64,000 nt of DNA, taken from contig JBAMJV010004017.1 in the NCBI GenBank assembly GCA_037951105.1, forward strand, positions 1 to 64,000. The letters are read 5' to 3'. The stretch is from Echinarachnius parma. Taxonomy: Eukaryota > Echinodermata > Echinoidea > Clypeasteroida > Echinarachniidae. Below, one piece after another: positions 1 through 64,000 of this stretch; within the stretch, counting starts at the first letter, position 1; each line of letters opens with the position of its first letter. The notes under the pieces are model-generated. The model saw only the letters and a program-made list of their open reading frames with translations. It made no database searches and was not told the DNA's origin. The position numbers and the translations under genes are program-made.

Positions 1-123
1 GCTCAATTAGCTCATTAAACATCGCTAAAGAGTTGTTTGTTTTTTTTGACAAAGGAAGAAGAAAACGAAACATTATTAATTTGATCGGAAATTAACATTT
101 GTGTGAATAATCAGCTGAGAACA

Positions 124-459
124 TTAAAGGGGTAGTACAAAATTATGCATGTGATGTTTTATTGAAATAATGATTAAATAGAGAGATTATCAACAACTAT
201 TTAAAAAACGATTTTGAACATTTTTTTTAAAGTGCAAGCATTTTTTTTATTTTTTTGAAAAATTCATCTTATTATTTGGGCCCCAAATAATTATTAGGTC
301 AGATATACTAATTAATATTTCAGCCGTTTCTGCGCCGATTTTGACCAAATAATACATTAAAATTGCATGTTCTCGCAAATTCGACACTCAGTTTTTCATT
401 ACCTCACAAAAAAAAATTGTGATGTGCAAAAACTACCAAAACTAAACTACCCCTTTAAC
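124..459. mobile_element. MITE family A, copy 1 (shortened)
   Basis: This is a short copy of the commonest repeat in the window, bounded by inverted ends reading TTAAAGGGGTAG and CTACCCCTTTA. The interior shares with other copies a block about an 'NTTTCAGCCGTTTCTG' motif and the phrase 'gtttttcattacctcac'. Other copies start near 1328, 2215 (fragment), 5437, 16264, 25941, 51776 and 55283. No coding capacity is visible. It is a non-autonomous DNA transposon; the superfamily is not certain. Confidence 0.75.
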
Positions 460-725
460 GCTAGTACCATACAAAACTTACTAACAAACCCGCATAGTTA
501 CTGTATAGTGAAAATCGTTTAACAATATGAGTTATATATAATCTAAATTAACATTATAAGGGTCATGTGCCCACTTTTCTTTTCTTTGCATTTTTAAAAA
601 ATTATCTTAGTTCTCTATTTCATGGTATATATAAAACTTGAAACTTGAGACTCAGAACATGAATAATGAGGACTTTTGTATACTTATGTGATTATATAAA
701 TTCAATGGAAACTGAGCAAAGAAAT

Positions 726-808
726 CGGGATTTCGCCGGCCGAGAATCGAACCCGAGATCTCCGGATTGCTAGCTCGGTGCTGTCATCATTGCGCCACAA
801 GGCCCTAT
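726..808 (-). repeat. tRNA-like repeat, probable SINE head
   Basis: On the minus strand a tRNA-like block carries an A-box-like TGGCGCAATGATG and a B-box-like GGTTCGATTCTC. These are the internal RNA polymerase III promoter elements kept by tRNA-derived SINEs. It does not fold as a convincing functional tRNA by eye. A weaker relative lies at 1206-1270. Confidence 0.5.
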
Positions 809-873
809 TGATGGTGGCCCTTCCCAAGAACTCTTTTCAATGCTCGGCCGGTCAGAAGCTATACTATAAACCA

Positions 874-1068
874 GGGCCAATATTTATGAAAGCCCGCTAG
901 TTACTTGCTAAGTCGAGTTTGGATGACGTGGCTAAGAATTATACGCAAGATCTTTTAGTTGCTAAGAATCTAAGATTAACTTAGTGGGTACCTAAGGCTT
1001 ACCCAATTGACCCTAGTTTGGGACTATGAAAACGTTTTGTTGCTCAATAAACCTATTCATGAAACAAA
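874..1068. mobile_element. MITE, 'AGCCCGCTAG' family copy 1
   Basis: This copy shares 'gaaagcccgctag', 'cttacccaattgaccctag' and 'gttgctcaataaac' with a fuller copy at 49196-49436. The second copy has inverted ends, 'ggcccatattcaagaaag' facing 'tttcatgaatatggggcc', which marks a foldback-type non-autonomous element. No ORF is present. Confidence 0.6.
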
Positions 1069-1205
1069 CCCCTGACACAGAGACCCGAAGGCTATGAAAT
1101 CAACGCAGGGAAAGTGCAGGCAATTTCTAACGTAGAGGACAGTGACCAAAAATATATTTGTTATATCGTATATAAACATGATAAATGAAACAACATAAGC
1201 AAATA

Positions 1206-1270
1206 AATTTGGGCTTCACCGGGAATCAAACCCGAGATCTCCGGATGGCAAGACCGGTATCACAAAAGCC
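1206..1270 (-). repeat. tRNA-like relic
   Basis: This is a diverged relative of the tRNA-like block at 726-808. On the plus strand it shares 'aacccgagatctccggat'. The A-box side is degraded. Confidence 0.35.
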
Positions 1271-1327
1271 CCTTGGCCTTTATTTCATCTAAACCTAACA
1301 CAAAAAGTAAATCTCCCCTTGGACAAT

Positions 1328-1785
1328 TTAAAGGGATAGTTTAGTTTTGTTATAGAGAGTACAGGTTTGGTCAAACTGAATTTTAGTAAACAAAACCTGC
1401 ACCATCACATTACAAATCACAAACGACGAAGAAAAAACCCTGTTATAATTTGTTTTTAATTGTGCATCTGATGTTTTGTAAAAAAAAAAAAGATTAACAT
1501 TTAGAGAGATCATCAACAACTATACAAACGTCTTTTGTAATTTTGTTTTTAATACATTTTTTTTTTCCACGGCTGGTTAAAAAAGATTAAATTATTGTGG
1601 GGCCCCACAATTATTACAAATTGTTATATTTATAGATATTTCAGCCATCTCTGAAGCGATTTTGATCTAATTTATTCTGTTATTGAAATTGCATGCTCTT
1701 TCAAATTTGACACTTAGTTTTTCATTCCCTCACTAATTATTTTGTGCAGCGCCCTCTATACCAAAACTCAACTATCCCTTTAAAC
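1328..1785. mobile_element. MITE family A, copy 2
   Basis: The ends are inverted: TTAAAGGGATAGTTTAG on the left and CAACTATCCCTTTAAA on the right. The interior is colinear with the copies at 5437 and 51776. A short minus-strand ORF here is a repeat shadow. Confidence 0.8.
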
Positions 1786-2214
1786 AACTTCTCATTATGT
1801 TCAATAGCCTAGAGTTGTTCAGGACTGGTCCAAAAATACTTGGGCAGGAGTTTGTCTTTATCAGAATATCATATGGACATGGTAGTTATGTAAATTATGT
1901 CTACAAATAATTAGTAACCATTACATCTATTTGACTTAGCACAAATAAGAATAAAAATTACTACACTTCGAGTTTATCAAAAGTAATTTAGCATTACTGC
2001 GATTTATTGGGAATAAAAAAATTCAAAAATGCATTATTTTACAATTAAAATCAATGTTGTTTAGATCACGTGCCATATAAAAAATCAAAATGGCTGAACT
2101 TTTTAACAGCAGTGTTTCACCATTTTATAAAGACAATTCAATGCTTTCAATCAAATATGCTGTCTGTCAACAATACAGGTACACTTTGTTTTATTTTACT
2201 TTGTATTTTGAGGA

Positions 2215-2390
2215 AAAGGGAAGTTTTGGGTTTAGAGTGCGCTTCAAGAAATATTTTTTGTGTGAGGTATGAAAATCTAAGTTTAAAATTTAAAAAGCAC
2301 ATGATTTTAAAGAGAGAATAAACTTTGATAAAATCAAATTAAAAACAGCTAAAATATCCATACATTTTTCTGGTCGGAATAAATGTTAGG
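2215..2390. mobile_element. MITE family A fragment
   Basis: This is a diverged internal piece of family A, recognised by 'ttttttgtgtgaggtatgaa', 'aataaactttgataaaatc' and 'gctaaaatatccatacat' in family order. The terminal repeats are missing. Confidence 0.5.
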
Positions 2391-2455
2391 GGAACATTTA
2401 TTAAATAATTATAAATTAAAATATTTTAAAATCCTACACATATTTGAAAATATAC

Positions 2456-2659
2456 CAAAGTTGCATCAAAATTGTTGATGATCTCTCTAGTCTCTATTGG
2501 ATAGTTGGAAAAAGAAATAATACCGTCATCTTTGTCGAATTGTCCCTTTAAATGTTCGATGATGTCCGGAGTATCAAGAACCTTCACCAGTAGAGGGCGG
2601 TAAACCTCGGTGAGAATACCAATCTTCGGATCTTTGTTACTTTCTGAAGCCATGGTGAC
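2456..2659 (-). CDS. Putative first coding exon, CARD/death-fold-like protein
   Basis: The start codon at 2653-2651 lies in a near-ideal animal initiation context, GTCACCATGG. Eight bases upstream is a splice acceptor (TTATCATTTAG), so a non-coding 5' exon probably precedes it. The frame is open for 66 codons and ends exactly in phase 0 at a donor, CTTTG|GTATAT. The peptide contains RPLLVKVLDTPDIIEHL, a pattern typical of the first helices of CARD domains (known from caspase adaptors and innate-immune receptors). It lacks the later helices, which would be on the next exon, presumably beyond the left edge. I see no further exon at 1-2450. A CARD is the best guess; another death-fold or an unrelated helical protein is possible. 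Confidence 0.5.
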
Positions 2660-2738
2660 CTAAATGATAACAATACATAAAACAATAATGATAATAGCAG
2701 TTATGATGCTTAAGATAATTAAACTTATAAAAACGATA

Positions 2739-3296
<558 letters not shown>

Positions 3297-3312
3297 CTGG
3301 CTACGGGCCTGA

Positions 3313-3402
3313 CTAGTACTACTACTAGTACTACAACAACTTTTACTACTACTACTAGTTTTACTACTACTATACTACAACTACTACTGCTACTACTACT
3401 AG

Positions 3403-3441
<39 letters not shown>

Positions 3442-3460
3442 TAATACTATTACTACTACT
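3313..3460. repeat. (TAC)n microsatellite, second block
   Basis: Continuation of the triplet repeat after a 16-bp transposon-end fragment. It ends at 'cagtggcgtaatgag', which resembles the end of the CAGTGGCGTAGC elements. Confidence 0.9.
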
Positions 3461-3499
3461 CAGTGGCGTAATGAGTGAAAACTTTTTTGGGGGCTAAAC

Positions 3500-4045
3500 C
3501 TAATCCGCATCACCACCGGATATTGCGAGGGAGCGAAGCGACCAAGCCCGAAAGAGCGAAGCGACTGAGCGTGGGGAGGGTGTGGGAGGGGGTGTGAGGG
3601 GGGTGTCCCCCCTCCCACGGTAGGGAGCTTTTGCGTTTTTGGACTTTAAACTGTGCAATCTGGTGCATACCTAGAAAGGAAATTCTTACTTGACCACTTG
3701 TACTATACTGTGGGTAAGGGCGTTATAATTCTACCAACCGAAAAAGAGGTTATATTTGTTTCATGAAGAAAAACAAATATGCACCTCCAAAATAATATTC
3801 GCAAAGTGACATATACAGTGCGAACAGTGCATCAAAAGCCAAATTAGTTATGATACAACAACATGAACATTGTATTCCAGACGTAGACAAGACCGATAAC
3901 TGAGGGACCGAAACAAGTACCGAGAGGGGGAAGGGTGATGGGAGGGTGTGATCTTAAGTGGGTGTCCGCCCGTGCACGGTAAGGGTGCTTTTGCAATGTT
4001 TTACTTGAAAATATGCAATCTGGTGCATACTTGGACGGAAATTTG
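3500..4045. repeat. Two diverged copies of one repeat flanking unique DNA
   Basis: Segments at about 3565-3680 and 3918-4040 are direct relatives. Both have 'gggagggtgtg', then 'cacggta', then 'gcttttgc', then 'tgcaatctggtgcatac' and a downstream 'ggaaat'. The first carries 'gcgaagcgac' twice. This is an interspersed repeat, not a gene. Confidence 0.6.
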
Positions 4046-4197
4046 ACTTGACATGAAATAAAATCTGAGTTATCTTGACTAAAGAAATACTCTTTTTTCA
4101 ATCACTGGTATCGAATTAGATATAAACCATGATTGACATTTTATTTGTGGGGGGGGGGGCAAAAGCCCCCCCCCCCCCCCCCCACCAGTACGCCAGT

Positions 4198-4267
4198 GCA
4201 GTACTACTACTACTACTACTGCTACTATTACAACTAGTAGTACTACTACTACTATTACTACTAACTT

Positions 4268-4315
<48 letters not shown>

Positions 4316-4369
4316 TTACTACTATTGTTACTACTTCTAATATTACTATTACTACTACTACTACTACTG

Positions 4370-4444
<75 letters not shown>

Positions 4445-4456
4445 GCTATTACATCT
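4198..4456. repeat. (TAC)n microsatellite, third block
   Basis: Interrupted ACT triplets, nearly pure from 4373 to 4444. A fragment with G10 and C17 runs and 'gtacgccagtg' lies just left (4140-4196). Confidence 0.95.
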
Positions 4457-4913
4457 AACTACTAACTACAATAATAATTATACTGCAATATTCATGATAA
4501 TTAATAATTTGTAAGTAGGAACAGTTACCTAGCATATTTTTAAAACCCTTTTTAAAAACTATATTTTAAAATCGTGTCTCTCATAAAAATCAATTCACTA
4601 GATAGAAACAAAAAATACCTAACGACATCGATGATCTCGGTATTATTGTTCTTGGAAAAAAAAGTCCCTTTATCCAGAGTAACCCGTCATTTGCTTGCAT
4701 GGGTAGTATATTATACCGTTCGGTTTTTTCCTAGGCTTACCCTCGTTTATGGCTAACCGGGGTTGTCCTCATTCATATAAAAACTGCAACAAACGTAAAC
4801 ATGTATGGAAAACAAAGACTAGAAAGCAGAACAGAGCCATTGCTATTTCCATGCATGTTTACAAAGGTAACAAAGGAATATGTTATCAAGTTCACAGTCT
4901 CGGTATTCCCACG

Positions 4914-5202
4914 CAGTGGTGGCGTAGCTACATGGGGGGGGGGGGGGGGGGGGGGGCATGTGTCCCCCAATAAGTCGTCAAATACAAAGGTGCTATACGC
5001 CATTTAGGATCCATTTCAAAGGTTAATGGACACAGTTGGGTAGCACTGAATTGTGTATGAGAGTGACCCATCGGGCCGGGGGGGGGGGGGGGGGGGGGGA
5101 AGGAGGAAATACGAGTACAAATAAATACATGATGTGCGCCCCCCCCCCCCCCCCCTTCATCATTCGCCTCCTCCCAATTAGTCTGATCACGCTACGCCAC
5201 TG
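4914..5202. mobile_element. hAT-like MITE with oligo-G and oligo-C tracts
   Basis: The left end reads CAGTGG..GGCGTAGC and the right end GCTACGCCACTG. The interior has long G runs near 4935 and 5078 and a C run near 5140. The flanking 8-mers TTCCCACG and TGCCCGCG agree at six of eight positions, consistent with a worn 8-bp target duplication of the hAT type. No ORF is present. Confidence 0.6.
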
Positions 5203-5436
5203 TGCCCGCGTATCTGTTGTACTTTGAAACGATGAACAGCAATTATAGTAACTCCACCCCATAGAGTTATGCTCCTCCCTCATATTCGTTTTGGTAATTA
5301 GTTTTATTGTATTTCTGGCTATGGAGTCATGCAGACTCATTCAGTACATCTACGCGTAAGCGTAGATAATTCTAATTATAAGGTTATAATGATAATGTTT
5401 TGTTTTGTTTTGATTTAGCGCTAATAAAGTAATAGG

Positions 5437-5975
5437 TTTAAAGGGATAGTTGAGTATTGGTCAAACTTAACTTTAGTAACCAAAACCTGCACCATAACGG
5501 CACAAACTAATAGTTATAACTCCACCATGCTCAAAAAGTATACACAATTACAAACGAATAAGTAAAACCCCTGTTTTAAAAAAAGAGCCGTTACAACTCA
5601 ATAGGGCGCTCTCTAAAAAGCTCATTGGTTTCAGCCATTTTTCATACAAAATTGTGCATTTAATGTTTTGTTAAAATAATGATTCAATAGAGATATCATC
5701 AACAACTTTTTAAAAACCTATTCAGATTTTGCTCAAAGTAGTCTTTTTTTACAATTTTTCTAAAAAGTCAAAATATCCCCTGGACCTGGTGAGGAATTTT
5801 TGAATAAAAATATGTTTATGGATATTTCAGCCGTTTCTGAACCGATTTTGTTCAAATAAAGTTTATTCTGTCATTAAAATTGTATGTTCTTTCAAATTTG
5901 ACAGTCAGTTTTTCATTATCTTACACAAAAATATTTTGTTAAGTGCCCCCCTATACCAAAACTCAACTATCCCTT
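5437..5975. mobile_element. MITE family A, copy 3 (full length)
   Basis: The left end is TTAAAGGGATAGTTGAG and the right end CTCAACTATCCCTTTA. The interior is colinear with the full copy at 51776-52335, including 'ccaaaacctgcac', 'gggcgctctctaaa' and 'atttcagccgtttctgaacc'. Confidence 0.85.
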
Positions 5976-6975
5976 TAGTTAACTAGTACTAGTACTAACC
6001 AAGTGCAATGTACACAGGCGCTCATAACTTTTTTGTATACATGTATTATTCAACTATTCTTACCTTGTTAAATTGAGTCGTCCGATTTGTATTGAGTGGT
6101 TACTTCTTTCGAATCGTTGGAGCCGTTGGATTAAAGCCGCTAGCCGCTATATAGTTGGTAGGCCTATTGTCGTTGCAGCTGTTGTTGTTGTTGGTGTTGT
6201 AGGCATGAAATATGTAATAGTCCAGTGGTGTGACAATCAAATCATTATCACATTCTGAGATATAATCCAAAATAAAAAAATTTGGTCAAATCAGTTATAT
6301 CAAATTATCATACAGCGAAGCGTTTTTTGACCGATTGTGCACTAGCTGGAACCCAAATCACCTTTTTTCATATTGTATAATAAAGCATGTTTGCCTTATT
6401 ATTTCTGATCAAATGCGAATGGTGTCTTTATATAAATACGCCGAATGTTTAATTATGGAGATCGAGTACTGTCTCGAGTGACATATATTCCTCAACAGTC
6501 ATGTAGGTCTATCGATCGATGCGAACCATGTTTATATGTATCTCGGTTAATTACTCTACCAATGTGATACGATCCACGGCAACACTGATAACAAACATGT
6601 AATGGTGAGTTGGAGACTGGTCCATTGTTTTACTTGATCACTTGAGTAAATAATTAGGCTATATCGTGGTTTAGTCCCCTGGGGACTCCAATTTTTACAG
6701 CACCAAACTTACGGCAATTTCGATGGATTTCTCGGTCTACTAATCTTGAATAGATTTCCTTTGTGTACGCTGCGAAACTCGCCTGAAAGCGGGGATTTCT
6801 TGGGTTTTCTTTCCACCACGCGTTTTCCCATAGAAACAATAATCACGGATGCGGACGAGTATCACAAGAGACATATAATTGCAAATTTTGTAATCGCAAT
6901 CAAAAACACATAAATCGCTTCCACAAATCAGTAGTAAAACCAAAAACTGTATAATATTTAGACAGTTCAATAATT
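5976..6975. other. Unassigned interval
   Basis: I see no recognisable gene, exon pair or repeat in this stretch. Short ORFs occur on both strands (for example at 6073 and 6654), but they have no similarity I recognise and no paired splice sites. Confidence 0.5.
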
Positions 6976-6977
6976 CA

Positions 6978-7652
6978 ACTCTCTTTTACTTACTCGTGAA
7001 ATTAGGCTCCGCCCTGTACAAACCTATGTAGCGCCTTCCATAGAGTTGTACATGGCGGAGCCTATATTCACGAGTAAGTAAAGAGAGTTGAACTTCGCCA
7101 ACTCTCTTTACTTACTCGTGAAATTAGGCTCCGCCCTGTATAAACCTATGGAGCGCCTTCCATAGAGTTGTACAGGGCGGAGCCTTCATTCACGAGTAAG
7201 TAGAGAGAGTTGAACATTGATTTTCATAATTACTTGATGCAGTTTATTTCGGGTTCTTAGATGTTATTATTCTGACGAAATAAACCCAATCTCATAAATA
7301 TTTGGGTTCATTTCGTCAGAGGAGTTTAGGATTCATTGATTTCACGAGTAAGTACAGAGAGTTGGCGAAGTTCAACTCTCTTTACTTACTCGTGAATATA
7401 GGCTCCGCCATGTACAACTCTATGGAAGGCGCTCCATAGGTTTGTACAGGTCGGAGCCTTATTTCACGAGTAAGTAAAGAGAGTTGAACATTGACTTTCA
7501 TAATTACTTGAAGCAGTTTATTTTGTTTGGACGGTTCTTTGATGTATTATTCTGACGAAATAAACCCAATCTTATAATTATTTGGGTTTATTTCGTCAGA
7601 GGAGATTAGGAATGGAAAATGTTACGAATTGTCGTTCTGACGAAATAAACCC
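6978..7652. repeat. Complex nested palindrome cluster
   Basis: Three near-perfect palindromes of about 110 bp (starting about 6978, 7096 and 7370) share arms reading 'caactctctttacttactcg' with an inner 'ggctccgccctgtac'. The junction 'gagttgaacttcgccaactc' between the first two recurs inverted at about 7349-7372, so the third palindrome is an inverted copy of the first. Between and after them are two 50-60 bp hairpins with arms 'ctgacgaaataaacccaat' (about 7270 and 7550) and a half copy at about 7636. No ORF is present. It is probably a compound of small foldback elements. Confidence 0.85.
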
Positions 7653-7659
7653 AATATTC

Positions 7660-8640
7660 TCGAAATTTAATATTTGTTAGTTTGTGGAAGCAGACACGCG
7701 ACGCGCATCAGATCATATCGGCCGCAATTTGACTTGTCAGCTGGTAGGAAGGTGTCCGGTTCGAACTGTCCCCCGGAGCCTTATTTCACGATAATGCCAA
7801 TAATTATACAAGACTCAAGAGTATAAATGGTAGATTCAAAGTTCTGAATCAAAGACTAAGTCTAAGAGTTATACTAGATGTATGTCGGAACGGCGGAGCC
7901 TATTCGGATTTCAGTCCATGGTATCCCAAAATATAAAACACACGCTAAATCGATCTGCACCTCTGCACATACAGTATTATACTTGTAAATGTGCATCCAA
8001 TGATCAGTAATTCGCACTTCCCAACTTGAAATTGTCAAAATAATAACATGCCGGTGGCATACATTACGTGCACTTTTGTCTACGTAATCGTAATGGTGCG
8101 ATCACTCACTACAGTTATAGCCAAGGATGGTAGAGCGCCGTACAGCTATTTTCGCACAATTTTGAGGCACGCGAATCATAGATCCATTTATATTCCGCCT
8201 CTGGCGATACTGAACAAAGATATTACACAGCCGCAGCCTCTTCAAGAAACGGGTATCGTAGATAATTCCAACTACCGGCAGTAGGCAAACGCGATGTTTG
8301 TCCGATATGCACTGCACTAGTGATGAGTAAAAATACACAGCATAATTATGGATAGAAGGTTCGTGATTATACAGGTGGGATTCCCACATACTGCTTGCGC
8401 CATACACACTTCATTGCCTATGCATGGGCCTGGGGCCATGGGTGCGACAGCTGCTAGCTATGGGGAAAACCCAACGTGGGGGAATCCCCGTTATTGATGT
8501 AGTCTCAGCACCATGCGTATTATATAATCCAGATCCATGCATGAGTGTAATTTTCGCAAACACGTATTATAGGGGCGATTTCACAGGTATTCCAAATTTA
8601 AAAATACCAATGATTTAGTTATATGTTAATGTCTTCATTC
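7660..8640. other. Unassigned interval
   Basis: Overlapping frames of 78 aa (plus, 8048-8284) and 101 aa (minus, 8102-8407) are open, but neither has a recognisable domain or splice partner. A 'ccggagccttatttcacg' at about 7773 is a fragment of the palindrome cluster to the left. Confidence 0.4.
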
Positions 8641-8779
8641 ACCCACCAATGACAAATACATAAACAATGTATATATGCATTAATTAATTACAATTGTATT
8701 TTCTTTCAGTCAATCATCCATGATTTTATGAACAAATATTTCTTAATCTCTAATTATTTCATTAAGTCAGTCTTCAATC

Positions 8780-9395
8780 AATTAATCTATTTAGTGTTAG
8801 ATTAAACAATTCATTCATTCAATAAATTATCCATCCATACGTCCATTCGTTCATTTATTCTTTCATTCATATTTTCATTCATTTATTATTCATTCATCCA
8901 TTAATGCTTTCTTTATTTCAATCGTTTGTTCTTTCATTCATGCACTTATTGTTCATTCATTCATATTTTCATTCATGCAATCAAATAGGCATTTGTTCAT
9001 TCATTCATTCATATTTTCATTCATAATTTAATAATTCCATCAGTCATTCATCCATTAATGTATTCATCAATTTATCAATGCATTCATTCATTCGTTCAAT
9101 TATTCATCTGTTAATGCATTCATCCATTAACGCATTCATTATTTCATGCATTCATTTATTTAATCAATCATCCTTCTATCTATCTATCCATTCATTCATT
9201 CAATCAAACATACACTACTTTATTTACTAATTCATTAATGTATTTAGTCAGCCATCCATGGTTGTATTAATCAATTCTTTGAATAATTCATTCATTCATA
9301 TAATTAAACATACATTACTTTGTACATTAATGTATTAATTTATTTAGTTAGTTAGCCATCCATGACTTCATTCAATTATTAATCCATTCAACATA
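8780..9395. repeat. Degenerate (ATTC)n simple-sequence tract
   Basis: A long, impure tract of ATTC/CATT units with recurring 'cattcattcat' and 'atattttcattcat'. It looks like an old tetranucleotide satellite broken by substitutions. No coding signal. Confidence 0.85.
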
Positions 9396-9526
9396 AGGTT
9401 GGATATATTGATTTTTTTTGTTGTTTTGTTTTGTTTTGGGCGACTGTACAATATATATTCTTTAAACAAATTTGAAAAGAATTGTGTTAAAACTGTTCTG
9501 CGATTAAAGTCACATGTTTGTTTTCA

Positions 9527-9531
9527 ATATA

Positions 9532-9562
<31 letters not shown>

Positions 9563-9563
9563 G
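9527..9563. repeat. (TA)n plus oligo-T
   Basis: A short alternating TA run followed by a T homopolymer. Confidence 0.9.
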
Positions 9564-9835
9564 TTCATGTCACTTACATAATTACCCCAAATTAAATTTA
9601 AAATGGTATAAAATCAAAGCTTAGGTACATGTAATACAAAAACAGGCCAATTGAAATTTGTAAAAAGTTTGATTTGAAGAAATCAGAATTTTTCCCAACA
9701 CAGACAATAACAATATACCAGCAATACGTTTGAGAAGCATTGATATGTTTTTTTTTTATTTCAATCTGGAATGTTCATGTCGTATTTTCAAATATGATCA
9801 CATCAAGAACATATATAAATTATAATATTCCTGCA

Positions 9836-10172
9836 CAGGGGCGTCGATCCTGGGGGGGCAGGGGGGGCAGTCGCCCCCCCAATGAGAATATTAGTAGGTT
9901 CACTATTTTATACAATTTTAACACCCATGATAGGAGTTGCACATGTCTGAAATCTAAAAGCTTCCGGGGGCTCCGCCCCCTGGACCCCCATTATTGTCCC
10001 CAAATGTGGGTGCCCCCAAAGTCAGGTCTTCGAGCCATCAAGACACTTTCAATGAGCGCATAATAAAACTTCCGGGCATGCCAATGTGGGGCTTTTAGCT
10101 CTCTCAGTGGTCACTCTGGAAATTTTTTTCAAATTTCGCCCCCCCAATCGCAAAAACGGATCGACGCCCCTG
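9836..10172. mobile_element. hAT-like MITE with perfect 8-bp target duplication
   Basis: The terminal inverted repeats are CAGGGGCGTCGATCC and GGATCGACGCCCCTG. They are flanked by perfect direct repeats TTCCTGCA at 9828-9835 and 10173-10180. Ends beginning CAGGG and an 8-bp duplication are hallmarks of the hAT superfamily. The interior is G- and C-rich and has no transposase. The intact duplication suggests a fairly recent insertion. Confidence 0.9.
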
Positions 10173-10259
10173 TTCCTGCATAATACTCCTGCATAATACT
10201 ACTATAATAGAATACTTGGAGCATAACTTAACAATGACAATATGGTAGAGACCTTGGTG

Positions 10260-11285
10260 CCACTGGGTGAGACTAGAAGGGAATCAAGTTGATTTGCTTT
10301 CCCCATCAAGGACGAGAGCTATTTCAAGGTCATTATTTCCCTCAACAAATTGGCAACTCCTAATTTTTTTTCTTCCTATTAATGACATTAAAATAGGTGG
10401 AAAGTATTTGGTTATTAAAATTAAAGACAAATATGAAGTATAATTGCCGTGAAGTTGCCAATATGAACGCCCAAATCTGTTTTGAAAATGCGACAATGGG
10501 TTGCCAATTCAAGGATTTTCCTTAATATTAAAGTGATCCGTGTAAAGTGTCAGATATTGCACAAACTGACATTTGAGACTTCAATCCTATATCAATATCA
10601 TTGTAAAATAGAATTGAAAGATTTGTGAAAGTTTGAAAGAAAACGAACACTGTTTACCTAGTGAAAAAACGAATATTGAGTTCATATTTTATCACCGAAT
10701 ACTGATGGTCTGTTGTAGATTTGTTGCAGTAATAATCATCCGTTTGATCTTGACGATATCCGCACCCGTGTATACAGCTACAGATGGTACGGAATTCATG
10801 AAATTTGCGCACGCTAGGCTCAAAGTTCAGTGGGTCAGGAAAATTTCCCACGAGCGCTGGCAGGGCGTGTTCAGCGACGACAATTGTACTTTTTATCAAA
10901 ACCGTTAGGCTAACGTTTTTGAAATAATGATTTTCAATGCTAATTATCTTCATACTAAAGGGACATTTGAAAAAACCGAACCCTATTTTATTCTTCTCTT
11001 ACCATAAGCTAAACAACACGGCAGAAGAGAAACGAGGAAGCTCCAAGTATTTTTCGTGGAGTTTTTCGTGGAGTTTTTCGTGGACACTTTACCTGTGTCA
11101 CTTTAATATATATGCACATTGATTAAAATCTTTTTAAAATAGAGCTCTAAAAAATGAGGAATTTCTGGCCTTTCTCCTAGAGCACTTAATATAACTTGCT
11201 ATCTTCTTGCTCAAATGTAGGACAACCAAACCACAAATATGTGGCAGTGGTTCATCGTCCTCGATTTATTTCACCTTTTTATTGT
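10260..11285 (+). repeat. Interspersed repeat interrupted by a MITE; inverted copy at 51120-51640
   Basis: The left part ('attggcaactcctaattttt', 'gccaattcaaggatttt') and the right part ('tagagctctaaaaaatgagg', 'aaccacaaatatgtgg') recur in order and in reverse orientation at 51120-51640. There they are joined without the 10531-11106 segment. The 51-kb copy therefore acts as the empty site. Confidence 0.75.
10531..11106. mobile_element. MITE with TTAAAGTGA ends, copy 1
   Basis: The ends are TTAAAGTGATCCGTGTAAAG and TTTACCTGTGTCACTTTAA. The interior is colinear with a second copy at 59879-60417, sharing 'gatattgcacaaa' and 'agctaaacaacacgg'. The right subterminal region carries three tandem 'tttttcgtggag' units that the other copy lacks. 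Short ORFs on both strands are not transposase-like. Confidence 0.85.
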
Positions 11286-11717
11286 AAGAATAGAAGTTTG
11301 GCTGTATAGCTTGACCCCTCCTATGACCCTTATACCCGACCATCTATTGGGCTGGTGTAAATTAGCCTGGGCGCTTCTACATGATTATGGCTGCTCTTGG
11401 CCAATATGCTCCCTGAGGAGTAGAGATTGTGCGCACATTTGCAATGTGTTTTGCACCTTATAAAAACTGCACATTACATGTATAATTATTATCACAATTG
11501 CGAGTCTGTAGTGCCAGAAGAAACAAAATAATATCTGTACAGTCCAACTTCGTTACAAAGAACTCCGATATATAAACCCTATAATATTGCTGGTCCAAGC
11601 TCTTTGTATTACTTTTCGGGGCCCATACCCAAAATTCAGAAAGGTCCACTTGAATCGGTCTCAGCCACCTAAACCAGTAGCCTCGGGCAACGATTGGTTT
11701 TTGGCAACTCCCTCCCC

Positions 11718-11749
<32 letters not shown>

Positions 11750-12020
11750 TAAATTAAATAAAATTAAAAAAACCAAAGACAAACATTGGAAATGTTGATA
11801 CATTTGGTTAACTACTCGGGAAGGGAAAACTTGTGAATCAATGAACAATTGCTGGCCGAAAGATCAATTTCAGTTGCCCTGGGCGAGCAGGCCAGTCGTT
11901 CCAGCAACTATCCTACAGACTGTGGTGGCATTTTGACAACTAAGATGCTTCTAATGCGACTTCAGGTACAGTATCTAATGCATCTTTTGCATTGAAATGT
12001 TGTATGTAACTGCAAGTATT
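11286..12020. other. Unassigned interval with a transposon relic and a C tract
   Basis: A pogo-like fragment ('tacagtccaacttcgttaca', 'gctggtccaagctctttgta') lies at about 11538-11610 and resembles the elements at 18357 and 30270. A C homopolymer of about 30 bases with an A run follows at 11707-11748. Nothing else is recognised. Confidence 0.5.
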
Positions 12021-12028
12021 GTTGCAAC

Positions 12029-12199
12029 CAGTGGCGTAGCATGGTCAGACTGATTGGGGTGGGGGGGGGGGGGGGGGGGGGGGCACTCCATAATTATGTA
12101 TTTCCTTTTTCCGGTTCCCCCTTTTTTTCCTTCAAATTATTGGGAGGTACGTGCCCCCCCCCCCCCCCCCCCTCCTCTCTCTCAGTAGCTAGGCCACTG
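12029..12199. mobile_element. hAT-like MITE with oligo-G/oligo-C tracts
   Basis: The left end is CAGTGGCGTAGC and the right end GCTAGGCCACTG. The flanks GTTGCAAC and GTTACAAC agree at seven of eight positions, fitting an 8-bp target duplication. The core consists mostly of a G run (about 12059-12083) and a C run (about 12154-12172). Confidence 0.75.
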
Positions 12200-12549
12200 G
12201 TTACAACTAATAGTTCTGTCTTGCTTTCATGTTATTCCAATGTTACCTTCGTCTTCATAAGTTCTTGCCCTAGTACTTGATGCATGTCTGGACCACTGGG
12301 TGGAAGACTTGAGTTAAAAATGTTCAGACATTCAATATTTCCAGGATCACATCTAACTATTAAAGGACTTGCCTTGTTTTAATTTTATCCTAACATTGCT
12401 TTTATCTTCATTTTCTTGACTGACTTCTTGAGGTACATGTGGACCATATTGTAGAAGACATTTTTAACATTCTTTGCAAAATCGAGTAGCAACTTACAGA
12501 TAGTCCTTTTATTTCCCCATTTGATCGCGACACTGCCTTGGTCTTCATA

Positions 12550-12903
12550 ATAATAATAATAATATCCACTATTTATATAGTGCCTATCACGATTGATAAT
12601 CATCTCTAAGCGCTTTACAATTTTATTATTACCCCGGTCATAGGATACAATGCAAACCAGCACACATTGTGTGCACCATCTCCACTCCCTGGGGAGTATT
12701 CCTTCCAAGCGCTCAGTGGGCTCAAGAAGATCGTTCACATAATAAAGGCTTTCACCTCTTACCGGTCCCCATTTATACACCTGGGTAGAGAGCAGCAATA
12801 GTGGATAAATTGTCTTGCTGAAGGACAAACGCCGTGGGCAGGGTTCGAACTCGGGATCTCATGATCGGAAAGCGCGCGCTCTACCAATCTTGCCACACCA
12901 CAT
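12550..12903 (-). mobile_element. tRNA-derived SINE with (TTA)n tail
   Basis: On the minus strand it begins 'gtggtgtggcaagattggta' and has a B box, GAGTTCGAACCC. The body includes 'aatactccccagggagtgg', and it ends 'gcactatataaatagtgg' followed by TTA repeats. This layout matches deuterostome SINE2-type elements. A second copy is at 31165-31548; fragments are at about 25440-25615, 33236-33480 and 47058-47135. It is inserted in a decayed copy of EXOSC6 exon 7. Confidence 0.85.
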
Positions 12904-13090
12904 CCACATAAGTTCTTGACCTGAGTACGTCAGGCATATTGAGGCCTCCGCTTAGAAGACTTGAGATAAAATTATCGGACTTCCAAAAATATTTTCAGGT
13001 TCAATCGCAACCGATAGTCCTGCCTTGTTTTCCATTGATCCCGATGCTGCCTTGATCTACATGTTCTTGACTGAGTTCTTGAGATTTGAG

Positions 13091-13453
13091 TAAGGCTGTC
13101 GATTTCGGGTATATTTACTACCCGGGACTCGCGATAATTTTTCGGGCGAGTCCCGGGTACCCGAAATTTATCCATTTGTTGATTTCGCTATGGGCTATAG
13201 GCATGTCACGCCGCTGGGAAAACATGTTCATTCAAGTGACAAAAATGCAGCGCATTTATGACAATAAATCATCTTCTAAAATACAGCAAAGAGGGAAAAA
13301 GGAATGAAAAGAAAATGAGAGTGGGCAGATAACTCGGGCGTTCAAAAAGGGGACTTTTTGCTTCTTTTTCGGGATATCGAGTATCGATTTTTGCGCCCGG
13401 GACTCGACATTTTTCGGCGGGACCCGGGTACCCGGGACTCGTCAACACCCTTA
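13091..13453. mobile_element. hAT-like MITE inside a decayed EXOSC6 exon copy
   Basis: The ends TAAGGCTGTCGA and TCAACACCCTTA are imperfect inverted repeats. The flanking 8-mers GATTTGAG and GATATGAG match at seven positions. The interior has repeated 'cccgggactcg' and 'gggtacccg' self-complementary motifs. Confidence 0.7.
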
Positions 13454-13712
13454 GATATGAGTAGACACGCAGTAAAAGACACAATCAAAGTCAAATGCTC
13501 TGACTTTTAGCATCTTTAATACTCGTTGCTATTGCAATATCACATAGCAACAGATGGTCGTGTCTCGTTCTCAATCGATTCTTATGTTGCTTCCGTCTTG
13601 ATTTACTTGACAGAGTTCTTCAGGCATGTTGAGGCCACTGTTTAGAAGACATTTGGAGTAAATTGCTCTGACTTTAAGTGTTTCATTGTCTTTAAAAAGC
13701 AATTTGTCCGGT

Positions 13713-13853
13713 TTAAGTAACAAGGGATGGTCCCGCCTTGTTCTCATTTGATCCCGGCGTTGCTTTCGTCTTCATCTTCTTGACCGAGTTCTTCAGGCAC
13801 TTGTGGACAACTGGGTATATCCGCTGGCTCCCTTCTACGCACTGTTGTAAAGC
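13713..13853 (-). CDS. EXOSC6: EXOSC6 exon 7 (terminal coding)
   Basis: It follows acceptor TTCTCCAG and encodes 46 residues, ending SLVT and a TAA stop. The tail is lysine-rich (KNSVKKMKTKA). It is the template of the decayed array at 12215-13700. Confidence 0.9.
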   Translation of the reverse strand, partial: ALQQCVEGSQRIYPVVHKCLKNSVKKMKTKATPGSNENKAGPSLVT

Positions 13854-16800
13854 CTGGAGAAAAATAGGACATTCATAAGAGCATTTTTGTTTTCAAAATG
13901 TGTGACTAATAATTTGATTTGATGTTATAATAAAACATAAAAAACATGATTGCACACTATAAGTGATCCAATACATGTCTTATTTATCCCAAATCACTCT
14001 GAGCTTTCATATCTCTGGTAAACCTTGTTGTTTGGCATTTGGTAACAGAAGAATGAAAAGGCTTTTTGTAATATTTCAAACGCCTCCCTAAATATGGAAA
14101 TAAACCGAACACAAAAAGTAACTTCACCCTAGGGAAAACATCATAATTTCTTAAATAATACCTTTATAAAGATTTTTCTTTCACCAAATGATTGCTATGA
14201 TGGAGCTGTAGCTTCTGTGAACGTACGGCTGACTGAGCACAAATAAAAGACAAAATGGTCACTTTTCAAAAGCTGCAAGATTTCATTCATGGCTAACCAA
14301 CATCACATCTGTTTTAACGCATCGATTGTGTCAAATCAAAACAGGGCCATTGCTATCGGGCTCTTACAGGCTGGTCTTCCACTACGTGGGAGATCCTTCA
14401 CCTCTCCAGTTTCTTGGAATTTTTAACGAAGATTTCTCATTGCGTTCTGGGAAATGCCCAGTGTCCGTGCTATACGTTTAAGAGGGGTCCCAGCCTGTAA
14501 GAGCCCGATAGCAATGGCCCTGTTTTGATTTGACAACTTTGGCATGATGGATTTCGATGACTTGTTGCAATTAATAGGCAAGGGAAAATGACAGACAATT
14601 CAACGTTTTAACCTTCATGTGATCTGTTTTACATGTGTGTTTATTTACAAATCACAAACAATGGCGGGAATTCAAACTGTATTGTTACACAGATCACAAT
14701 CGATGCGTTAAAACAGATGTGATGTTTGGTTAGCCATGAATGAAATCTTGCAGCTTTTGAAAAGTGACCATTTTGTCTTTTATTTGTGCGCAGTCAGCCG
14801 TACGTTCATGGATATGTCTGATTTTTACACAGAAGCTACAGCTCCATCATAGCAATCATTTGGTGAAAGAAAAATCTTTATAAAGGTATTATTTAAGAAA
14901 TTATGACGTTTTCCCTAGGGGTGAAGTTACTTTTTGTGTTCGGTTTATATATGATTGAATTTTAAAAAATGTTCCAGGAATGTATCAGGGATGCTTTTTA
15001 ATTGTATTCAAAATCAATGTGCAGCAGACGATCAAATCTGACATAAATTGTTTAACATTTTTCATTAGGTTATCCATTTTATATGCAATTCATCACACAT
15101 CATTCATCAGAATTATCACATAGCATACAATTTGTTACAGACTTTTTAACTGATAAGGTCTGGGGGGGTGGGGGGGGGGGCGGTGTTTCACAAAGATCCT
15201 AAGTTGATCTTAGCACTAAGATGGTCTTAAATATTATGGAAAGCCATTAGTGTCTTGAAACATTTTTGTAAAAGTTATGTTGAAATGCATAAAATGTTGA
15301 CTCAAATCATATATATTTTCTAATTATCAGAGATTTCATGAATTTTATGTGAAGATTATAAATCTCTTTGATAATTAGAAAATATATATGAATCAACATT
15401 TTATGCATTTCAACATACCTTTTTATAAAACTGTTTCAAGACACTAATGGCTTTCCATAATATTTAAGACCATCTTAGTGCTAAGATCAACTTATTAGGA
15501 TCTCTGTGAAACACCCCCCTGGTTTCAGTAAATACTCTGGCTCTGGTCTACGGAGAATGCAGCCATGTTGTAGCAAAATAAAATAATGGGTTAATGGTAG
15601 TTTACCTTTATAGAGTCTTCGCATTCAAGCTGGCCCCTCTGTACGAGCGCCGAGACTTGGTTGAGGGATGGGAGAACTCCCGCAGTGACTGCTGCCTGAT
15701 GCCCTTCATCCTTGGAGCTAGAGCTGTGGTACTCTTCTTCCAGAGTTGGATCCACGATAATCTCATCTCCAGATTGTCTCTAAAAACACAGAAAATATAC
15801 ACAATATTAAAGGTTTTTAACATGAATACTGGCAACAATTATAGTGTCATAGATGCACAAGACACTGATCAACCTTTAAAAAAGAGTGGAGAGACTTGAA
15901 TGAGCGATGGGAGAACTCCTGCAGTGACCGACGCCTGATGCCCTTCATCCTTGGAGCTTGAGCTGTGGTACTCCTCTTCTAGAGTTGGATCCACGATGAT
16001 GTCATCTCCTGCTTGTCTCTAAAAAAACACAGAAAGTATACACAATAAGCTATTCACCTGCATACTGGCAACAGTTATAGACTCTTACATATGTACAAAA
16101 CACTATTCAAGCTTCTAAAATCAAAGAGTTGGCTGAGTGATGATAGTACTCCTGCAGTGACAAATGCCAGATGCCCCTCATCCTTGGAGCTGACGCTGTG
16201 ATACTCCTCCTCTACCTTGTCTCTAAGAAACACAGAAAATAATTTAATCCTTAAAAATGTATCTTAAACTTAAAGTGGTTGTTCAGTTTTGGTATAGAGG
16301 GCGCTGCACGAAATAATTTTTTTTTTGTGAGATAATGAAAAACTGAGTGCAAATTTTGAAAGAGCATACAATTTTAATGGCAGAATAAACTTTATTTATT
16401 TTCAAAAATGTTCAAAAGAGGTTTTTAAATAGTTGTTGATGATCTCTCTATTTAATTGCTATTTCAACAAAATATCACATGCATAGTTTTGTATGAAAAA
16501 TGGTTGAAACAAATGCTTTTTTAGAGAGCGCCCTCTTGTGTTTTAATGGCTCTTTTTGAATGATAACCGGCTTTATACCTAGTCGTGTGTAATTTTCTAT
16601 ACCTTTCAAGCATGGTGGAATCAGTTTTGATTATATCTCCACCAAAATGCCTCAAAAAGTTGCTTTTTAAAAAGTTTTTTTAGTAGTATTTTGTATAAGT
16701 TACAAAATTACAAATGAACTCACCACTGCACAACCAATGACGATGTCATACATCTCAATGCCTGCATTAGCTACTGCCACCGATGCACATGTTATTGCCG

Positions 16801-19800
16801 CTGCCAAAGCTGGTCATTTCAAAGAAATCAGAACAAATAGAGGGAAATCATGTAGAAATCATAAAAATTCTGTTGTTATGAAATTTATTTATTCAACTCA
16901 CAAAAGCACAATATGTTATTGAAGCTGCTAGAACTTTTCATTACTAAACAATCAGAAGAAAATATCTATAGATAGAAATTATGTAAAAATTATTTTTAAA
17001 ATACTGTCTTGTTCCTGAATTCCCTAATTCAACTTGCCACTGACTCGCATGTTATTTCTGCTGCCAAAACTGTTCCTTTTTAGGAAATCCACAGAAAATA
17101 GAGAATAATAAATTAGAAATAATATGACAATATTAGACTTGTGTTGTTGAGTCTTAATTCTCATATTTAATTTCAGACATTTTATTAGTACTGCTACCAC
17201 AGATTGATATAAAAATGAAAGGACACTATACAGGGTGGCCCCCAAAAAATGGAACGGGGCACTTCCCAAAATAACGTACCAAAATATTTATGTCCATCTG
17301 ATATGGTTTCTTTTCCAATAAAAAACGATACCAAGAACAGTCATTTTGGTTGTGTAGTTTTTGTTTTAGGACGCTGTGAGTGAGACCATGTCAGGTGCCT
17401 ATTTTTGTCAATTTTTACCTAGTCAATGCCAGTTAAATCTCACTGCCTGCCTGTAATACCACTGAACGAACATGCCCATTCTCTCGGCACACGGCCGAGA
17501 GCACACTAACAATGGCGCGCCTTGTTCAATGCTATGAAAGACGGTACATGTGCTGTATCAAGCACTGGCTCGGTAAAAATTGACAAAAAAGAGAACCTGA
17601 CATGGTGTCACTCACAGCGCCCTAAAACAAAAACTACACGACCAAATTGACTGTTCTTGGTATCGTTGCTCATTTGAAAAGACGCCCTATCCGATGGACA
17701 TAATACATTTGTTACTATATTTTGGGAAGTGCCTCGTTCCGTTTTTTGGGGGCCACCCTGTATAATCACTAAAATGCTGTTGTGTATCTTTTTCTTTAAT
17801 TTTTGACTGCTAATTAAACCCTATGATTTGTTTTGTTGCTGCAAAAGCTCTATTTCCAAAGACAATGGAATTAGAAAGACAAAAAAACCTACAAAATAAC
17901 TCTGATCTAAACTGATTTCTCTTCATTTAGCAGAATATGACTGATTATTTGCATCCCATATTTAAAAAGGGAACTTGGTTTATGATATACTTTTATTAAT
18001 ACTCACCACTCCCATCATTTTCCAGTACCGTTATAAAAATGTCCACCTGGGATTTGGGGATCTTGTGCTAAATAGAAACAAACAAACAAAACAGTCTCAA
18101 TAGTTTGGTACATCTATGATACAGCAATCGACAAAGTACCAATAAAAGATTTAGTAAAAAATAATAACATAATTTATTTTTTGTTATTATTGAATTGTGC
18201 TTAGATACTCTTTCTATGCACTTTGAGATAAATTGTAATATTGTGCCTATAAGGAATTGACTGTTGTTGTTGATAATGATAATTTGTATCATTATGATGA
18301 TCATCATTCTCATTATTATTATTACTATTTGTATTACTATTATTATGACTGCTTCAATCGAAGCTCGTTATAAATAAAGAGTTTGATATAGCAAAATCTC
18401 TTATAACACAGTACTTTTGCTGGTCCAAGCTCTTAATATTCTTTTGTTGTTGACCCTGACATAACAAGATACCTGATACAAGGTCATTTTCATAGTCCAA
18501 AAGTTGTGTTATTAACAACTAACAAGGTTCCACTGTATATTGCAGGCATGTGAGTGAGGTAAGAAAAAGAAAAAGAGGAAAGTCGCGGCGTAATTGCATA
18601 AGTGTGCGGGAAGTGCACATTGCGAGCACAAAGTCCATTGGGGCTGGGGTCCAGGCCTTGAAGTTTATGAGTATTAAATGCTCTCTGGTGCATCCTCGAC
18701 CCTATTTGTCATAATTCTTGCATAATTACTAGGTAAGATTTGGTAAGATTTACGTTTAAACATTATCTAGATACATTTAATAAAGTTTTTTTTTTTTTTT
18801 AAACGTGGAAGTCTCACATGCCTGATATTGAAAGAGAACTTACCAAGCACACTGCCGGTTCCAAAGCCTGCTGCACCTGCAGTCCCAGCTCCCTCTCCGT
18901 GCTGTCAGTCATGTGACCACGCCGGACGTGGCACGAGAAGGTCGCGAACTTGAACTCGCACCGGAGCTGACCGCTCATGGTGAACCCCTCCCGGCGGGGG
19001 ACTTCCCGAGGCCCGTACACGGCACAGATCACCTTGGTGTTGCGCATCTCGATGTAGGCTGACCCCTTGGCCTGGCTGACCGCTCCTGCCTTCAAAACTG
19101 GTCAACAAACAAGCAAATAACAATTTATAGTTTGGGTAATATTTTATTCTACAATATTCTATGATACATATTGATCAGTATAATTTCTGAAGCCTTTTGG
19201 ATGCAATCAAGCATGGAAGAAGGCAATACAAAACAAAATGTCATACCTTCCAAAATGTTAGTTACTTAAATCATTAGTTAGTCCAATTGTGACACTGACA
19301 ACATTATTTTTGCGCCCTCTGCATTGCCCATCTAGTGAAACCGGATATTTTTTTCTAAATGCATTGTTCCATTCTGTTTGTTTTGTTTTGTTTGTTTGTT
19401 TGTTTTTTGGGGGGTCACCCTGTACTTATTTGTATGTGCTTCATTCCCTCATTATTTAAGCCAAATCATTAAAGGGACTCAAGAGAGTATCCAAAGATTA
19501 CAAATCACACTTTCCAGTTGATAGATGGGGATTTAAATGACAACCACATAAATGTTTAGATTAAACAAAGCGTTAGTTGGATTTTAAGATTAAACACAAA
19601 CACAAAAACAATGAAGAAATCTTCTTGTCAAATGTACTCTATTTTGGTCACTCAAAGTATCTAGCTGATTACTTATATAATGAGGGCTGAGTCCAAACGG
19701 ATATCCGTTCGGTATCCGACCGTGAAGGTCGGATACGGGTACATACGAAAAAAGAAAATAAGAAAAATAATTGGAAAAAATTTGGAAAAAAAGAGGAAAA

Positions 19801-22111
19801 CAAATCGGATTTATCCGAAATGTAAAAAGAAAAGAAAAAATAGTTTAAAGGGTACCATCACCCCAAAATAATATTCTTATTATAGAAAGGAAACATCTTT
19901 AGTATTCCATTCCTTCAATAAATTCACAAAATATGTTTTCAGAAAAAAATATATAATTGGCAAACTCATCACCATTCTCAACCATGCGTTCATGCGGTCT
20001 GAATGCGAAGACTATAATGTGCGCAGAGCCAGAGCGCTCTGTGCAGAGCGAACGAATCATCCGGGATTCTAGACGTACGCGTGAATAACATTGGCGCACT
20101 CGCAAATGCTTGGCCAGTATGGAACCAGGAAATAGCCGTGGTTCCGTAAGTGGTGCAAATTAATTGCTTTGTTTATGAATTACACAACCCTTTGCAAAAT
20201 GTTGGGTATCTATTTGATATCACAAAACTGTACCAAAACATATAATAATGTGTTGTCCTTTGCCAGGTGGTCCCCTTTAACCATGGTTGAAATATCAAAT
20301 ATCAAAGGTCCATGTTTGCTTGTTTTTTACATTTCGGATAATTCAGAATTTTTAGTTTTAGTTTTTCAATATTTTTGTTTTATTTTTTTATTTTGTATTA
20401 TTTTTTTTTTTACATTTCGGATAAATCCGATATCCGTCCGTTTTTAACTTGGCTCATATCGTTTAACCCAGCCCTTCTTATAATTCACTTATTCACTTGA
20501 AATTTGTGAATGAATCAAACAAAATCTATAAACATTTAAGAAGGAATGAATCTAGATTCTAGATCGAAAGTTTAAAAATCTTTTAGTACTTGTTTTATAC
20601 TTTGGTTTCACAGTTGCAAACTGTGAAACGCACAACAGCTTGCTGTGCATGCATAGCCCCTAAACATTCGTACTAGTACTATAGAGATAACATTTTAGTC
20701 TGTGCTGTTGATGGTGATAACATCATTATAGGCACAAAAGCTTTCCCACTTACATATCGGGCGTATCTCCTGCACAGTTCTCCCATCCAAACGTTTTCCT
20801 TCAAGTGCACTCTAGAATGAGAAATAACAACAATCTTGAGTAACATTCCAGACCTAAATTAGATAAATCAACCACAAAATTTCTTCAAAAGCTTTCTAGA
20901 TTTGTTGCATAAAATATCTTACCCCACTGTGCTTATAATTAGTTGGGGGAGTATCAACTTTGATACAGGAAAAAATAATTGCATTTTAAAATTTTAAAAT
21001 TAGTAAGCCGAAACATGCAAGTACTACTCGTAAAAAGAACGGATGCTCTCATCATGCCTGATCGGGATCGTTTCTGCCGATTTCCGATCATGCAGAAAAA
21101 TCGGAAGATCGGATCGGCAAAAAAAAAAAAAAAAAAAAAAAGTTTTTTTTTTCTTTGGAAAATGATCCCAAAAAACATATTTTGGGAAAATAAATGAATA
21201 CCAAAGCAACATATATCCATATGAATAAGCCCAAGGTAATCTTGTATGGGTATGCTTTCATTTCAAACTGATTACCTCTCCTTTTACAAAATTACTTGCA
21301 GCGATTCTGAAAGGTTACTAAGCTCAGTCCCATGTGATTAATTTGGCGTAACCTTTGTCTTTGAGAATCGCCGCGAGTAATTTTGTAAAAGGAGAGGTAA
21401 TCAGTTTGAAATGAAAGCAAACCCATACAAGATTACCTTGGGCTTATTCATATGGATATATGTTGCTTTGTTATTATTATTTTTTTTTTTTTTTTTTTTT
21501 TTTTAAATCCGATCCGATCCGATCTCCGATCCGATTTCTGACATTGATACAATTTTGCCGATCCGATCAACCGATCCGATCATCAATTCAAGGACAAGGT
21601 CAGTTACAGCATTACAAAATTTTAATCTTGAAATTGAGGGAGAAATTGTACACCTAGCAGCTTCAACTGGATGGAACAAACATGGACAATTGACACACAA
21701 ACAAAGTGCAGTCAACACTCAATGAATCAATCGAATCAAATTAAAAAAGTAAAAATTAAATAAATTTGTATTGTCACACATTCTTGGAATTCAGATGAAA
21801 GGCTCCCTTTTGATAGTAAACATGATGGCTATGTTGATTATTAAGTAATATTAACGAATAGATTAATCAAGCTTGAATTTCTTAACTATTTTTAAAGAGT
21901 TTCTCAATTTACAAATATCCCCCCGTAACACGATAATCGACGTATGGGACTGTAGAGAAAAGACGTAACACAAAACTTCACGTGTGGGACTGGACATTTA
22001 AAAAAGTATACAAAACGTACTTACCGATTCAGATTTCTGCACGATCTCTCGATATAAATAGGCACTTTGTGACTCCTCTGGACCTTGAATTCTCATGGTG
22101 TCCTTCGGCAT
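13713..22111 (-). CDS. EXOSC6: EXOSC6 (MTR3), RNA exosome core subunit, 7 exons
   Basis: EXOSC6 is a catalytically inert RNase PH-fold subunit of the nine-protein exosome core, which channels RNA to the nucleases DIS3 and EXOSC10; in human it pairs with EXOSC8. Coding exons on the minus strand: 22111-22025, 20811-20754, 19097-18844, 18067-18007, 16809-16724, 15779-15606 and 13853-13713. All junctions are GT-AG and keep frame, giving 286 aa (human 272). The N-terminus reads MPKDTMRIQGPEES, as in vertebrate EXOSC6. LDGRTVQEIRPI and SQAKGSAYIE (exons 2-3) are RNase PH family signatures. NAGIEMYDIVIGC (exon 5) and CVEGSQRIYP (exon 7) match the family C-terminal half. Unlike its neighbours, it carries decayed tandem exon copies beside exons 5, 6 and 7. 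The identification is secure. Confidence 0.95.
14103..14945. mobile_element. Tc1/mariner-derived foldback element
   Basis: Long inverted arms of roughly 230 bp begin AACCGAACACAAAAAGTAAC and end with the complement. TA dinucleotides flank both ends (14101-14102 and 14946-14947), the Tc1/mariner target. The core (about 14343-14545) holds a broken transposase start and is itself palindromic. A 233-bp relative with the same ends is at 32329-32561. It lies in EXOSC6 intron 6. Confidence 0.85.
14343..14545 (-). pseudogene. Truncated Tc1-type transposase, N-terminal HTH
   Basis: From ATG at 14545 the minus strand encodes about 40 residues including NRAIAIGLLQAG and RIARTLGISQNAMR. After one in-frame stop it continues with FQETGEVKDLPRSGRP. 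This is the paired-like helix-turn-helix arrangement and GRP linker at the start of Tc1/mariner transposases. The catalytic domain is absent. The end of the fragment is an inverted repeat of its own start. It cannot encode an active transposase. Confidence 0.8.
15182..15516. mobile_element. Foldback MITE in EXOSC6 intron 6
   Basis: The two halves are nearly perfect inverted copies, with ends 'gtgtttcacaaagatcctaa' and its complement and a loop near 15345. Arm length is about 150 bp. G and C runs border it on both sides. No ORF. Confidence 0.85.
15606..15779 (-). CDS. EXOSC6: EXOSC6 exon 6
   Basis: It follows acceptor TTTTTAG and encodes 58 codons in phase 0, ending CTATAAAG|GTAAAC. The peptide runs RQSGDEIIVDPTLEEEY to LNQVSALVQRGQLECED; VDPT..EE and the LNQV segment are conserved in the family. 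This copy is taken as the real exon because only it has the complete 3' part and a donor. Two decayed copies lie upstream. Confidence 0.9.
15869..16018 (-). pseudogene. Tandem copy of EXOSC6 exon 6, still open
   Basis: This copy lies 239 bp upstream of exon 6 and keeps the acceptor (TTTTTTTAG). A 49-codon open frame runs from RQAGDDIIVDPTLEEEY to VLPSLIQ, differing from the real exon at only about five of 41 comparable residues. It then diverges and stops (TGA at 15871-15869), having lost the donor and the exon 3' end. If spliced in, it would shorten the protein. It may be a poison or alternative 3' exon rather than inert. Confidence 0.75.
16130..16222 (-). pseudogene. Second decayed copy of EXOSC6 exon 6
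   Basis: The acceptor-like TTCTTAG and the start AGACAAG remain. A deletion then removes the part encoding IIVDPT and shifts the frame, although 'tccaaggatgaggggcat' is still recognisable. The spacing to the previous copy is 204 bp. Confidence 0.7.
16264..16715. mobile_element. MITE family A, copy 4 (right end lost)
   Basis: The left end 'aaagtggttgttcagttttg' and body ('tatagagggcgctgcac', 'gttgttgatgatctctctat') follow family A order. The right terminal repeat is not found. The copy ends a few bases before the EXOSC6 exon 5 donor. Confidence 0.7.
16724..16809 (-). CDS. EXOSC6: EXOSC6 exon 5
   Basis: It begins in phase 1 after ATGACCAG and encodes ALAAAITCASVAVANAGIEM followed by YDIVIGCAV, ending TGCAGTG|GTGAGT. 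The NAGIEMYD block aligns well with EXOSC6 and RNase PH relatives. Confidence 0.92.
16895..17885 (-). pseudogene. Decayed copies of the EXOSC6 exon 5 acceptor side
   Basis: Blocks at about 16895-16970, 17030-17100 and 17830-17885 repeat the exon 5 start and the intron before it. Examples are 'cgcatgttatttctgctgcc' and 'ttgttgctgcaaaagctc' against 'gcacatgttattgccgctgc' of the true exon. Frames are broken. The last copy is separated from the others by the element at 17231-17760. Confidence 0.6.
17231..17760. mobile_element. Mariner-like foldback MITE
   Basis: The ends CAGGGTGGCCCCCAAAAAA and TTTTTTGGGGGCCACCCTG lie between TA dinucleotides (17229-17230 and 17761-17762). Arms extend about 180 bp. 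No ORF. A solo end is at about 19404-19423. It lies in EXOSC6 intron 4. Confidence 0.85.
18007..18067 (-). CDS. EXOSC6: EXOSC6 exon 4
   Basis: It follows acceptor TTCTATTTAG and encodes HKIPKSQVDIFITVLENDGS in phase 0 in, phase 1 out, with donor GGGAGTG|GTGAGT. LENDGS corresponds to the conserved LEDGGS segment. Confidence 0.92.
18357..18535. mobile_element. pogo-like MITE copy
   Basis: It resembles the better copy at 30270-30434. The right end reads 'aaggttccactgta'; the body shares 'gctggtccaagctctta' and 'gaccctgacataacaagata'. The left end is worn. Confidence 0.6.
18844..19097 (-). CDS. EXOSC6: EXOSC6 exon 3
   Basis: It follows GACCAG. The split codon plus 84 codons run LKAGAVSQAKGSAYIEMRN to QQALEPAVCL, with donor TGCTTG|GTAAGT. 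SQAKGSAYIE and ERELGLQVQQALEPAV are the strongest EXOSC6 matches in the window. The exon is far more GC-rich than its introns. Confidence 0.95.
19680..20478. mobile_element. MITE with a second MITE nested inside
   Basis: The outer ends 'gagggctgagtccaaacgg' and 'cgtttaacccagccctt' are imperfect inverted repeats, with 'cggatatccg' motifs inside both. The inner element (about 19845-20279) has ends TTTAAAGGGTACCATCACC and GGTGGTCCCCTTTAA. ORFs over it have no recognisable domain. It lies in EXOSC6 intron 2. Confidence 0.6.
20754..20811 (-). CDS. EXOSC6: EXOSC6 exon 2
   Basis: It begins after CATTCTAG and encodes SALEGKRLDGRTVQEIRPI, ending GATAT|GTAAGT in phase 1. DGR..EEIRPI is the classic start of the RNase PH fold. 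Confidence 0.93.
20975..21600. mobile_element. Foldback element with GATCCGATCGG-rich borders
   Basis: The core at 21196-21472 is a near-perfect palindrome (arms 'gcaacatatatccatatgaa', loop near 21330). It is bordered by an A run on the left and a T run on the right. Outside these are matching GATC/CCGAT-rich arms, so the inversion extends to about 20975-21600. It lies in EXOSC6 intron 1. Confidence 0.75.
22025..22111 (-). CDS. EXOSC6: EXOSC6 exon 1 (start codon)
   Basis: It starts at ATG 22111-22109 and encodes MPKDTMRIQGPEESQSAYLY and nine more residues, ending GAATCG|GTAAGT. The QGPEES motif and length agree with the vertebrate protein N-terminus. No TATA box is evident upstream. Confidence 0.93.
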
Positions 22112-22714
22112 TTTGATTTGATTTTTAAAACCTCAATAGTATAGAATTCGGGAAATTATAATTTTGTTTTTTTAGAGCATGTCCTCCAATGCGTTTTTTT
22201 CTCTAAGCTGTTGTTTGCTGCCCTCTATCGTTGGTTTAAATCTAATTTCATTTCATTTTTCAATTATGTTATTTTTTGTTTAGGCCTATATTCTAATAAA
22301 TGAAGATAAATAAACTAATACGTATACAAATTAACAACTGATAGGTATTATGGATAGAAATTAACCCAACCCAATACCACCCCGCCCACCCAAAACAAAC
22401 AAGAAGAAAAGAAATTTATACACACACAAAAACAAAAAACAAACAAACAAGTTCAATTTATTTAATATCGCTAAATGTAAATTATTATTTACATCTTTGG
22501 TGTGTCTGGCAAACTACCCCGACAAAATAACTTCCAAAAGGAATGCAGGCCACTAGCCTAGATAGAGACCACCATTATTTTTTTTTTCTTTAAAATGTTT
22601 GGAAGGTGTATTATGTACAGTTTGTATTTTATTGTTTTGCCTTGCATACTTTTTTATGATGTACATACATTTTGTTGTTAATAAACTTCAAACTTCAAAG
22701 ATGGTGCCCCGTCC

Positions 22715-22885
22715 CCCTCCCCCCCCCCCCCCCCACACACACACACAAACACAACCATGCACTCTTGCCCACACACCCATAAAGTCACGCATACATATGC
22801 ACACACAATTAAACATACGGGCGCACATGTACATCATAATGCAAACAGACACACACACCCACACACATGGACACGCACACATCCA
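22715..22885. repeat. C tract and (CA)n-rich simple sequence
   Basis: A C homopolymer leads into interrupted CA repeats. Histidine/threonine-rich frames here are artefacts. Confidence 0.9.
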
Positions 22886-23161
22886 CAAAATATAGCTCTT
22901 CCAAACTGTTGTAAGAACAAAAAGGAACATACAGTTCGAAATGTAAAGTTGTTCAACAATTTTTTAATCAATACTCAACTTCCAAGAGCAAAATATATTC
23001 ATATAAAACAGTGCTTTGGTATAATGAACACAGATATACATGTATAATGCTTTTAGTGTTAATGATAATTATATCGATTATTAAGCTTAGCATGAAAGGA
23101 AGCAAAATGCTGACTTTTGGGCCTACTGGTATTGATGAGAGAATAACTACTGTCACTTCTA

Positions 23162-23326
23162 GGCCCCGTTGCAGAAAGAGATAAAATCGATCGTAAGTTG
23201 CAATTAAGCGTAAGTCATATCACATGTTCTAGATGCGCAAATCTGATTGGTTGAAACGCGTAAATTTTCTGACTTACGATCAATCGTAACTTACGATCGA
23301 TTTTATCTCTTTCTGCAACGGGGCCC
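23162..23326. mobile_element. Short perfect foldback MITE
   Basis: A 165-bp palindrome with ends 'ggccccgttgcagaaagaga' and its exact complement. Further inside, 'cgatcgtaagttgca' faces 'taacttacgatcg'. A decayed relative is at about 62645-62763. Confidence 0.9.
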
Positions 23327-23585
23327 TGGTCATATATTTAAAGGAAATGTATAGGTGTATAATCTATAAGGGTAATAAGCAATGCCGTTATGCCTACTAA
23401 AATGTAGAAATTATTTTTGTTTGCCTTGTGCCCTAGTTGAGCAAGTAAAAATATGATTTGAAAGATTCTAGTGGCCCTAAACCAGTACACAACTGGGGTT
23501 ATGTATATGGCTCTTTGTATTCCTTCATTTGTTTTTATTTTGTACCCTTATGTTACTCTGTTGTTGTTTTTTTTGCCTCCTACAG

Positions 23586-23673
23586 CTATGCTAATAGTGA
23601 TGCCCAGGAAGAAATATACAATTTCGTCCATCAGTACCAGCAAGTGAAAACAAATGATTTACCTTTCCTTTAA
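23586..23673 (+). CDS. Possible terminal exon of an unknown plus-strand gene
   Basis: A strong acceptor (TTTTTTTTGCCTCCTACAG) is followed by a 29-codon open frame, YANSDAQEEIYNFVHQYQQV to DLPFL, and a TAA stop. Codon use looks protein-like. I do not recognise the peptide, find no upstream exon, and see no close AATAAA. Chance is a real alternative. Confidence 0.22.
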
Positions 23674-23967
23674 ATAATTATAAGTTAACCATCACCTCTA
23701 CCCAGCAGTTTTACCATTTTACTTCACACTTTAATTAAATGGTTAAATATACTTGCTTCTTCGCAAACCAAATTTGTACTCATATTCTTTGAGAAAAATG
23801 CTTAAAACACAGACATAACATATTTTTTCCAGCACTGGTCCAATCAGGCAAGTCAATTTAGAAAAAAAGTTGAAAAAATATGTCACTTGCGCATAATTGA
23901 TAAATCTTACTTTATTGTACCCCGGAAATAATTTTCAGATTTGACTTGCAACTTCTTTTCTATTTGC

Positions 23968-24239
23968 GACCGGCTATAGCAAAACCCTGCACTTGTCGGT
24001 AAAAATCAGAATGTAGATTTTCATACCATTAGAAAGGCTTCATCACAAGTTAGAAAGGCTTCATCACAAGCTTTCATTTGATGCTTTGTTCTAACAAATT
24101 GGTCAATAATTGGGGAAGATATGATTGTTTCAATTTTACAATCATAAGTCTATTTTACACACATTATGTGAACTTAAAATGCCCATTTCTTCAAAACATG
24201 AATTACCGACAAGTGCAGGGTTTCGCTAAAGCCGGTCAC
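23968..24239. mobile_element. MITE with GACCGGCTATAGC ends
   Basis: The ends GACCGGCTATAGCAAAACCC and GGGTTTCGCTAAAGCCGGTC form long inverted repeats that also share 'tgcacttgtcggtaa'. A diverged inverted copy lies at about 54376-54635. A 21-bp direct repeat ('agaaaggcttcatcacaag') is duplicated inside. Confidence 0.75.
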
Positions 24240-24376
24240 ATTTAACCCAAACTATTTGCTCCAATCCAAATTTCGAATCGGGCTAGTGTGAAAGAGAGTA
24301 GCACCATGTCTTGATGTCAGTTTACGTAGCATAAGACTTGGAAAAAAGGACATCCCAAATAATGGGGGAAATACCA

Positions 24377-24804
24377 TATGTGACCTTACACCACAAAACG
24401 ACCAATAAGTCTGGGAAAATGATTATGCTGATTTTCACATGTCATCAGAGTAGAATTCATTACCTTTAAAATGGTATATAAATTGTCATATTCACACAAG
24501 GCAAACCCTCTGAAAATGAGCGCCACAGATTTGGAAGATGGCTGAAGCAGTTTTAAAACAAGGGAGAAACGGGCCACTTCAAAGATCGGCGTCCTGTAAT
24601 CTAATAATTTTTATTCGATGAAAAAACATACGTAAACATGATTTCTGACGATCAACATTTCATAGAAGGTAGATTAAGATACCTTCATTCAGGAAATACA
24701 AAAATCATATATCTCATAGTTTTAACCAAATTTGACTATTTCAGCTAATAACAGAGAAACTATATCCGCGACATATTGGTCGTTTTGTGGTGTAAGGTCA
24801 CATA
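24377..24804. mobile_element. MITE with TATGTGACC ends, copy 1
   Basis: The ends TATGTGACCTTACACCACAA and TTGTGGTGTAAGGTCACATA are perfect inverted repeats continuing into 'aacgaccaata'. The second copy is at 44981-45421 and is colinear throughout, including 'aaagatcggcgtcc'. No ORF of note. Confidence 0.88.
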
Positions 24805-25439
24805 TGGAAAAAAAATAATGATGAAATAACAATACATAATATTTCTATTTCATTCTTAGAGATTGAAATTTCAAACAGGAAAAATGTCCATAATGTACTG
24901 TATATTTTGTCAGGCATAATTTTGTTATTTTAAATCTTTAAAAACATTCCAACATTACATTTCTCTTTCATTAAAGGGGCAATAATCTAACAGGTTTAGT
25001 GTTGCACATAGCAAAATTTGATGTTGCATTTCAACAGCGCCATCTCATGAATGTTGCTGACCAGTGTAATTACAACCAATTAACCTTTGGCCCTAGGGTC
25101 TCATTGAGGTCACACTCCATAAGCCTTTAAGGTCACGCAAGCATGATTTAATGACACTCCCAGTGAACTGATGTTTTTATGGGAGACTCACAACCCCTCC
25201 CTAGCTACCCAGTATTACGTTACTGCAGCAAGTGAATAAATACAAAATGTGGTAAGCCTCATTTCCACTTTCCCTACCCCCTCCCTTGTCTCCCCACATC
25301 CCTCCCCTCTCCATGTTTCTCTTTACACCAAACTACAGTAGTACATGCGTTGCTATTCTTTGATGGGTTTGAGCAGAGAGGTGGGTCTTTCCCATCTCTC
25401 TGGTTTCAGCATAGACCTAGTAGGTCTATGGTTTCAGAG

Positions 25440-25615
25440 TACAAATAATAATAATGAAACACTTTTATATAGCGCATAACACATAAGCACAATTGCATGT
25501 CCCTATGCGCTTATTATTACCCTTGGTCATCAGGTAGAGGTCAAACCCGCACAATTATCTTGCGCACCATCTCGACTCCCCGGGGAGCATACTAGCCAAT
25601 GGCAGCCATATTATA
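25440..25615 (-). repeat. SINE fragment
   Basis: Partial copy of the SINE at 12550: 'aataataat' tail, 'tatagcgcataac', 'ccctatgcgc' and 'ctcgactccccggggagcat'. The tRNA head is missing. Confidence 0.6.
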
Positions 25616-25940
25616 GTGCCGAGGCCAATTAGCATATAAACAGAAATTTGCCAAGGGTTGCACCTAACTGGTGTTTGCTAATATAATTGCAATTTACAAA
25701 GTATTCAAATATCAAATATTAACTTTGTTGGAATTACCCTTTTAAACAATAATCCTGAGAATATTCAACATCAATGAACAAATAAAGAATGTATTACAAA
25801 TAAACAAGTACAGTATATGTTTGAATATAATAAACCAGGGCCCTTGCAAACGGAATCGAATAATTATTATCTCCTTCCTCTCTGTCACTTTTATTTATAA
25901 TCTTACCCTTTATAATTCTCCTGTATCTACATACCTAGCT

Positions 25941-28074
25941 TAAAGAGATAGTTGAGTTCTGGTAAGAAGAGTACAGTTTTGGTGAAACTGAATTTTAGTA
26001 ACCAAAACCTGCATTATTACTTACCAACTAATAGCTAAACCCCTCAATAAAAGTTCGGAAACTCAAGTTTGATTGATCATATCTCTCATATTTTTAAATT
26101 AGCATATTCGAAATTGGTGTCACTATAAAGCCTCATTATATACCTTTCAAATGGTGCATTATGTGTAGTGATTATGCAATTAGGGCGATTGCAGTAGCCC
26201 AGAGAATAGGGGGAGGCAGGAAGTGAAATGTCGCGAAATGGCTCAATGCATTTAATTTACGAGTGCATGACAGTGCTGACCATTTCTTAAAAGTTCACTT
26301 TCTATTGAATAATGCCACCCTTTCCATTCATCAAAATCATTGGAATTCGATACAATTTTAACGGATATGATCTCTTCATTACGATGGAATATTAATCATA
26401 AGGATTATGCAAATGGGGTGGGTGCAGCTAACCGGAATATGGAGATGGGTCGAGTGTGAAATCAATTAAAAAGATATGGAGCGTTGTATTTTTTTTTTAG
26501 CTTTTGGGAGAACTTTTTAGCATTTCAAATAAAATAATCATGATTCAAATTGATATCAACGGAAAGCCCAACGACTCTTCTGTAAGAAAATGTAAAATTT
26601 ATAATGATTTTAATAAAGGGGGGCTGCATGGAGATTAATGTGGGGGAGCCTCAAAAGTGACCCATTTCAAAAGGCTCTGATTTCAAGGCACAACTGAGTC
26701 ACTATTCATGCGTTTTCAATTGAATTCGTCTTATTCATGGCCAACTCATTCAAGTCACATTAACAGACAGATCCGACTCGACCCGATCCGACTGGTTTTC
26801 AGCCTGCTTAACTCAGTATTCGTTGCCTCAGGACTCCGGTTTTGCCTGTCAGGAGCCAGTCGGAGGTCATTTGAGGCCGATTCAACATGTTGAATCGGCT
26901 CCGACTGAGCAAAACCGTCTCTAGCCTGACTGAAAACTAGTCGGATCTGGTCGAGTCGGCTCTGTCTGCGCCGGCCTTTACACCCTCCACACAATGGTAA
27001 AAGACACCGACAACAAATCAGAGCGTTTTGAAATGTGTCACCTTTGAGGCTCCCCCCACATTCATCTCCCTGCAGCCGCCCTTTACAAAAATCATTATAA
27101 ATTTCACATTTTCATACAGAAGAGTTGTTCGGCTTTCCGTTGATATCAATTTGAATCATGAATATTTCATTTTAAATGCTAAAAAATACTCCCAAAAGCT
27201 CGAAAAAAATGCAACACTCTGATCTTTTGTCAACTCCATATTTTTTGTCTGATTTCACACTCGACCCATCTCCATATTCCGGTTTGCTACGCACAACCCA
27301 TTTGCCTAATCATTACGATCAATATGCCATCGTAATGAAAAGATAATTTCAATTAAAATGGTATCAAATTCCAATGATTTCGATGAATGGAAAGGGTGGC
27401 AGTATTCAATAGAAAGTGAACTTTCAAAAAACTGGTCAGCACAGTCATCCACTCGTAAATTAACTGCATTGAGCCATTTCGCGACATTTCACTTCCTGCC
27501 TCCCCCTATTCTCTGGGCTACTGCAATTGCCCCATTTACACAATCACTAGACATAATGCACCATTTGAAAGGTATATAATGAGGCTTTATTGTGACACAA
27601 AGTTCGAATATGCTTATTTAAAAATATGAGAGATAATTATGATCGATCAAACTTTTTTTGAGGGGTTTAGAACCCTTAGAACGGAACACAAAATTACAAA
27701 TGACTTCGTAAAGATCATGTTATCATTAAAAAAGAGCCGTTAACAGGTAAAAGGACGCTCTCTAAACACTCATCGGTTTCAACCATTATGAATGAAATAT
27801 TGTGATGTTCTGTTGAAATAATGCTTAGATAGAGAAACAACCATCAGCTATTTAAATACCTATTTTGTAACTTTTTGAAAAGAGGAAGCATTTAAAAATT
27901 ATTGAATAATTGTTTATGGCAATTTCAGCCGTTTCTGAACCGATTTTGATAAAATAAAGTTTATTCTGTCATTAAAATATTGTGCTCTTTCAAATTTTAC
28001 ACTCAGTTTTTCATTATCTCCCAAAAATAATTGTATGTAGCGCCCTCTCTACTAAAACTCAACTATCCCTTTAA
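25941..28074. mobile_element. MITE family A, copy 5, carrying a nested element
   Basis: Family A ends 'ttaaagagatagttgag' and CTCAACTATCCCTTTA lie 2.1 kb apart instead of about 0.55 kb because another palindromic element sits inside. The left fragment stops after 'aaaacctgcatta' and 'aactaatag', and the right resumes at 'acacaaaattacaaatgac', exactly as joined in the uninterrupted copy at 51776. Confidence 0.85.
26038..27668. mobile_element. Long-arm foldback nested in family A
   Basis: The ends read CTAAACCCCTCAA and its inverted copy. Inverted arms of roughly 700 bp include 'catttcgcgacatttcactt' facing 'aagtgaaatgtcgcgaaatg'. At the centre is a third, smaller palindrome (about 26757-26978) rich in 'ccgatccgactgg' and 'gagtcggctc'. 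The 73-aa and other frames inside are shadows of the arms. Confidence 0.8.
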
Positions 28075-28094
28075 CTTAATTCTTCCAGCTATCT

Positions 28095-30260
28095 TTGACA
28101 TTACATTCTTTAGATAGTTTCCATCATACTTTTCCATTTTCATTCACTTTTCTTGGTTTCCTTGATCTTCTTCTTTTTTGCAGCTTCTTACATAATTGGC
28201 ATCACTTTTGCTTTAGTTTATTTGTTTTTTGTCTATTTCAGCTTCCTCCTATTCTTCATTGGTCATCTTTCCAATTCAGCCTTCTCATATTTTCTACTAC
28301 ATACATACCATATGACGTCTTTATTATAGTACAGATTATATGTTCTTGATGTTTCTCCTTGTATTTCCCGTTTTCCAATGAATAGTTCTCTTCTCCTGCC
28401 TATTATTAATTCTTCCCATTCTATTCTTATTGTCTGTATAATACTTACATTTTTTTTCCAAATCTGTATCTTATTTTGGTTTTTGTTTCCTGCCTTATTT
28501 TCTTCCCATGATAATTTTCTGCTCATTCTTCCAATGTTCTTTCACATCTATCTCATTGTTGTTGTATTTTTTTGTTAATGATAATACCCTTCCATTTTCT
28601 AATCTTAGCTATGTGGTCCCTACAACATACTGCATGTACCAATCTAATACAAATATCCTTGATCCCTCTAACCCCTGACCACTCACTAGGATTTATTTCA
28701 GCTAGAGTGGACAAGTCGTAAAATATAGTTGGGTTCACACTTCCTTTCATGCATGTTCCAGATGGTGTACTCTATTACTCTAAGTATTACGGTGTGTCCA
28801 CACATAAACATTTCTCTTATGCTATACTTCTATTTTCTTCTTCTTTCCTCACAGCCATTTTCATAAATAGTCATCAATGACACCCAAGTATATTTTGATA
28901 ATCATTGTGTCACCATGTGAATTAAAATATCACTGGTATAAAATGTGGAGTTAAACCAGACACCATCATAGCACAATGTTTAAAACACATCATAAGTGTA
29001 AATCAAAAGTAAGGTTACTGTGCTGAGTTCATACACTAAACTCAAGTTTTCTATCTTATTCTGCTTTTGAAGACGCCCGCTAAAAAACTTACATATACAA
29101 TGATGTTTAGATGACAGAATGACAGACTACTACTTTGCAAAACTGTAATAACCCTATAAAAATGATACTTGTTCCCATCAGCTGGCCAATGCATGTATAA
29201 GGAATACTCATTCTAAGACTCTGGGATTTTTTTTTGCAAAAAAGGGGGAAAATAATAAGGTAATATTTAATTAGATACGACCATTTACTGAACATTACAT
29301 TGCATCAATGCAAATTTGAAATAGGAAAGTGACTTAGATTGATAGAAGAACAAGGCTAGTTAGCTATGTCCAATTAAGAAGTATGCACTCACAATGCAGT
29401 CACATATCGGTCACCATGATAAATAGGAGTAATTCTCTCACTCACTGTTACCCATACCAGAGAGGTCTTTCCCACCTCTCTGGGTATACCATTATATCAT
29501 TGTAGTAATGTATATATGCACATGTGAAATTAATGGCCTGACTGCACTATGTGAAATTGTGGGGGTAGGGTAGGGGGGGGGGGGTTGGTGGTCATTATTT
29601 TAGGAGTACTGGACTCAAAGTAATAAATATGTCATATACTGGGGGTTTACGCCACTTAACCCTTGGCCTCAGCACAGTGGGGAATGACCTCCAGCCAGAT
29701 CAAATGACCATAGTTGATAGTCTCCAATCCAGTCTCTTTGTGTCGAATAGTCAACATAATGAATGCATATCTCTATTAAAAGTTATGCAATAGTAATGAA
29801 GCAAAAATATTGATACTTTATACATCACTTAGATAATACCATTAATGAGAATGATATTATATTAATGACAAAATACACATTTTAAAACTTTATTAACATA
29901 AAAATATGATATTTGCGCCTTGGTTGTAGACTAGCAATTTTCAGTTCTAGAGTGATAACCAGAATCAAATTGATGACCTTAAGAGGGAGCTATTCAAATA
30001 TATTGCATGTCAGACCAGCTTTAAGGGTGACCCAAAAACTTCATGAACATTTAATCATTACCTACATGAACAGTAGTATATATTTATTACTAAAATATTT
30101 TAATATTACTAATGGATATTTGCAATAAATAGTACATTACTTTTATCATACATAATACATGAAGCAAATATAGGCGATTTTAATGAAAAGCAGATACAGC
30201 TGGACAAATTTCGCAATCTTTATAACAGTATTTATGAAGATCACATTGTAGATAATTCTA
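28095..30260. other. Unassigned intergenic interval
   Basis: The 28.1-28.6 kb part is pyrimidine-rich on the plus strand and yields open frames of low complexity. I see no exon, transposon end or RNA gene that I can support. A G run lies at about 29573-29584. Confidence 0.5.
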
Positions 30261-30269
30261 TCATAAATA

Positions 30270-30434
30270 CAGTGGAACCTCGTTTGAAGAGCTCTCTGGT
30301 ATAACAAAATCACCTTATAACTAGATAATTCTGATGGTCCAAACTATTAATATAGTTTTGTTTGTACCCTGATATAACAAGGTACATGTAATTCTCATGG
30401 TCCCCAAGGAACTCGTTAAACTGAGGTTCCACTG
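30270..30434. mobile_element. pogo-like MITE
   Basis: The ends CAGTGGAACCTCG and GAGGTTCCACTG lie between TA dinucleotides (30268-30269 and 30435-30436). These ends and the TA target fit the pogo/Tc1 group. Relatives are at 18357-18535 and about 11538. Confidence 0.85.
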
Positions 30435-30589
30435 TATCACATACATGTAGGCGTCAGCACATGATACACTAGACTAGCCAATCCTCAAAGCAATAATCAT
30501 TCTTCGGAATGTCGCAATCATGCCATAATTATATAACATAAGATACACAAAAATAAATAATGCATTTAAGAGCATGTTCCTATTTGACA

Positions 30590-30850
30590 TTCTATTATTG
30601 TTTTCTGCATTAACCCATTCGGGCACGTAAGATACAAACAAAAATTTTAATTTCACTTGCCCCAATATAAAATGTACTTGCGCCCTTACTTCTAGATGAG
30701 ATTTACACATGTAAAATTACATTGTTCTCTCATACTTGGAACAATTATTATCGGGCAAGGAAATTAGACAATTTATAAAATGTTACTTGCCCGACATCAA
30801 TTTTTACTTGCCCTGGGTAAGCGGGCAAGTGCTAGTGTCGAGCCCTTGCT
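30590..30850. mobile_element. 'Cttgccc/GGGCAAGT' repeat family
   Basis: This copy carries the family order 'cccattcgggca', 'acttgccccaatataaaat', 'tagacaatttataaaat' and 'gggcaagtgctagtgtcgag'. Other copies are at about 41680-41840, 45575-45955, 55035-55250, 57548-57930 and 61141-61418. The 57.5-kb copy shows the inverted ends CAAGCCTCCACAC and GTGTGGAGGCTTG. Confidence 0.7.
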
Positions 30851-31164
30851 TACACAAGTACAACAACACATGAAGTCAAGTATGTTAATTACTGTTAATA
30901 TCATTTTGAAATAAATACACTTCCACCAGTCAATTAACATATCAATATCAATGCTTTATAAAAAAAAAATAACGGTAATATTTTCTTTCTAGAACAAAAT
31001 CATAATCAAGCAAAATAGAGACAATTGTCTCTGGAACAAGAAAAGATATAAATAAAGAGGTTAGTTTATAGGTAAAGGTTCTCATGGGTGTAATAATAAT
31101 AATAATTCAAGTAATTTGTTTTTAGCCTCTGAAGAAGATCCTGCTAGGATCGAAAATTTAGGCC

Positions 31165-31548
31165 CTATATTGACTCTCAATAACAATAATAATAATAGGT
31201 TAAATATAATAGTGTTGCGTATGAAACTGTATCATCTCAAAGCGCTTTACACAATTATTACCCCAGTCACAGGATACAACGCAAACCAGCACACATAGTG
31301 TACAACATCTCCACTCCCTGCGGAGCACTCCTTCCAAGCGGCTCATGGGCATTGAGGAAATAATTCATACAAAAGGTGTTTACCTCCTACTGAGTCCTAT
31401 TTATACACCTGGGTAGATCAGCTATAGTGGATTAATTGTCTTGCAGAAGGATAAACATAATAGGCATAGACTGATTTCAAACTGGGTATCCCTTGATTGG
31501 ACAGTTCCCATGCTCTACCAATCTTGCCACACCACGTCCATAGCCTAA
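31165..31548 (-). mobile_element. tRNA-derived SINE, second copy
   Basis: Colinear with the SINE at 12550-12903 in the same orientation: 'caaagcgctttacacaatta' tail region, 'tatttatacacctgggtaga', and the tRNA-like head ending 'accaatcttgccacaccacg'. The B box is mutated ('tttcaaactgggta'). Confidence 0.8.
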
Positions 31549-31934
31549 TAGTCATTGGAGCAACAGGGATAAGAGTCATAATTTCTGGAGTACAGCATAT
31601 CAGGGATGCCAGTGGCAAATGGCTCAAGGGCCTGAAAATTTGTGGAGACTCAAAATAATGCGCGCAAAGCGCACATCACGAGTGCGAAGTCCCTTTAGCT
31701 GGGGTCCAGCTCTGGGGTGCTCTCTGGTGCAATCTGAGCCTATTTTGGGGATCATATCCCCTTAAATAAAAACTATTAAAAAAAAATTTTAAAAACGTGT
31801 TGTTTTGTTTTGTTTGTTTTTTTGAGCCGGAATGTTTGTAAAAAAAAACGGAAAAGCCGGAAGTCCGGCTATAGCCGGAACTCTGGCATCCCTGACTGCA
31901 TATGAAAGGCCGGGCAAATCCCTAATCCTTTTGC

Positions 31935-32640
31935 CCCTAAGATAAACTTCAAGCATTTATGTATTTGTAAATGAACATATATATTTGATAGAGGATAAAT
32001 AAGTTAGGGGAATTTCAAAGAAACTATCAGAAACTTAAAAAAAGGAGTAGTTCTTTCTTAAAATGTACTTGAAGCACTTGTGTTTGTTGTGCTGGATCCT
32101 TGTCTTAAAGCGCACCAAGTCGACCCCGCACTGTAGAGTAGCGAGGTGTTACCACAGAGCTCTGTGAAGAATTGACGCACTAACATTTGTGGACGTAAAG
32201 GAATTATCTAGAGAAAAGGTGTGGTTCTATCTAAATGAACTTGAAGCACTTGTTTGTCGTGCGGGATCCTGGTCTTAAAGAGCACAGAGCCGACCTTGGA
32301 ATGCATGCAGAACAGCGGGGTGTAACTAAACCGAACACAAAAAGTAATTACCCCCCTAAACAAATGCTTAGTATTTCATAACTAATCATTTTCCCAAGCT
32401 ATAATTTTACCACAACATTTCTACAGTTGTTGTAAACTTTTTGAAAATCAGAGATATCCATCACTTCCTGGCTGAATGAGCACATAATTATTAAAGACAA
32501 AATGACCCACTTTCAAAAGTCATAAGAACTTGTGGGGGGTAGTTACTTTTTGTGTTCGGTTTATATAGCTGAAGAATTGAATGCACTTGAGATGCTCATT
32601 GACGTAAATGAATTATCTGGAGAAAAGGGCTGGTTATCTA
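31935..32640 (-). pseudogene. Decayed tandem copies of the EXTL3 last exon
   Basis: Three copies lie downstream of the real terminal exon. The best spans 32231-32326 and resumes at 32564, split by a MITE. It still reads as the [10 protein letters not shown] region but has a 2-base loss in the KQKC stretch and a TAG stop. A second is at about 32065-32190, and a worn trace at about 31937-31965. Spacing is about 165-172 bp after removing the MITE. They probably lie in the EXTL3 3' untranslated region. Confidence 0.8.
32329..32561. mobile_element. Tc1/mariner MITE inside an EXTL3 exon copy
   Basis: The ends AACCGAACACAAAAAGTAA and TTACTTTTTGTGTTCGGTT match the 843-bp element at 14103. TA duplications lie at 32327-32328 and 32562-32563. 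It interrupts a decayed copy of the EXTL3 last exon, so it is younger than that duplication. Confidence 0.9.
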
Positions 32641-32850
32641 TTAAATAAACTTGAAGCACTTCTGTTTGTCGTGCGGTATCCTGGTTTTAAAAAGCACAGA
32701 GTCGACCCTGTACTGCGTGTAGAGAAGCGGGGTGTAGCCATACAGCTTGGTAAAGAATTGAATGCACTTGTGACGTTCGTGGAAGTGGGATTCGTCCATG
32801 GAGAGGGCCTCGGGGCATCCAGCGCAACGGAACGTCCATCGAGAGGTCAC
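32641..32850 (-). CDS. EXTL3: EXTL3 coding exon 7 (terminal)
   Basis: It follows acceptor TTATCCAG and encodes [17 protein letters not shown] through [15 protein letters not shown] to FKFI and TAA. The cysteines and the C-terminal FKFI match the family end of the GT64 domain. Confidence 0.95.
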
Positions 32851-33976
32851 CTGGATAACGAGACGAAAGAAGAAAAATTGTATGTTAATGATACATTATA
32901 TCAGGGTGCCTGAAATGGACATAAAGATCTTGGTGATAATAATACAATAATATAAAGTTTAAAGTCTGCAATCGATTTAGGTGCACTATTCAGAGGCACA
33001 CTGTTAAGCTGCGTTTCCATTAGAGAGAATTTCCGCGGCGATTTTTTTTTTTTTCCCAGCGAATTATTGAAAAAATCGCTCTAAGGAGAGATTTAAAAAA
33101 TTTGCTTGCGAATATTCGCCATGTAATATGAATAATATATGAATAACACTGATTTGGTCCGTGCGAATGTTCGCGGTGGAAATTTGCCACAGAAATTTGC
33201 TGCGGAAATTCGCTCTAATGGAAACGCAGCTTTATTCCACACAATTATCTTGTGCACCATATCAACTCCCTGTGGAGCATACTAGCCAGAGCTGCTCTAC
33301 AAGAGTGGTACATGATCAGTTCATAACGTCCCACAAAATGCCCATTTAAACTCTGATTGGTTGGTTGGTTATTTGGTTTTGGTAGACGCATTCAATCGAA
33401 TATGATTACTTACGCCTGGTACCGCCTTTATTGTCACCATCCGAGAGATTCAAGCTAGGTTTTGAACCTGGGTAGATTTGTGCATTCTAGCATTACAGCA
33501 TTACAGCATTATAGCATTACAGCATTACAGCATTACAGCATCTAGCATTGTAGTTAGTGAACTTGCAAATAAACTACTTGCCTTGATAGGTGGCTTGCGT
33601 GTGACATGCGACACCAGGAAGTTCATTGCAATGTCCTCGCAGTTCATGTATTCATCCACCTTGTCTCTGATTGGCTGCGGCATTGTGTGGGTGTATAGGT
33701 AGGTGTAGTACTGTAAGGAGATAAGATTAGAATGAGATATTGACGATTACACAGATAGTGGCTCATCAGCAAAATCATATGGTTAAAATGTATCTTAAAA
33801 TGTATCTTAAAATGTAAGGTTAAAATGTATCTTCCTAATTTTCCTATCACACTGATCAACATTACCTTTTCCAGTCTACCAACAACATCATTACATCATC
33901 ATCACTTTTGTTACTATTCAGGCGTTCTAGATTTAACAACGTGATCATCATCCTCTTCATAATCTCATCATCGTCG

Positions 33977-34019
<43 letters not shown>

Positions 34020-34051
34020 CATCCTCATCATCATCATCCTCATCCTCATCC

Positions 34052-34087
<36 letters not shown>

Positions 34088-37000
34088 ACACCACCATTAC
34101 CAATCTACAAACATCACTACACCCTCATCACTGTCTTGTTGTTCTCATCGTCATAGTCGTCATCATTATCATCAACATAACCATCATCACCAAAATGTGC
34201 GAAAGGGCACATTTTTACAAAGGCGGCTGAGGTCTCTTGCCCAAATACTATCCTTTTTGCCTGAATATAACGTAGTTTTGCACGAGTACGAAATGATTTT
34301 GCCCAGATATGAGATTTTGCCTGAATGTATGATTCCGCCCGAATAAGGTCGTTTTCTTAACTCTACGGGGCGGGCTGCATCCCCCTAGCCACCCACCCCC
34401 TGCCTCATATGCCTATAATCACCAACATCATCATAAACACCATCACTGTCTTTACCTTGTGAGAGAAGGCAGCACCAGTTAGAACCATGGAGAGCTTACA
34501 GGAGTAATCAGCACAGTACAGGAAGCCATCATCCTCATTATCATCATTATCACCATCATTATCATCCCAACCATCATCATCACCATTATCACCATTATAT
34601 TCCTCCTCCTCCTCATTGTCATCCTCATCATCATCACCATCAACACCACCACCACCACCACCACCACCACCACATCACCACCAACACCATCATCGTCGTC
34701 GTCTTACCTTGTGAAAGAAGGCAGCACCAGTGAGAACCATAGAGAGCTCACAGGAGTAGTTAGCACTGTAAAGAAAGCCGTTCCTGTAGTTGAGGTCCCA
34801 GGCGTGGTAGCGGCCGGGAAACCCCACGACCCTGTCTCTCGACTCTCTCCAAACCCTGCAACAAAGAATATAAATCAACACAATTTAACCAATTGAATAT
34901 GTAAAGGATATATTGCATATTTGGAACTTTGGTGCCATAAATATGAACTTGGAGAGTGATCTCATGTTCAATACGATAGTGGCATGCCAATTTGTTAATA
35001 AAAACCAATTTGTTTACAAACTTGATGCAGGCCACTAGTCAGACAACTAACAAACTCTTGATACTATCCAACATATTTTGTGCTCACAGGGCGGCTTCTG
35101 TCTCAACATCAGTTCTATGTATCATGGTAACTTTGATTCTAACTTACATTTTTGGCGCTAACTGATAATAATGAGCCTGTTTTAAACTAACTCTAATACT
35201 AACCCTTACATTCAGCTCTAACTATGATACTAACCTGAACCCAAAGAGGATCTCATCGTGTCTGAGGTGTGCATCGTCATATAACTCTGATACTAATTTA
35301 TATTTTTGGCGCTAACACTGATAATAATGAGCCTGTTTGAAACTAGCTCTAATACTAACTATCACATTCAGCGCTAACTCTGATACTAACCTGAACCCAA
35401 AGAGGATCTCATCATGTCTTAGATGTGAATCATTATATAGCGACAGGATGGCCTATGTCTCAATATACATTATAAGTTTAGTGCTAACTTTGATACTAGC
35501 CTACAGGTTTGGTGCTATTTCTGTAACTATCCAACACATTCAGCACTAACTCTGATACTAACTTACACGTTTGATGCTAACTTTAATACCAAATTTCATG
35601 TAGGGTGCTAACTCTGATACTAACCTTAACCCAAAGAGGATCTCATCATGCCTGAGGTGTGCATCGTCATCCAGTGATAGGATGGCCTCCGTCTCAATCT
35701 CATTTTAAGTATAGTGCTAACGTTGATACTAGCCTACAGGTTTGGTGCTATTTCTGTAACTATCCATCACATTCAGCGCTAACTCTGATACTAACTTACA
35801 CGTTTGATGCTAACTTTAATACCAAATTACATGTAGGGTGCTAACTCTGGTACTAACCAACACATTTAGCACTAACTCTGATACTAACCTGAACCCAAAG
35901 AGGATCTCATCATGTCTGAGGTGTGCATCGTCATCCAGCGACAGGATGGCCTCTGTCTCGATCTCATTGTAAGGCAAGAAGCGGTTGTTCAGACTGTTGG
36001 CTTTAGTCTTGATGACCTAAAATTATCAAGAAACAGGGAAAAGAATTGTTATAATTGTTACTTTAATTGTTCTAAAGTGTTGATTCGATCAAAGCGACAG
36101 CATGAGTGTATCTTGTCATGGTACGGGTAACAGGGCGTAGATACAATGTAGATTTAAAATGGAAAATGGTTGACAGGGACTTCAAAATTAATTGACTTAT
36201 TATGTGTTTCTTCTAAAGCAACTTAAGTCACTCACAAATTCCTGATCATACTGACTGCGGTGTTCTTTGAGATTCACCCGTGGCCCACCACTCTGGATGT
36301 AACTCTCTCAGTGCCAAATCTAATTGCAAGATTTTACTATAGCAAAAGTTACACAAATATCAGCCCTCCCCCCCCCCCCCCCTACTCCATTCATTGAAAG
36401 TAATTGAATGCTTGGAATTGGAAAGCAGTCAAGTGTGCATAACATTCATTTTGCATTCATGCATTTATGAATAGAACAAATCAACAGCAGAGCTAACATT
36501 AAAATTTAAAAATCAGGAAGATTTAGAGAAATTTCATCAGAAATCAGGAAGTTAATTATAAAATGCATACAACCTAATGACAATAACTTTTCGTAAAAAA
36601 TAGTAAGATTGGCTATCCTATGCAGTAATCTTGGTCTATTTTCAGGAAGTCGTTTGAGAAATCAGGAAGACTTGGCAGCTCTGCAACAGTTCTGATTTGA
36701 TTGTATTGTATTGTGAGTAGTACCAAGTAGCGTGATTACCTTTATGGGCACATGTATTTCAGGCCAGACCAGATCAGATGGTGGAGGTTCTGGGGAGTTC
36801 CACACAACTAGCACCTGGAATGGAAACAAAACAAATATTAGTATAATATATCAAATGAAAACACTCAAATGTAAAATACATTGAAATTGCCACATTAGAT
36901 TTCTTAAATAACTGCATTTATCCCGACAATGCGAATAAGTTAATCACAAATTATCTGAAAAATAAAGTTGACAAAATAAAACCTTGAACTAAATATTCAT

Positions 37001-40000
37001 TCACTCTAAGGTTTTATAATGAGGTCATCAAACATTCTTGATTACTCTTTGATTGCAATATTTACAATATATCTTGGGCAAACAAATTTATGGTCAATAA
37101 AGCCAATTCCATTCTGGCATCTTGGGACTTGAAGAAGGGTCCTAAGATCAGTAGAATTCAAACCTTATGTTCAATATGTAACCTTCTTTAATGACCCTTT
37201 CCCTCAACATTATCAACTCACCTTGTTCAAGAAAGGAAGACCCATGAGCCTCTGGAGAGAGTTCATCAGCACCGCTTCCCTCTCGTAGGTCAGCATAACA
37301 ATGGTGAACTGTTCCCTGGGAACATTGCCTCCAAGGGACTCCTGGAACTCCTTCCCCGTACCTCCAGCCCCTCCTCCCACGGGACGGAATCCCAGCGATG
37401 ACCCCAGGAACTTGGCATCTGAGGGGACGACAGGATCGAAGGGTGTGTGAGGGAAGAGGTACTGGGCTCCAGGAGGGTTGTTCCAGACGGAATGGGTGTC
37501 CATGGCTGTGATGGTGAAGTTGCGGAGGAATTTGGGAGAGGGGAATGGGAGCTCCGGCGAGGGGAAGACATCGTCCGACTCCGGGTACATCTGCTCTGCC
37601 CGCTGCGTCTTCTGAGGGTTGTCCTCTGAGAACATGTCTATGGCTTTCGCTTCGGGCACAACGTTTGCTGGGATGCCCAATCGAGTCCTCACGTTGGCAA
37701 GAATCCCGTTGACGACGGCAGTGGTCGTTGACAGGTAGGTTGTCCAGAGGAACCAACCCTGCCTCCTGAGCTTCAGGATATCATTGTCCTGGACTGTCTT
37801 CAAGTAAAAGTACAGTTCTGTGATGCGAGCGCGGGGAAGAACAATGGCCGCTTCCTTCCAGGAGACAAACTCACTGAACGGCAACTGCATATGCTCGCCT
37901 ACTATAACGGGTATTGCACCTGTTTGAAGCGCTTCAAAGAAGCGCGAGTAAAAGGTTGTGGAAGATACTATGTGGTCTCCAGGACCTATAATAAGAGCAT
38001 ATGTTGACTGTTTTAAAAGCTTTAAGCGCTCTGTCTTGCTATTGCATAGCTTCCAGTCTGAGGCATCAATGCCATCCAAAGCTTTATAACTTTTACATGC
38101 AAAATCAAGGTGTACTCTATCATCTGTAAGAGATTTTAACTTATCCAACTCTAAAATTAGAACATCTTCAACAGATCTAGTCCTATCTACATCTTTCAGT
38201 CTTCTACTTAGAGGCGCAGTATCTCTGTCTACATATTCAACCGGAATCATTGTCTGCGTAGGTTTAGATCCCTGATACGTGATAAGGTACCTCCTCCGTG
38301 CCGGAAACTGAAGAGGCACATCCTTCCAATCTGTCCCGGAGCTCACCCCGATCAGCATAGGCGCAGCGACGTCGAACCCTTCGCGGAACTGCGAGTCGGC
38401 AAAGGGAGTCTGCACCACTATGGCACGACCCGTATTCACATTCTGCAGAATGTTCCTCGTGGAGAGGCTGCGCACGAGGTGGAAGAGAAGATGGTTCCGA
38501 CCATCGTTCCTCCAGTACGGCAGCTTATGCAGTCTGGTCTCCAACTCCTGGCTGCTGGTGGACACACCCTGATCCTCTAGCTCACCCACTAGCACCACGT
38601 AAACACACGCTATGTTTGCATCGCGAGTCAGATACGAGCTCCTGCCCAGTGCGTTTGTCACAGTGAGCTTAATGGTCTGATCCAGCTTTCCACCGTCCGA
38701 CCAGAGGTCCTCGGAACCGTAGACGTACACCGGGAAGCGGGATGTCAGCGAGCAACGGGAGTAGTCGAAGCACGTGTGCTGGCGACAGCGGGATGGCGAA
38801 TTAGGCGGCTCTATGTCAGCGGCGTCCTCAAGACTTGGCAGGATCTGATAAGGGGCAGAGATGTGCTGCAGGCTGCGCTCCACGATCTCGCCCTGGTCAC
38901 GGATGGTCTGCTGGATCTGGTCTTTGATGCGGTTCCGCTCCGTCATGGCACTGCGCACCTCGGACTGCACCTGCTCCAGCTGCTGAGACAGCCGTGTCAC
39001 CTAGTGATATGATAAAGTATTAAAAAATTTAAAATAATTTCTTAATATTGTTCCTGCGAATAAAATAACACAATTAGCAATAATAATTGAACAATGCTTA
39101 AAGCCTCTCTCCCTGCGGCTTCCTGGCATGAAACACATCGCAACTTTAGATCTCCAGTGTTGCAACAAATAGTTAAATCAAGTGAAAGATCTCAGTCCCA
39201 ATCACTTAAAAACTTTTTAAAGGGCAGAGAGTGCAAGTCCACATTTTGGACCTGCACAAGAGGCCAGTTGCAGCTTGTCTCGTGGAATCTCAGTCACAAC
39301 TTGTCACAAGCTTTGAGTCTCATTGTGGGATTCGGGCTTCATATTTCCAAGGGAGACTTAATTTCAAATACTGATTTTGTCAGATTCTGAATGCACAGCT
39401 TAAATTTAATTTTAAAATCTTCATGGATACGATGTAAAGTAAACAACAAACCTGTGCCTGAAGTAGCTTCTGTTTCTCTTCCAGTTGCTGCAGCTCCGTC
39501 TGCACCGAAATCTTGATCTGGTACAGCGTCACAAGGTGCATCTTGAGCTCCCCAGGTTATAATGTCTACTGAAAGTACGGCTTAAATATAATAACAAATC
39601 GTCATGGATCGGATGTCAAGCAAACAAACAAACCGTTTCTCTCCCGGTTGCCGCAGCTCCGTCTGGACCGAACCCTTGATCCGGTACAACTCGGTGAGGA
39701 GTGTTTGAGCTCACCGGGTTATAATACCCACTGAAGGGAAAACTTTAGATTCAGTAACAAATCTTCAAGAATAGTATGTAAAGCATAGAACAAACCTGTG
39801 CCTGAAGTAGCTTCCGTTTCTCTTCCAGTTGCCGCAGCTCTGTCTGCACCGAGCCCTTGATCCGATACAGCTCCACGAGATGCGTCTTCAACTCTCCGGG
39901 TTTCAGGGCCTTCATCTCCTCCGCGCTCATCACGAAGCCACGCTGATCCGGCGAGTCCAGATCAGAGTTGCTCAGGTAGTAGTGCGTGAGCAAGGGCAGC

Positions 40001-40221
40001 ATGATCAGGATTACGAGCAGGACCATGATCAGCCGCGTCAGGTGGCCGCTCCGCTGGAGCCACTTGGCGAACGTCGCGTTGTTCGACGACGGCGACGACG
40101 CATTGGTCGATGACGGTGACCGCGGAGCGAATGACGTCTCCTTCTTGCTAGGATGGTCGTAGTCGTAATCCATGGCAGGCTGCTGCGGCCCCCACGGCGG
40201 GTACGGATCGCTGAAGGACAT
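32641..40221 (-). CDS. EXTL3: EXTL3, exostosin-like 3 glycosyltransferase, 7 coding exons
   Basis: EXTL3 is a type II ER/Golgi membrane enzyme that adds the first GlcNAc to the linker tetrasaccharide and so starts heparan sulfate chains. Coding exons on the minus strand: 40221-39796, 39000-37222, 36814-36740, 36016-35889, 34855-34708, 33710-33582 and 32850-32641. All frames join, giving about 964 aa (human 919). Residues 1-60 form a Ser/Asn/Pro-rich cytosolic tail; 61-82 a membrane anchor ([14 protein letters not shown]); about 120-190 a coiled coil. A GT47 (exostosin) domain follows, with [20 protein letters not shown], and then a C-terminal GT64 domain. The GT64 domain has LSLDDDAHL (acidic nucleotide-sugar/metal motif, about residues 786-794) and [10 protein letters not shown]; the protein ends KCFKFI. 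One donor is GC instead of GT. Decayed exon copies adjoin four exons. Confidence 0.96.
33006..33232. mobile_element. Foldback MITE in EXTL3 intron 6
   Basis: The ends AAGCTGCGTTTCCATTAGAG and CTCTAATGGAAACGCAGCTT are perfect inverted repeats. The interior has several 'gcgaat' and 'attcgc' motifs. No ORF of substance. Confidence 0.88.
33236..33480 (-). repeat. SINE fragment
   Basis: It shares 'cacaattatcttgtgcacca' and 'ctccctgtggagcatactag' with the SINE fragment at 25440 and ends at a worn tRNA-like 'gttttgaacctgggta'. Confidence 0.5.
33486..33550. repeat. 8-bp tandem repeat
   Basis: Seven units of ACAGCATT with single changes, just inside the intron beyond the EXTL3 exon 6 GC donor. Confidence 0.9.
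33582..33710 (-). CDS. EXTL3: EXTL3 coding exon 6, GC donor
   Basis: It follows CTCCTTACAG and encodes [20 protein letters not shown] to TRKPPIK, 43 codons in phase 0. The junction reads ATCAAG|GCAAGTAG. A GC donor with otherwise ideal consensus is required by the protein alignment, because the next exon begins with VTSRW directly after AG. Confidence 0.94.
33960..34090. repeat. (ATC)n microsatellite
   Basis: CAT/ATC triplets with 'cctcat' interruptions in EXTL3 intron 5. The poly-Ser frame is an artefact. Confidence 0.95.
34456..34527 (-). pseudogene. Tandem copy of the EXTL3 exon 5 3' part, still open
   Basis: It lies 252 bp downstream of the exon 5 donor and repeats the last 24 codons as [18 protein letters not shown] then AAFSHK, with no stop. 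It keeps a donor (CACAAG|GTAAAG). No acceptor matches the exon start. It could act as a decoy or alternative donor if an upstream acceptor were used. Confidence 0.75.
34530..34700. repeat. (ATC)n/(ACC)n microsatellite
   Basis: Triplet-rich tract between the exon 5 copy and the real exon 5 donor, ending 'caccatcatcgtcgtcgtc' immediately beside the donor. Confidence 0.9.
34708..34855 (-). CDS. EXTL3: EXTL3 coding exon 5
   Basis: It follows TGTTGCAG and completes a split Arg codon, then encodes [20 protein letters not shown] to [16 protein letters not shown], ending CACAAG|GTAAGA. This is the core of the GT64 domain. Confidence 0.95.
35085..35705 (-). pseudogene. Decayed tandem copies of the EXTL3 exon 4 3' part
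   Basis: Copies with exon/intron junctions at 35625, 35391 and 35235 repeat 'cccaaagaggatctcatc' (the codons for DEILFGF) with worn upstream codons. A trace at about 35088-35110 repeats the ETEA region. Spacings from the real junction (35889) are 264, 234 and 156 bp. The intron parts share 'gctaactctgatactaac'. Donor-like sequence persists but reading frames carry changes. Confidence 0.85.
35889..36016 (-). CDS. EXTL3: EXTL3 coding exon 4, DDD motif
   Basis: It follows TTAG and encodes [20 protein letters not shown] then [18 protein letters not shown] to GFR in phase 2, with donor TTCAG|GTTAGT. The three adjacent aspartates are the expected sugar-nucleotide/metal site of GT64 enzymes. Confidence 0.96.
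36740..36814 (-). CDS. EXTL3: EXTL3 coding exon 3
   Basis: It follows ATTCCAG and encodes 25 codons, [20 protein letters not shown] to VPIK, ending ATAAAG|GTAATC. It starts the GT64 domain. I see no tandem copies near it. Confidence 0.94.
37222..39000 (-). CDS. EXTL3: EXTL3 coding exon 2 (large, GT47 domain)
   Basis: It is 593 codons long in one open frame. It starts [16 protein letters not shown] (coiled coil) and continues through CFDYSRC, the exostosin domain, [15 protein letters not shown] (a typical GT47 segment) and [19 protein letters not shown] to LNKV|. The donor is AACAAG|GTGAGT. No frame break. Confidence 0.96.
39450..39722 (-). pseudogene. Two tandem copies of the EXTL3 exon 1 3' part
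   Basis: Copies at about 39452-39560 and 39630-39722 repeat the last ~35 codons of coding exon 1. The farther one stays open ([17 protein letters not shown]) and retains the donor CACAG|GTTTG at 344 bp, twice a 172-bp period. The nearer one has lost the donor region. Both start just after a stop-creating 'tataacc', and neither has an acceptor. Confidence 0.8.
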
Positions 40222-40376
40222 TCTCGCAGACGCCACTTCACCTTTCGTCCAATAGATGCCTGAAATGTCTTCTCATGTTGTTTCTTAGTACAGGTGTCAC
40301 TTTGATGGCAGGCATATTTCCAAATATTTTGTCTTCACATTCTGTGTCCTTCGGTACTGAATGTCGGCCTCATTTC
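39796..40376 (-). CDS. EXTL3: EXTL3 first coding exon with 5' UTR part
   Basis: An acceptor (TTCATCTTTACAG) at 40378-40377 suggests a non-coding exon lies upstream. Coding starts at ATG 40221-40219 and runs 142 codons. It includes the membrane anchor and ends [10 protein letters not shown] at CACAG|GTTTG. A longer in-frame start would need GTG at 40236. Confidence 0.9.
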
Positions 40377-40859
40377 CTGTAAAGATGAAATAGTAAATAA
40401 ATTCATTTTAACTTGACGGCATTATGAGTGGTCAGATAAAATTCATCGGAGATTCAAAGAAGATTGAATATGCACAAAATATATTTTCTTTGGGCTATAT
40501 CAATGTCTCTATCCAAGATAAATTATTCTTTCCTTCAAGTAATCTGTTCCAAAGTTTTGATCAACATGTAAATTAAGAAAGGAAGGGCAATATTTCTGCC
40601 TATTTCAACTTTACAACTACGCCAAAACATGTTAACACACAGCAGACAATTAGATTTGTGCATGAAATATACTCCATACACCAGTGCCTGATTCTCAGTT
40701 TGTTATTAAACCCATTCAGGACTGGTCCGGAAAATTAGCGGGCCAGGGTCTATGGAGAACACATGTTATAACAAAATCAAATAGTCTTGCACGGGATAAT
40801 ATAATAGTAGAGGTCAGACAGAGCTGTTAGGTGCAGCGTGAAAACAGATTGAAGCCGAG

Positions 40860-42370
40860 GCTCAAGTGATATTTTTCTTTAGGCTATGGATGGAAGTCAA
40901 CACCTCCTAGCTTACCAAAGTCCCCCTGAGTGTTCAATTATTCTGCCCTGGCTAAAAAAAACACTGGTGGAAGCAATCTGCGTGCTCAATACAAATTTGG
41001 ACCAAGAAGGCATTAGTATACCTCCTTGGATGGACAATCGTTCAGCTTATGGTTGCTCTTTAAACAATGTTGAGGCTCAGTGTCTATTTCATAGATCAAA
41101 GTAAAAGTATCATGCATCTTTTATCAACTTTAATAACACTTTCTCACCTTACCAACTTCCCCTAATTTGTTCAATTATTCTGCCCTGGCTAAAATAAACT
41201 TTGCAAAAGTAATCTGCCTGCTCAATAAAAATGTAGTGTGGCTGGGCCAAGGTGGTATTACAACAATCTTTCAGTTTATGGTTTCTCTTTATACAATGTT
41301 CAGGCAGTGTCTCATGCATCAAAGGATAAGTATCATGCATCTTTTATCAACTTTAATAACACTTTCTCACCTTACAAACATCCCCTTGTTTGTTCAATTA
41401 TTCTGCCCTGGCTAAAAGAATTGGCAAAAGTAATCTGCGTGCTCAATCAAAAAAAATTGGGTCAGGCTGGATAATCTATAAGCTCATGCAAGCCTTCACA
41501 ATAAAGTTTTGTTCTACTTCTCTCTTGGGGCAACTAAGTTCTTGAATTGACAAATTGTACTTGTCCGCAAAAGACAACGTGAAACATAAGAAAAATACAC
41601 CACAAAAATTGTTAGAACTAGGTTAGTTGTATCTCATTCAAAAACAAATTTGTGTGCGGTACATGTAGTGCGATCTGCTCGCCCAACTTCTTGTTTATTT
41701 CAAGATGAGATTTACACGTAAGGCAGTAAGGAATCACATTTTTCTCTCTCAGGCAACCATATTAGACCAACTATAAAATATTACTTGCCTAACGTCAATT
41801 TTAACTTGCCCTGGGCAATGGGGCAAGTAGCCCCCGAAAAACAAATATTTGTTTCCCCCTTGTGTCAGGCCTATATGGTGACTCTTTTCACAATGTTGAG
41901 GTGCAGTAATTTTAAATGGAAGTAACAGTACAGTGCATATTTTCTTTAGGTTATCAAGTTCACACCTTCTAAGCCTTCCAATATCCCCCTGTGTGTTCAA
42001 TTATTCTGCCCCGACTACTGGGCGTTGAAAGTAATAGGCTTGCTCAATAAAACATTTGGGAGGCTGGACAATCGCTCATCTTATCGTTATTCTTTTCAAA
42101 ATTTGGAGGCGCAGTGTCTAAATAGATTGAAGAATTTAATAGGCTATCAATCTTTAATAACACCTCTAAAGAGCTTTAAAACCAATATCCTCTTATAAAT
42201 GTGTTCAATTATTCTGCCCTGGCTACATGTAGGCGTTGAAAGTAATAGGGTTGCACAATATAAATTCAGTGCCAGCGGACAATCTTTCATCTAAGGACTC
42301 TCTTCAAATTTTCAGGTCCAGTGAAATCATGCATCATACAGTGGATTTTCTTTAGGCTATTGAGTTAACA
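40860..42370. repeat. Tandem array T1, unit about 230-240 bp
   Basis: Five or more copies share 'ttcaattattctgccctggc', followed by 'gcgtgctcaat' and 'ggctggacaatc', and preceded by 'tttctttaggctat'. The array is interrupted at about 41480-41870 by a GGGCAAGT-family fragment. Similar in style to the exon-copy arrays. See the finding on a possible mini-exon. Confidence 0.8.
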
Positions 42371-42582
42371 CCACCCTCTGTGAGACTGTGGGTTAACCTG
42401 TTCAGGACTCTTCCCAAAAATACTCTTGAAAGTTAAGGTCTATGGAAATCAACTAGACTCACATACAATGTGTTAAATTATTCCTAACTTGTAGGAGATG
42501 AAAGTAATGCTTTTTAAAGGGATCTAGTAACTTTGTTGACATGTGCAAAAAGTGATGAATGGTTGGTGCCATGTAATGTATA

Positions 42583-43566
42583 CTCCGCAAAAAAAGAAAC
42601 TGGACACTTGTATGAGACCAAATATTTCGTATTCATTAACGATAAAATATATGATATTGTATATCAAATTAAAGATAAAATTACCCTCTTCAATATTCGC
42701 CTGAAATCCAGATGAAATCATTCATGCATGACTTGTCACGGTCAATTTACCACACCAAGGTCTGTTTTCAAAAATAGCAAACATGGAACATCCATTCAAC
42801 CATATAAATGATGATAAGCATAATCTAAAACACTATATTCATGAGATGGCATCATTTTTCATTACAAATGTGACCTTTTCTATCTTAATCTCAATAAAGA
42901 GTATAAATGAAGACAAATTGTGAACGTTATAGGTGCTATTTTCATCCAAAAGTAACAAAATGGGTAATTCCATGGCAAAGCTTTATTAGTCAAAACCACA
43001 GTTTGTGCCCTTATTTCAGCATGAAAATGGTATACATTTTTCTCAAGAATGATACCATAGTCAAAAGATCTTCAAAACCTGATGTCACCCTTGGTCAAAC
43101 ATTTGGGCAGTCTTTAACATGACATTTCTCTAGGTAACTATGGTTAAAATTGCAGGGGACACATTAAATAGACAAGCTTCATGCCTGTAATACAGACCAG
43201 TATGATAATGCTCTCATAACCTGACCTTGTTTTATTGACAAATTTGTATTTCCAGAGTTTGTTTATAACTATAAAGTTGAATAATGTCATAATTTACTTG
43301 CCCCGCTCATCTTGTTTAAGTGAAACGCTTACTATCATTTCAGTCGTATGGTGTGGTCCTCCATTGTTTTGCTATTTTTGAAAACAGACCTTGCTAGTGT
43401 TAATTGACCATGGCATTTCATGCATGAACGGTTACACCTTTAAGTTATACCCTGCATGTAGAGGACTAAATTCCCTTAAATTTGATATATGATCATGTAC
43501 ACTTTATCGTACATTAATATGAAATATTTCAACTTATACAAGTGTCCAGTTTCTTTTTTTGCGGAG
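42583..43566. mobile_element. Mariner-like element, long inverted arms
   Basis: The ends CTCCGCAAAAAAAGAAACTG and CAGTTTCTTTTTTTGCGGAG are flanked by TA (42581-42582, 43567-43568). Subterminal arms are also inverted ('tctgttttcaaaaatagcaa' facing its complement). The ORFs inside are short and not transposase-like, so it is a non-autonomous copy. Confidence 0.85.
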
Positions 43567-43569
43567 TAT

Positions 43570-44980
43570 ATATTGTTGTTATCTGATATGTCCACAGGGT
43601 ATTGTGTGAAAATTTCAAGTCAAATGAACGTTGCATGGCCGAGTAATGAGCAAAAATGCAAAGTGATATTCACTAACTCACTGCACTTACTTTGTACACG
43701 GTTTCAAAAATCCAACGGATATTTTATTATCTGAACATTTCAATCGTACATATCTTTGTAACGAAAGGGAAATCTGAAAACCAAAACCTGTCCCATGATT
43801 TTATTGTTAATACCAATAAAACAAGGTATGAGGGAACCGCTAGAATTCAAATTGGATTTTGAGGATTTGGACAAAGTTACGAAGTCCCTTTAACAAACTG
43901 TTAGTATTCATACAGACCTAATAATTCACATTTGCAGGTAGACGTGCAATTACCTAGGGTTCCACACTAACTTTTGAACTGCTTGGGGCATCCCATTTGA
44001 TACGATTCGCATAAATTATTAACCCTTGCTTGCTGTATGAACATGCAATATTCCACTGACCTGCAGGCTCAATATATAAATTTAGTGAGGGTAGATGAAA
44101 TCAAGGAGTTACTATGAAATTGACACCCAATCTTCCATCAACACTTCAGCAATACCTGCTGGTAGTCATTTGAGTAGATTTGGGGGTGAGGGAGAAATGG
44201 TGGCAATCATCTCTACCCTCCCCCCACCTTCTACCAAAAGGAAAGTTTTAACCCTTATTGCCCTCGGTATGAAAGGAAATCATAAATTCATGATATATAT
44301 TATGGCTAAACCCGTCTCCAAGGACCACTCCAAGGAGATATAAGAGTATGGTCTTGATTTTATAAGCAGGTGGTCAAATAAACGTTCATACACACACATT
44401 CAAACCTAGTTAATTGAATTATGTATACAACATACCGTACAAAAACAATTTTATTTTTGGCATTAATTGCCACCTCGATCCCCCACAGAATGCACGGATG
44501 ACACATATTGCCCAATCCACTAGCCAACCCCCCCCCCCCCCACCCCGATCCCGGCCTGCAATGACCCTGGTAATGCCCCTCCCTAGTTGGCAGTTTAATA
44601 TCGGGTAGAGTAAGCCCCCTGGATATTGCTAAATGCATAGATCTGCAATATTGTAGGCTATACTGTAGTATTTATTACACTTCGCTGAGCTTTATTATCA
44701 AGTGGTCGTTCCCTTCACTCACTCCTTTGCCAGCATGTATACGCCACAAAATCAGTTAGTACACATTATGTGCAATGTATTATAAACAACATACAAGTTA
44801 CACAGTTTACTTCACAATTGAATACTTAAATAGTTTGTTTTCTTTGCAGTATATATACGAGAAGATTTTTTGATACAATTTGTTTTAATTTAGAAAGAAG
44901 ACAAAATCTTCCTAAGTTAAATAAGAGAGGTGAGAGCACACCCCTCTGGTTGAATGTAACATTTTCTACTTCTTGCACAA
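43570..44980. other. Unassigned interval
   Basis: No supported exon or repeat boundary. A C run occurs at about 44528. The open frame at 44095-44343 has no recognisable domain. Confidence 0.45.
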
Positions 44981-45421
44981 TATGTGACCTCAAACCACAA
45001 AACGACCAATATGTCGGGAAAAATGATTGTGCTAATTTTTACATGACAGTAAAGAAGAAGTCAATACCTTTAAAATGGTATATAATTTGTCATATTTGGA
45101 CTAAGCGAACCCTCTCAAAATGAGCAGCCAAGATTTGGAACATGGCTGAATCAGTTTTAAAGTTAGGGAGAAAACGGGCCGTTTCAAAGATCGGCGTCCA
45201 TTCAAGCACTGTAATCTGATCATATTTATTTGATTAAAAATCATATCTAAACATGATTTCTGACGCTCAAAATTTCACAAAAAGTAGATTACGATTCCCT
45301 CATTCAGGAAATACCAAAATCCTCAATTTCTTATTTTAAACAAAATTTGGCTATATCAGCTAATAACAGACAAACTACCACGGCGACATAACGGTCGTTT
45401 TGTGGTGTTAGGGCACAGTAT
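44981..45421. mobile_element. MITE with TATGTGACC ends, copy 2
   Basis: Colinear with 24377-24804. The left end is TATGTGACCTCAAACCACAA; the right end is worn (GTGGTGTTAGGGCACA). Confidence 0.82.
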
Positions 45422-45574
45422 ATATGTTTAGTATGACAATAATGGGAATTGGCTAGTGTTACATATTTTAAAGGGTTATTAACAGTTGGGGAGAAAGACT
45501 TTTTGAACATACATTTATAAGTCTTTGTATGTGATCGAGTAGAAGTGTAAATACATACTGTAGAAGCTTGATGC

Positions 45575-45955
45575 TTTAGACAAGGCTTGACACTCGCACT
45601 GGCCGGCTGGCCCGGGGCCCGGGGCCCGGGGCCCGGGGCCAGTGAAATTGTACTTTGGGCCAGCAAAAATGTATAAAAGTCATATTTTGGTGGCCTGATC
45701 GGACAAGCAGATTTTCAACCCAACATTAACAAAATGAGAAAAATCTTGCTTTCTTCCATGTCATGCTTCAGATCTATAATCACAGGTTTGATCAGAAAAA
45801 GAGTGATATTTTTCAAAGTAAAAAGTAACTTTACTCATGAAATACAATTTTCAGGCCAAAAAAATTATCTTCAGGCCACCAGAATAGGGGAAGAAATTAT
45901 TTCACTGGCCCGGCCGGGCCACTGACAAAAAAAAGGTGAGTGTGGAGCCCTGATC
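45575..45955. mobile_element. GGGCAAGT-type element with GGCCCGG tandem
   Basis: The ends are 'gcttgacactcgcactggcc' and 'gtgagtgtggagccctga'. Near the left end 'ggcccggg' is repeated about four times (45608-45641). Confidence 0.55.
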
Positions 45956-46355
45956 GAAGCAGTGTTTTAGGATGGGAGGGAATGCCTGCCAGATAATCTC
46001 ACTGACTTGCGGCTGCCAATATCAGGGGCGAGGGAAATCGCTCAATCCTTTGAAAAAAAAGTATGCCAGCTAATAACTGACCTAGCAAACAAATCACAAC
46101 ACATCCATCAAGCCTAATTCCTCTAATCATTTCTCAGTGACAAAGAATTACGGAGGGGTAACAAATGTAAGGAAAGATCTTACGTATACGTTTCATAGGG
46201 CTTCTTTCCTCTCGTCTCTTCAGTCTTTGTTCATGGTCTGTGCATTTAACTTCATGAATATAGAGGTCTTTTGATTTGTTGTTTTTTAATAATTTGTTTA
46301 TTATTTTTGTTTCTATTTATAAATCAATTCATTCATTTACATTATTTAATATTAT

Positions 46356-46361
<6 letters not shown>

Positions 46362-46389
<28 letters not shown>

Positions 46390-46462
46390 GTATTACCGGT
46401 ATTATTATTATTATTTTATATTTATTTATTTTTTTATTTTTTTTTTGGGGGGGGGGGGGGCT
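46362..46462. repeat. T homopolymer, TTA and G-run tract
   Basis: About 30 T residues, TTATTA repeats, then a T run leading to a run of about 14 G. Confidence 0.9.
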
Positions 46463-46601
46463 CTTTGAGATATATACTGAGCCCCCATGCAATTTATTCA
46501 CTGATGTTAATTACTGGAAACACCATCACCATCTACAATTAGGGCAGAGAGGTTGCCATCTTTGAACTCGTATGATCAACAGAATTCAAGTCTTGTCACT
46601 G

Positions 46602-46815
46602 GGAGAAGGGAGAAGGGAGAAGGGAGCAGGGAGAAGGGAGCAGGGAGCAGGGAGAAGGGAGCAGGGAGCAGGGAGCAGGGAGAAGGGAGAAGGGAGAAGG
46701 GAGAAGGGAGAAGGGAGAAGGGAGAAGGGAGAAGGGAGAAGGGAGAAGGGAGAAGGGAGAAGAAGGGAGAAGGGAGAAGGGAGAAGGGAGAAGGGAGAAG
46801 GGAGAAGGGAGAAGG
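46602..46815. repeat. Purine minisatellite GGGAGAA/GGGAGCA
   Basis: About 30 tandem 7-bp units, first mixing GGGAGAA and GGGAGCA, then almost pure GGGAGAA with one AAG insertion. Arg/Glu/Gly-rich frames on both strands are artefacts of the repeat. Confidence 0.95.
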
Positions 46816-47057
46816 ATCCTTTGAACAATCCTTTGTTCAAGAAAAATCTGCCGGTTAATAAACTGACCGAGCAAACCAATCACAATACATCCATCAAATG
46901 ATCAAGCCCATCCCTTCTAATCACATCTCAATGGCAAAGAATTAAGGAAGTGTACAGCATTCTCTACCAAATGGGTAGTAACCTTTCAAGGGGTACGCCA
47001 CTACACCTGTTTAAGGGGTACGATGTTTAAATAGGCATGTTCATGTTACCACACATT

Positions 47058-47135
47058 TAATAATAATAAATAATAAATTCCATTTTTATAGCGCATTATA
47101 ATGCACAATACATTCCCTATGCGCTTTTCTTATTT
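47058..47135 (-). repeat. SINE tail fragment
   Basis: 'aataataaataataaattcc', 'tttatagcgcattataatgc' and 'ccctatgcgctttt' match the 3' end of the SINE family. Confidence 0.55.
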
Positions 47136-48245
47136 CTTATTTCACATTTCTTACGTTTGTGAAGGAAATTTTTACCTTTTAAATGAGTATACCTGTTAAA
47201 GGGGTAAAATGTACCTTTTAAAAGCCTACCAAATTAAGCCAAGACTGTGCTGCACCATCATACAAGTTTCAAGAGAAAATCTGATTTTCCACAGTTATTT
47301 CCCAAATTTTCTGGTATTGAACAGTGCTGTAAAACAATAACAATAGGTCATTATTTTGGTTGCCAAATCAAGCTTGCAAGTAAAAGTTGGCAGAACTTCA
47401 AATGAGAAATCTGGTAACCCATTTAAAGCTAATTTGTAATGCTTCCCCACCCCAACCTGGACAGCGTGCCAGTGCTAATGACTGTTGAGCCCTATCAAAC
47501 ACAATTGAGATCTTTCAATCTCGTACCATACTCCAATGTGGTTTAAATCGTTTGACAAAAAACTGCTGGCTAATAACAGACCCAGCAAACAAATCACAAC
47601 ACATCCATCAAGCCTAACTCGTCTAATAGCTTCTTGGTGGAGTAGAATTAGGAAGTGCTATCAACATCAGAAGTCCATGGATGTAAATGACTAGATGCAG
47701 TATAGCCCACTAGTGTTCAGTCAAGAGGTTTCCATCTTTGTATTTGAAGACTATAACCATTTAGATTGATTTGTATAGAATCAGTATTGCAATCTTGTTT
47801 GACTAAGATTTAGGTCTTTTAATTGAGTGCTACTCAGTGTTGACATTTTTTTTGTGCAATAAAACATGTCATAAAAGAAAAGATGGCTGTATGATTGATC
47901 CTTACTGTTCACAGAGTATACCCAATCCATTTCTTTGTATCAATGGATATCGCAGGGCCCTCTTGTTAAGCAACATAAGAATCAATACAGTAACCATTCT
48001 TGATTGGAACGAAATGAGGCGCCTTACTCCAAAGACCTTCAGTAGGTATGGTCTCCCTCACCTCAGAACAAACTGAGAAAAACAAACTAATTATCATGGT
48101 GGATAAAACTTCTCAAATAGACAGTATGTATGTCATCCAGTAATTTATATCAATGGGCATTTGGACAGGACCATCACATGAGAATGGACAACAGTCTTCC
48201 TAACCATACTTGATTGGAAAGGAGTGAGGCCTAACTCATCCCGAC

Positions 48246-48535
48246 CAGGGAAGAAATACACGGGGCGGCGGGCGAATTCGCTTCCGAAATGCCCATAGAG
48301 CCCCCCCAAAAAAACAAAAAAATTTAAAAATAAAAAAAAAATGATCTACCGATGATCACTTACAGAATTAGAGCTAAATAGTAGCCCTTGAAATTCGAAA
48401 AAAAAGAGCCCCAGAAATTTGTAGCCTCCGAAATGAAAAAAGTAGCCCCCGAAAGTTGGAAAAGTAGCCCCTGAAAACTTGAACCATAAAATTAGATAGG
48501 GAGCCCCCGAAATAAAAATATTAATTTTTTCCCTG
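48246..48535. mobile_element. hAT-like MITE with perfect 8-bp duplication
   Basis: The ends CAGGGAAGAAAT and ATTTTTTCCCTG lie between perfect ATCCCGAC direct repeats (48238-48245 and 48536-48543). The interior repeats 'gtagcccccgaaa'-like units about five times. It is inserted in tandem array T2. Related 'agccccc' sequence appears near 58170 and at the right window edge. Confidence 0.9.
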
Positions 48536-49195
48536 ATCCCGACCTTGAGTGGTTATGCTCTCCCTTAACTATTCTATTTCATCTCAAAACAATCTGGGGA
48601 AAAAAACACTCATCATCGAGGAAAAAAATATTCACCAATATCAGGGAAAAAACCCAACTAATTATCATGGTGGATAAAACTATTCACAGAGACATGCATC
48701 AATATGCCATCCACTAAATCACATCAATGGGCACTTGGATAGTTGGATAGGACCCTCCGTCATATGAATATCAACAATAGTCGTGCCAAATGCTAAGCAT
48801 ACTTGATTGGAAAGAAATGAGGCCTTATACTCAAAGGACCTTCAGTGATTATGCTCTCCCTTACCTAAGCTTTCTCACCTCCGAACAAACTGAAAAAAAC
48901 AAACTAATTATCATGGTGGATAAAACTATTCACAGAGACATGCATCTAGATGCCATCCACTAATTTACATCATTTACATCAATGGGCACTTGGACAGGAG
49001 TCATAGGACCCTCGGTCATATGAATATCAACAATAGTCTTACCAAATGCTAAGCATACTTGATTGGAAAGAAATGAGGCCTTACTCAAAGGACCTTCAAT
49101 GGTTATGGCATGCTCTCCCTCACCTAAGCTTTCTCACCTCAGAACAAACTAAAAAAAAAAAAATCTCATATTATGGTGGATAATTGGAGAGGGGC

Positions 49196-49436
49196 CCATA
49201 TTCAAGAAAGCCCGCTAGCTTAGTTCCTTGCTAAGTATATTTTGGATGGTTAGGCCACAAATTAAATGCAAGAGATTTTAGTTTCTAACTAGGGTTAACT
49301 TTGGTAGAGGGTAACTAAGGCTTACCCAGTTGACCCTAGTTGGGGACTAGGAAAATTGTTTGTTGCTCAATAAACTGCAGATTTAAAATACACTAAGCAA
49401 GGAACTAAGCTAGCAGGGTTTCATGAATATGGGGCC
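49196..49436. mobile_element. MITE, 'AGCCCGCTAG' family copy 2
   Basis: The ends 'ggcccatattcaagaaag' and 'tttcatgaatatggggcc' are inverted, continuing into 'gctagcttagttccttgct' facing 'agcaaggaactaagctagc'. It also interrupts array T2. Confidence 0.85.
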
Positions 49437-49815
49437 TGCCATCTGAATCTCACCTCCCAACATGACAAAAAATTTACACATCTCCTTGAGTTGCCTTAAG
49501 ATCTCACTTGCACACCAAACGAGAATATGTAACCAACCATACAGTGCCTCCTAATCTAGGACACTAGAGCCTTCTATCACAGTGGCATTAAAGATCAAAT
49601 GTTTCCAGGGGCAGGGCAAGGTGGGGGGGGGGGGGGGGGTGTTTGCATATTTGTTACGTCTTTCTAGTTGTGCTTGATGTGGAAAGAATTGGGGCCTGCC
49701 CTTAGAGGACCTTCAACAGTAGGTTATCTTGCCTTCAAACATAATACAACATTTACACGTCTCCTTGAGTTGACGATCTTACTTTCACACAAAAAAGGAG
49801 TATTGTATCAACTTT

Positions 49816-50150
49816 CAGGCCCGTAGCCACGATTTTTCAAGAGGGGTGTGTAATTTACAAAAACCGGACCGAGACCAAACGAGGCCAAGACCGAGACCAC
49901 GAGTCTTGTAAGCAGGGGGGGGGGGGGGGGCGTTTAGAGGCCGAGGCCACAGGTTCAGTTGTGTTAAGTTAAAGGGGGGTGCGAGACCATTGGTTTAGAT
50001 GGTCGAGACTGATAAAGTGAACTCGAGACCTGTAAAAAGTGGACCAGAGACCGAAAAAGTGGACCTTTCTTAATTGGGGGGGGGGGGGGGGGGTGCATAC
50101 GCACCCAACACATCCCCCCCCCCCCCCCCCACCCCTGGCTATGGGCCTGA
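49816..50150. mobile_element. hAT-like element with G and C tracts
   Basis: The ends CAGGCCCGTAGCCA and TGGCTATGGGCCTG enclose G runs (about 49914 and 50079) and a C run (about 50114), plus repeated 'gagacc' phrases. I found no clear target duplication. Confidence 0.7.
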
Positions 50151-50569
50151 CTATTCAAATTATATATTGTACCTTGAAATTACAAGGTTGTAATTCTGAG
50201 TGTCTTATTTTTGCCACTTGAGGAAATCTGGGCCAAATGCCAACTTTGGATTTCAAGTAAATATAAATCATATCCAAATAATAAAAAAATTAATTCTAAA
50301 TTTCCCTTTTACAAACAGGTCTATTTTCGCTTGCACTTCTTGCACTTTACAGAGCTCTATGGCTATGCCCTAGAATTACTGGTCCTGGGCTCCTGAGCAA
50401 GCATGAAGAAAACAGAAACGAACAAAGTATTATCAAAATTATGGAAAATTTGACTTCTGGAAAATCCATTAATTTATTATATGGTCTGTACCTGTTCTTG
50501 ACATTGCAGTACATGTGTGCATATGACGTATGCCCTAGGTACCAGCTACATTTCATTTGTGTAATGTAT

Positions 50570-51060
50570 TCTATGTCACATTCTATGGTCAGTTTTTGTA
50601 ATCAATAGTGCAGCATGAACAATTCTAATACTCAATAAAAACTACTACTCCATAAATTATGCCTGGGGATTAATAAAATGCTATGAGGATAAGTATAATT
50701 TGGGCATTGAGCCATTTTAAAATCTAGGTACCGTACATAAAATCTTTATTTAAGCTGTATGGTCATGAAGTTCTAATACATTCATGTTGCATTCCACAGT
50801 GACAGTCACAGCTTTGGTAATTAGTATCACTGCAGCAAGTAAATTAGAATTAATAAAACCACTGCTGCTTCTGATTGTTAACCCCAAAACAGGGGGGCCA
50901 GATTCTTCATACGTGAAAGCCGTTATAAATGGTCATGAAGCTTGATATCAAGGTTACAGCGTACATTCCAGAGTCACAGCTTTGGTAATTAGCAGCACTG
51001 CAGCAAGAAAATTAGAACTAATAAAAACCCGCTGCTGCTGCTTCTGGTTATGATGATAAC
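50570..51060. repeat. Tandem array T3, unit about 190 bp
   Basis: Three units share 'ggtcatgaag', 'cacagctttggtaattag', 'cactgcagcaag' and 'ctgctgcttctg'. The right-hand two are most alike. Confidence 0.75.
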
Positions 51061-51119
51061 ACTCCCTGGAAATTTGACTACCATGAAAACAGCGATAGAT
51101 CTAACTTTGTACTTTCTTA

Positions 51120-51640
51120 GTTGCAGCACAATAATTGATCAGCAATGAAACACTGTACAAGATATGTTCCTATAGCCCATCAGTGCCTAAGGCCCACATA
51201 TTTGTGGTTTGGTAGTCTTACACTTAAACAAGAAGAAGACTAGTTATGTGAAGTGTACAGGAAGAAAGAGCATAAATTCCTCTATTTTTAGAGCCCTATT
51301 TTGTTACTCTACCTGCTTAAGTTATTTTTTTTAATGATTTTTATTATTGCGTAAATCACTATAATTTAGAAAAATCCTTAAATTGGCAACACATTGTGAT
51401 ATTTTTAAAACAGATAAAGGCATTCAAATTGGCAACTTTGCAGCAAAGTCACTTCATATTTGTCTTAAATGGTCATTACATAATATTTTCCACCTATTTT
51501 TATGTCATTGATCGGTCAACAAAATTTAGGAGTTGCCAATTTGTAGAAGAAAACAATGATAAATTTTGCCTTAAAATAGCTCTTGTCTTTCCTATAGCTG
51601 AGCACTATAATACCAAAACCCATTCAGGACTAATCACAAA
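51120..51640 (-). repeat. Inverted copy of the 10260-11285 repeat, uninterrupted
   Basis: It contains 'cccacatatttgtggtttgg', 'aaaatccttaaattggcaac' and 'aggagttgccaatttg' in reverse order to the 10-kb copy and lacks the 10531-11106 MITE. Confidence 0.75.
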
Positions 51641-51775
51641 TTTATGTACTTGAGCTGGTGGAGCCAAAAGGAGAATGTAAGATGACAAATAATCATCCAA
51701 AAATCTAAAGTTAGTAGTTTACAAGATTTAAAAATGGCTTTGAACTATAATTACATGCTAATTGATTAATTTTGT

Positions 51776-52335
51776 TAAAGGGATAGTTGAGTTTTGGTAG
51801 AGAGGGCGCTAGACTACCTATTTTTTTGTGAGGTAGTGAAAACCTGAGTGTAAAATTTGAAAGAGCATAATATTTAAATAATAAAATCATCTTTGTTTGA
51901 TCAAAATCGGTTCAGAGACGGCTGAAATATCCATAAATATAACCATTTGTAATAAACCTGGGGCCCCGGGTTTATTAGAGAATTTTGAACCAGCCGTTAA
52001 AAATTTTAAAAAATGCTTCCTCTTTTCAAAAAGTTACAAAATAGGTATTTAAATAGTTGTTGGTTATTTCTCTATCTAATCACTATTTCAACAAAGCATC
52101 ACATGCACAATATTTTATTCAAAATGGTTGAAACCGATGAGTGTTTAGAGAGCGCCCTCTTACGTTTTAACGGCTCTTTTTGAATGATAACATGATCTTT
52201 ACTACGTCATTTGTAATTTTGTGTTCCTTTCTAGTTATAACTATTAGTTTGTAATGTAATGATGCAGGTTTTGGTTACTAAAATTCAGTTTCACCAAAAC
52301 TGTACTCTCCTTACCAGAACTCAACTATCCCTTTA
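51776..52335. mobile_element. MITE family A, copy 6 (full length)
   Basis: Both ends are intact (TTAAAGGGATAGTTGAG and CTCAACTATCCCTTTA). It is the cleanest uninterrupted copy of the family. Confidence 0.88.
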
Positions 52336-52539
52336 ATATAAGATTCTTTCTAGGGATACTCCGATAGGCTTGTAAAACTGCATCTCTTGAGAACCAAATT
52401 CAAAGGCATATTGTGAGATAACAGTTTAAAGGCTGGTAAAATAAATATCCTGGATATCAAAATGTAATTCTCTAAAATAGGGTATGGGTTATTTGAGTCG
52501 CATTATTTTCACAGTAAACAAGTCCCCTACCTTGCAAAA

Positions 52540-54301
52540 AATGTCTCTGGCAAAAAAAAAAAGAGATATCTTGTCTTGAAAACTGGCAAAAGCTAGTACA
52601 ACATAGATATGTTTCCTCACCTACTAGACTTTTTAAGAAACAAATGATGCATGCTTTGATATGTCACAGCACCAATTAATCACTGTCAGGCAGACGCTTG
52701 AAAGTAATCTGGAAAACCACCCACATAATCCTTCTCTCTTCCCACTGTTTTTATCTTCTGACTGGTGCATGAGCATAACAATTTCATAACTCTTTTTAAA
52801 AATAGAAATCAGACAAACACTGGGCCACTTATTGACCAAGTGCTCTCTTTCCACTGTCTTCCCAAGTGTAGTGTATCACAATTTTGTTAAGTCCTCTAGT
52901 TTTGAATTCAAACTAACTCTTGGCAATGGATTTGAAGGTTATTTGAGCCTCAATATACATAGATCTATAGTATAGTACATGATTTGTTTACAATTCAAAT
53001 CTCCAATGAAGTACTATTTACACACTAAAAGGGTCCTCTGTGAAGCACAACCAAAACAAGAACAAATCTCGGCTTTAAAATTGGCAAAAGGATGGATGAT
53101 ATCACAAGTCTCTTCACCTTTACCATTGTACCTGTGATAAGAAACAAATGATGTGGGCTTTCGCAAGTCACAGAACCTATTTATCACTGTCGAGGCAGAC
53201 GTTCTCAAAGTGATATGGAAAATCGTCATCTATTTTATATCTCTTGAATGGTGTATCACAATTTAAAAACTTGTTTAGAAAGCAAGTCTACACTGGACCA
53301 TGATTTGACCACTGTCTTTCCTCTGTTGAATATCACCTACCTAGTGTGTTACAATTTTAATCCAACACTGGACCATGGATTTGAATGTCTGAGCGCCTTA
53401 TGTATCTACATGTACAGTTGCACAATTCACATCGATCCCTAACTTTAATCAAACAAGTTCCTGAAGGACACAAAACAAGAAAAAAAAACTTGCCTTAAAA
53501 GGGGGGGGGGGGGGCAACAATTAATTATATCACAAGTCTTCCTAACAGTTTCAAACTCTTGTTTAGAATTCAAGCTTTACTGGACCATGGCATTATTTGA
53601 CCACTGTTAAAACAAATCTAGCCCTTTAAAAAAGCAAAAGGAATATGATATCACTTGTCTCCTCACCTCTACTCTTGTACGCATGATAAGAAACAAATGA
53701 TGCAGGCTTTCAAACATCACAGGGCCTATTTATCACTTTCAAGGCAGACATCGTTGAAGTGATCTGGAAAATCATTAACATGACCCCTCTCTCTTTCTAA
53801 GTTTTCACCTGACTGTTGTATCACAAAATTGTCATTACAAAAAAAGTATCTTGTTAAGAATAAAATTTATGCCAATATGCAATAAACAATTCATTTGAAG
53901 GCTAAATCTAAGCCACAGTAAAGGTAAAGTTTCACAGAATTTCACATATTTATTTTAAAAGTTAAGATTCAGTAGGAGCCTACATGTAAGCTTTCAATCC
54001 CAGCAGGGCAAAAGTGATGAAAAAAGTTACCAAAAATGCCTAAACAATCTTAACAAAGAAATCTTGCCTTTAAAATTGGCAAAAGGAATATATATCACAA
54101 TTCTCCTCACCTTTACTTGCATTGATAAGAACCAAATGATGAGCAGAGGCTTTCACGTGTCACAGGGCCCATTAATCACTGTCGATGCAGACGCATCCAT
54201 GTGATCTAGAAAACTGTCTGGGACCCCTCTGTGTCTCTCCGGCTGTCTGGGCACAGGCTTGTGTACATGAACTAGAAAGGCCACTTCTTCTTGAGTCTAG
54301 T
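52540..54301 (-). repeat. Tandem array T4, unit about 500 bp, exon-like
   Basis: Four units share 'aagaaacaaatgatgc', 'tcacagggcctatttatcac', 'ggcagac', 'gtgatctggaaaa' and 'cctcacct'. The right-most unit is the most GC-rich and least worn, with a splice-site pair on the minus strand (see 54111-54301). The others lie to its left and are degraded. Confidence 0.8.
54111..54301 (-). other. Candidate non-coding 5' exon of a minus-strand gene (perhaps EXTL3)
   Basis: The 191-bp segment lies between an acceptor (TTTCAACAG) and a donor (GTAAAG|GTGAGG) on the minus strand and is richer in G and C than its surroundings. It has no long open frame, as expected of a 5' untranslated exon. EXTL3 coding exon 1 has an acceptor upstream of its ATG, so an upstream non-coding exon is needed. 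The link to EXTL3 is inference. Confidence 0.35.
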
Positions 54302-54375
54302 CTGTTGAAAAATATTAAAGGGAAACTTTAGTTGCGTTGTGCTTTAGATGAGTCTTAAGAAAAATGTATTAATAT

Positions 54376-54635
54376 GACTGGATATATAGCAAAACTCTGC
54401 ACTTCACTTGTCAGTAATTGATATTTGTAGAAATGGGCAACATAAATTCAAATAATGTATGTAAAAGACTTATGTCAGAAAAATTGAAACAATCATATCT
54501 TTGCCAAATATTGTCCATTTTTGTACAACAAGTCATCAAATGAAAGCTTGTGATGAGGCCTTTGCAATGGCTTGAAAATCTTAGTTCAGATTTGTACAAG
54601 TGCAGGGTTTTGCTTTAACCAGTCAAATATCATAT
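54376..54635. mobile_element. MITE with GACCGGCTATAGC ends, worn copy
   Basis: It is an inverted relative of 23968-24239, sharing 'tgcagggttttgct', 'tgaaagcttgtgatgaggc' and 'aacaatcatatctt'. Confidence 0.65.
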
Positions 54636-55034
54636 CATAAACGTTCAAATGAAATAAATATATATTGTTAAAAATCAAAATTAAAGAAAAATCATCAAGT
54701 GATACCTCCTACTGGGCAACCTGCACTTCACATAGTCAAGAAATGAACTCTGTATAATTTGACATGTCATTTTATTCAACATAGGTACTAATGCATGCTG
54801 ATCAATTTTAGGCTTCAGTTGTTCTAAATAAGATTATTATGGCAACTTGGCAGTCATTTCTCGCTTCTTGGTAAGAATAGGAAGTGTGTGTGCCACCATT
54901 GCCATGCCAATTTTATAAACATCTTTTATCATTTATTTGCGAGCGTACCAGTAAAAAAACATTATGAGCCAATTTAGCCCAGCGAAATGCCCAAAAGAGC
55001 CACTTTGGAAGTCAATTTTAATTTAACAAGCCTA

Positions 55035-55250
55035 TACTCCGCACTAACTTTTTTCTGTACTGGCCGGTTCAGGCAAGTAAAATCATAAATTTTCAAATTT
55101 TACTTGCCCCGATATAAATTTTACATGCCCTCTTATTTCTAGATGAAAAATTATTTAGTTGCCTTATTGGGCAAGCAAACTAGACAATTTATGAAATTTT
55201 ACTTGCCCCGGGCAAGCGGTCAAGTGCTAGTGTCGGAGCCCTGCATAAAG
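55035..55250. mobile_element. GGGCAAGT-family repeat
   Basis: 'cactaacttttttctgtac' at the left and 'caagtgctagtgtcggagcc' at the right, with the usual 'ttttacttgccccgata' interior. Confidence 0.7.
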
Positions 55251-55282
55251 GAGCCCTGTTAACTATCATCAAATTATCATCA

Positions 55283-55822
55283 AAAGGGGTAGTTTAGTTT
55301 TGGTAGAGAGGGCGCTGCACATCACAATTTTTTTGTGAGGTAATGAAAAACTGAGTGTCGAATTTGAGAGAACATGCAATTTTAATGGCAGAACAAACTT
55401 TATTTGGTCAAAATCGACCCAGAAACGACTGAAATATCAATAAATATATCTGATCTTATAATTATTTGGGGCCCAAATAATTAGATGATTTTTTTTTTAA
55501 ATGAAAAAAATGCTTGCACTTTTTCAAAAATTTTCAAAAGCGGTTTTTAAATAGTTGTTGATGATCTCTCTATTTAATCATTATTTCAATAAAACATCAC
55601 ATGCATTATTTTGTATGAAAAATGGTTGAAACCAATGCCTTTTCAGAAAGCACCCTCTTGTGTTTTAATGGCTCTTTTTGAATGATAACAGGCTTTTTAC
55701 TTAGTCGTTTGTAATTTTGTATACCTTTCGAGCATGGTGGAGTTATAACTAATAGTTTATAATGTTACTGTCCAGGTTTGGTTACTAAAGTTCAGCCTTA
55801 CCAAAACTGTACTACCCCTTTA
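55283..55822. mobile_element. MITE family A, copy 7
   Basis: The ends AAAGGGGTAGTTTAGTTTTG and 'actaccccttt' vary from the other copies in the same way as copy 1, suggesting a subfamily. Confidence 0.82.
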
Positions 55823-55824
55823 AA

Positions 55825-56640
55825 TGCAAAGCAAATTTCAGAGTGCTGTTTTACAGCTGCTATATAGCATGCTTACTGAAGGGCAAAAGATGCCAGGAAT
55901 AGGAAGACTCTAACCCAAGTCCTCTCACTGAAAGATGAGATCAAGCCCGCCCCAATCCACTACACAATTTATACAAAATATGACATTATTGAACATATAT
56001 ATGTATATTCGTGTAGTACAGTATACTTTGAGAATGTACATTAATTATACTGCGAGTCTGTGACATATGATTTCATGTTGACATGTACACAAAATGAATA
56101 CATTTACATTTTTAGACAATAAATGAATAAATCCAAATCTAAAAATCTAATTCAAGTTTAAACCATGATGCTTCCACAGAAATTTGATTTGCTCAAGATA
56201 ACACTGACACACAAAGCTTTCATACTTCATACGGTGTACAGTAATGGGTAAAGCATTAGTATCCCAAAACATATGTTGTAGCGGTACTGATTACTTGCCT
56301 TGGGGGACGACAATTAGATTACAGTTATCTAATTACAGATCTAGCCGGTCTTATTAATCTTTAAATTTGATTAATAATAAAAAATGAACTCTGGTAGAGA
56401 ACAATCAAGGCAGGAAGACAGAGAAGTCTTGCACTTTGTAAATTGACATACTGTAATACGCCATATATTTTGCGTACATAGATTTCAGAAAATTTGAATA
56501 TTCTGATTAAATCGGAACAGTTGGCAGGTATGCAACTTTGTTTCAGTGATATCATCTCTGAATCAAACTGATATCAGTGGTAACTATTCCACTTGACATT
56601 GATCCTGTAATTTCCCTCATGAAACTAAAAGGTAATTGAT
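55825..56640. other. Unassigned interval
   Basis: No supported gene, exon pair or repeat boundary; the open frame on the minus strand at 56361-56555 is not recognisable. Confidence 0.45.
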
Positions 56641-57080
56641 TTTGCTCTCCCTCTCTCTCCCCACTCTGTGAATGATCTGCGAATAAACTTTGCCCCCTCC
56701 GTTTTACTCCCTCCCTTTAACCCTTTCCTTTTTATATCATCGTTCATCTTCCTCCTTCTCATCTCTCCCATCATTCTCTACAGGTCTACATTGTACATCA
56801 CGACTCCCTCCTCTTTCTTTCTTTCTTTCTTTTCCTTGTTCATTGCTTTCCTCTTTACTTCAGTCTCCTTTCCCTTTTTGGCTTTCTCTAACCTTCCTCC
56901 CCCTCTCTCTAGACTCTACCTCAATGTGATTTCTCATTTGTGTATCCTCCAACGATAGAGCCCCCCCCCCCCCCCCCCTCTTTCTGTGTCTATCTTTCCC
57001 TGTGTTTCCATCTTTCTCCTCCTTTCTCTCTTTCTTTCAGTCTCTCTATTTTTTATTATTTATTTTTATTCCTTCCTTCC
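56640..57080. repeat. Pyrimidine-rich tract
   Basis: A long run of C/T-rich sequence with CTTT and CTCT patches and a C homopolymer (56961-56978). The 79- and 96-aa frames are low complexity. Confidence 0.8.
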
Positions 57081-57484
57081 CAGTTGCTACCCAAAATAGG
57101 GACAGACCATGCGGCAAAGCTCTCCAATCTAATAACACTAGCCGGCACCAATTGCCGAACCCTATTCGCTAATGGTACATGCTTGTACCATGTACAGACG
57201 AATTGCTACGGCATTGCAGATCGGCTTTCTCGAAAGCTTTCAACCTCTTGAAATGAGTATTTGAATAGTTCCGTTCGAAAGCAGGTTGATAAAACATATG
57301 GTCGTGATGTGAATCAGTGAATAACAGCACATTCCTCGTATGATTTAAAGGTCAAGACTAGTAATGAATTTGGCATTTCACAGTACAGTACAATTTTGTT
57401 TTTCAATAATTTGGTGAATTGCGAACTCATAAAAATGTATCTAGATATATTTTGCAAGTACAGTACCGCCATTACTTTTCAATA

Positions 57485-57547
57485 ACAGACTTTGTAGCTC
57501 AGTGGTGTAATAATACTAGAGCACCGGTCTAGCAATCTGGATGTCTA
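57485..57547 (+). repeat. tRNA-like fragment (SINE head)
   Basis: 'tgtagctcagtggtgtaata' resembles a tRNA A box and D arm, and 'ccggtctagcaatctggatg' an anticodon arm. The B box is missing where the next element begins. Confidence 0.45.
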
Positions 57548-57930
57548 TACCACAAGCCTCCACACTAACTTTTTTGTTCTGTGTGCCCATTCGGGCAACT
57601 AAAATCATGAATGTTCAAATTTTACTTGGCCTCACAGAAAATGTACTTGCCATGAAAAAAATGTGAAAAAAAAAAATTTCCTTGGTAGCTCGATCTGCTT
57701 GGCAAATTTCTCTCAGATGAGATTGGCATACTTTTGTAAGGAATTACATAATTGAGCAGAAAATGTAGTTGCATGTTTGGGCTATTTTGTCAAGTTAGCG
57801 TGCCTGATCTGGCAACGAGCAAGTAAATTTAATATTCTAAGCAATTTTCAAAATTTCAAATTTCAAAATGTATGATTTTACTTGCCTAAACGGGCCAGTG
57901 TAGAAAAAAGTTTGTGTGGAGGCTTGCCTA
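57548..57930. mobile_element. GGGCAAGT-family element with both ends
   Basis: The ends CAAGCCTCCACACTAAC and GTTTGTGTGGAGGCTTG are inverted repeats. The interior holds paired 'ttttacttg' and 'caagtaaa' motifs. This copy best defines the family boundaries. Confidence 0.78.
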
Positions 57931-59878
57931 CACAATTTACAGATGATTCAGGCATACGGTCTACGTTTATGATACATGTACCAATCCTATCAACCCTATC
58001 ATGTTCACTCACGCTCTCAAATTAAAATTGATTTAAGAGGCTTCCCGCCGGTTGATGGGTCGTATCAAGCCGGGCTCTCTCAGTGTAATCGGGGGATGAG
58101 ATCCTAATGACTACCAAGCACCAATATAGAATACCAGTGATAAAATACATGGTGTCTCTGGCTGATTTAGCCCCTCAAAATGACAAAAATATCCCCCAAA
58201 ATCATAAAAAGAGCCTCCATATTTTGCATTATAGAGTTTGATGCAAAACACATTTTAGAGCGCTTTTTTTCATGCACCCGAGCTTGAAAAGAAAGTCCCC
58301 AATAAACAAATCTGAATTGTTTTACCTGTGACATATATAGGATAAAGCATGCATAATATACTTGGAACCTAGTTATTTTATTACATCTAGGAGATCATTT
58401 AGCAGCTACATAGTAGCTTTCAATACATACAATATTTATTATTTTGTTATTTATTGGGATCAGCCAAAATTAAATACCAATACATTAAAAAACAAAAACA
58501 AAACATACATTCATCTAATGGAGATATGAAACTGGTATATTGTATAAGTTGAAAATACGAAGTAATTTAGTATCGTTAATGAGGACTTATATTATTTTTG
58601 TAATCTTTTATACCTACAGATTATGTTCACTGAAGCAACCAAAATTAAAATTGATTTCATAGGTCTCCAGCAGATTGATGGGCCGATCAAGCTGAGCTCT
58701 CTCCACGTAATCTCTGGATGAGATCCTAACGACTATTAAGTACCAATATAGAATACGTGATACATGTACATACTTGGTATATAATTTTATCACGCAGGCT
58801 TTCTATTTTTGTAGGGTTCTGTGTTTCTTTAACTTAGAAATTATTGGTTTATAAATCTATTTTGAGCTTCTTACATAATTTACTTGCCAGATTTCCTTGT
58901 ATAATGTTTTTTTGTCATTTATTGGGATTAGCCGAAAATAAATGGAAAATATAAGTTCACTAAAAAAATGACTACCATCTGATGGAGATATGAAACTGGT
59001 ATTTAATGCCTTTGAAAATATGAAGTTATGTAGTATCATCAATTAGGAATAATATTAGTTTTTAAACACTTAGACATACCGAATATGTTCACTGAAGCAC
59101 CAAATTTAAATTTAACTCAAGAGGTCTCCTGCAGGTAGATGAACAGTATCAAGCCGGGCTCTCATAGCATAATCACAAGATGAGATCCTTATGACTATCA
59201 AGTACCATCATACATGCAATAACATGCAGGTACTTGGTATTTTATTTCATCACAAAAGCAGCTTTCAGCAGCACTTTTCTTTATCATGTTCCTCACAATT
59301 TATCATTATTCTCAAAAGCATATAAACCTGTGTATATCACCAAACTATTTTGCAGGGTTCTGTATTAATTTCTTAAATATATACCTTGTTTTATCAAAAG
59401 GGGCACTGAGGCTTCTTACATAACTTAGACATCATGGTACAATTTTTTTTTTCTTTCATCATTTTATCAGGATCAGCCAAAATTGAATGCAACATTTGAG
59501 TACACAAAGAAAATGATATCTATTTATCTGATGGAGATATGAAACTGGTATATTGCCTTTGAACATATGAAGTCATTTAGTATCATTAATAAGGACTTAA
59601 TACTATTTTAATACATATTATGTTCCCTGAAGCACCCAAATCAAAATTGATTTAAGGGGTCTCCAGCAGGTAGATAGGCCATATCAAGCTGAGCTCTTTC
59701 CACGTAATCTCTGCATGACATCCTATGACTATCAAGCACTGCGCATGCACCTTCTTTGCACCTTAAATGTTCCTCACAATATCTACTTCCAAAAGGAGTG
59801 TAACATACATACTTTGTAGTTTCTTTTATGGTTCTGTATTAATTTCTTATGCTTATATTTTCTGTAAATATCAATTAA

Positions 59879-60417
59879 AGTGATGCCTGTAAAGTGTCCG
59901 ATATTGCACAAAATGACATTTGAGACTTCAATCTTACATCAATATCATTGTAAAATACAATTGAAAGATTTGTGAAAGTTTGAAAGAAAACGAATACTGT
60001 TTACCTAGTGAAAAAAACGAATATTGAGCTCATATTTTATCACCGAATACTGATGGTCTGCCATACTTTTGTCGTAGTAATGAATGATCCGTTTGAGATA
60101 TTCGCACCCGTGTATTTTTACACACGTAGTACATAATTCATGGAATTTGAACTCGCTCGGCTCAAAGTTCAATCTCCGGAATGTTCTCACGGGTGCTGCA
60201 TGCGGACGTTCTCTGCTGAGACAATTGTACTTTTTTTCAATTGCGTTGATTAACGCTTTAGAAATAATGATTTTCAATGATAATTATCTTCATACTAAAG
60301 GAACATTTGAAAAAATCAAACCCTATTTTATTCTTCTCTTACCATAAGCTAAACAACACGGTAGAAGAGAAACGATGAAGCTCCAAGTAATTTTCGTGGA
60401 TTTGGACACTTTACAGG
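59879..60417. mobile_element. MITE with TTAAAGTGA ends, copy 2
   Basis: Colinear with 10531-11106; it starts 'attaaagtgatgcctgtaaa' and ends 'ttggacactttacaggt'. It is inserted in array T5. Confidence 0.85.
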
Positions 60418-61140
60418 TAAAAAGGGCATTGTTGCAATTACAATCCATAATTTATTGGGATCAGCCAAAATTGTACTGAACAAAAAAGTTCACTAAAAAC
60501 AATAAATGATCTGATGGAGATATGAAACTGGCAAATGCCTTTAATTTGATATTTCAACACAACCTAATATTGTGACATAATTTTTAAGCCAAATTTATAC
60601 CCATATCATTAACATGTTTTAAAGCACTGTCGCTTCTCGATATAGTATGAAATATATTTAAAATGTTGCATGCATTTATTTTACATGAAGAGCAAATGTG
60701 ATATTGTAAAAAGGAGATAGAAGCAGCTAATTTGCCGGTTAAGGCTGACTTCAAAGTCATCAAATTCATTATTATTCATGATGAAAAATGATATGCACAT
60801 TTAAGCATCAAAATGTAAACTGATTAAAGAGGTCTCCTGCATATTGATATATGAAGTCTGCGAATACATCATACAATAACAGAAACGACAGGGTAAAGCT
60901 AACTTCAAATTCATTGTTATTCATTAAAAATGATTAAAGAGGTCTTCTGTGGATTGATTGCACTCATCAAGCAGCGATCATCATCTCCCAGCATCTTAGG
61001 GAACTCCATCATATATATATATGGCAAATATTTGTTTTAAGTTTAGGACTACAACTTAAACCTTACCCTAACTATTGTCCTTTACAACTTGTCTCCTAAA
61101 TTTGTTTTGTATAATGTTATGAAAGATTTATATGTTATTC

Positions 61141-61418
61141 AAGCCTCCACATTAACTTCTTTTTTTCTACTGGCCCATTCGGGCAAGTATAATCATACAT
61201 TTTGAAGGTTTACTTGCCCCAATATAAAATTTACTTGCCCTCTTACTTCTTGATGAGATTTTGATGTAAGAAATTACATTGTTCTCTCATGATTGAACAA
61301 TTATTTAGTTGCCCGAACGGGCAAGCAAACTAGACAATTTATGACATTTCACTTGCCCGACACTAATTTTTACTTGCCCCTGGCAAGCGGGCAAGTGCTA
61401 GTGTCAAGCCCTGTGTTA
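61141..61418. mobile_element. GGGCAAGT-family repeat
   Basis: It has 'cctccacattaacttctttt' at the left and 'gggcaagtgctagtgtcaag' at the right. Confidence 0.72.
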
Positions 61419-61889
61419 TTATTAATAAAATTCATCACGTTTTCTCCATCAAGAGCTCATGTGTACATGTTTATCAAAATGAGATATGAAAACAGTAAAT
61501 TTATACCCGGTAAAGGCAACATCAAAGTCATTATTATTTTATTCATGACAAAAAACAAGTTCACTATTATCATTGATTAAAAAGGTCCCAGGCTGCGGAT
61601 CGATTGCACTCATCAAGCAGCACTCATCATCTCCCTGGACTTAATGTCTAGGTAATCATAGAATGAGATCTTAATGACTGCCAAGCACTATAGGGTACCC
61701 CATTTAGGCATGCCTGAATGGAAATGTTAACCCTGTACAGTACTTACAGGTTTTTTTTTTTCTCTTTTCAGTTTTAAGTTTCGAGGAGTTGGACAATGTA
61801 GTACGAGATACCTTAAATAGTGCAAGACAACTAACATGTATCATCCCACGTGTTTGATTACTCTCACTTCACTCTAAGTAATTGGTGAA

Positions 61890-62590
61890 TATATGCCTTC
61901 CGGGGGAAACAATTTGAGAGCTCTAGAAATTAATGGACAAATGAGGCTACCCTTAATGGAGCCATATGGAAAACTTTCCATCCAAAACGCGCATAAGATT
62001 AACACAAGCAGACGACGCAATTCAAACCTATACTATATGCATTACAACGTGCAACCAAACGGCATATATACGTTGTAGATGGACTATGTACCTAGACAAT
62101 GCCAGTGCGCTACACGCATTGCGCAACAACGTATCTCCTTCTCGCGTGCACGTTTCCGCGTGTTATATGCAGTACGAGCGCATGCAAAGTATCAAACATG
62201 GCTAAAAGTGGAAAAATCAAGTTGTCAAGAAATACAAAAAAGGCCCTATTTTCCCCTATAATAATAAAAATGTTTCTTACATTTAATTAGAAGAAAGGTA
62301 ATTTTATCCTCTTTATTTTGGTATGCGAGGTGGTATAAAAACGTAACAGGGTAAAATTATACGATCGGCTGAATGAGCGAGAGTTGGTACAAATTTGCCA
62401 AATTTATTGTATTCGCCATAGAGAAGAGGTCGTTTTGTCAAATTTTACCGAAAATTAAACGACAAAGGGCCACCTTTTCCCAGTAACGAAACGAGACATA
62501 ACTGGTACCATTCAAAAGGAAATTTATCACTGATTGATATTCCAGCCGAGATGGTATAATTGTTTAAACGACTTTAAGCTATGGGAGTTT
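61890..62590. other. CpG-richer unassigned segment
   Basis: Between about 61985 and 62190 CpG dinucleotides are denser than around it, and several overlapping short plus frames are open. No domain, splice pair or repeat boundary is evident. A promoter region for the minus-strand gene is one possibility; a transposon piece is another. Confidence 0.3.
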
Positions 62591-62644
62591 TATTTCACAA
62601 AGCGCACGAAAATGGGGCTAAATTCTGCTCATTCCCCGTGTTGT

Positions 62645-62763
62645 AGCGCAGAAGTCAGAAACTTTGCACGTTTCAATCAGATTCACGCATTTAGAACTCA
62701 TGATCTGACTTACAATTAATTGTAACTTACAATCGTTTGTATCTCTTTCTGCAATGGGGCCCA
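62645..62763. mobile_element. Worn relative of the 23162 foldback
   Basis: The right side reads 'cttacaattaattgtaactt' and 'tctctttctgcaatggggcc'; the left side retains 'cagaagtcagaa' and 'gtttcaatcagatt' but no matching end. Confidence 0.55.
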
Positions 62764-62904
62764 GGGCCCATATCATCCACTCTAATTAAGTCGAAATGTA
62801 AATATATAATCTAGATGAAAGTGCTTGATAAACAACACAAATTGTTCTTAGTAACTAACTTCAATGGTTATCTGGTTACTAACTCTAGTTGACAAGTATT
62901 TAAA

Positions 62905-63100
62905 GGAGTGGCTAAGCTACAGGGGAGCACGTGCCCCCCCCCCCCCCCCCCCCCCAATGATTTGCCAAAAAACAACTAAAAAACATGCAAGGGGAAAAAG
63001 TGTGTAAAAGTCAAGAAATGCATTATAATGTGTCCCATCCCCCCCAAAAAAAAAATCATGTATGCGCCCCCAATGAGTCCGACCACACTACCCCAGGTTT
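62905..63100. mobile_element. Worn hAT-like element with C tract
   Basis: 'gagtggctaagctac' at the left resembles the CAGTGGCGTAGC end, followed by a run of about 20 C and 'ccaatgagtccgaccacact' at the right. Both ends are degraded. Confidence 0.4.
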
Positions 63101-64000
63101 TCTTGTTGCACTCTAGCTCTATCATCTGAAATAGACTAAAAATTAATCTGTAAGCGAGTGCAATTTTTATGGACCCTTTTTTCTATCTCGAGTATGAAAG
63201 CTGAGAGCATGCCCAGAATAACATGCGGGTTTTGCAATCTATTTTTCTCACTTCTTTAATTATACAACATGACAAGTAGCATGAAACGTCCTTGTGTTCA
63301 AGTGCTAATTGCTATAACATCACTCTGATTAATTGCTCATCACTCTCCCTGCTGGAGAATCAATTGAGCTAGGCAGCTAGCTTAGACCAGCCGAGTTGAA
63401 GGTCTATATGATAAAAGAGGCACTTCTGTTTTCATTATTTGTAAGAGTGAAGAGACAAGAGAGTCAGTATGTCTAGATTTAAAACAAAACGTTTATTACA
63501 AAGTACATTTGTAATGTAGATATTGCTATATTCTCCCCAAATTAATTGTATAATTCCAACATTATCAGCTATATTTCTTCTAATACTCATACTCATAGTA
63601 AAGAAGGAAAGTAAAAAACACTAACTTCTTTACATTGCAGTACAGCTGTATGGTCAACCTTATGCCCTACTCAAACTTACAATGTACATTTAGTTGAACA
63701 AGATATTTTCTAGTTCCATTTACTATCAATTGTTCTATCATCCTCATAAAGGTATACAATCTAATTTTATCAAGAAAAAATATTTTTCTTCAGTCTCCAT
63801 GGACTCAAACAAAATTAAATGTAGAAAGAAATCAAATATTATAAACTTTGTATTTCAAACTTATAACTGAAATACATACATTGCAGTACAGCAATCCAGG
63901 AATTAATTTTTAATTTTAGGGGGCTACTTTTACAATCTGATGGATACCTAGAATTTTTTCACATAATACCCTATGGTAATTTTTGGGGCTACCTACAGAT
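63101..64000. other. Unassigned interval
   Basis: AT-rich sequence with no supported gene. The last 100 bases ('gggggctactttt', 'tttttggggctacc') resemble the interior of the 48246 element, so a related repeat may begin here. Confidence 0.45.

Follow-up and report, generated by a model that had tools for sequence, protein, structure and literature searches.

Nearly half of the coding exons surveyed in the genome of Echinarachnius parma carry a partial copy of their own edge nearby (34 of 71 exons outside the two genes described below, 48%, with the copy lying within 600 bp), and these copies appear to be remnants left by small tandem duplications. The pattern is known from amphioxus and is found here in an echinoderm. 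We consider it somewhat probable that the exon-edge copies are explained by a general process of local tandem duplication, whose products stay visible longest at conserved exons. If about half of the genome's coding exons do carry partial copies of themselves, they offer a natural test case for how splicing passes over decoy sites. If this holds genome-wide, it informs the origin of small tandem duplications and the frequency with which these give rise to new introns or exons, and a phenomenon reported from cephalochordates would be wider than that group. What looks like targeting of exons has to be told apart from evidence that simply survives better in conserved sequence.

The window, the whole stretch of 64,000 nucleotides that was analysed, contains two minus-strand genes. 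One is identified by its top PDB match as Exostosin-like 3 (EXTL3, E 2e-162) and has seven coding exons (CDS 40221-32641) in a single open frame, intact across all seven. The top PDB match of the other is Exosome component 6 (EXOSC6). Its coding exons 3-7 were placed, a start-like exon (22111-22052) is a tblastn signal only, and exon 2 was not found. The exons concerned, their arrays and the extra copies are as follows.

39796..40221, minus strand, EXTL3 coding exon 1, true copy (ATG at 40221, donor GTTTGT from 39795)
39387..39902, minus strand, array at the EXTL3 exon 1 end (unit of 107 bp of exon plus intron)
~39569-39720 and 39387-39558, minus strand, EXTL3 exon 1 extra copies, both 3' of the exon
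35889..36016, minus strand, EXTL3 coding exon 4, true copy
35058..35973, minus strand, array at the EXTL3 exon 4 end, 3 extra copies
35704-35612, 35464-35378 and 35278-35231, minus strand, EXTL3 exon 4 extra copies
34420..34779, minus strand, array at EXTL3 exon 5 (true exon 34708-34855), 1 extra copy
32040..32786, minus strand, array at EXTL3 terminal exon 7 (CDS 32641-32850), copies of the stop codon and 3'UTR
16775..17173, minus strand, array at the EXOSC6 exon 5 start (true exon 16724-16809), 2 copies 5' by alignment
15645..16214, minus strand, array at the EXOSC6 exon 6 start (true exon 15606-15779), 2 copies 5'
12204..13809, minus strand, array at EXOSC6 terminal exon 7 (CDS 13713-13853), copies of the CDS end and 3'UTR
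~13489-13637, 12907-13083, 12360-12459 and 12217-12308, minus strand, EXOSC6 exon 7 copies

An earlier note on this DNA had named seven exons as flanked by partial copies of their own edge, with a period of about 125-265 bp. When the sequence of each of 12 coding exons was searched against 900 bp of flank per side (the exon-only search), partial copies were recovered at these seven (EXTL3 exons 1, 4, 5 and 7, EXOSC6 exons 5, 6 and 7), while the other five have none in their 900-bp flanks; neighbouring copies are mostly ~124-260 bp apart. All partial copies of the four EXTL3 exons are downstream and reach the exon end. Those of EXOSC6 exons 5 and 6 are upstream, the nearest-start copies beginning at exon base 1-2 (one of the two aligned exon 5 copies is recovered by this search), and those of EXOSC6 exon 7 are downstream, stopping 5-8 bp short of the exon end. 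The rule that 3' copies hold the exon end and 5' copies its start follows from the geometry that any tandem duplication across an edge must have. All seven arrays lie at exon edges, as claimed, although not all at splice edges: in both genes exon 7 is the last one, and what its array repeats is the stop codon with the 3'UTR, not a splice site.

Splice signals are retained in several copies, as CAG/GTTTGT in the EXTL3 exon 1 copy at 39387-39558, AAG/GTAAAG in the EXTL3 exon 5 copy at 34542-34456, and a T-rich tract plus AG in both EXOSC6 exon 6 copies. The EXTL3 exon 4 copy at 35464-35378 contains a stop; GTTAGTATCA stands directly after each of the three extra copies of this exon, and the intron part of the array is itself a ~31-bp minisatellite that starts at the donor. 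Trinucleotide repeats separate EXTL3 exon 5 from its copy. Two extra copies of EXTL3 exon 7 are present if a copy broken by a dispersed inverted-repeat element (~32330-32565) is taken as one, and a tRNA-like SINE (12542-12906) splits the EXOSC6 exon 7 array. The proposal that selection keeps one copy agrees with the retention of a functional copy while the remaining ones drift. The description of all others as decayed is too strong, since some are near-identical, including one EXTL3 exon 4 copy (98% identity across 46 bp) and three EXTL3 exon 5 copies on a second contig, C2565 (97-98.6% across 69 bp). The latter are the copies least secure against mis-assembly.

Both haplotypes of many genes are present in the assembly, as near-identical pairs on two contigs. 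Colinearity over 8.7 kb suggests that C2565 and the window contig (C4015) are alleles and not recent paralogues. Including the true copy, the window and C2565 have 3 and 2 copies for EXTL3 exon 1, 4 and 2 for exon 4, and 2 and 4 for exon 5, respectively; exon 7 gives 4 matches in each, or 3 and 4 if insertion-split pieces are taken as one. Copy number differs in three of the four EXTL3 arrays, or in all four if the split copy is one.

The survey outside these genes drew on the best-scoring 30 of 63 PF00118 and 30 of 82 PF00063 matches and on all 13 PF00171 matches, 73 loci that collapsed to 52 at 85% identity (a second match at L094 was a duplicate row, dropped ahead of the count). We added 14 neighbouring exons inside those loci, some with less than 600 bp of flank, and five of 134 kinesin matches, among them one on C4289, a biased choice because it was made after overlapping matches had been seen; leaving it out, 33 of 70 exons have partial copies. 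The sample is small (71 exons, four Pfam families), and the linked exons are spread over 21 of 39 sampled contigs in a list compiled by hand. In the exon-only search, such copies occurred in none of 142 reversed and one of 142 unrelated flanks. The claim that no unit holds a whole exon extends to these 71 exons, where none of 54 copies has both exon ends. Upstream copies hold the exon start in 28 of 44 cases and the exon end in none; downstream copies hold the end in 7 of 10 and the start in none. Automatic exon edges overshoot at some loci (e.g., L012 at 35003, L051), which if anything makes the tally of copies that reach the exon end too low. Upstream copies were detected at 26 exons and downstream copies at 9, with one exon having both (25 vs 8, P=0.005).

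The minimum spacing of exon-linked arrays has a median of 181 bp (26 of 27 within 138-227), and across 34 arrays the closest copies are 6-37% diverged from the exon. Where both parts align (19 of the 34 arrays), median divergence is lower in the exon part than in the intron part (0.12 and 0.20), as expected if only one exon copy drifts. Only 11 of 33 arrays have clear homology (z>3) in the intron part, and these z-scores carry little weight, since chance alone gives good alignments between AT-rich introns. A few copies stop ~20 nt or less from the splice site. AG or GT signals are retained in a number of copies.

Arrays are also found away from exons. Our controls comprised seven SINE-anchored loci, five arbitrary stretches (two of which contain arrays) and the non-genic DNA of the window. 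The SINE-anchored loci hold 7 arrays in 23.5 kb (0.30 per kb, spacing 101-233), close to the 0.27 per kb of arrays in exon flanks that do not touch the exon, and the minimum spacing of unlinked arrays is similar to that of exon-linked ones (107-246 in 40 of 41, search range 60-500). Raw array coverage is ~37% at acceptors vs ~6% at donors. With exons masked, it is 13.0% upstream, 5.3% downstream and 14.3% in far flanks, compared with 7.7% in SINE-anchored plus random controls, 12.9% in window non-genic DNA and 10.2% in the pooled controls. Masked upstream loci have arrays in 15 of 71 cases vs 68 of 362 pooled controls (P=0.62), 21 of 186 SINE-anchored plus random controls (P=0.047) and 47 of 176 window controls (P=0.42). 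The exon-side excess is therefore near background once exons are masked, and its fall suggests that the excess is in part just a matter of old duplications remaining recognisable at conserved exons. Some non-genic arrays may harbour unrecognised exons; in a six-frame Pfam search covering 1-9990 and 40300-64000 the five matches were all under family cut-offs, and Rfam and tRNA scans of the window gave no matches.

Arrays overlap the exon in 25 of 52 cases, against 6.6 expected from random placement in SINE-anchored plus random controls and 17.8 in window non-genic DNA (P=0.03); these expectations are overstated, because placement of pseudo-exons counts overlap with any copy. Among arrays of at least 80% identity there are 9 of 52 overlaps (1.2 and 2.6 expected, respectively), and among those of at least 85% there are 6 (0.6 and 2.2). 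When neutral duplication around a frozen exon was simulated, a background coverage of 14% led to 15% of exons being linked and one of 20-22% to 23-24%; in another run, a coverage of 4-8% led to 6-8%. The observed 48% lies above both runs. Within the window, exons overlapped by a local tandem duplication exceed the number expected under circular shifts (7 of 13 vs 2.9, P=0.005), whereas the stricter count of edge-spanning tandems is not significant (6 vs 3.2, P=0.17). The earlier note's proposal of a locus- or genome-wide process seeding duplications at exon boundaries holds in that many genes are affected; seeding by the boundaries themselves is one possibility and not an established result.

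Under general local duplication, short segments would be duplicated in tandem often and in all kinds of DNA, at a spacing of ~140-230 bp, typically ~180 bp and nucleosome-like in scale, probably through slippage during replication or when staggered breaks are filled in during repair. Where a duplicate spans an exon edge by chance, splicing would keep using whichever copy is still attached to the body of the exon, which at a donor is the first and at an acceptor the last. The remaining copies would become part of an intron or UTR and be free to drift neutrally, with the array expanding and shrinking like a minisatellite. Whole-exon duplications, none of which was seen, would presumably be selected out. 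Exon edges would look favoured because selection holds the true exon near constant, leaving old duplications recognisable for longer. We infer that the extra copies are neutral and that splicing is normal despite them. The 26:9 upstream bias is not predicted by such a process, and a residual acceptor-side excess is left unaccounted for. The shortfall of linked exons in the simulations, the overlaps in excess of random placement, the low number of arrays with clear intron-part homology and the few copies that stop close to the splice site also count against it.

That residue is what a process seeding duplications at exon boundaries, chiefly 3' splice sites, might explain, a reading that narrows the earlier note's proposal to acceptors and that we hold possible yet doubt. 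A speculative mechanism would be breakage or disturbed replication where the polypyrimidine tract, poor in nucleosomes, adjoins an exon-positioned nucleosome. A mutational process of the echinoderm lineage that prefers 3' splice sites and repeatedly duplicates a nucleosome-sized block across the intron-exon junction is likewise a tentative suggestion; if it were true, about half of all coding exons would trail decaying copies of their first part, an ongoing, lineage-wide source of decoy splice sites. The upstream bias, the raw coverage at acceptors, the shortfall of the simulations, an excess that survives among arrays of at least 80% identity and a masked upstream side standing above the SINE-anchored plus random controls all point this way, as do the partial pairs seen by eye among Pkinase matches (3 upstream, 1 downstream). 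The fall of upstream coverage on masking points the other way, and so do the internal edges in the window (2 acceptors, 3 donors) and the kinesin pairs seen by eye (2 upstream and 3 downstream, the latter including two probable alleles); the count behind the upstream bias comes from the small sample of 71 exons. ABC-transporter matches inspected by eye have no overlapping pairs.

It is unlikely that the copies are templated or RNA-derived exon pieces placed nearby. Homology does stop ~10 nt or less from the junction at L094, L012 at 35003, L026 and L029, where the exon part is only 8-16% diverged, but a fast-drifting AT-rich intron can mimic a sharp edge, and multi-copy tandems including intron occur at L024, L056 and L064, all among the clear cases of intron-part homology, and at EXTL3 exon 4. 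Retention of copies for a function, as decoy splice sites or splicing-regulatory RNA, is more improbable still: it could draw on the AG or GT signals kept in some copies, yet copies contain stops or drift, and their number varies between the two allele-like contigs. An assembly artefact is the least credible source; although the assembly carries both haplotypes for many genes, mis-assembly would yield near-identical copies and not the divergence seen in the 34 arrays, and linked exons occur on many contigs.

Whole-exon tandem duplication also leaves exon-derived copies beside an exon, as here, although no copy in our survey has both exon ends. Exonic sequence bearing a proto-splice site can also be duplicated in tandem with the gain of an intron, as described in Drosophila (PMC2891723) and reported for potato RdRp. 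On that route the duplication lies within coding sequence, some of which turns into a new intron. Our arrays share with it a short duplication touching a coding exon and splice-like sites; those of EXTL3 and EXOSC6 instead span an existing edge, the extra copies fall in existing introns or the 3'UTR, and they give no sign of a new intron within a coding exon of these two genes.

The closest precedent, to which the earlier note had rightly pointed, is the amphioxus mirage minisatellite (PMC3087553). In the portions of the reports cited, mirages are known at Adh3, the globins BflGb6 and BflGb9, lancelet PGBD5 and TnC, with units of 150-160 bp in the globins; unit number varies between haplotypes, AG/GT is often kept and one copy is authentic (PMC3087553, PMC3902484). 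Amphioxus mirages are further characterised by splicing that stays normal although its signals are duplicated and, at the Adh locus, by somatic instability. EXTL3 exons 1, 4 and 5 and EXOSC6 exons 5 and 6 resemble them in having tandem copies that include the exon-intron boundary, and EXTL3 unit number differs between the two presumed alleles; the arrays at both terminal exons, unlike mirages, contain no splice boundary. Mirages are described there gene by gene, whereas our copies extend across four Pfam families with an upstream bias. Amphioxus is a cephalochordate, while the present genome has an echinoderm-type mitochondrial code (of 17 ATA codons in COX1, 11 fall on Ile and 2 on Met, and the sole AAA falls on Asn); the likeness to mirages is accordingly one of working, with no claim of common descent. 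The copies here are mostly diverged, closer to the imperfect repeats described for lancelet PGBD5.

Partial copies of exons, lying beside the exon from which they derive, are a real feature of many genes of Echinarachnius parma. The window covers the first 64,000 bases of its contig (76,964 bp), in an assembly of 1.2 Gb and 14,790 contigs. EXTL3 is encoded on the minus strand, where splicing at standard sites unites its seven coding exons in a single open frame, the one exception being a GC donor after exon 6 (a GC-AG intron starting with GC at 33580-33581; AAG followed by GCAAGT). Downstream of it, EXOSC6 has the same orientation, and its exons 3-7 were located via homology and splice sites. 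The earlier note had named seven exons of these genes as flanked by repeats of their own edges. Self-alignment of the window reveals direct repeats at every named place, and exactly these seven, among 12 exons tested, yielded partial copies when each exon was searched by itself against its two 900-bp flanks.

Partial exon copies and other repeats in the window (both genes on the minus strand)
EXTL3 exon 1: two copies 3' of the exon, holding up to its last 107 bp plus intron
EXTL3 exon 4: the last 46-85 bp present in three further copies, the donor following each
EXTL3 exon 5: one copy, separated from the exon by trinucleotide repeats
EXTL3 exon 7 and EXOSC6 exon 7: arrays containing the stop codon and 3'UTR, splice sites not involved
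EXOSC6 exons 5 and 6: copies on the 5' side that contain the exon start
12542-12906 and 31175-31540: SINE with a tRNA head (judged by eye) and an ATT-repeat tail
40865-42336, 48541-49183, 50759-51050, 52532-54238 and 57998-59739: arrays in non-genic DNA, spacing about 170-650 bp, which could hold unannotated exons or conserved non-coding anchors

All seven edges are copied, but the arrays at the two exons 7 hold a stop codon and 3'UTR because both exons are terminal, so the description of arrays at exon boundaries does not extend to splice sites there. The copies lying 3' hold the exon end and those lying 5' the exon start, as had been noted, yet the geometry of tandem duplication dictates this side. 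In the EXTL3 exon 4 array the intron part is itself a minisatellite of about 31 bp that starts at the donor. An inverted-repeat element splits one copy at EXTL3 exon 7, and a SINE splits one array at EXOSC6 exon 7. This SINE occurs at no fewer than 40 genomic places, the window's own included, with 96-100% identity over most of its length, indicating a recently active family. Dispersed or inverted repeats occupy about 16 kb of the window. Self-palindromic, MITE-like elements are found at 26065-27654, 17227-17764, 15178-15519 and 21187-21483 (79-87% identity), and long TAC/ATC trinucleotide tracts of up to 236 units at 2744-3460, 4202-4469 and 33944-34087; this last tract belongs to EXTL3 intron 5, where it separates the copy of exon 5 from exon 6.

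A second contig carrying EXTL3 (C2565) shares exon 2 with 98% identity and follows the window colinearly for 8.7 kb; we infer that the two are alleles rather than recent paralogues. The comparison covers the EXTL3 arrays only. Counting the true copy, exon-end matches number 3 in the window and 2 in C2565 for exon 1, 4 and 2 for exon 4, 2 and 4 for exon 5, and 4 and 4 for exon 7 (3 and 4 if the insertion-split window pieces are one copy). Over 69 bp, three exon-5 copies in C2565 match exon 5 of the window with 97-98.6% identity. Given these differences and identities, the EXTL3 arrays show minisatellite-like behaviour, and some of the copies seem to be young. Three Cpn60_TCP1 exon loci (L009, L010 and L011, the first two 96% identical) have differing partial copies downstream, a further sign of array turnover.

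The phenomenon extends beyond the two genes. We sampled 71 exons from PF00118, PF00063 and PF00171 plus a few PF00225 matches, after collapsing near-identical ones and removing one duplicate row. A search with nothing but the exon sequence detected partial copies within 600 bp for 34 of the 71 exons (48%, interval 36-60%), while reversed flanks gave 0/142 matches and flanks from another locus 1/142. Copies lie upstream of 26 exons and downstream of 9, one of these having both. Upstream copies include the exon start in 28/44 cases and the exon end in 0/44; downstream copies include the end in 7/10 and the start in 0/10. We know of no comparable prevalence figure for other genomes. Spacing is about 180 bp (median 181 at exons), and 40 of 41 arrays away from exons fall within 107-246. 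The pattern is thus present in many genes, across four Pfam families, and arrays of similar spacing also occur away from exons.

Lines of evidence on whether duplication is aimed at exons disagree in part. With simple repeats masked and dispersed ones left out, local tandem duplications at a distance of 60-700 bp account for 13.6% of the window's gene span and 13.7% of its remainder, and arrays are equally dense in both. They overlap 7 of 13 exons against 2.9 expected (circular shifts, P=0.005), or 6 against 3.2 when only edge-spanning cases are counted (P=0.17). Under stricter settings all arrays found in the gene span connect to an exon; laxer settings add two without such a connection (13101-13434 and 33859-34132). 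When 1-9990 and 40300-64000 were scanned for genes in six frames against Pfam, no more than five matches emerged, all below family cut-offs. Elsewhere, array density is 0.30 per kb at SINE-anchored loci (7 in 23.5 kb) and 0.27 per kb in exon flanks, the latter including some arrays that belong to neighbouring exons.

A conserved exon would serve as a frozen reference, beside which old duplications stay recognisable. Masking the exons, so that duplication must be detectable from non-exonic sequence alone (250 bp beyond acceptors or donors, controls handled identically), lowers array coverage from 26.3% to 13.0% upstream of acceptors and from 10.3% to 5.3% downstream of donors, against 14.3% in far flanks and 7.7% (SINE plus random), 12.9% (window non-genic) and 10.2% (pooled) in controls. 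Much of the raw excess thus resides in the exon itself, as predicted if it is such a reference. Masked upstream arrays occur at 15/71 loci, compared with 68/362 pooled (P=0.62), 21/186 SINE plus random (P=0.047) and 47/176 window controls (P=0.42); downstream they occur at 7/71 (P=0.09 against pooled controls). In the 19 of 34 arrays where both parts align, median divergence is 0.12 for the exon part and 0.20 for the intron part.

Simulating uniform neutral duplication beside a frozen exon, with parameters of our own choice, linked 15-24% of exons at 14-22% background and 6-8% at lower background, against the 48% observed. Random placement in controls also gave fewer hits than observed, including for arrays of at least 80% identity (9/52 against 1.2 or 2.6). 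The upstream bias was unexpected (25 vs 8, P=0.005; 28:12 with the window's internal edges, P=0.017); hit pairs judged by eye gave upstream to downstream ratios of 3:1 for Pkinase and 2:3 for kinesin. Taken together, these results indicate that the frozen-reference effect accounts for part of the excess and leaves about a 2-3-fold remainder, mainly on the acceptor side. This remainder could reflect a mutational bias at acceptors, stronger counterselection against duplicated donors, or flaws in the simulation model, and the lean of copies towards exon starts is unexplained. The idea that duplications are seeded at exon boundaries consequently keeps the excess and the bias in its favour, while the masked comparison with pooled controls and the arrays off exons speak against it.

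The copies are best read as remains of short tandem duplications, visible thanks to conserved exons and similar to the mirages of amphioxus, minisatellites whose units include an exon-intron boundary. The amphioxus precedent raised in the earlier note exists: PMC3087553 cites mirages in Adh3 and other amphioxus genes, possibly general among cephalochordates, and PMC3902484 adds PGBD5 and TnC. The E. parma arrays resemble them in anatomy and behaviour, and differ in phylum, in prevalence in the 71-exon sample and in the upstream bias. Among the matches listed (titles and abstract starts, with subscription journals mostly outside coverage), there was no report of the same phenomenon in echinoderms.

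Mitochondrial COX1 was read under two codes and aligned to the solved COX1 8ugh_4A (362/446 identical; source species not given). Its 17 ATA codons fall at Ile (11), Met (2), Leu (3) and Val (1), the one AAA codon at the second Asn of PRMNNMSFW, TGA at Trp in 12/12 cases and AGA at Ser in 1/3. ATA as Ile with AAA as Asn defines table 9, used by echinoderms and flatworms; so close a COX1 argues against a flatworm, and in cephalochordates mitochondrial ATA is Met. The code is therefore most likely of echinoderm type and not that of amphioxus, judging from these codons, and its distinction from hemichordates is thin, hanging on the single AAA. The mitochondrial-like contig (C14600; COX1 at 8089-9429, minus strand) measures 19,741 bp, which is long for an echinoderm mitochondrion.
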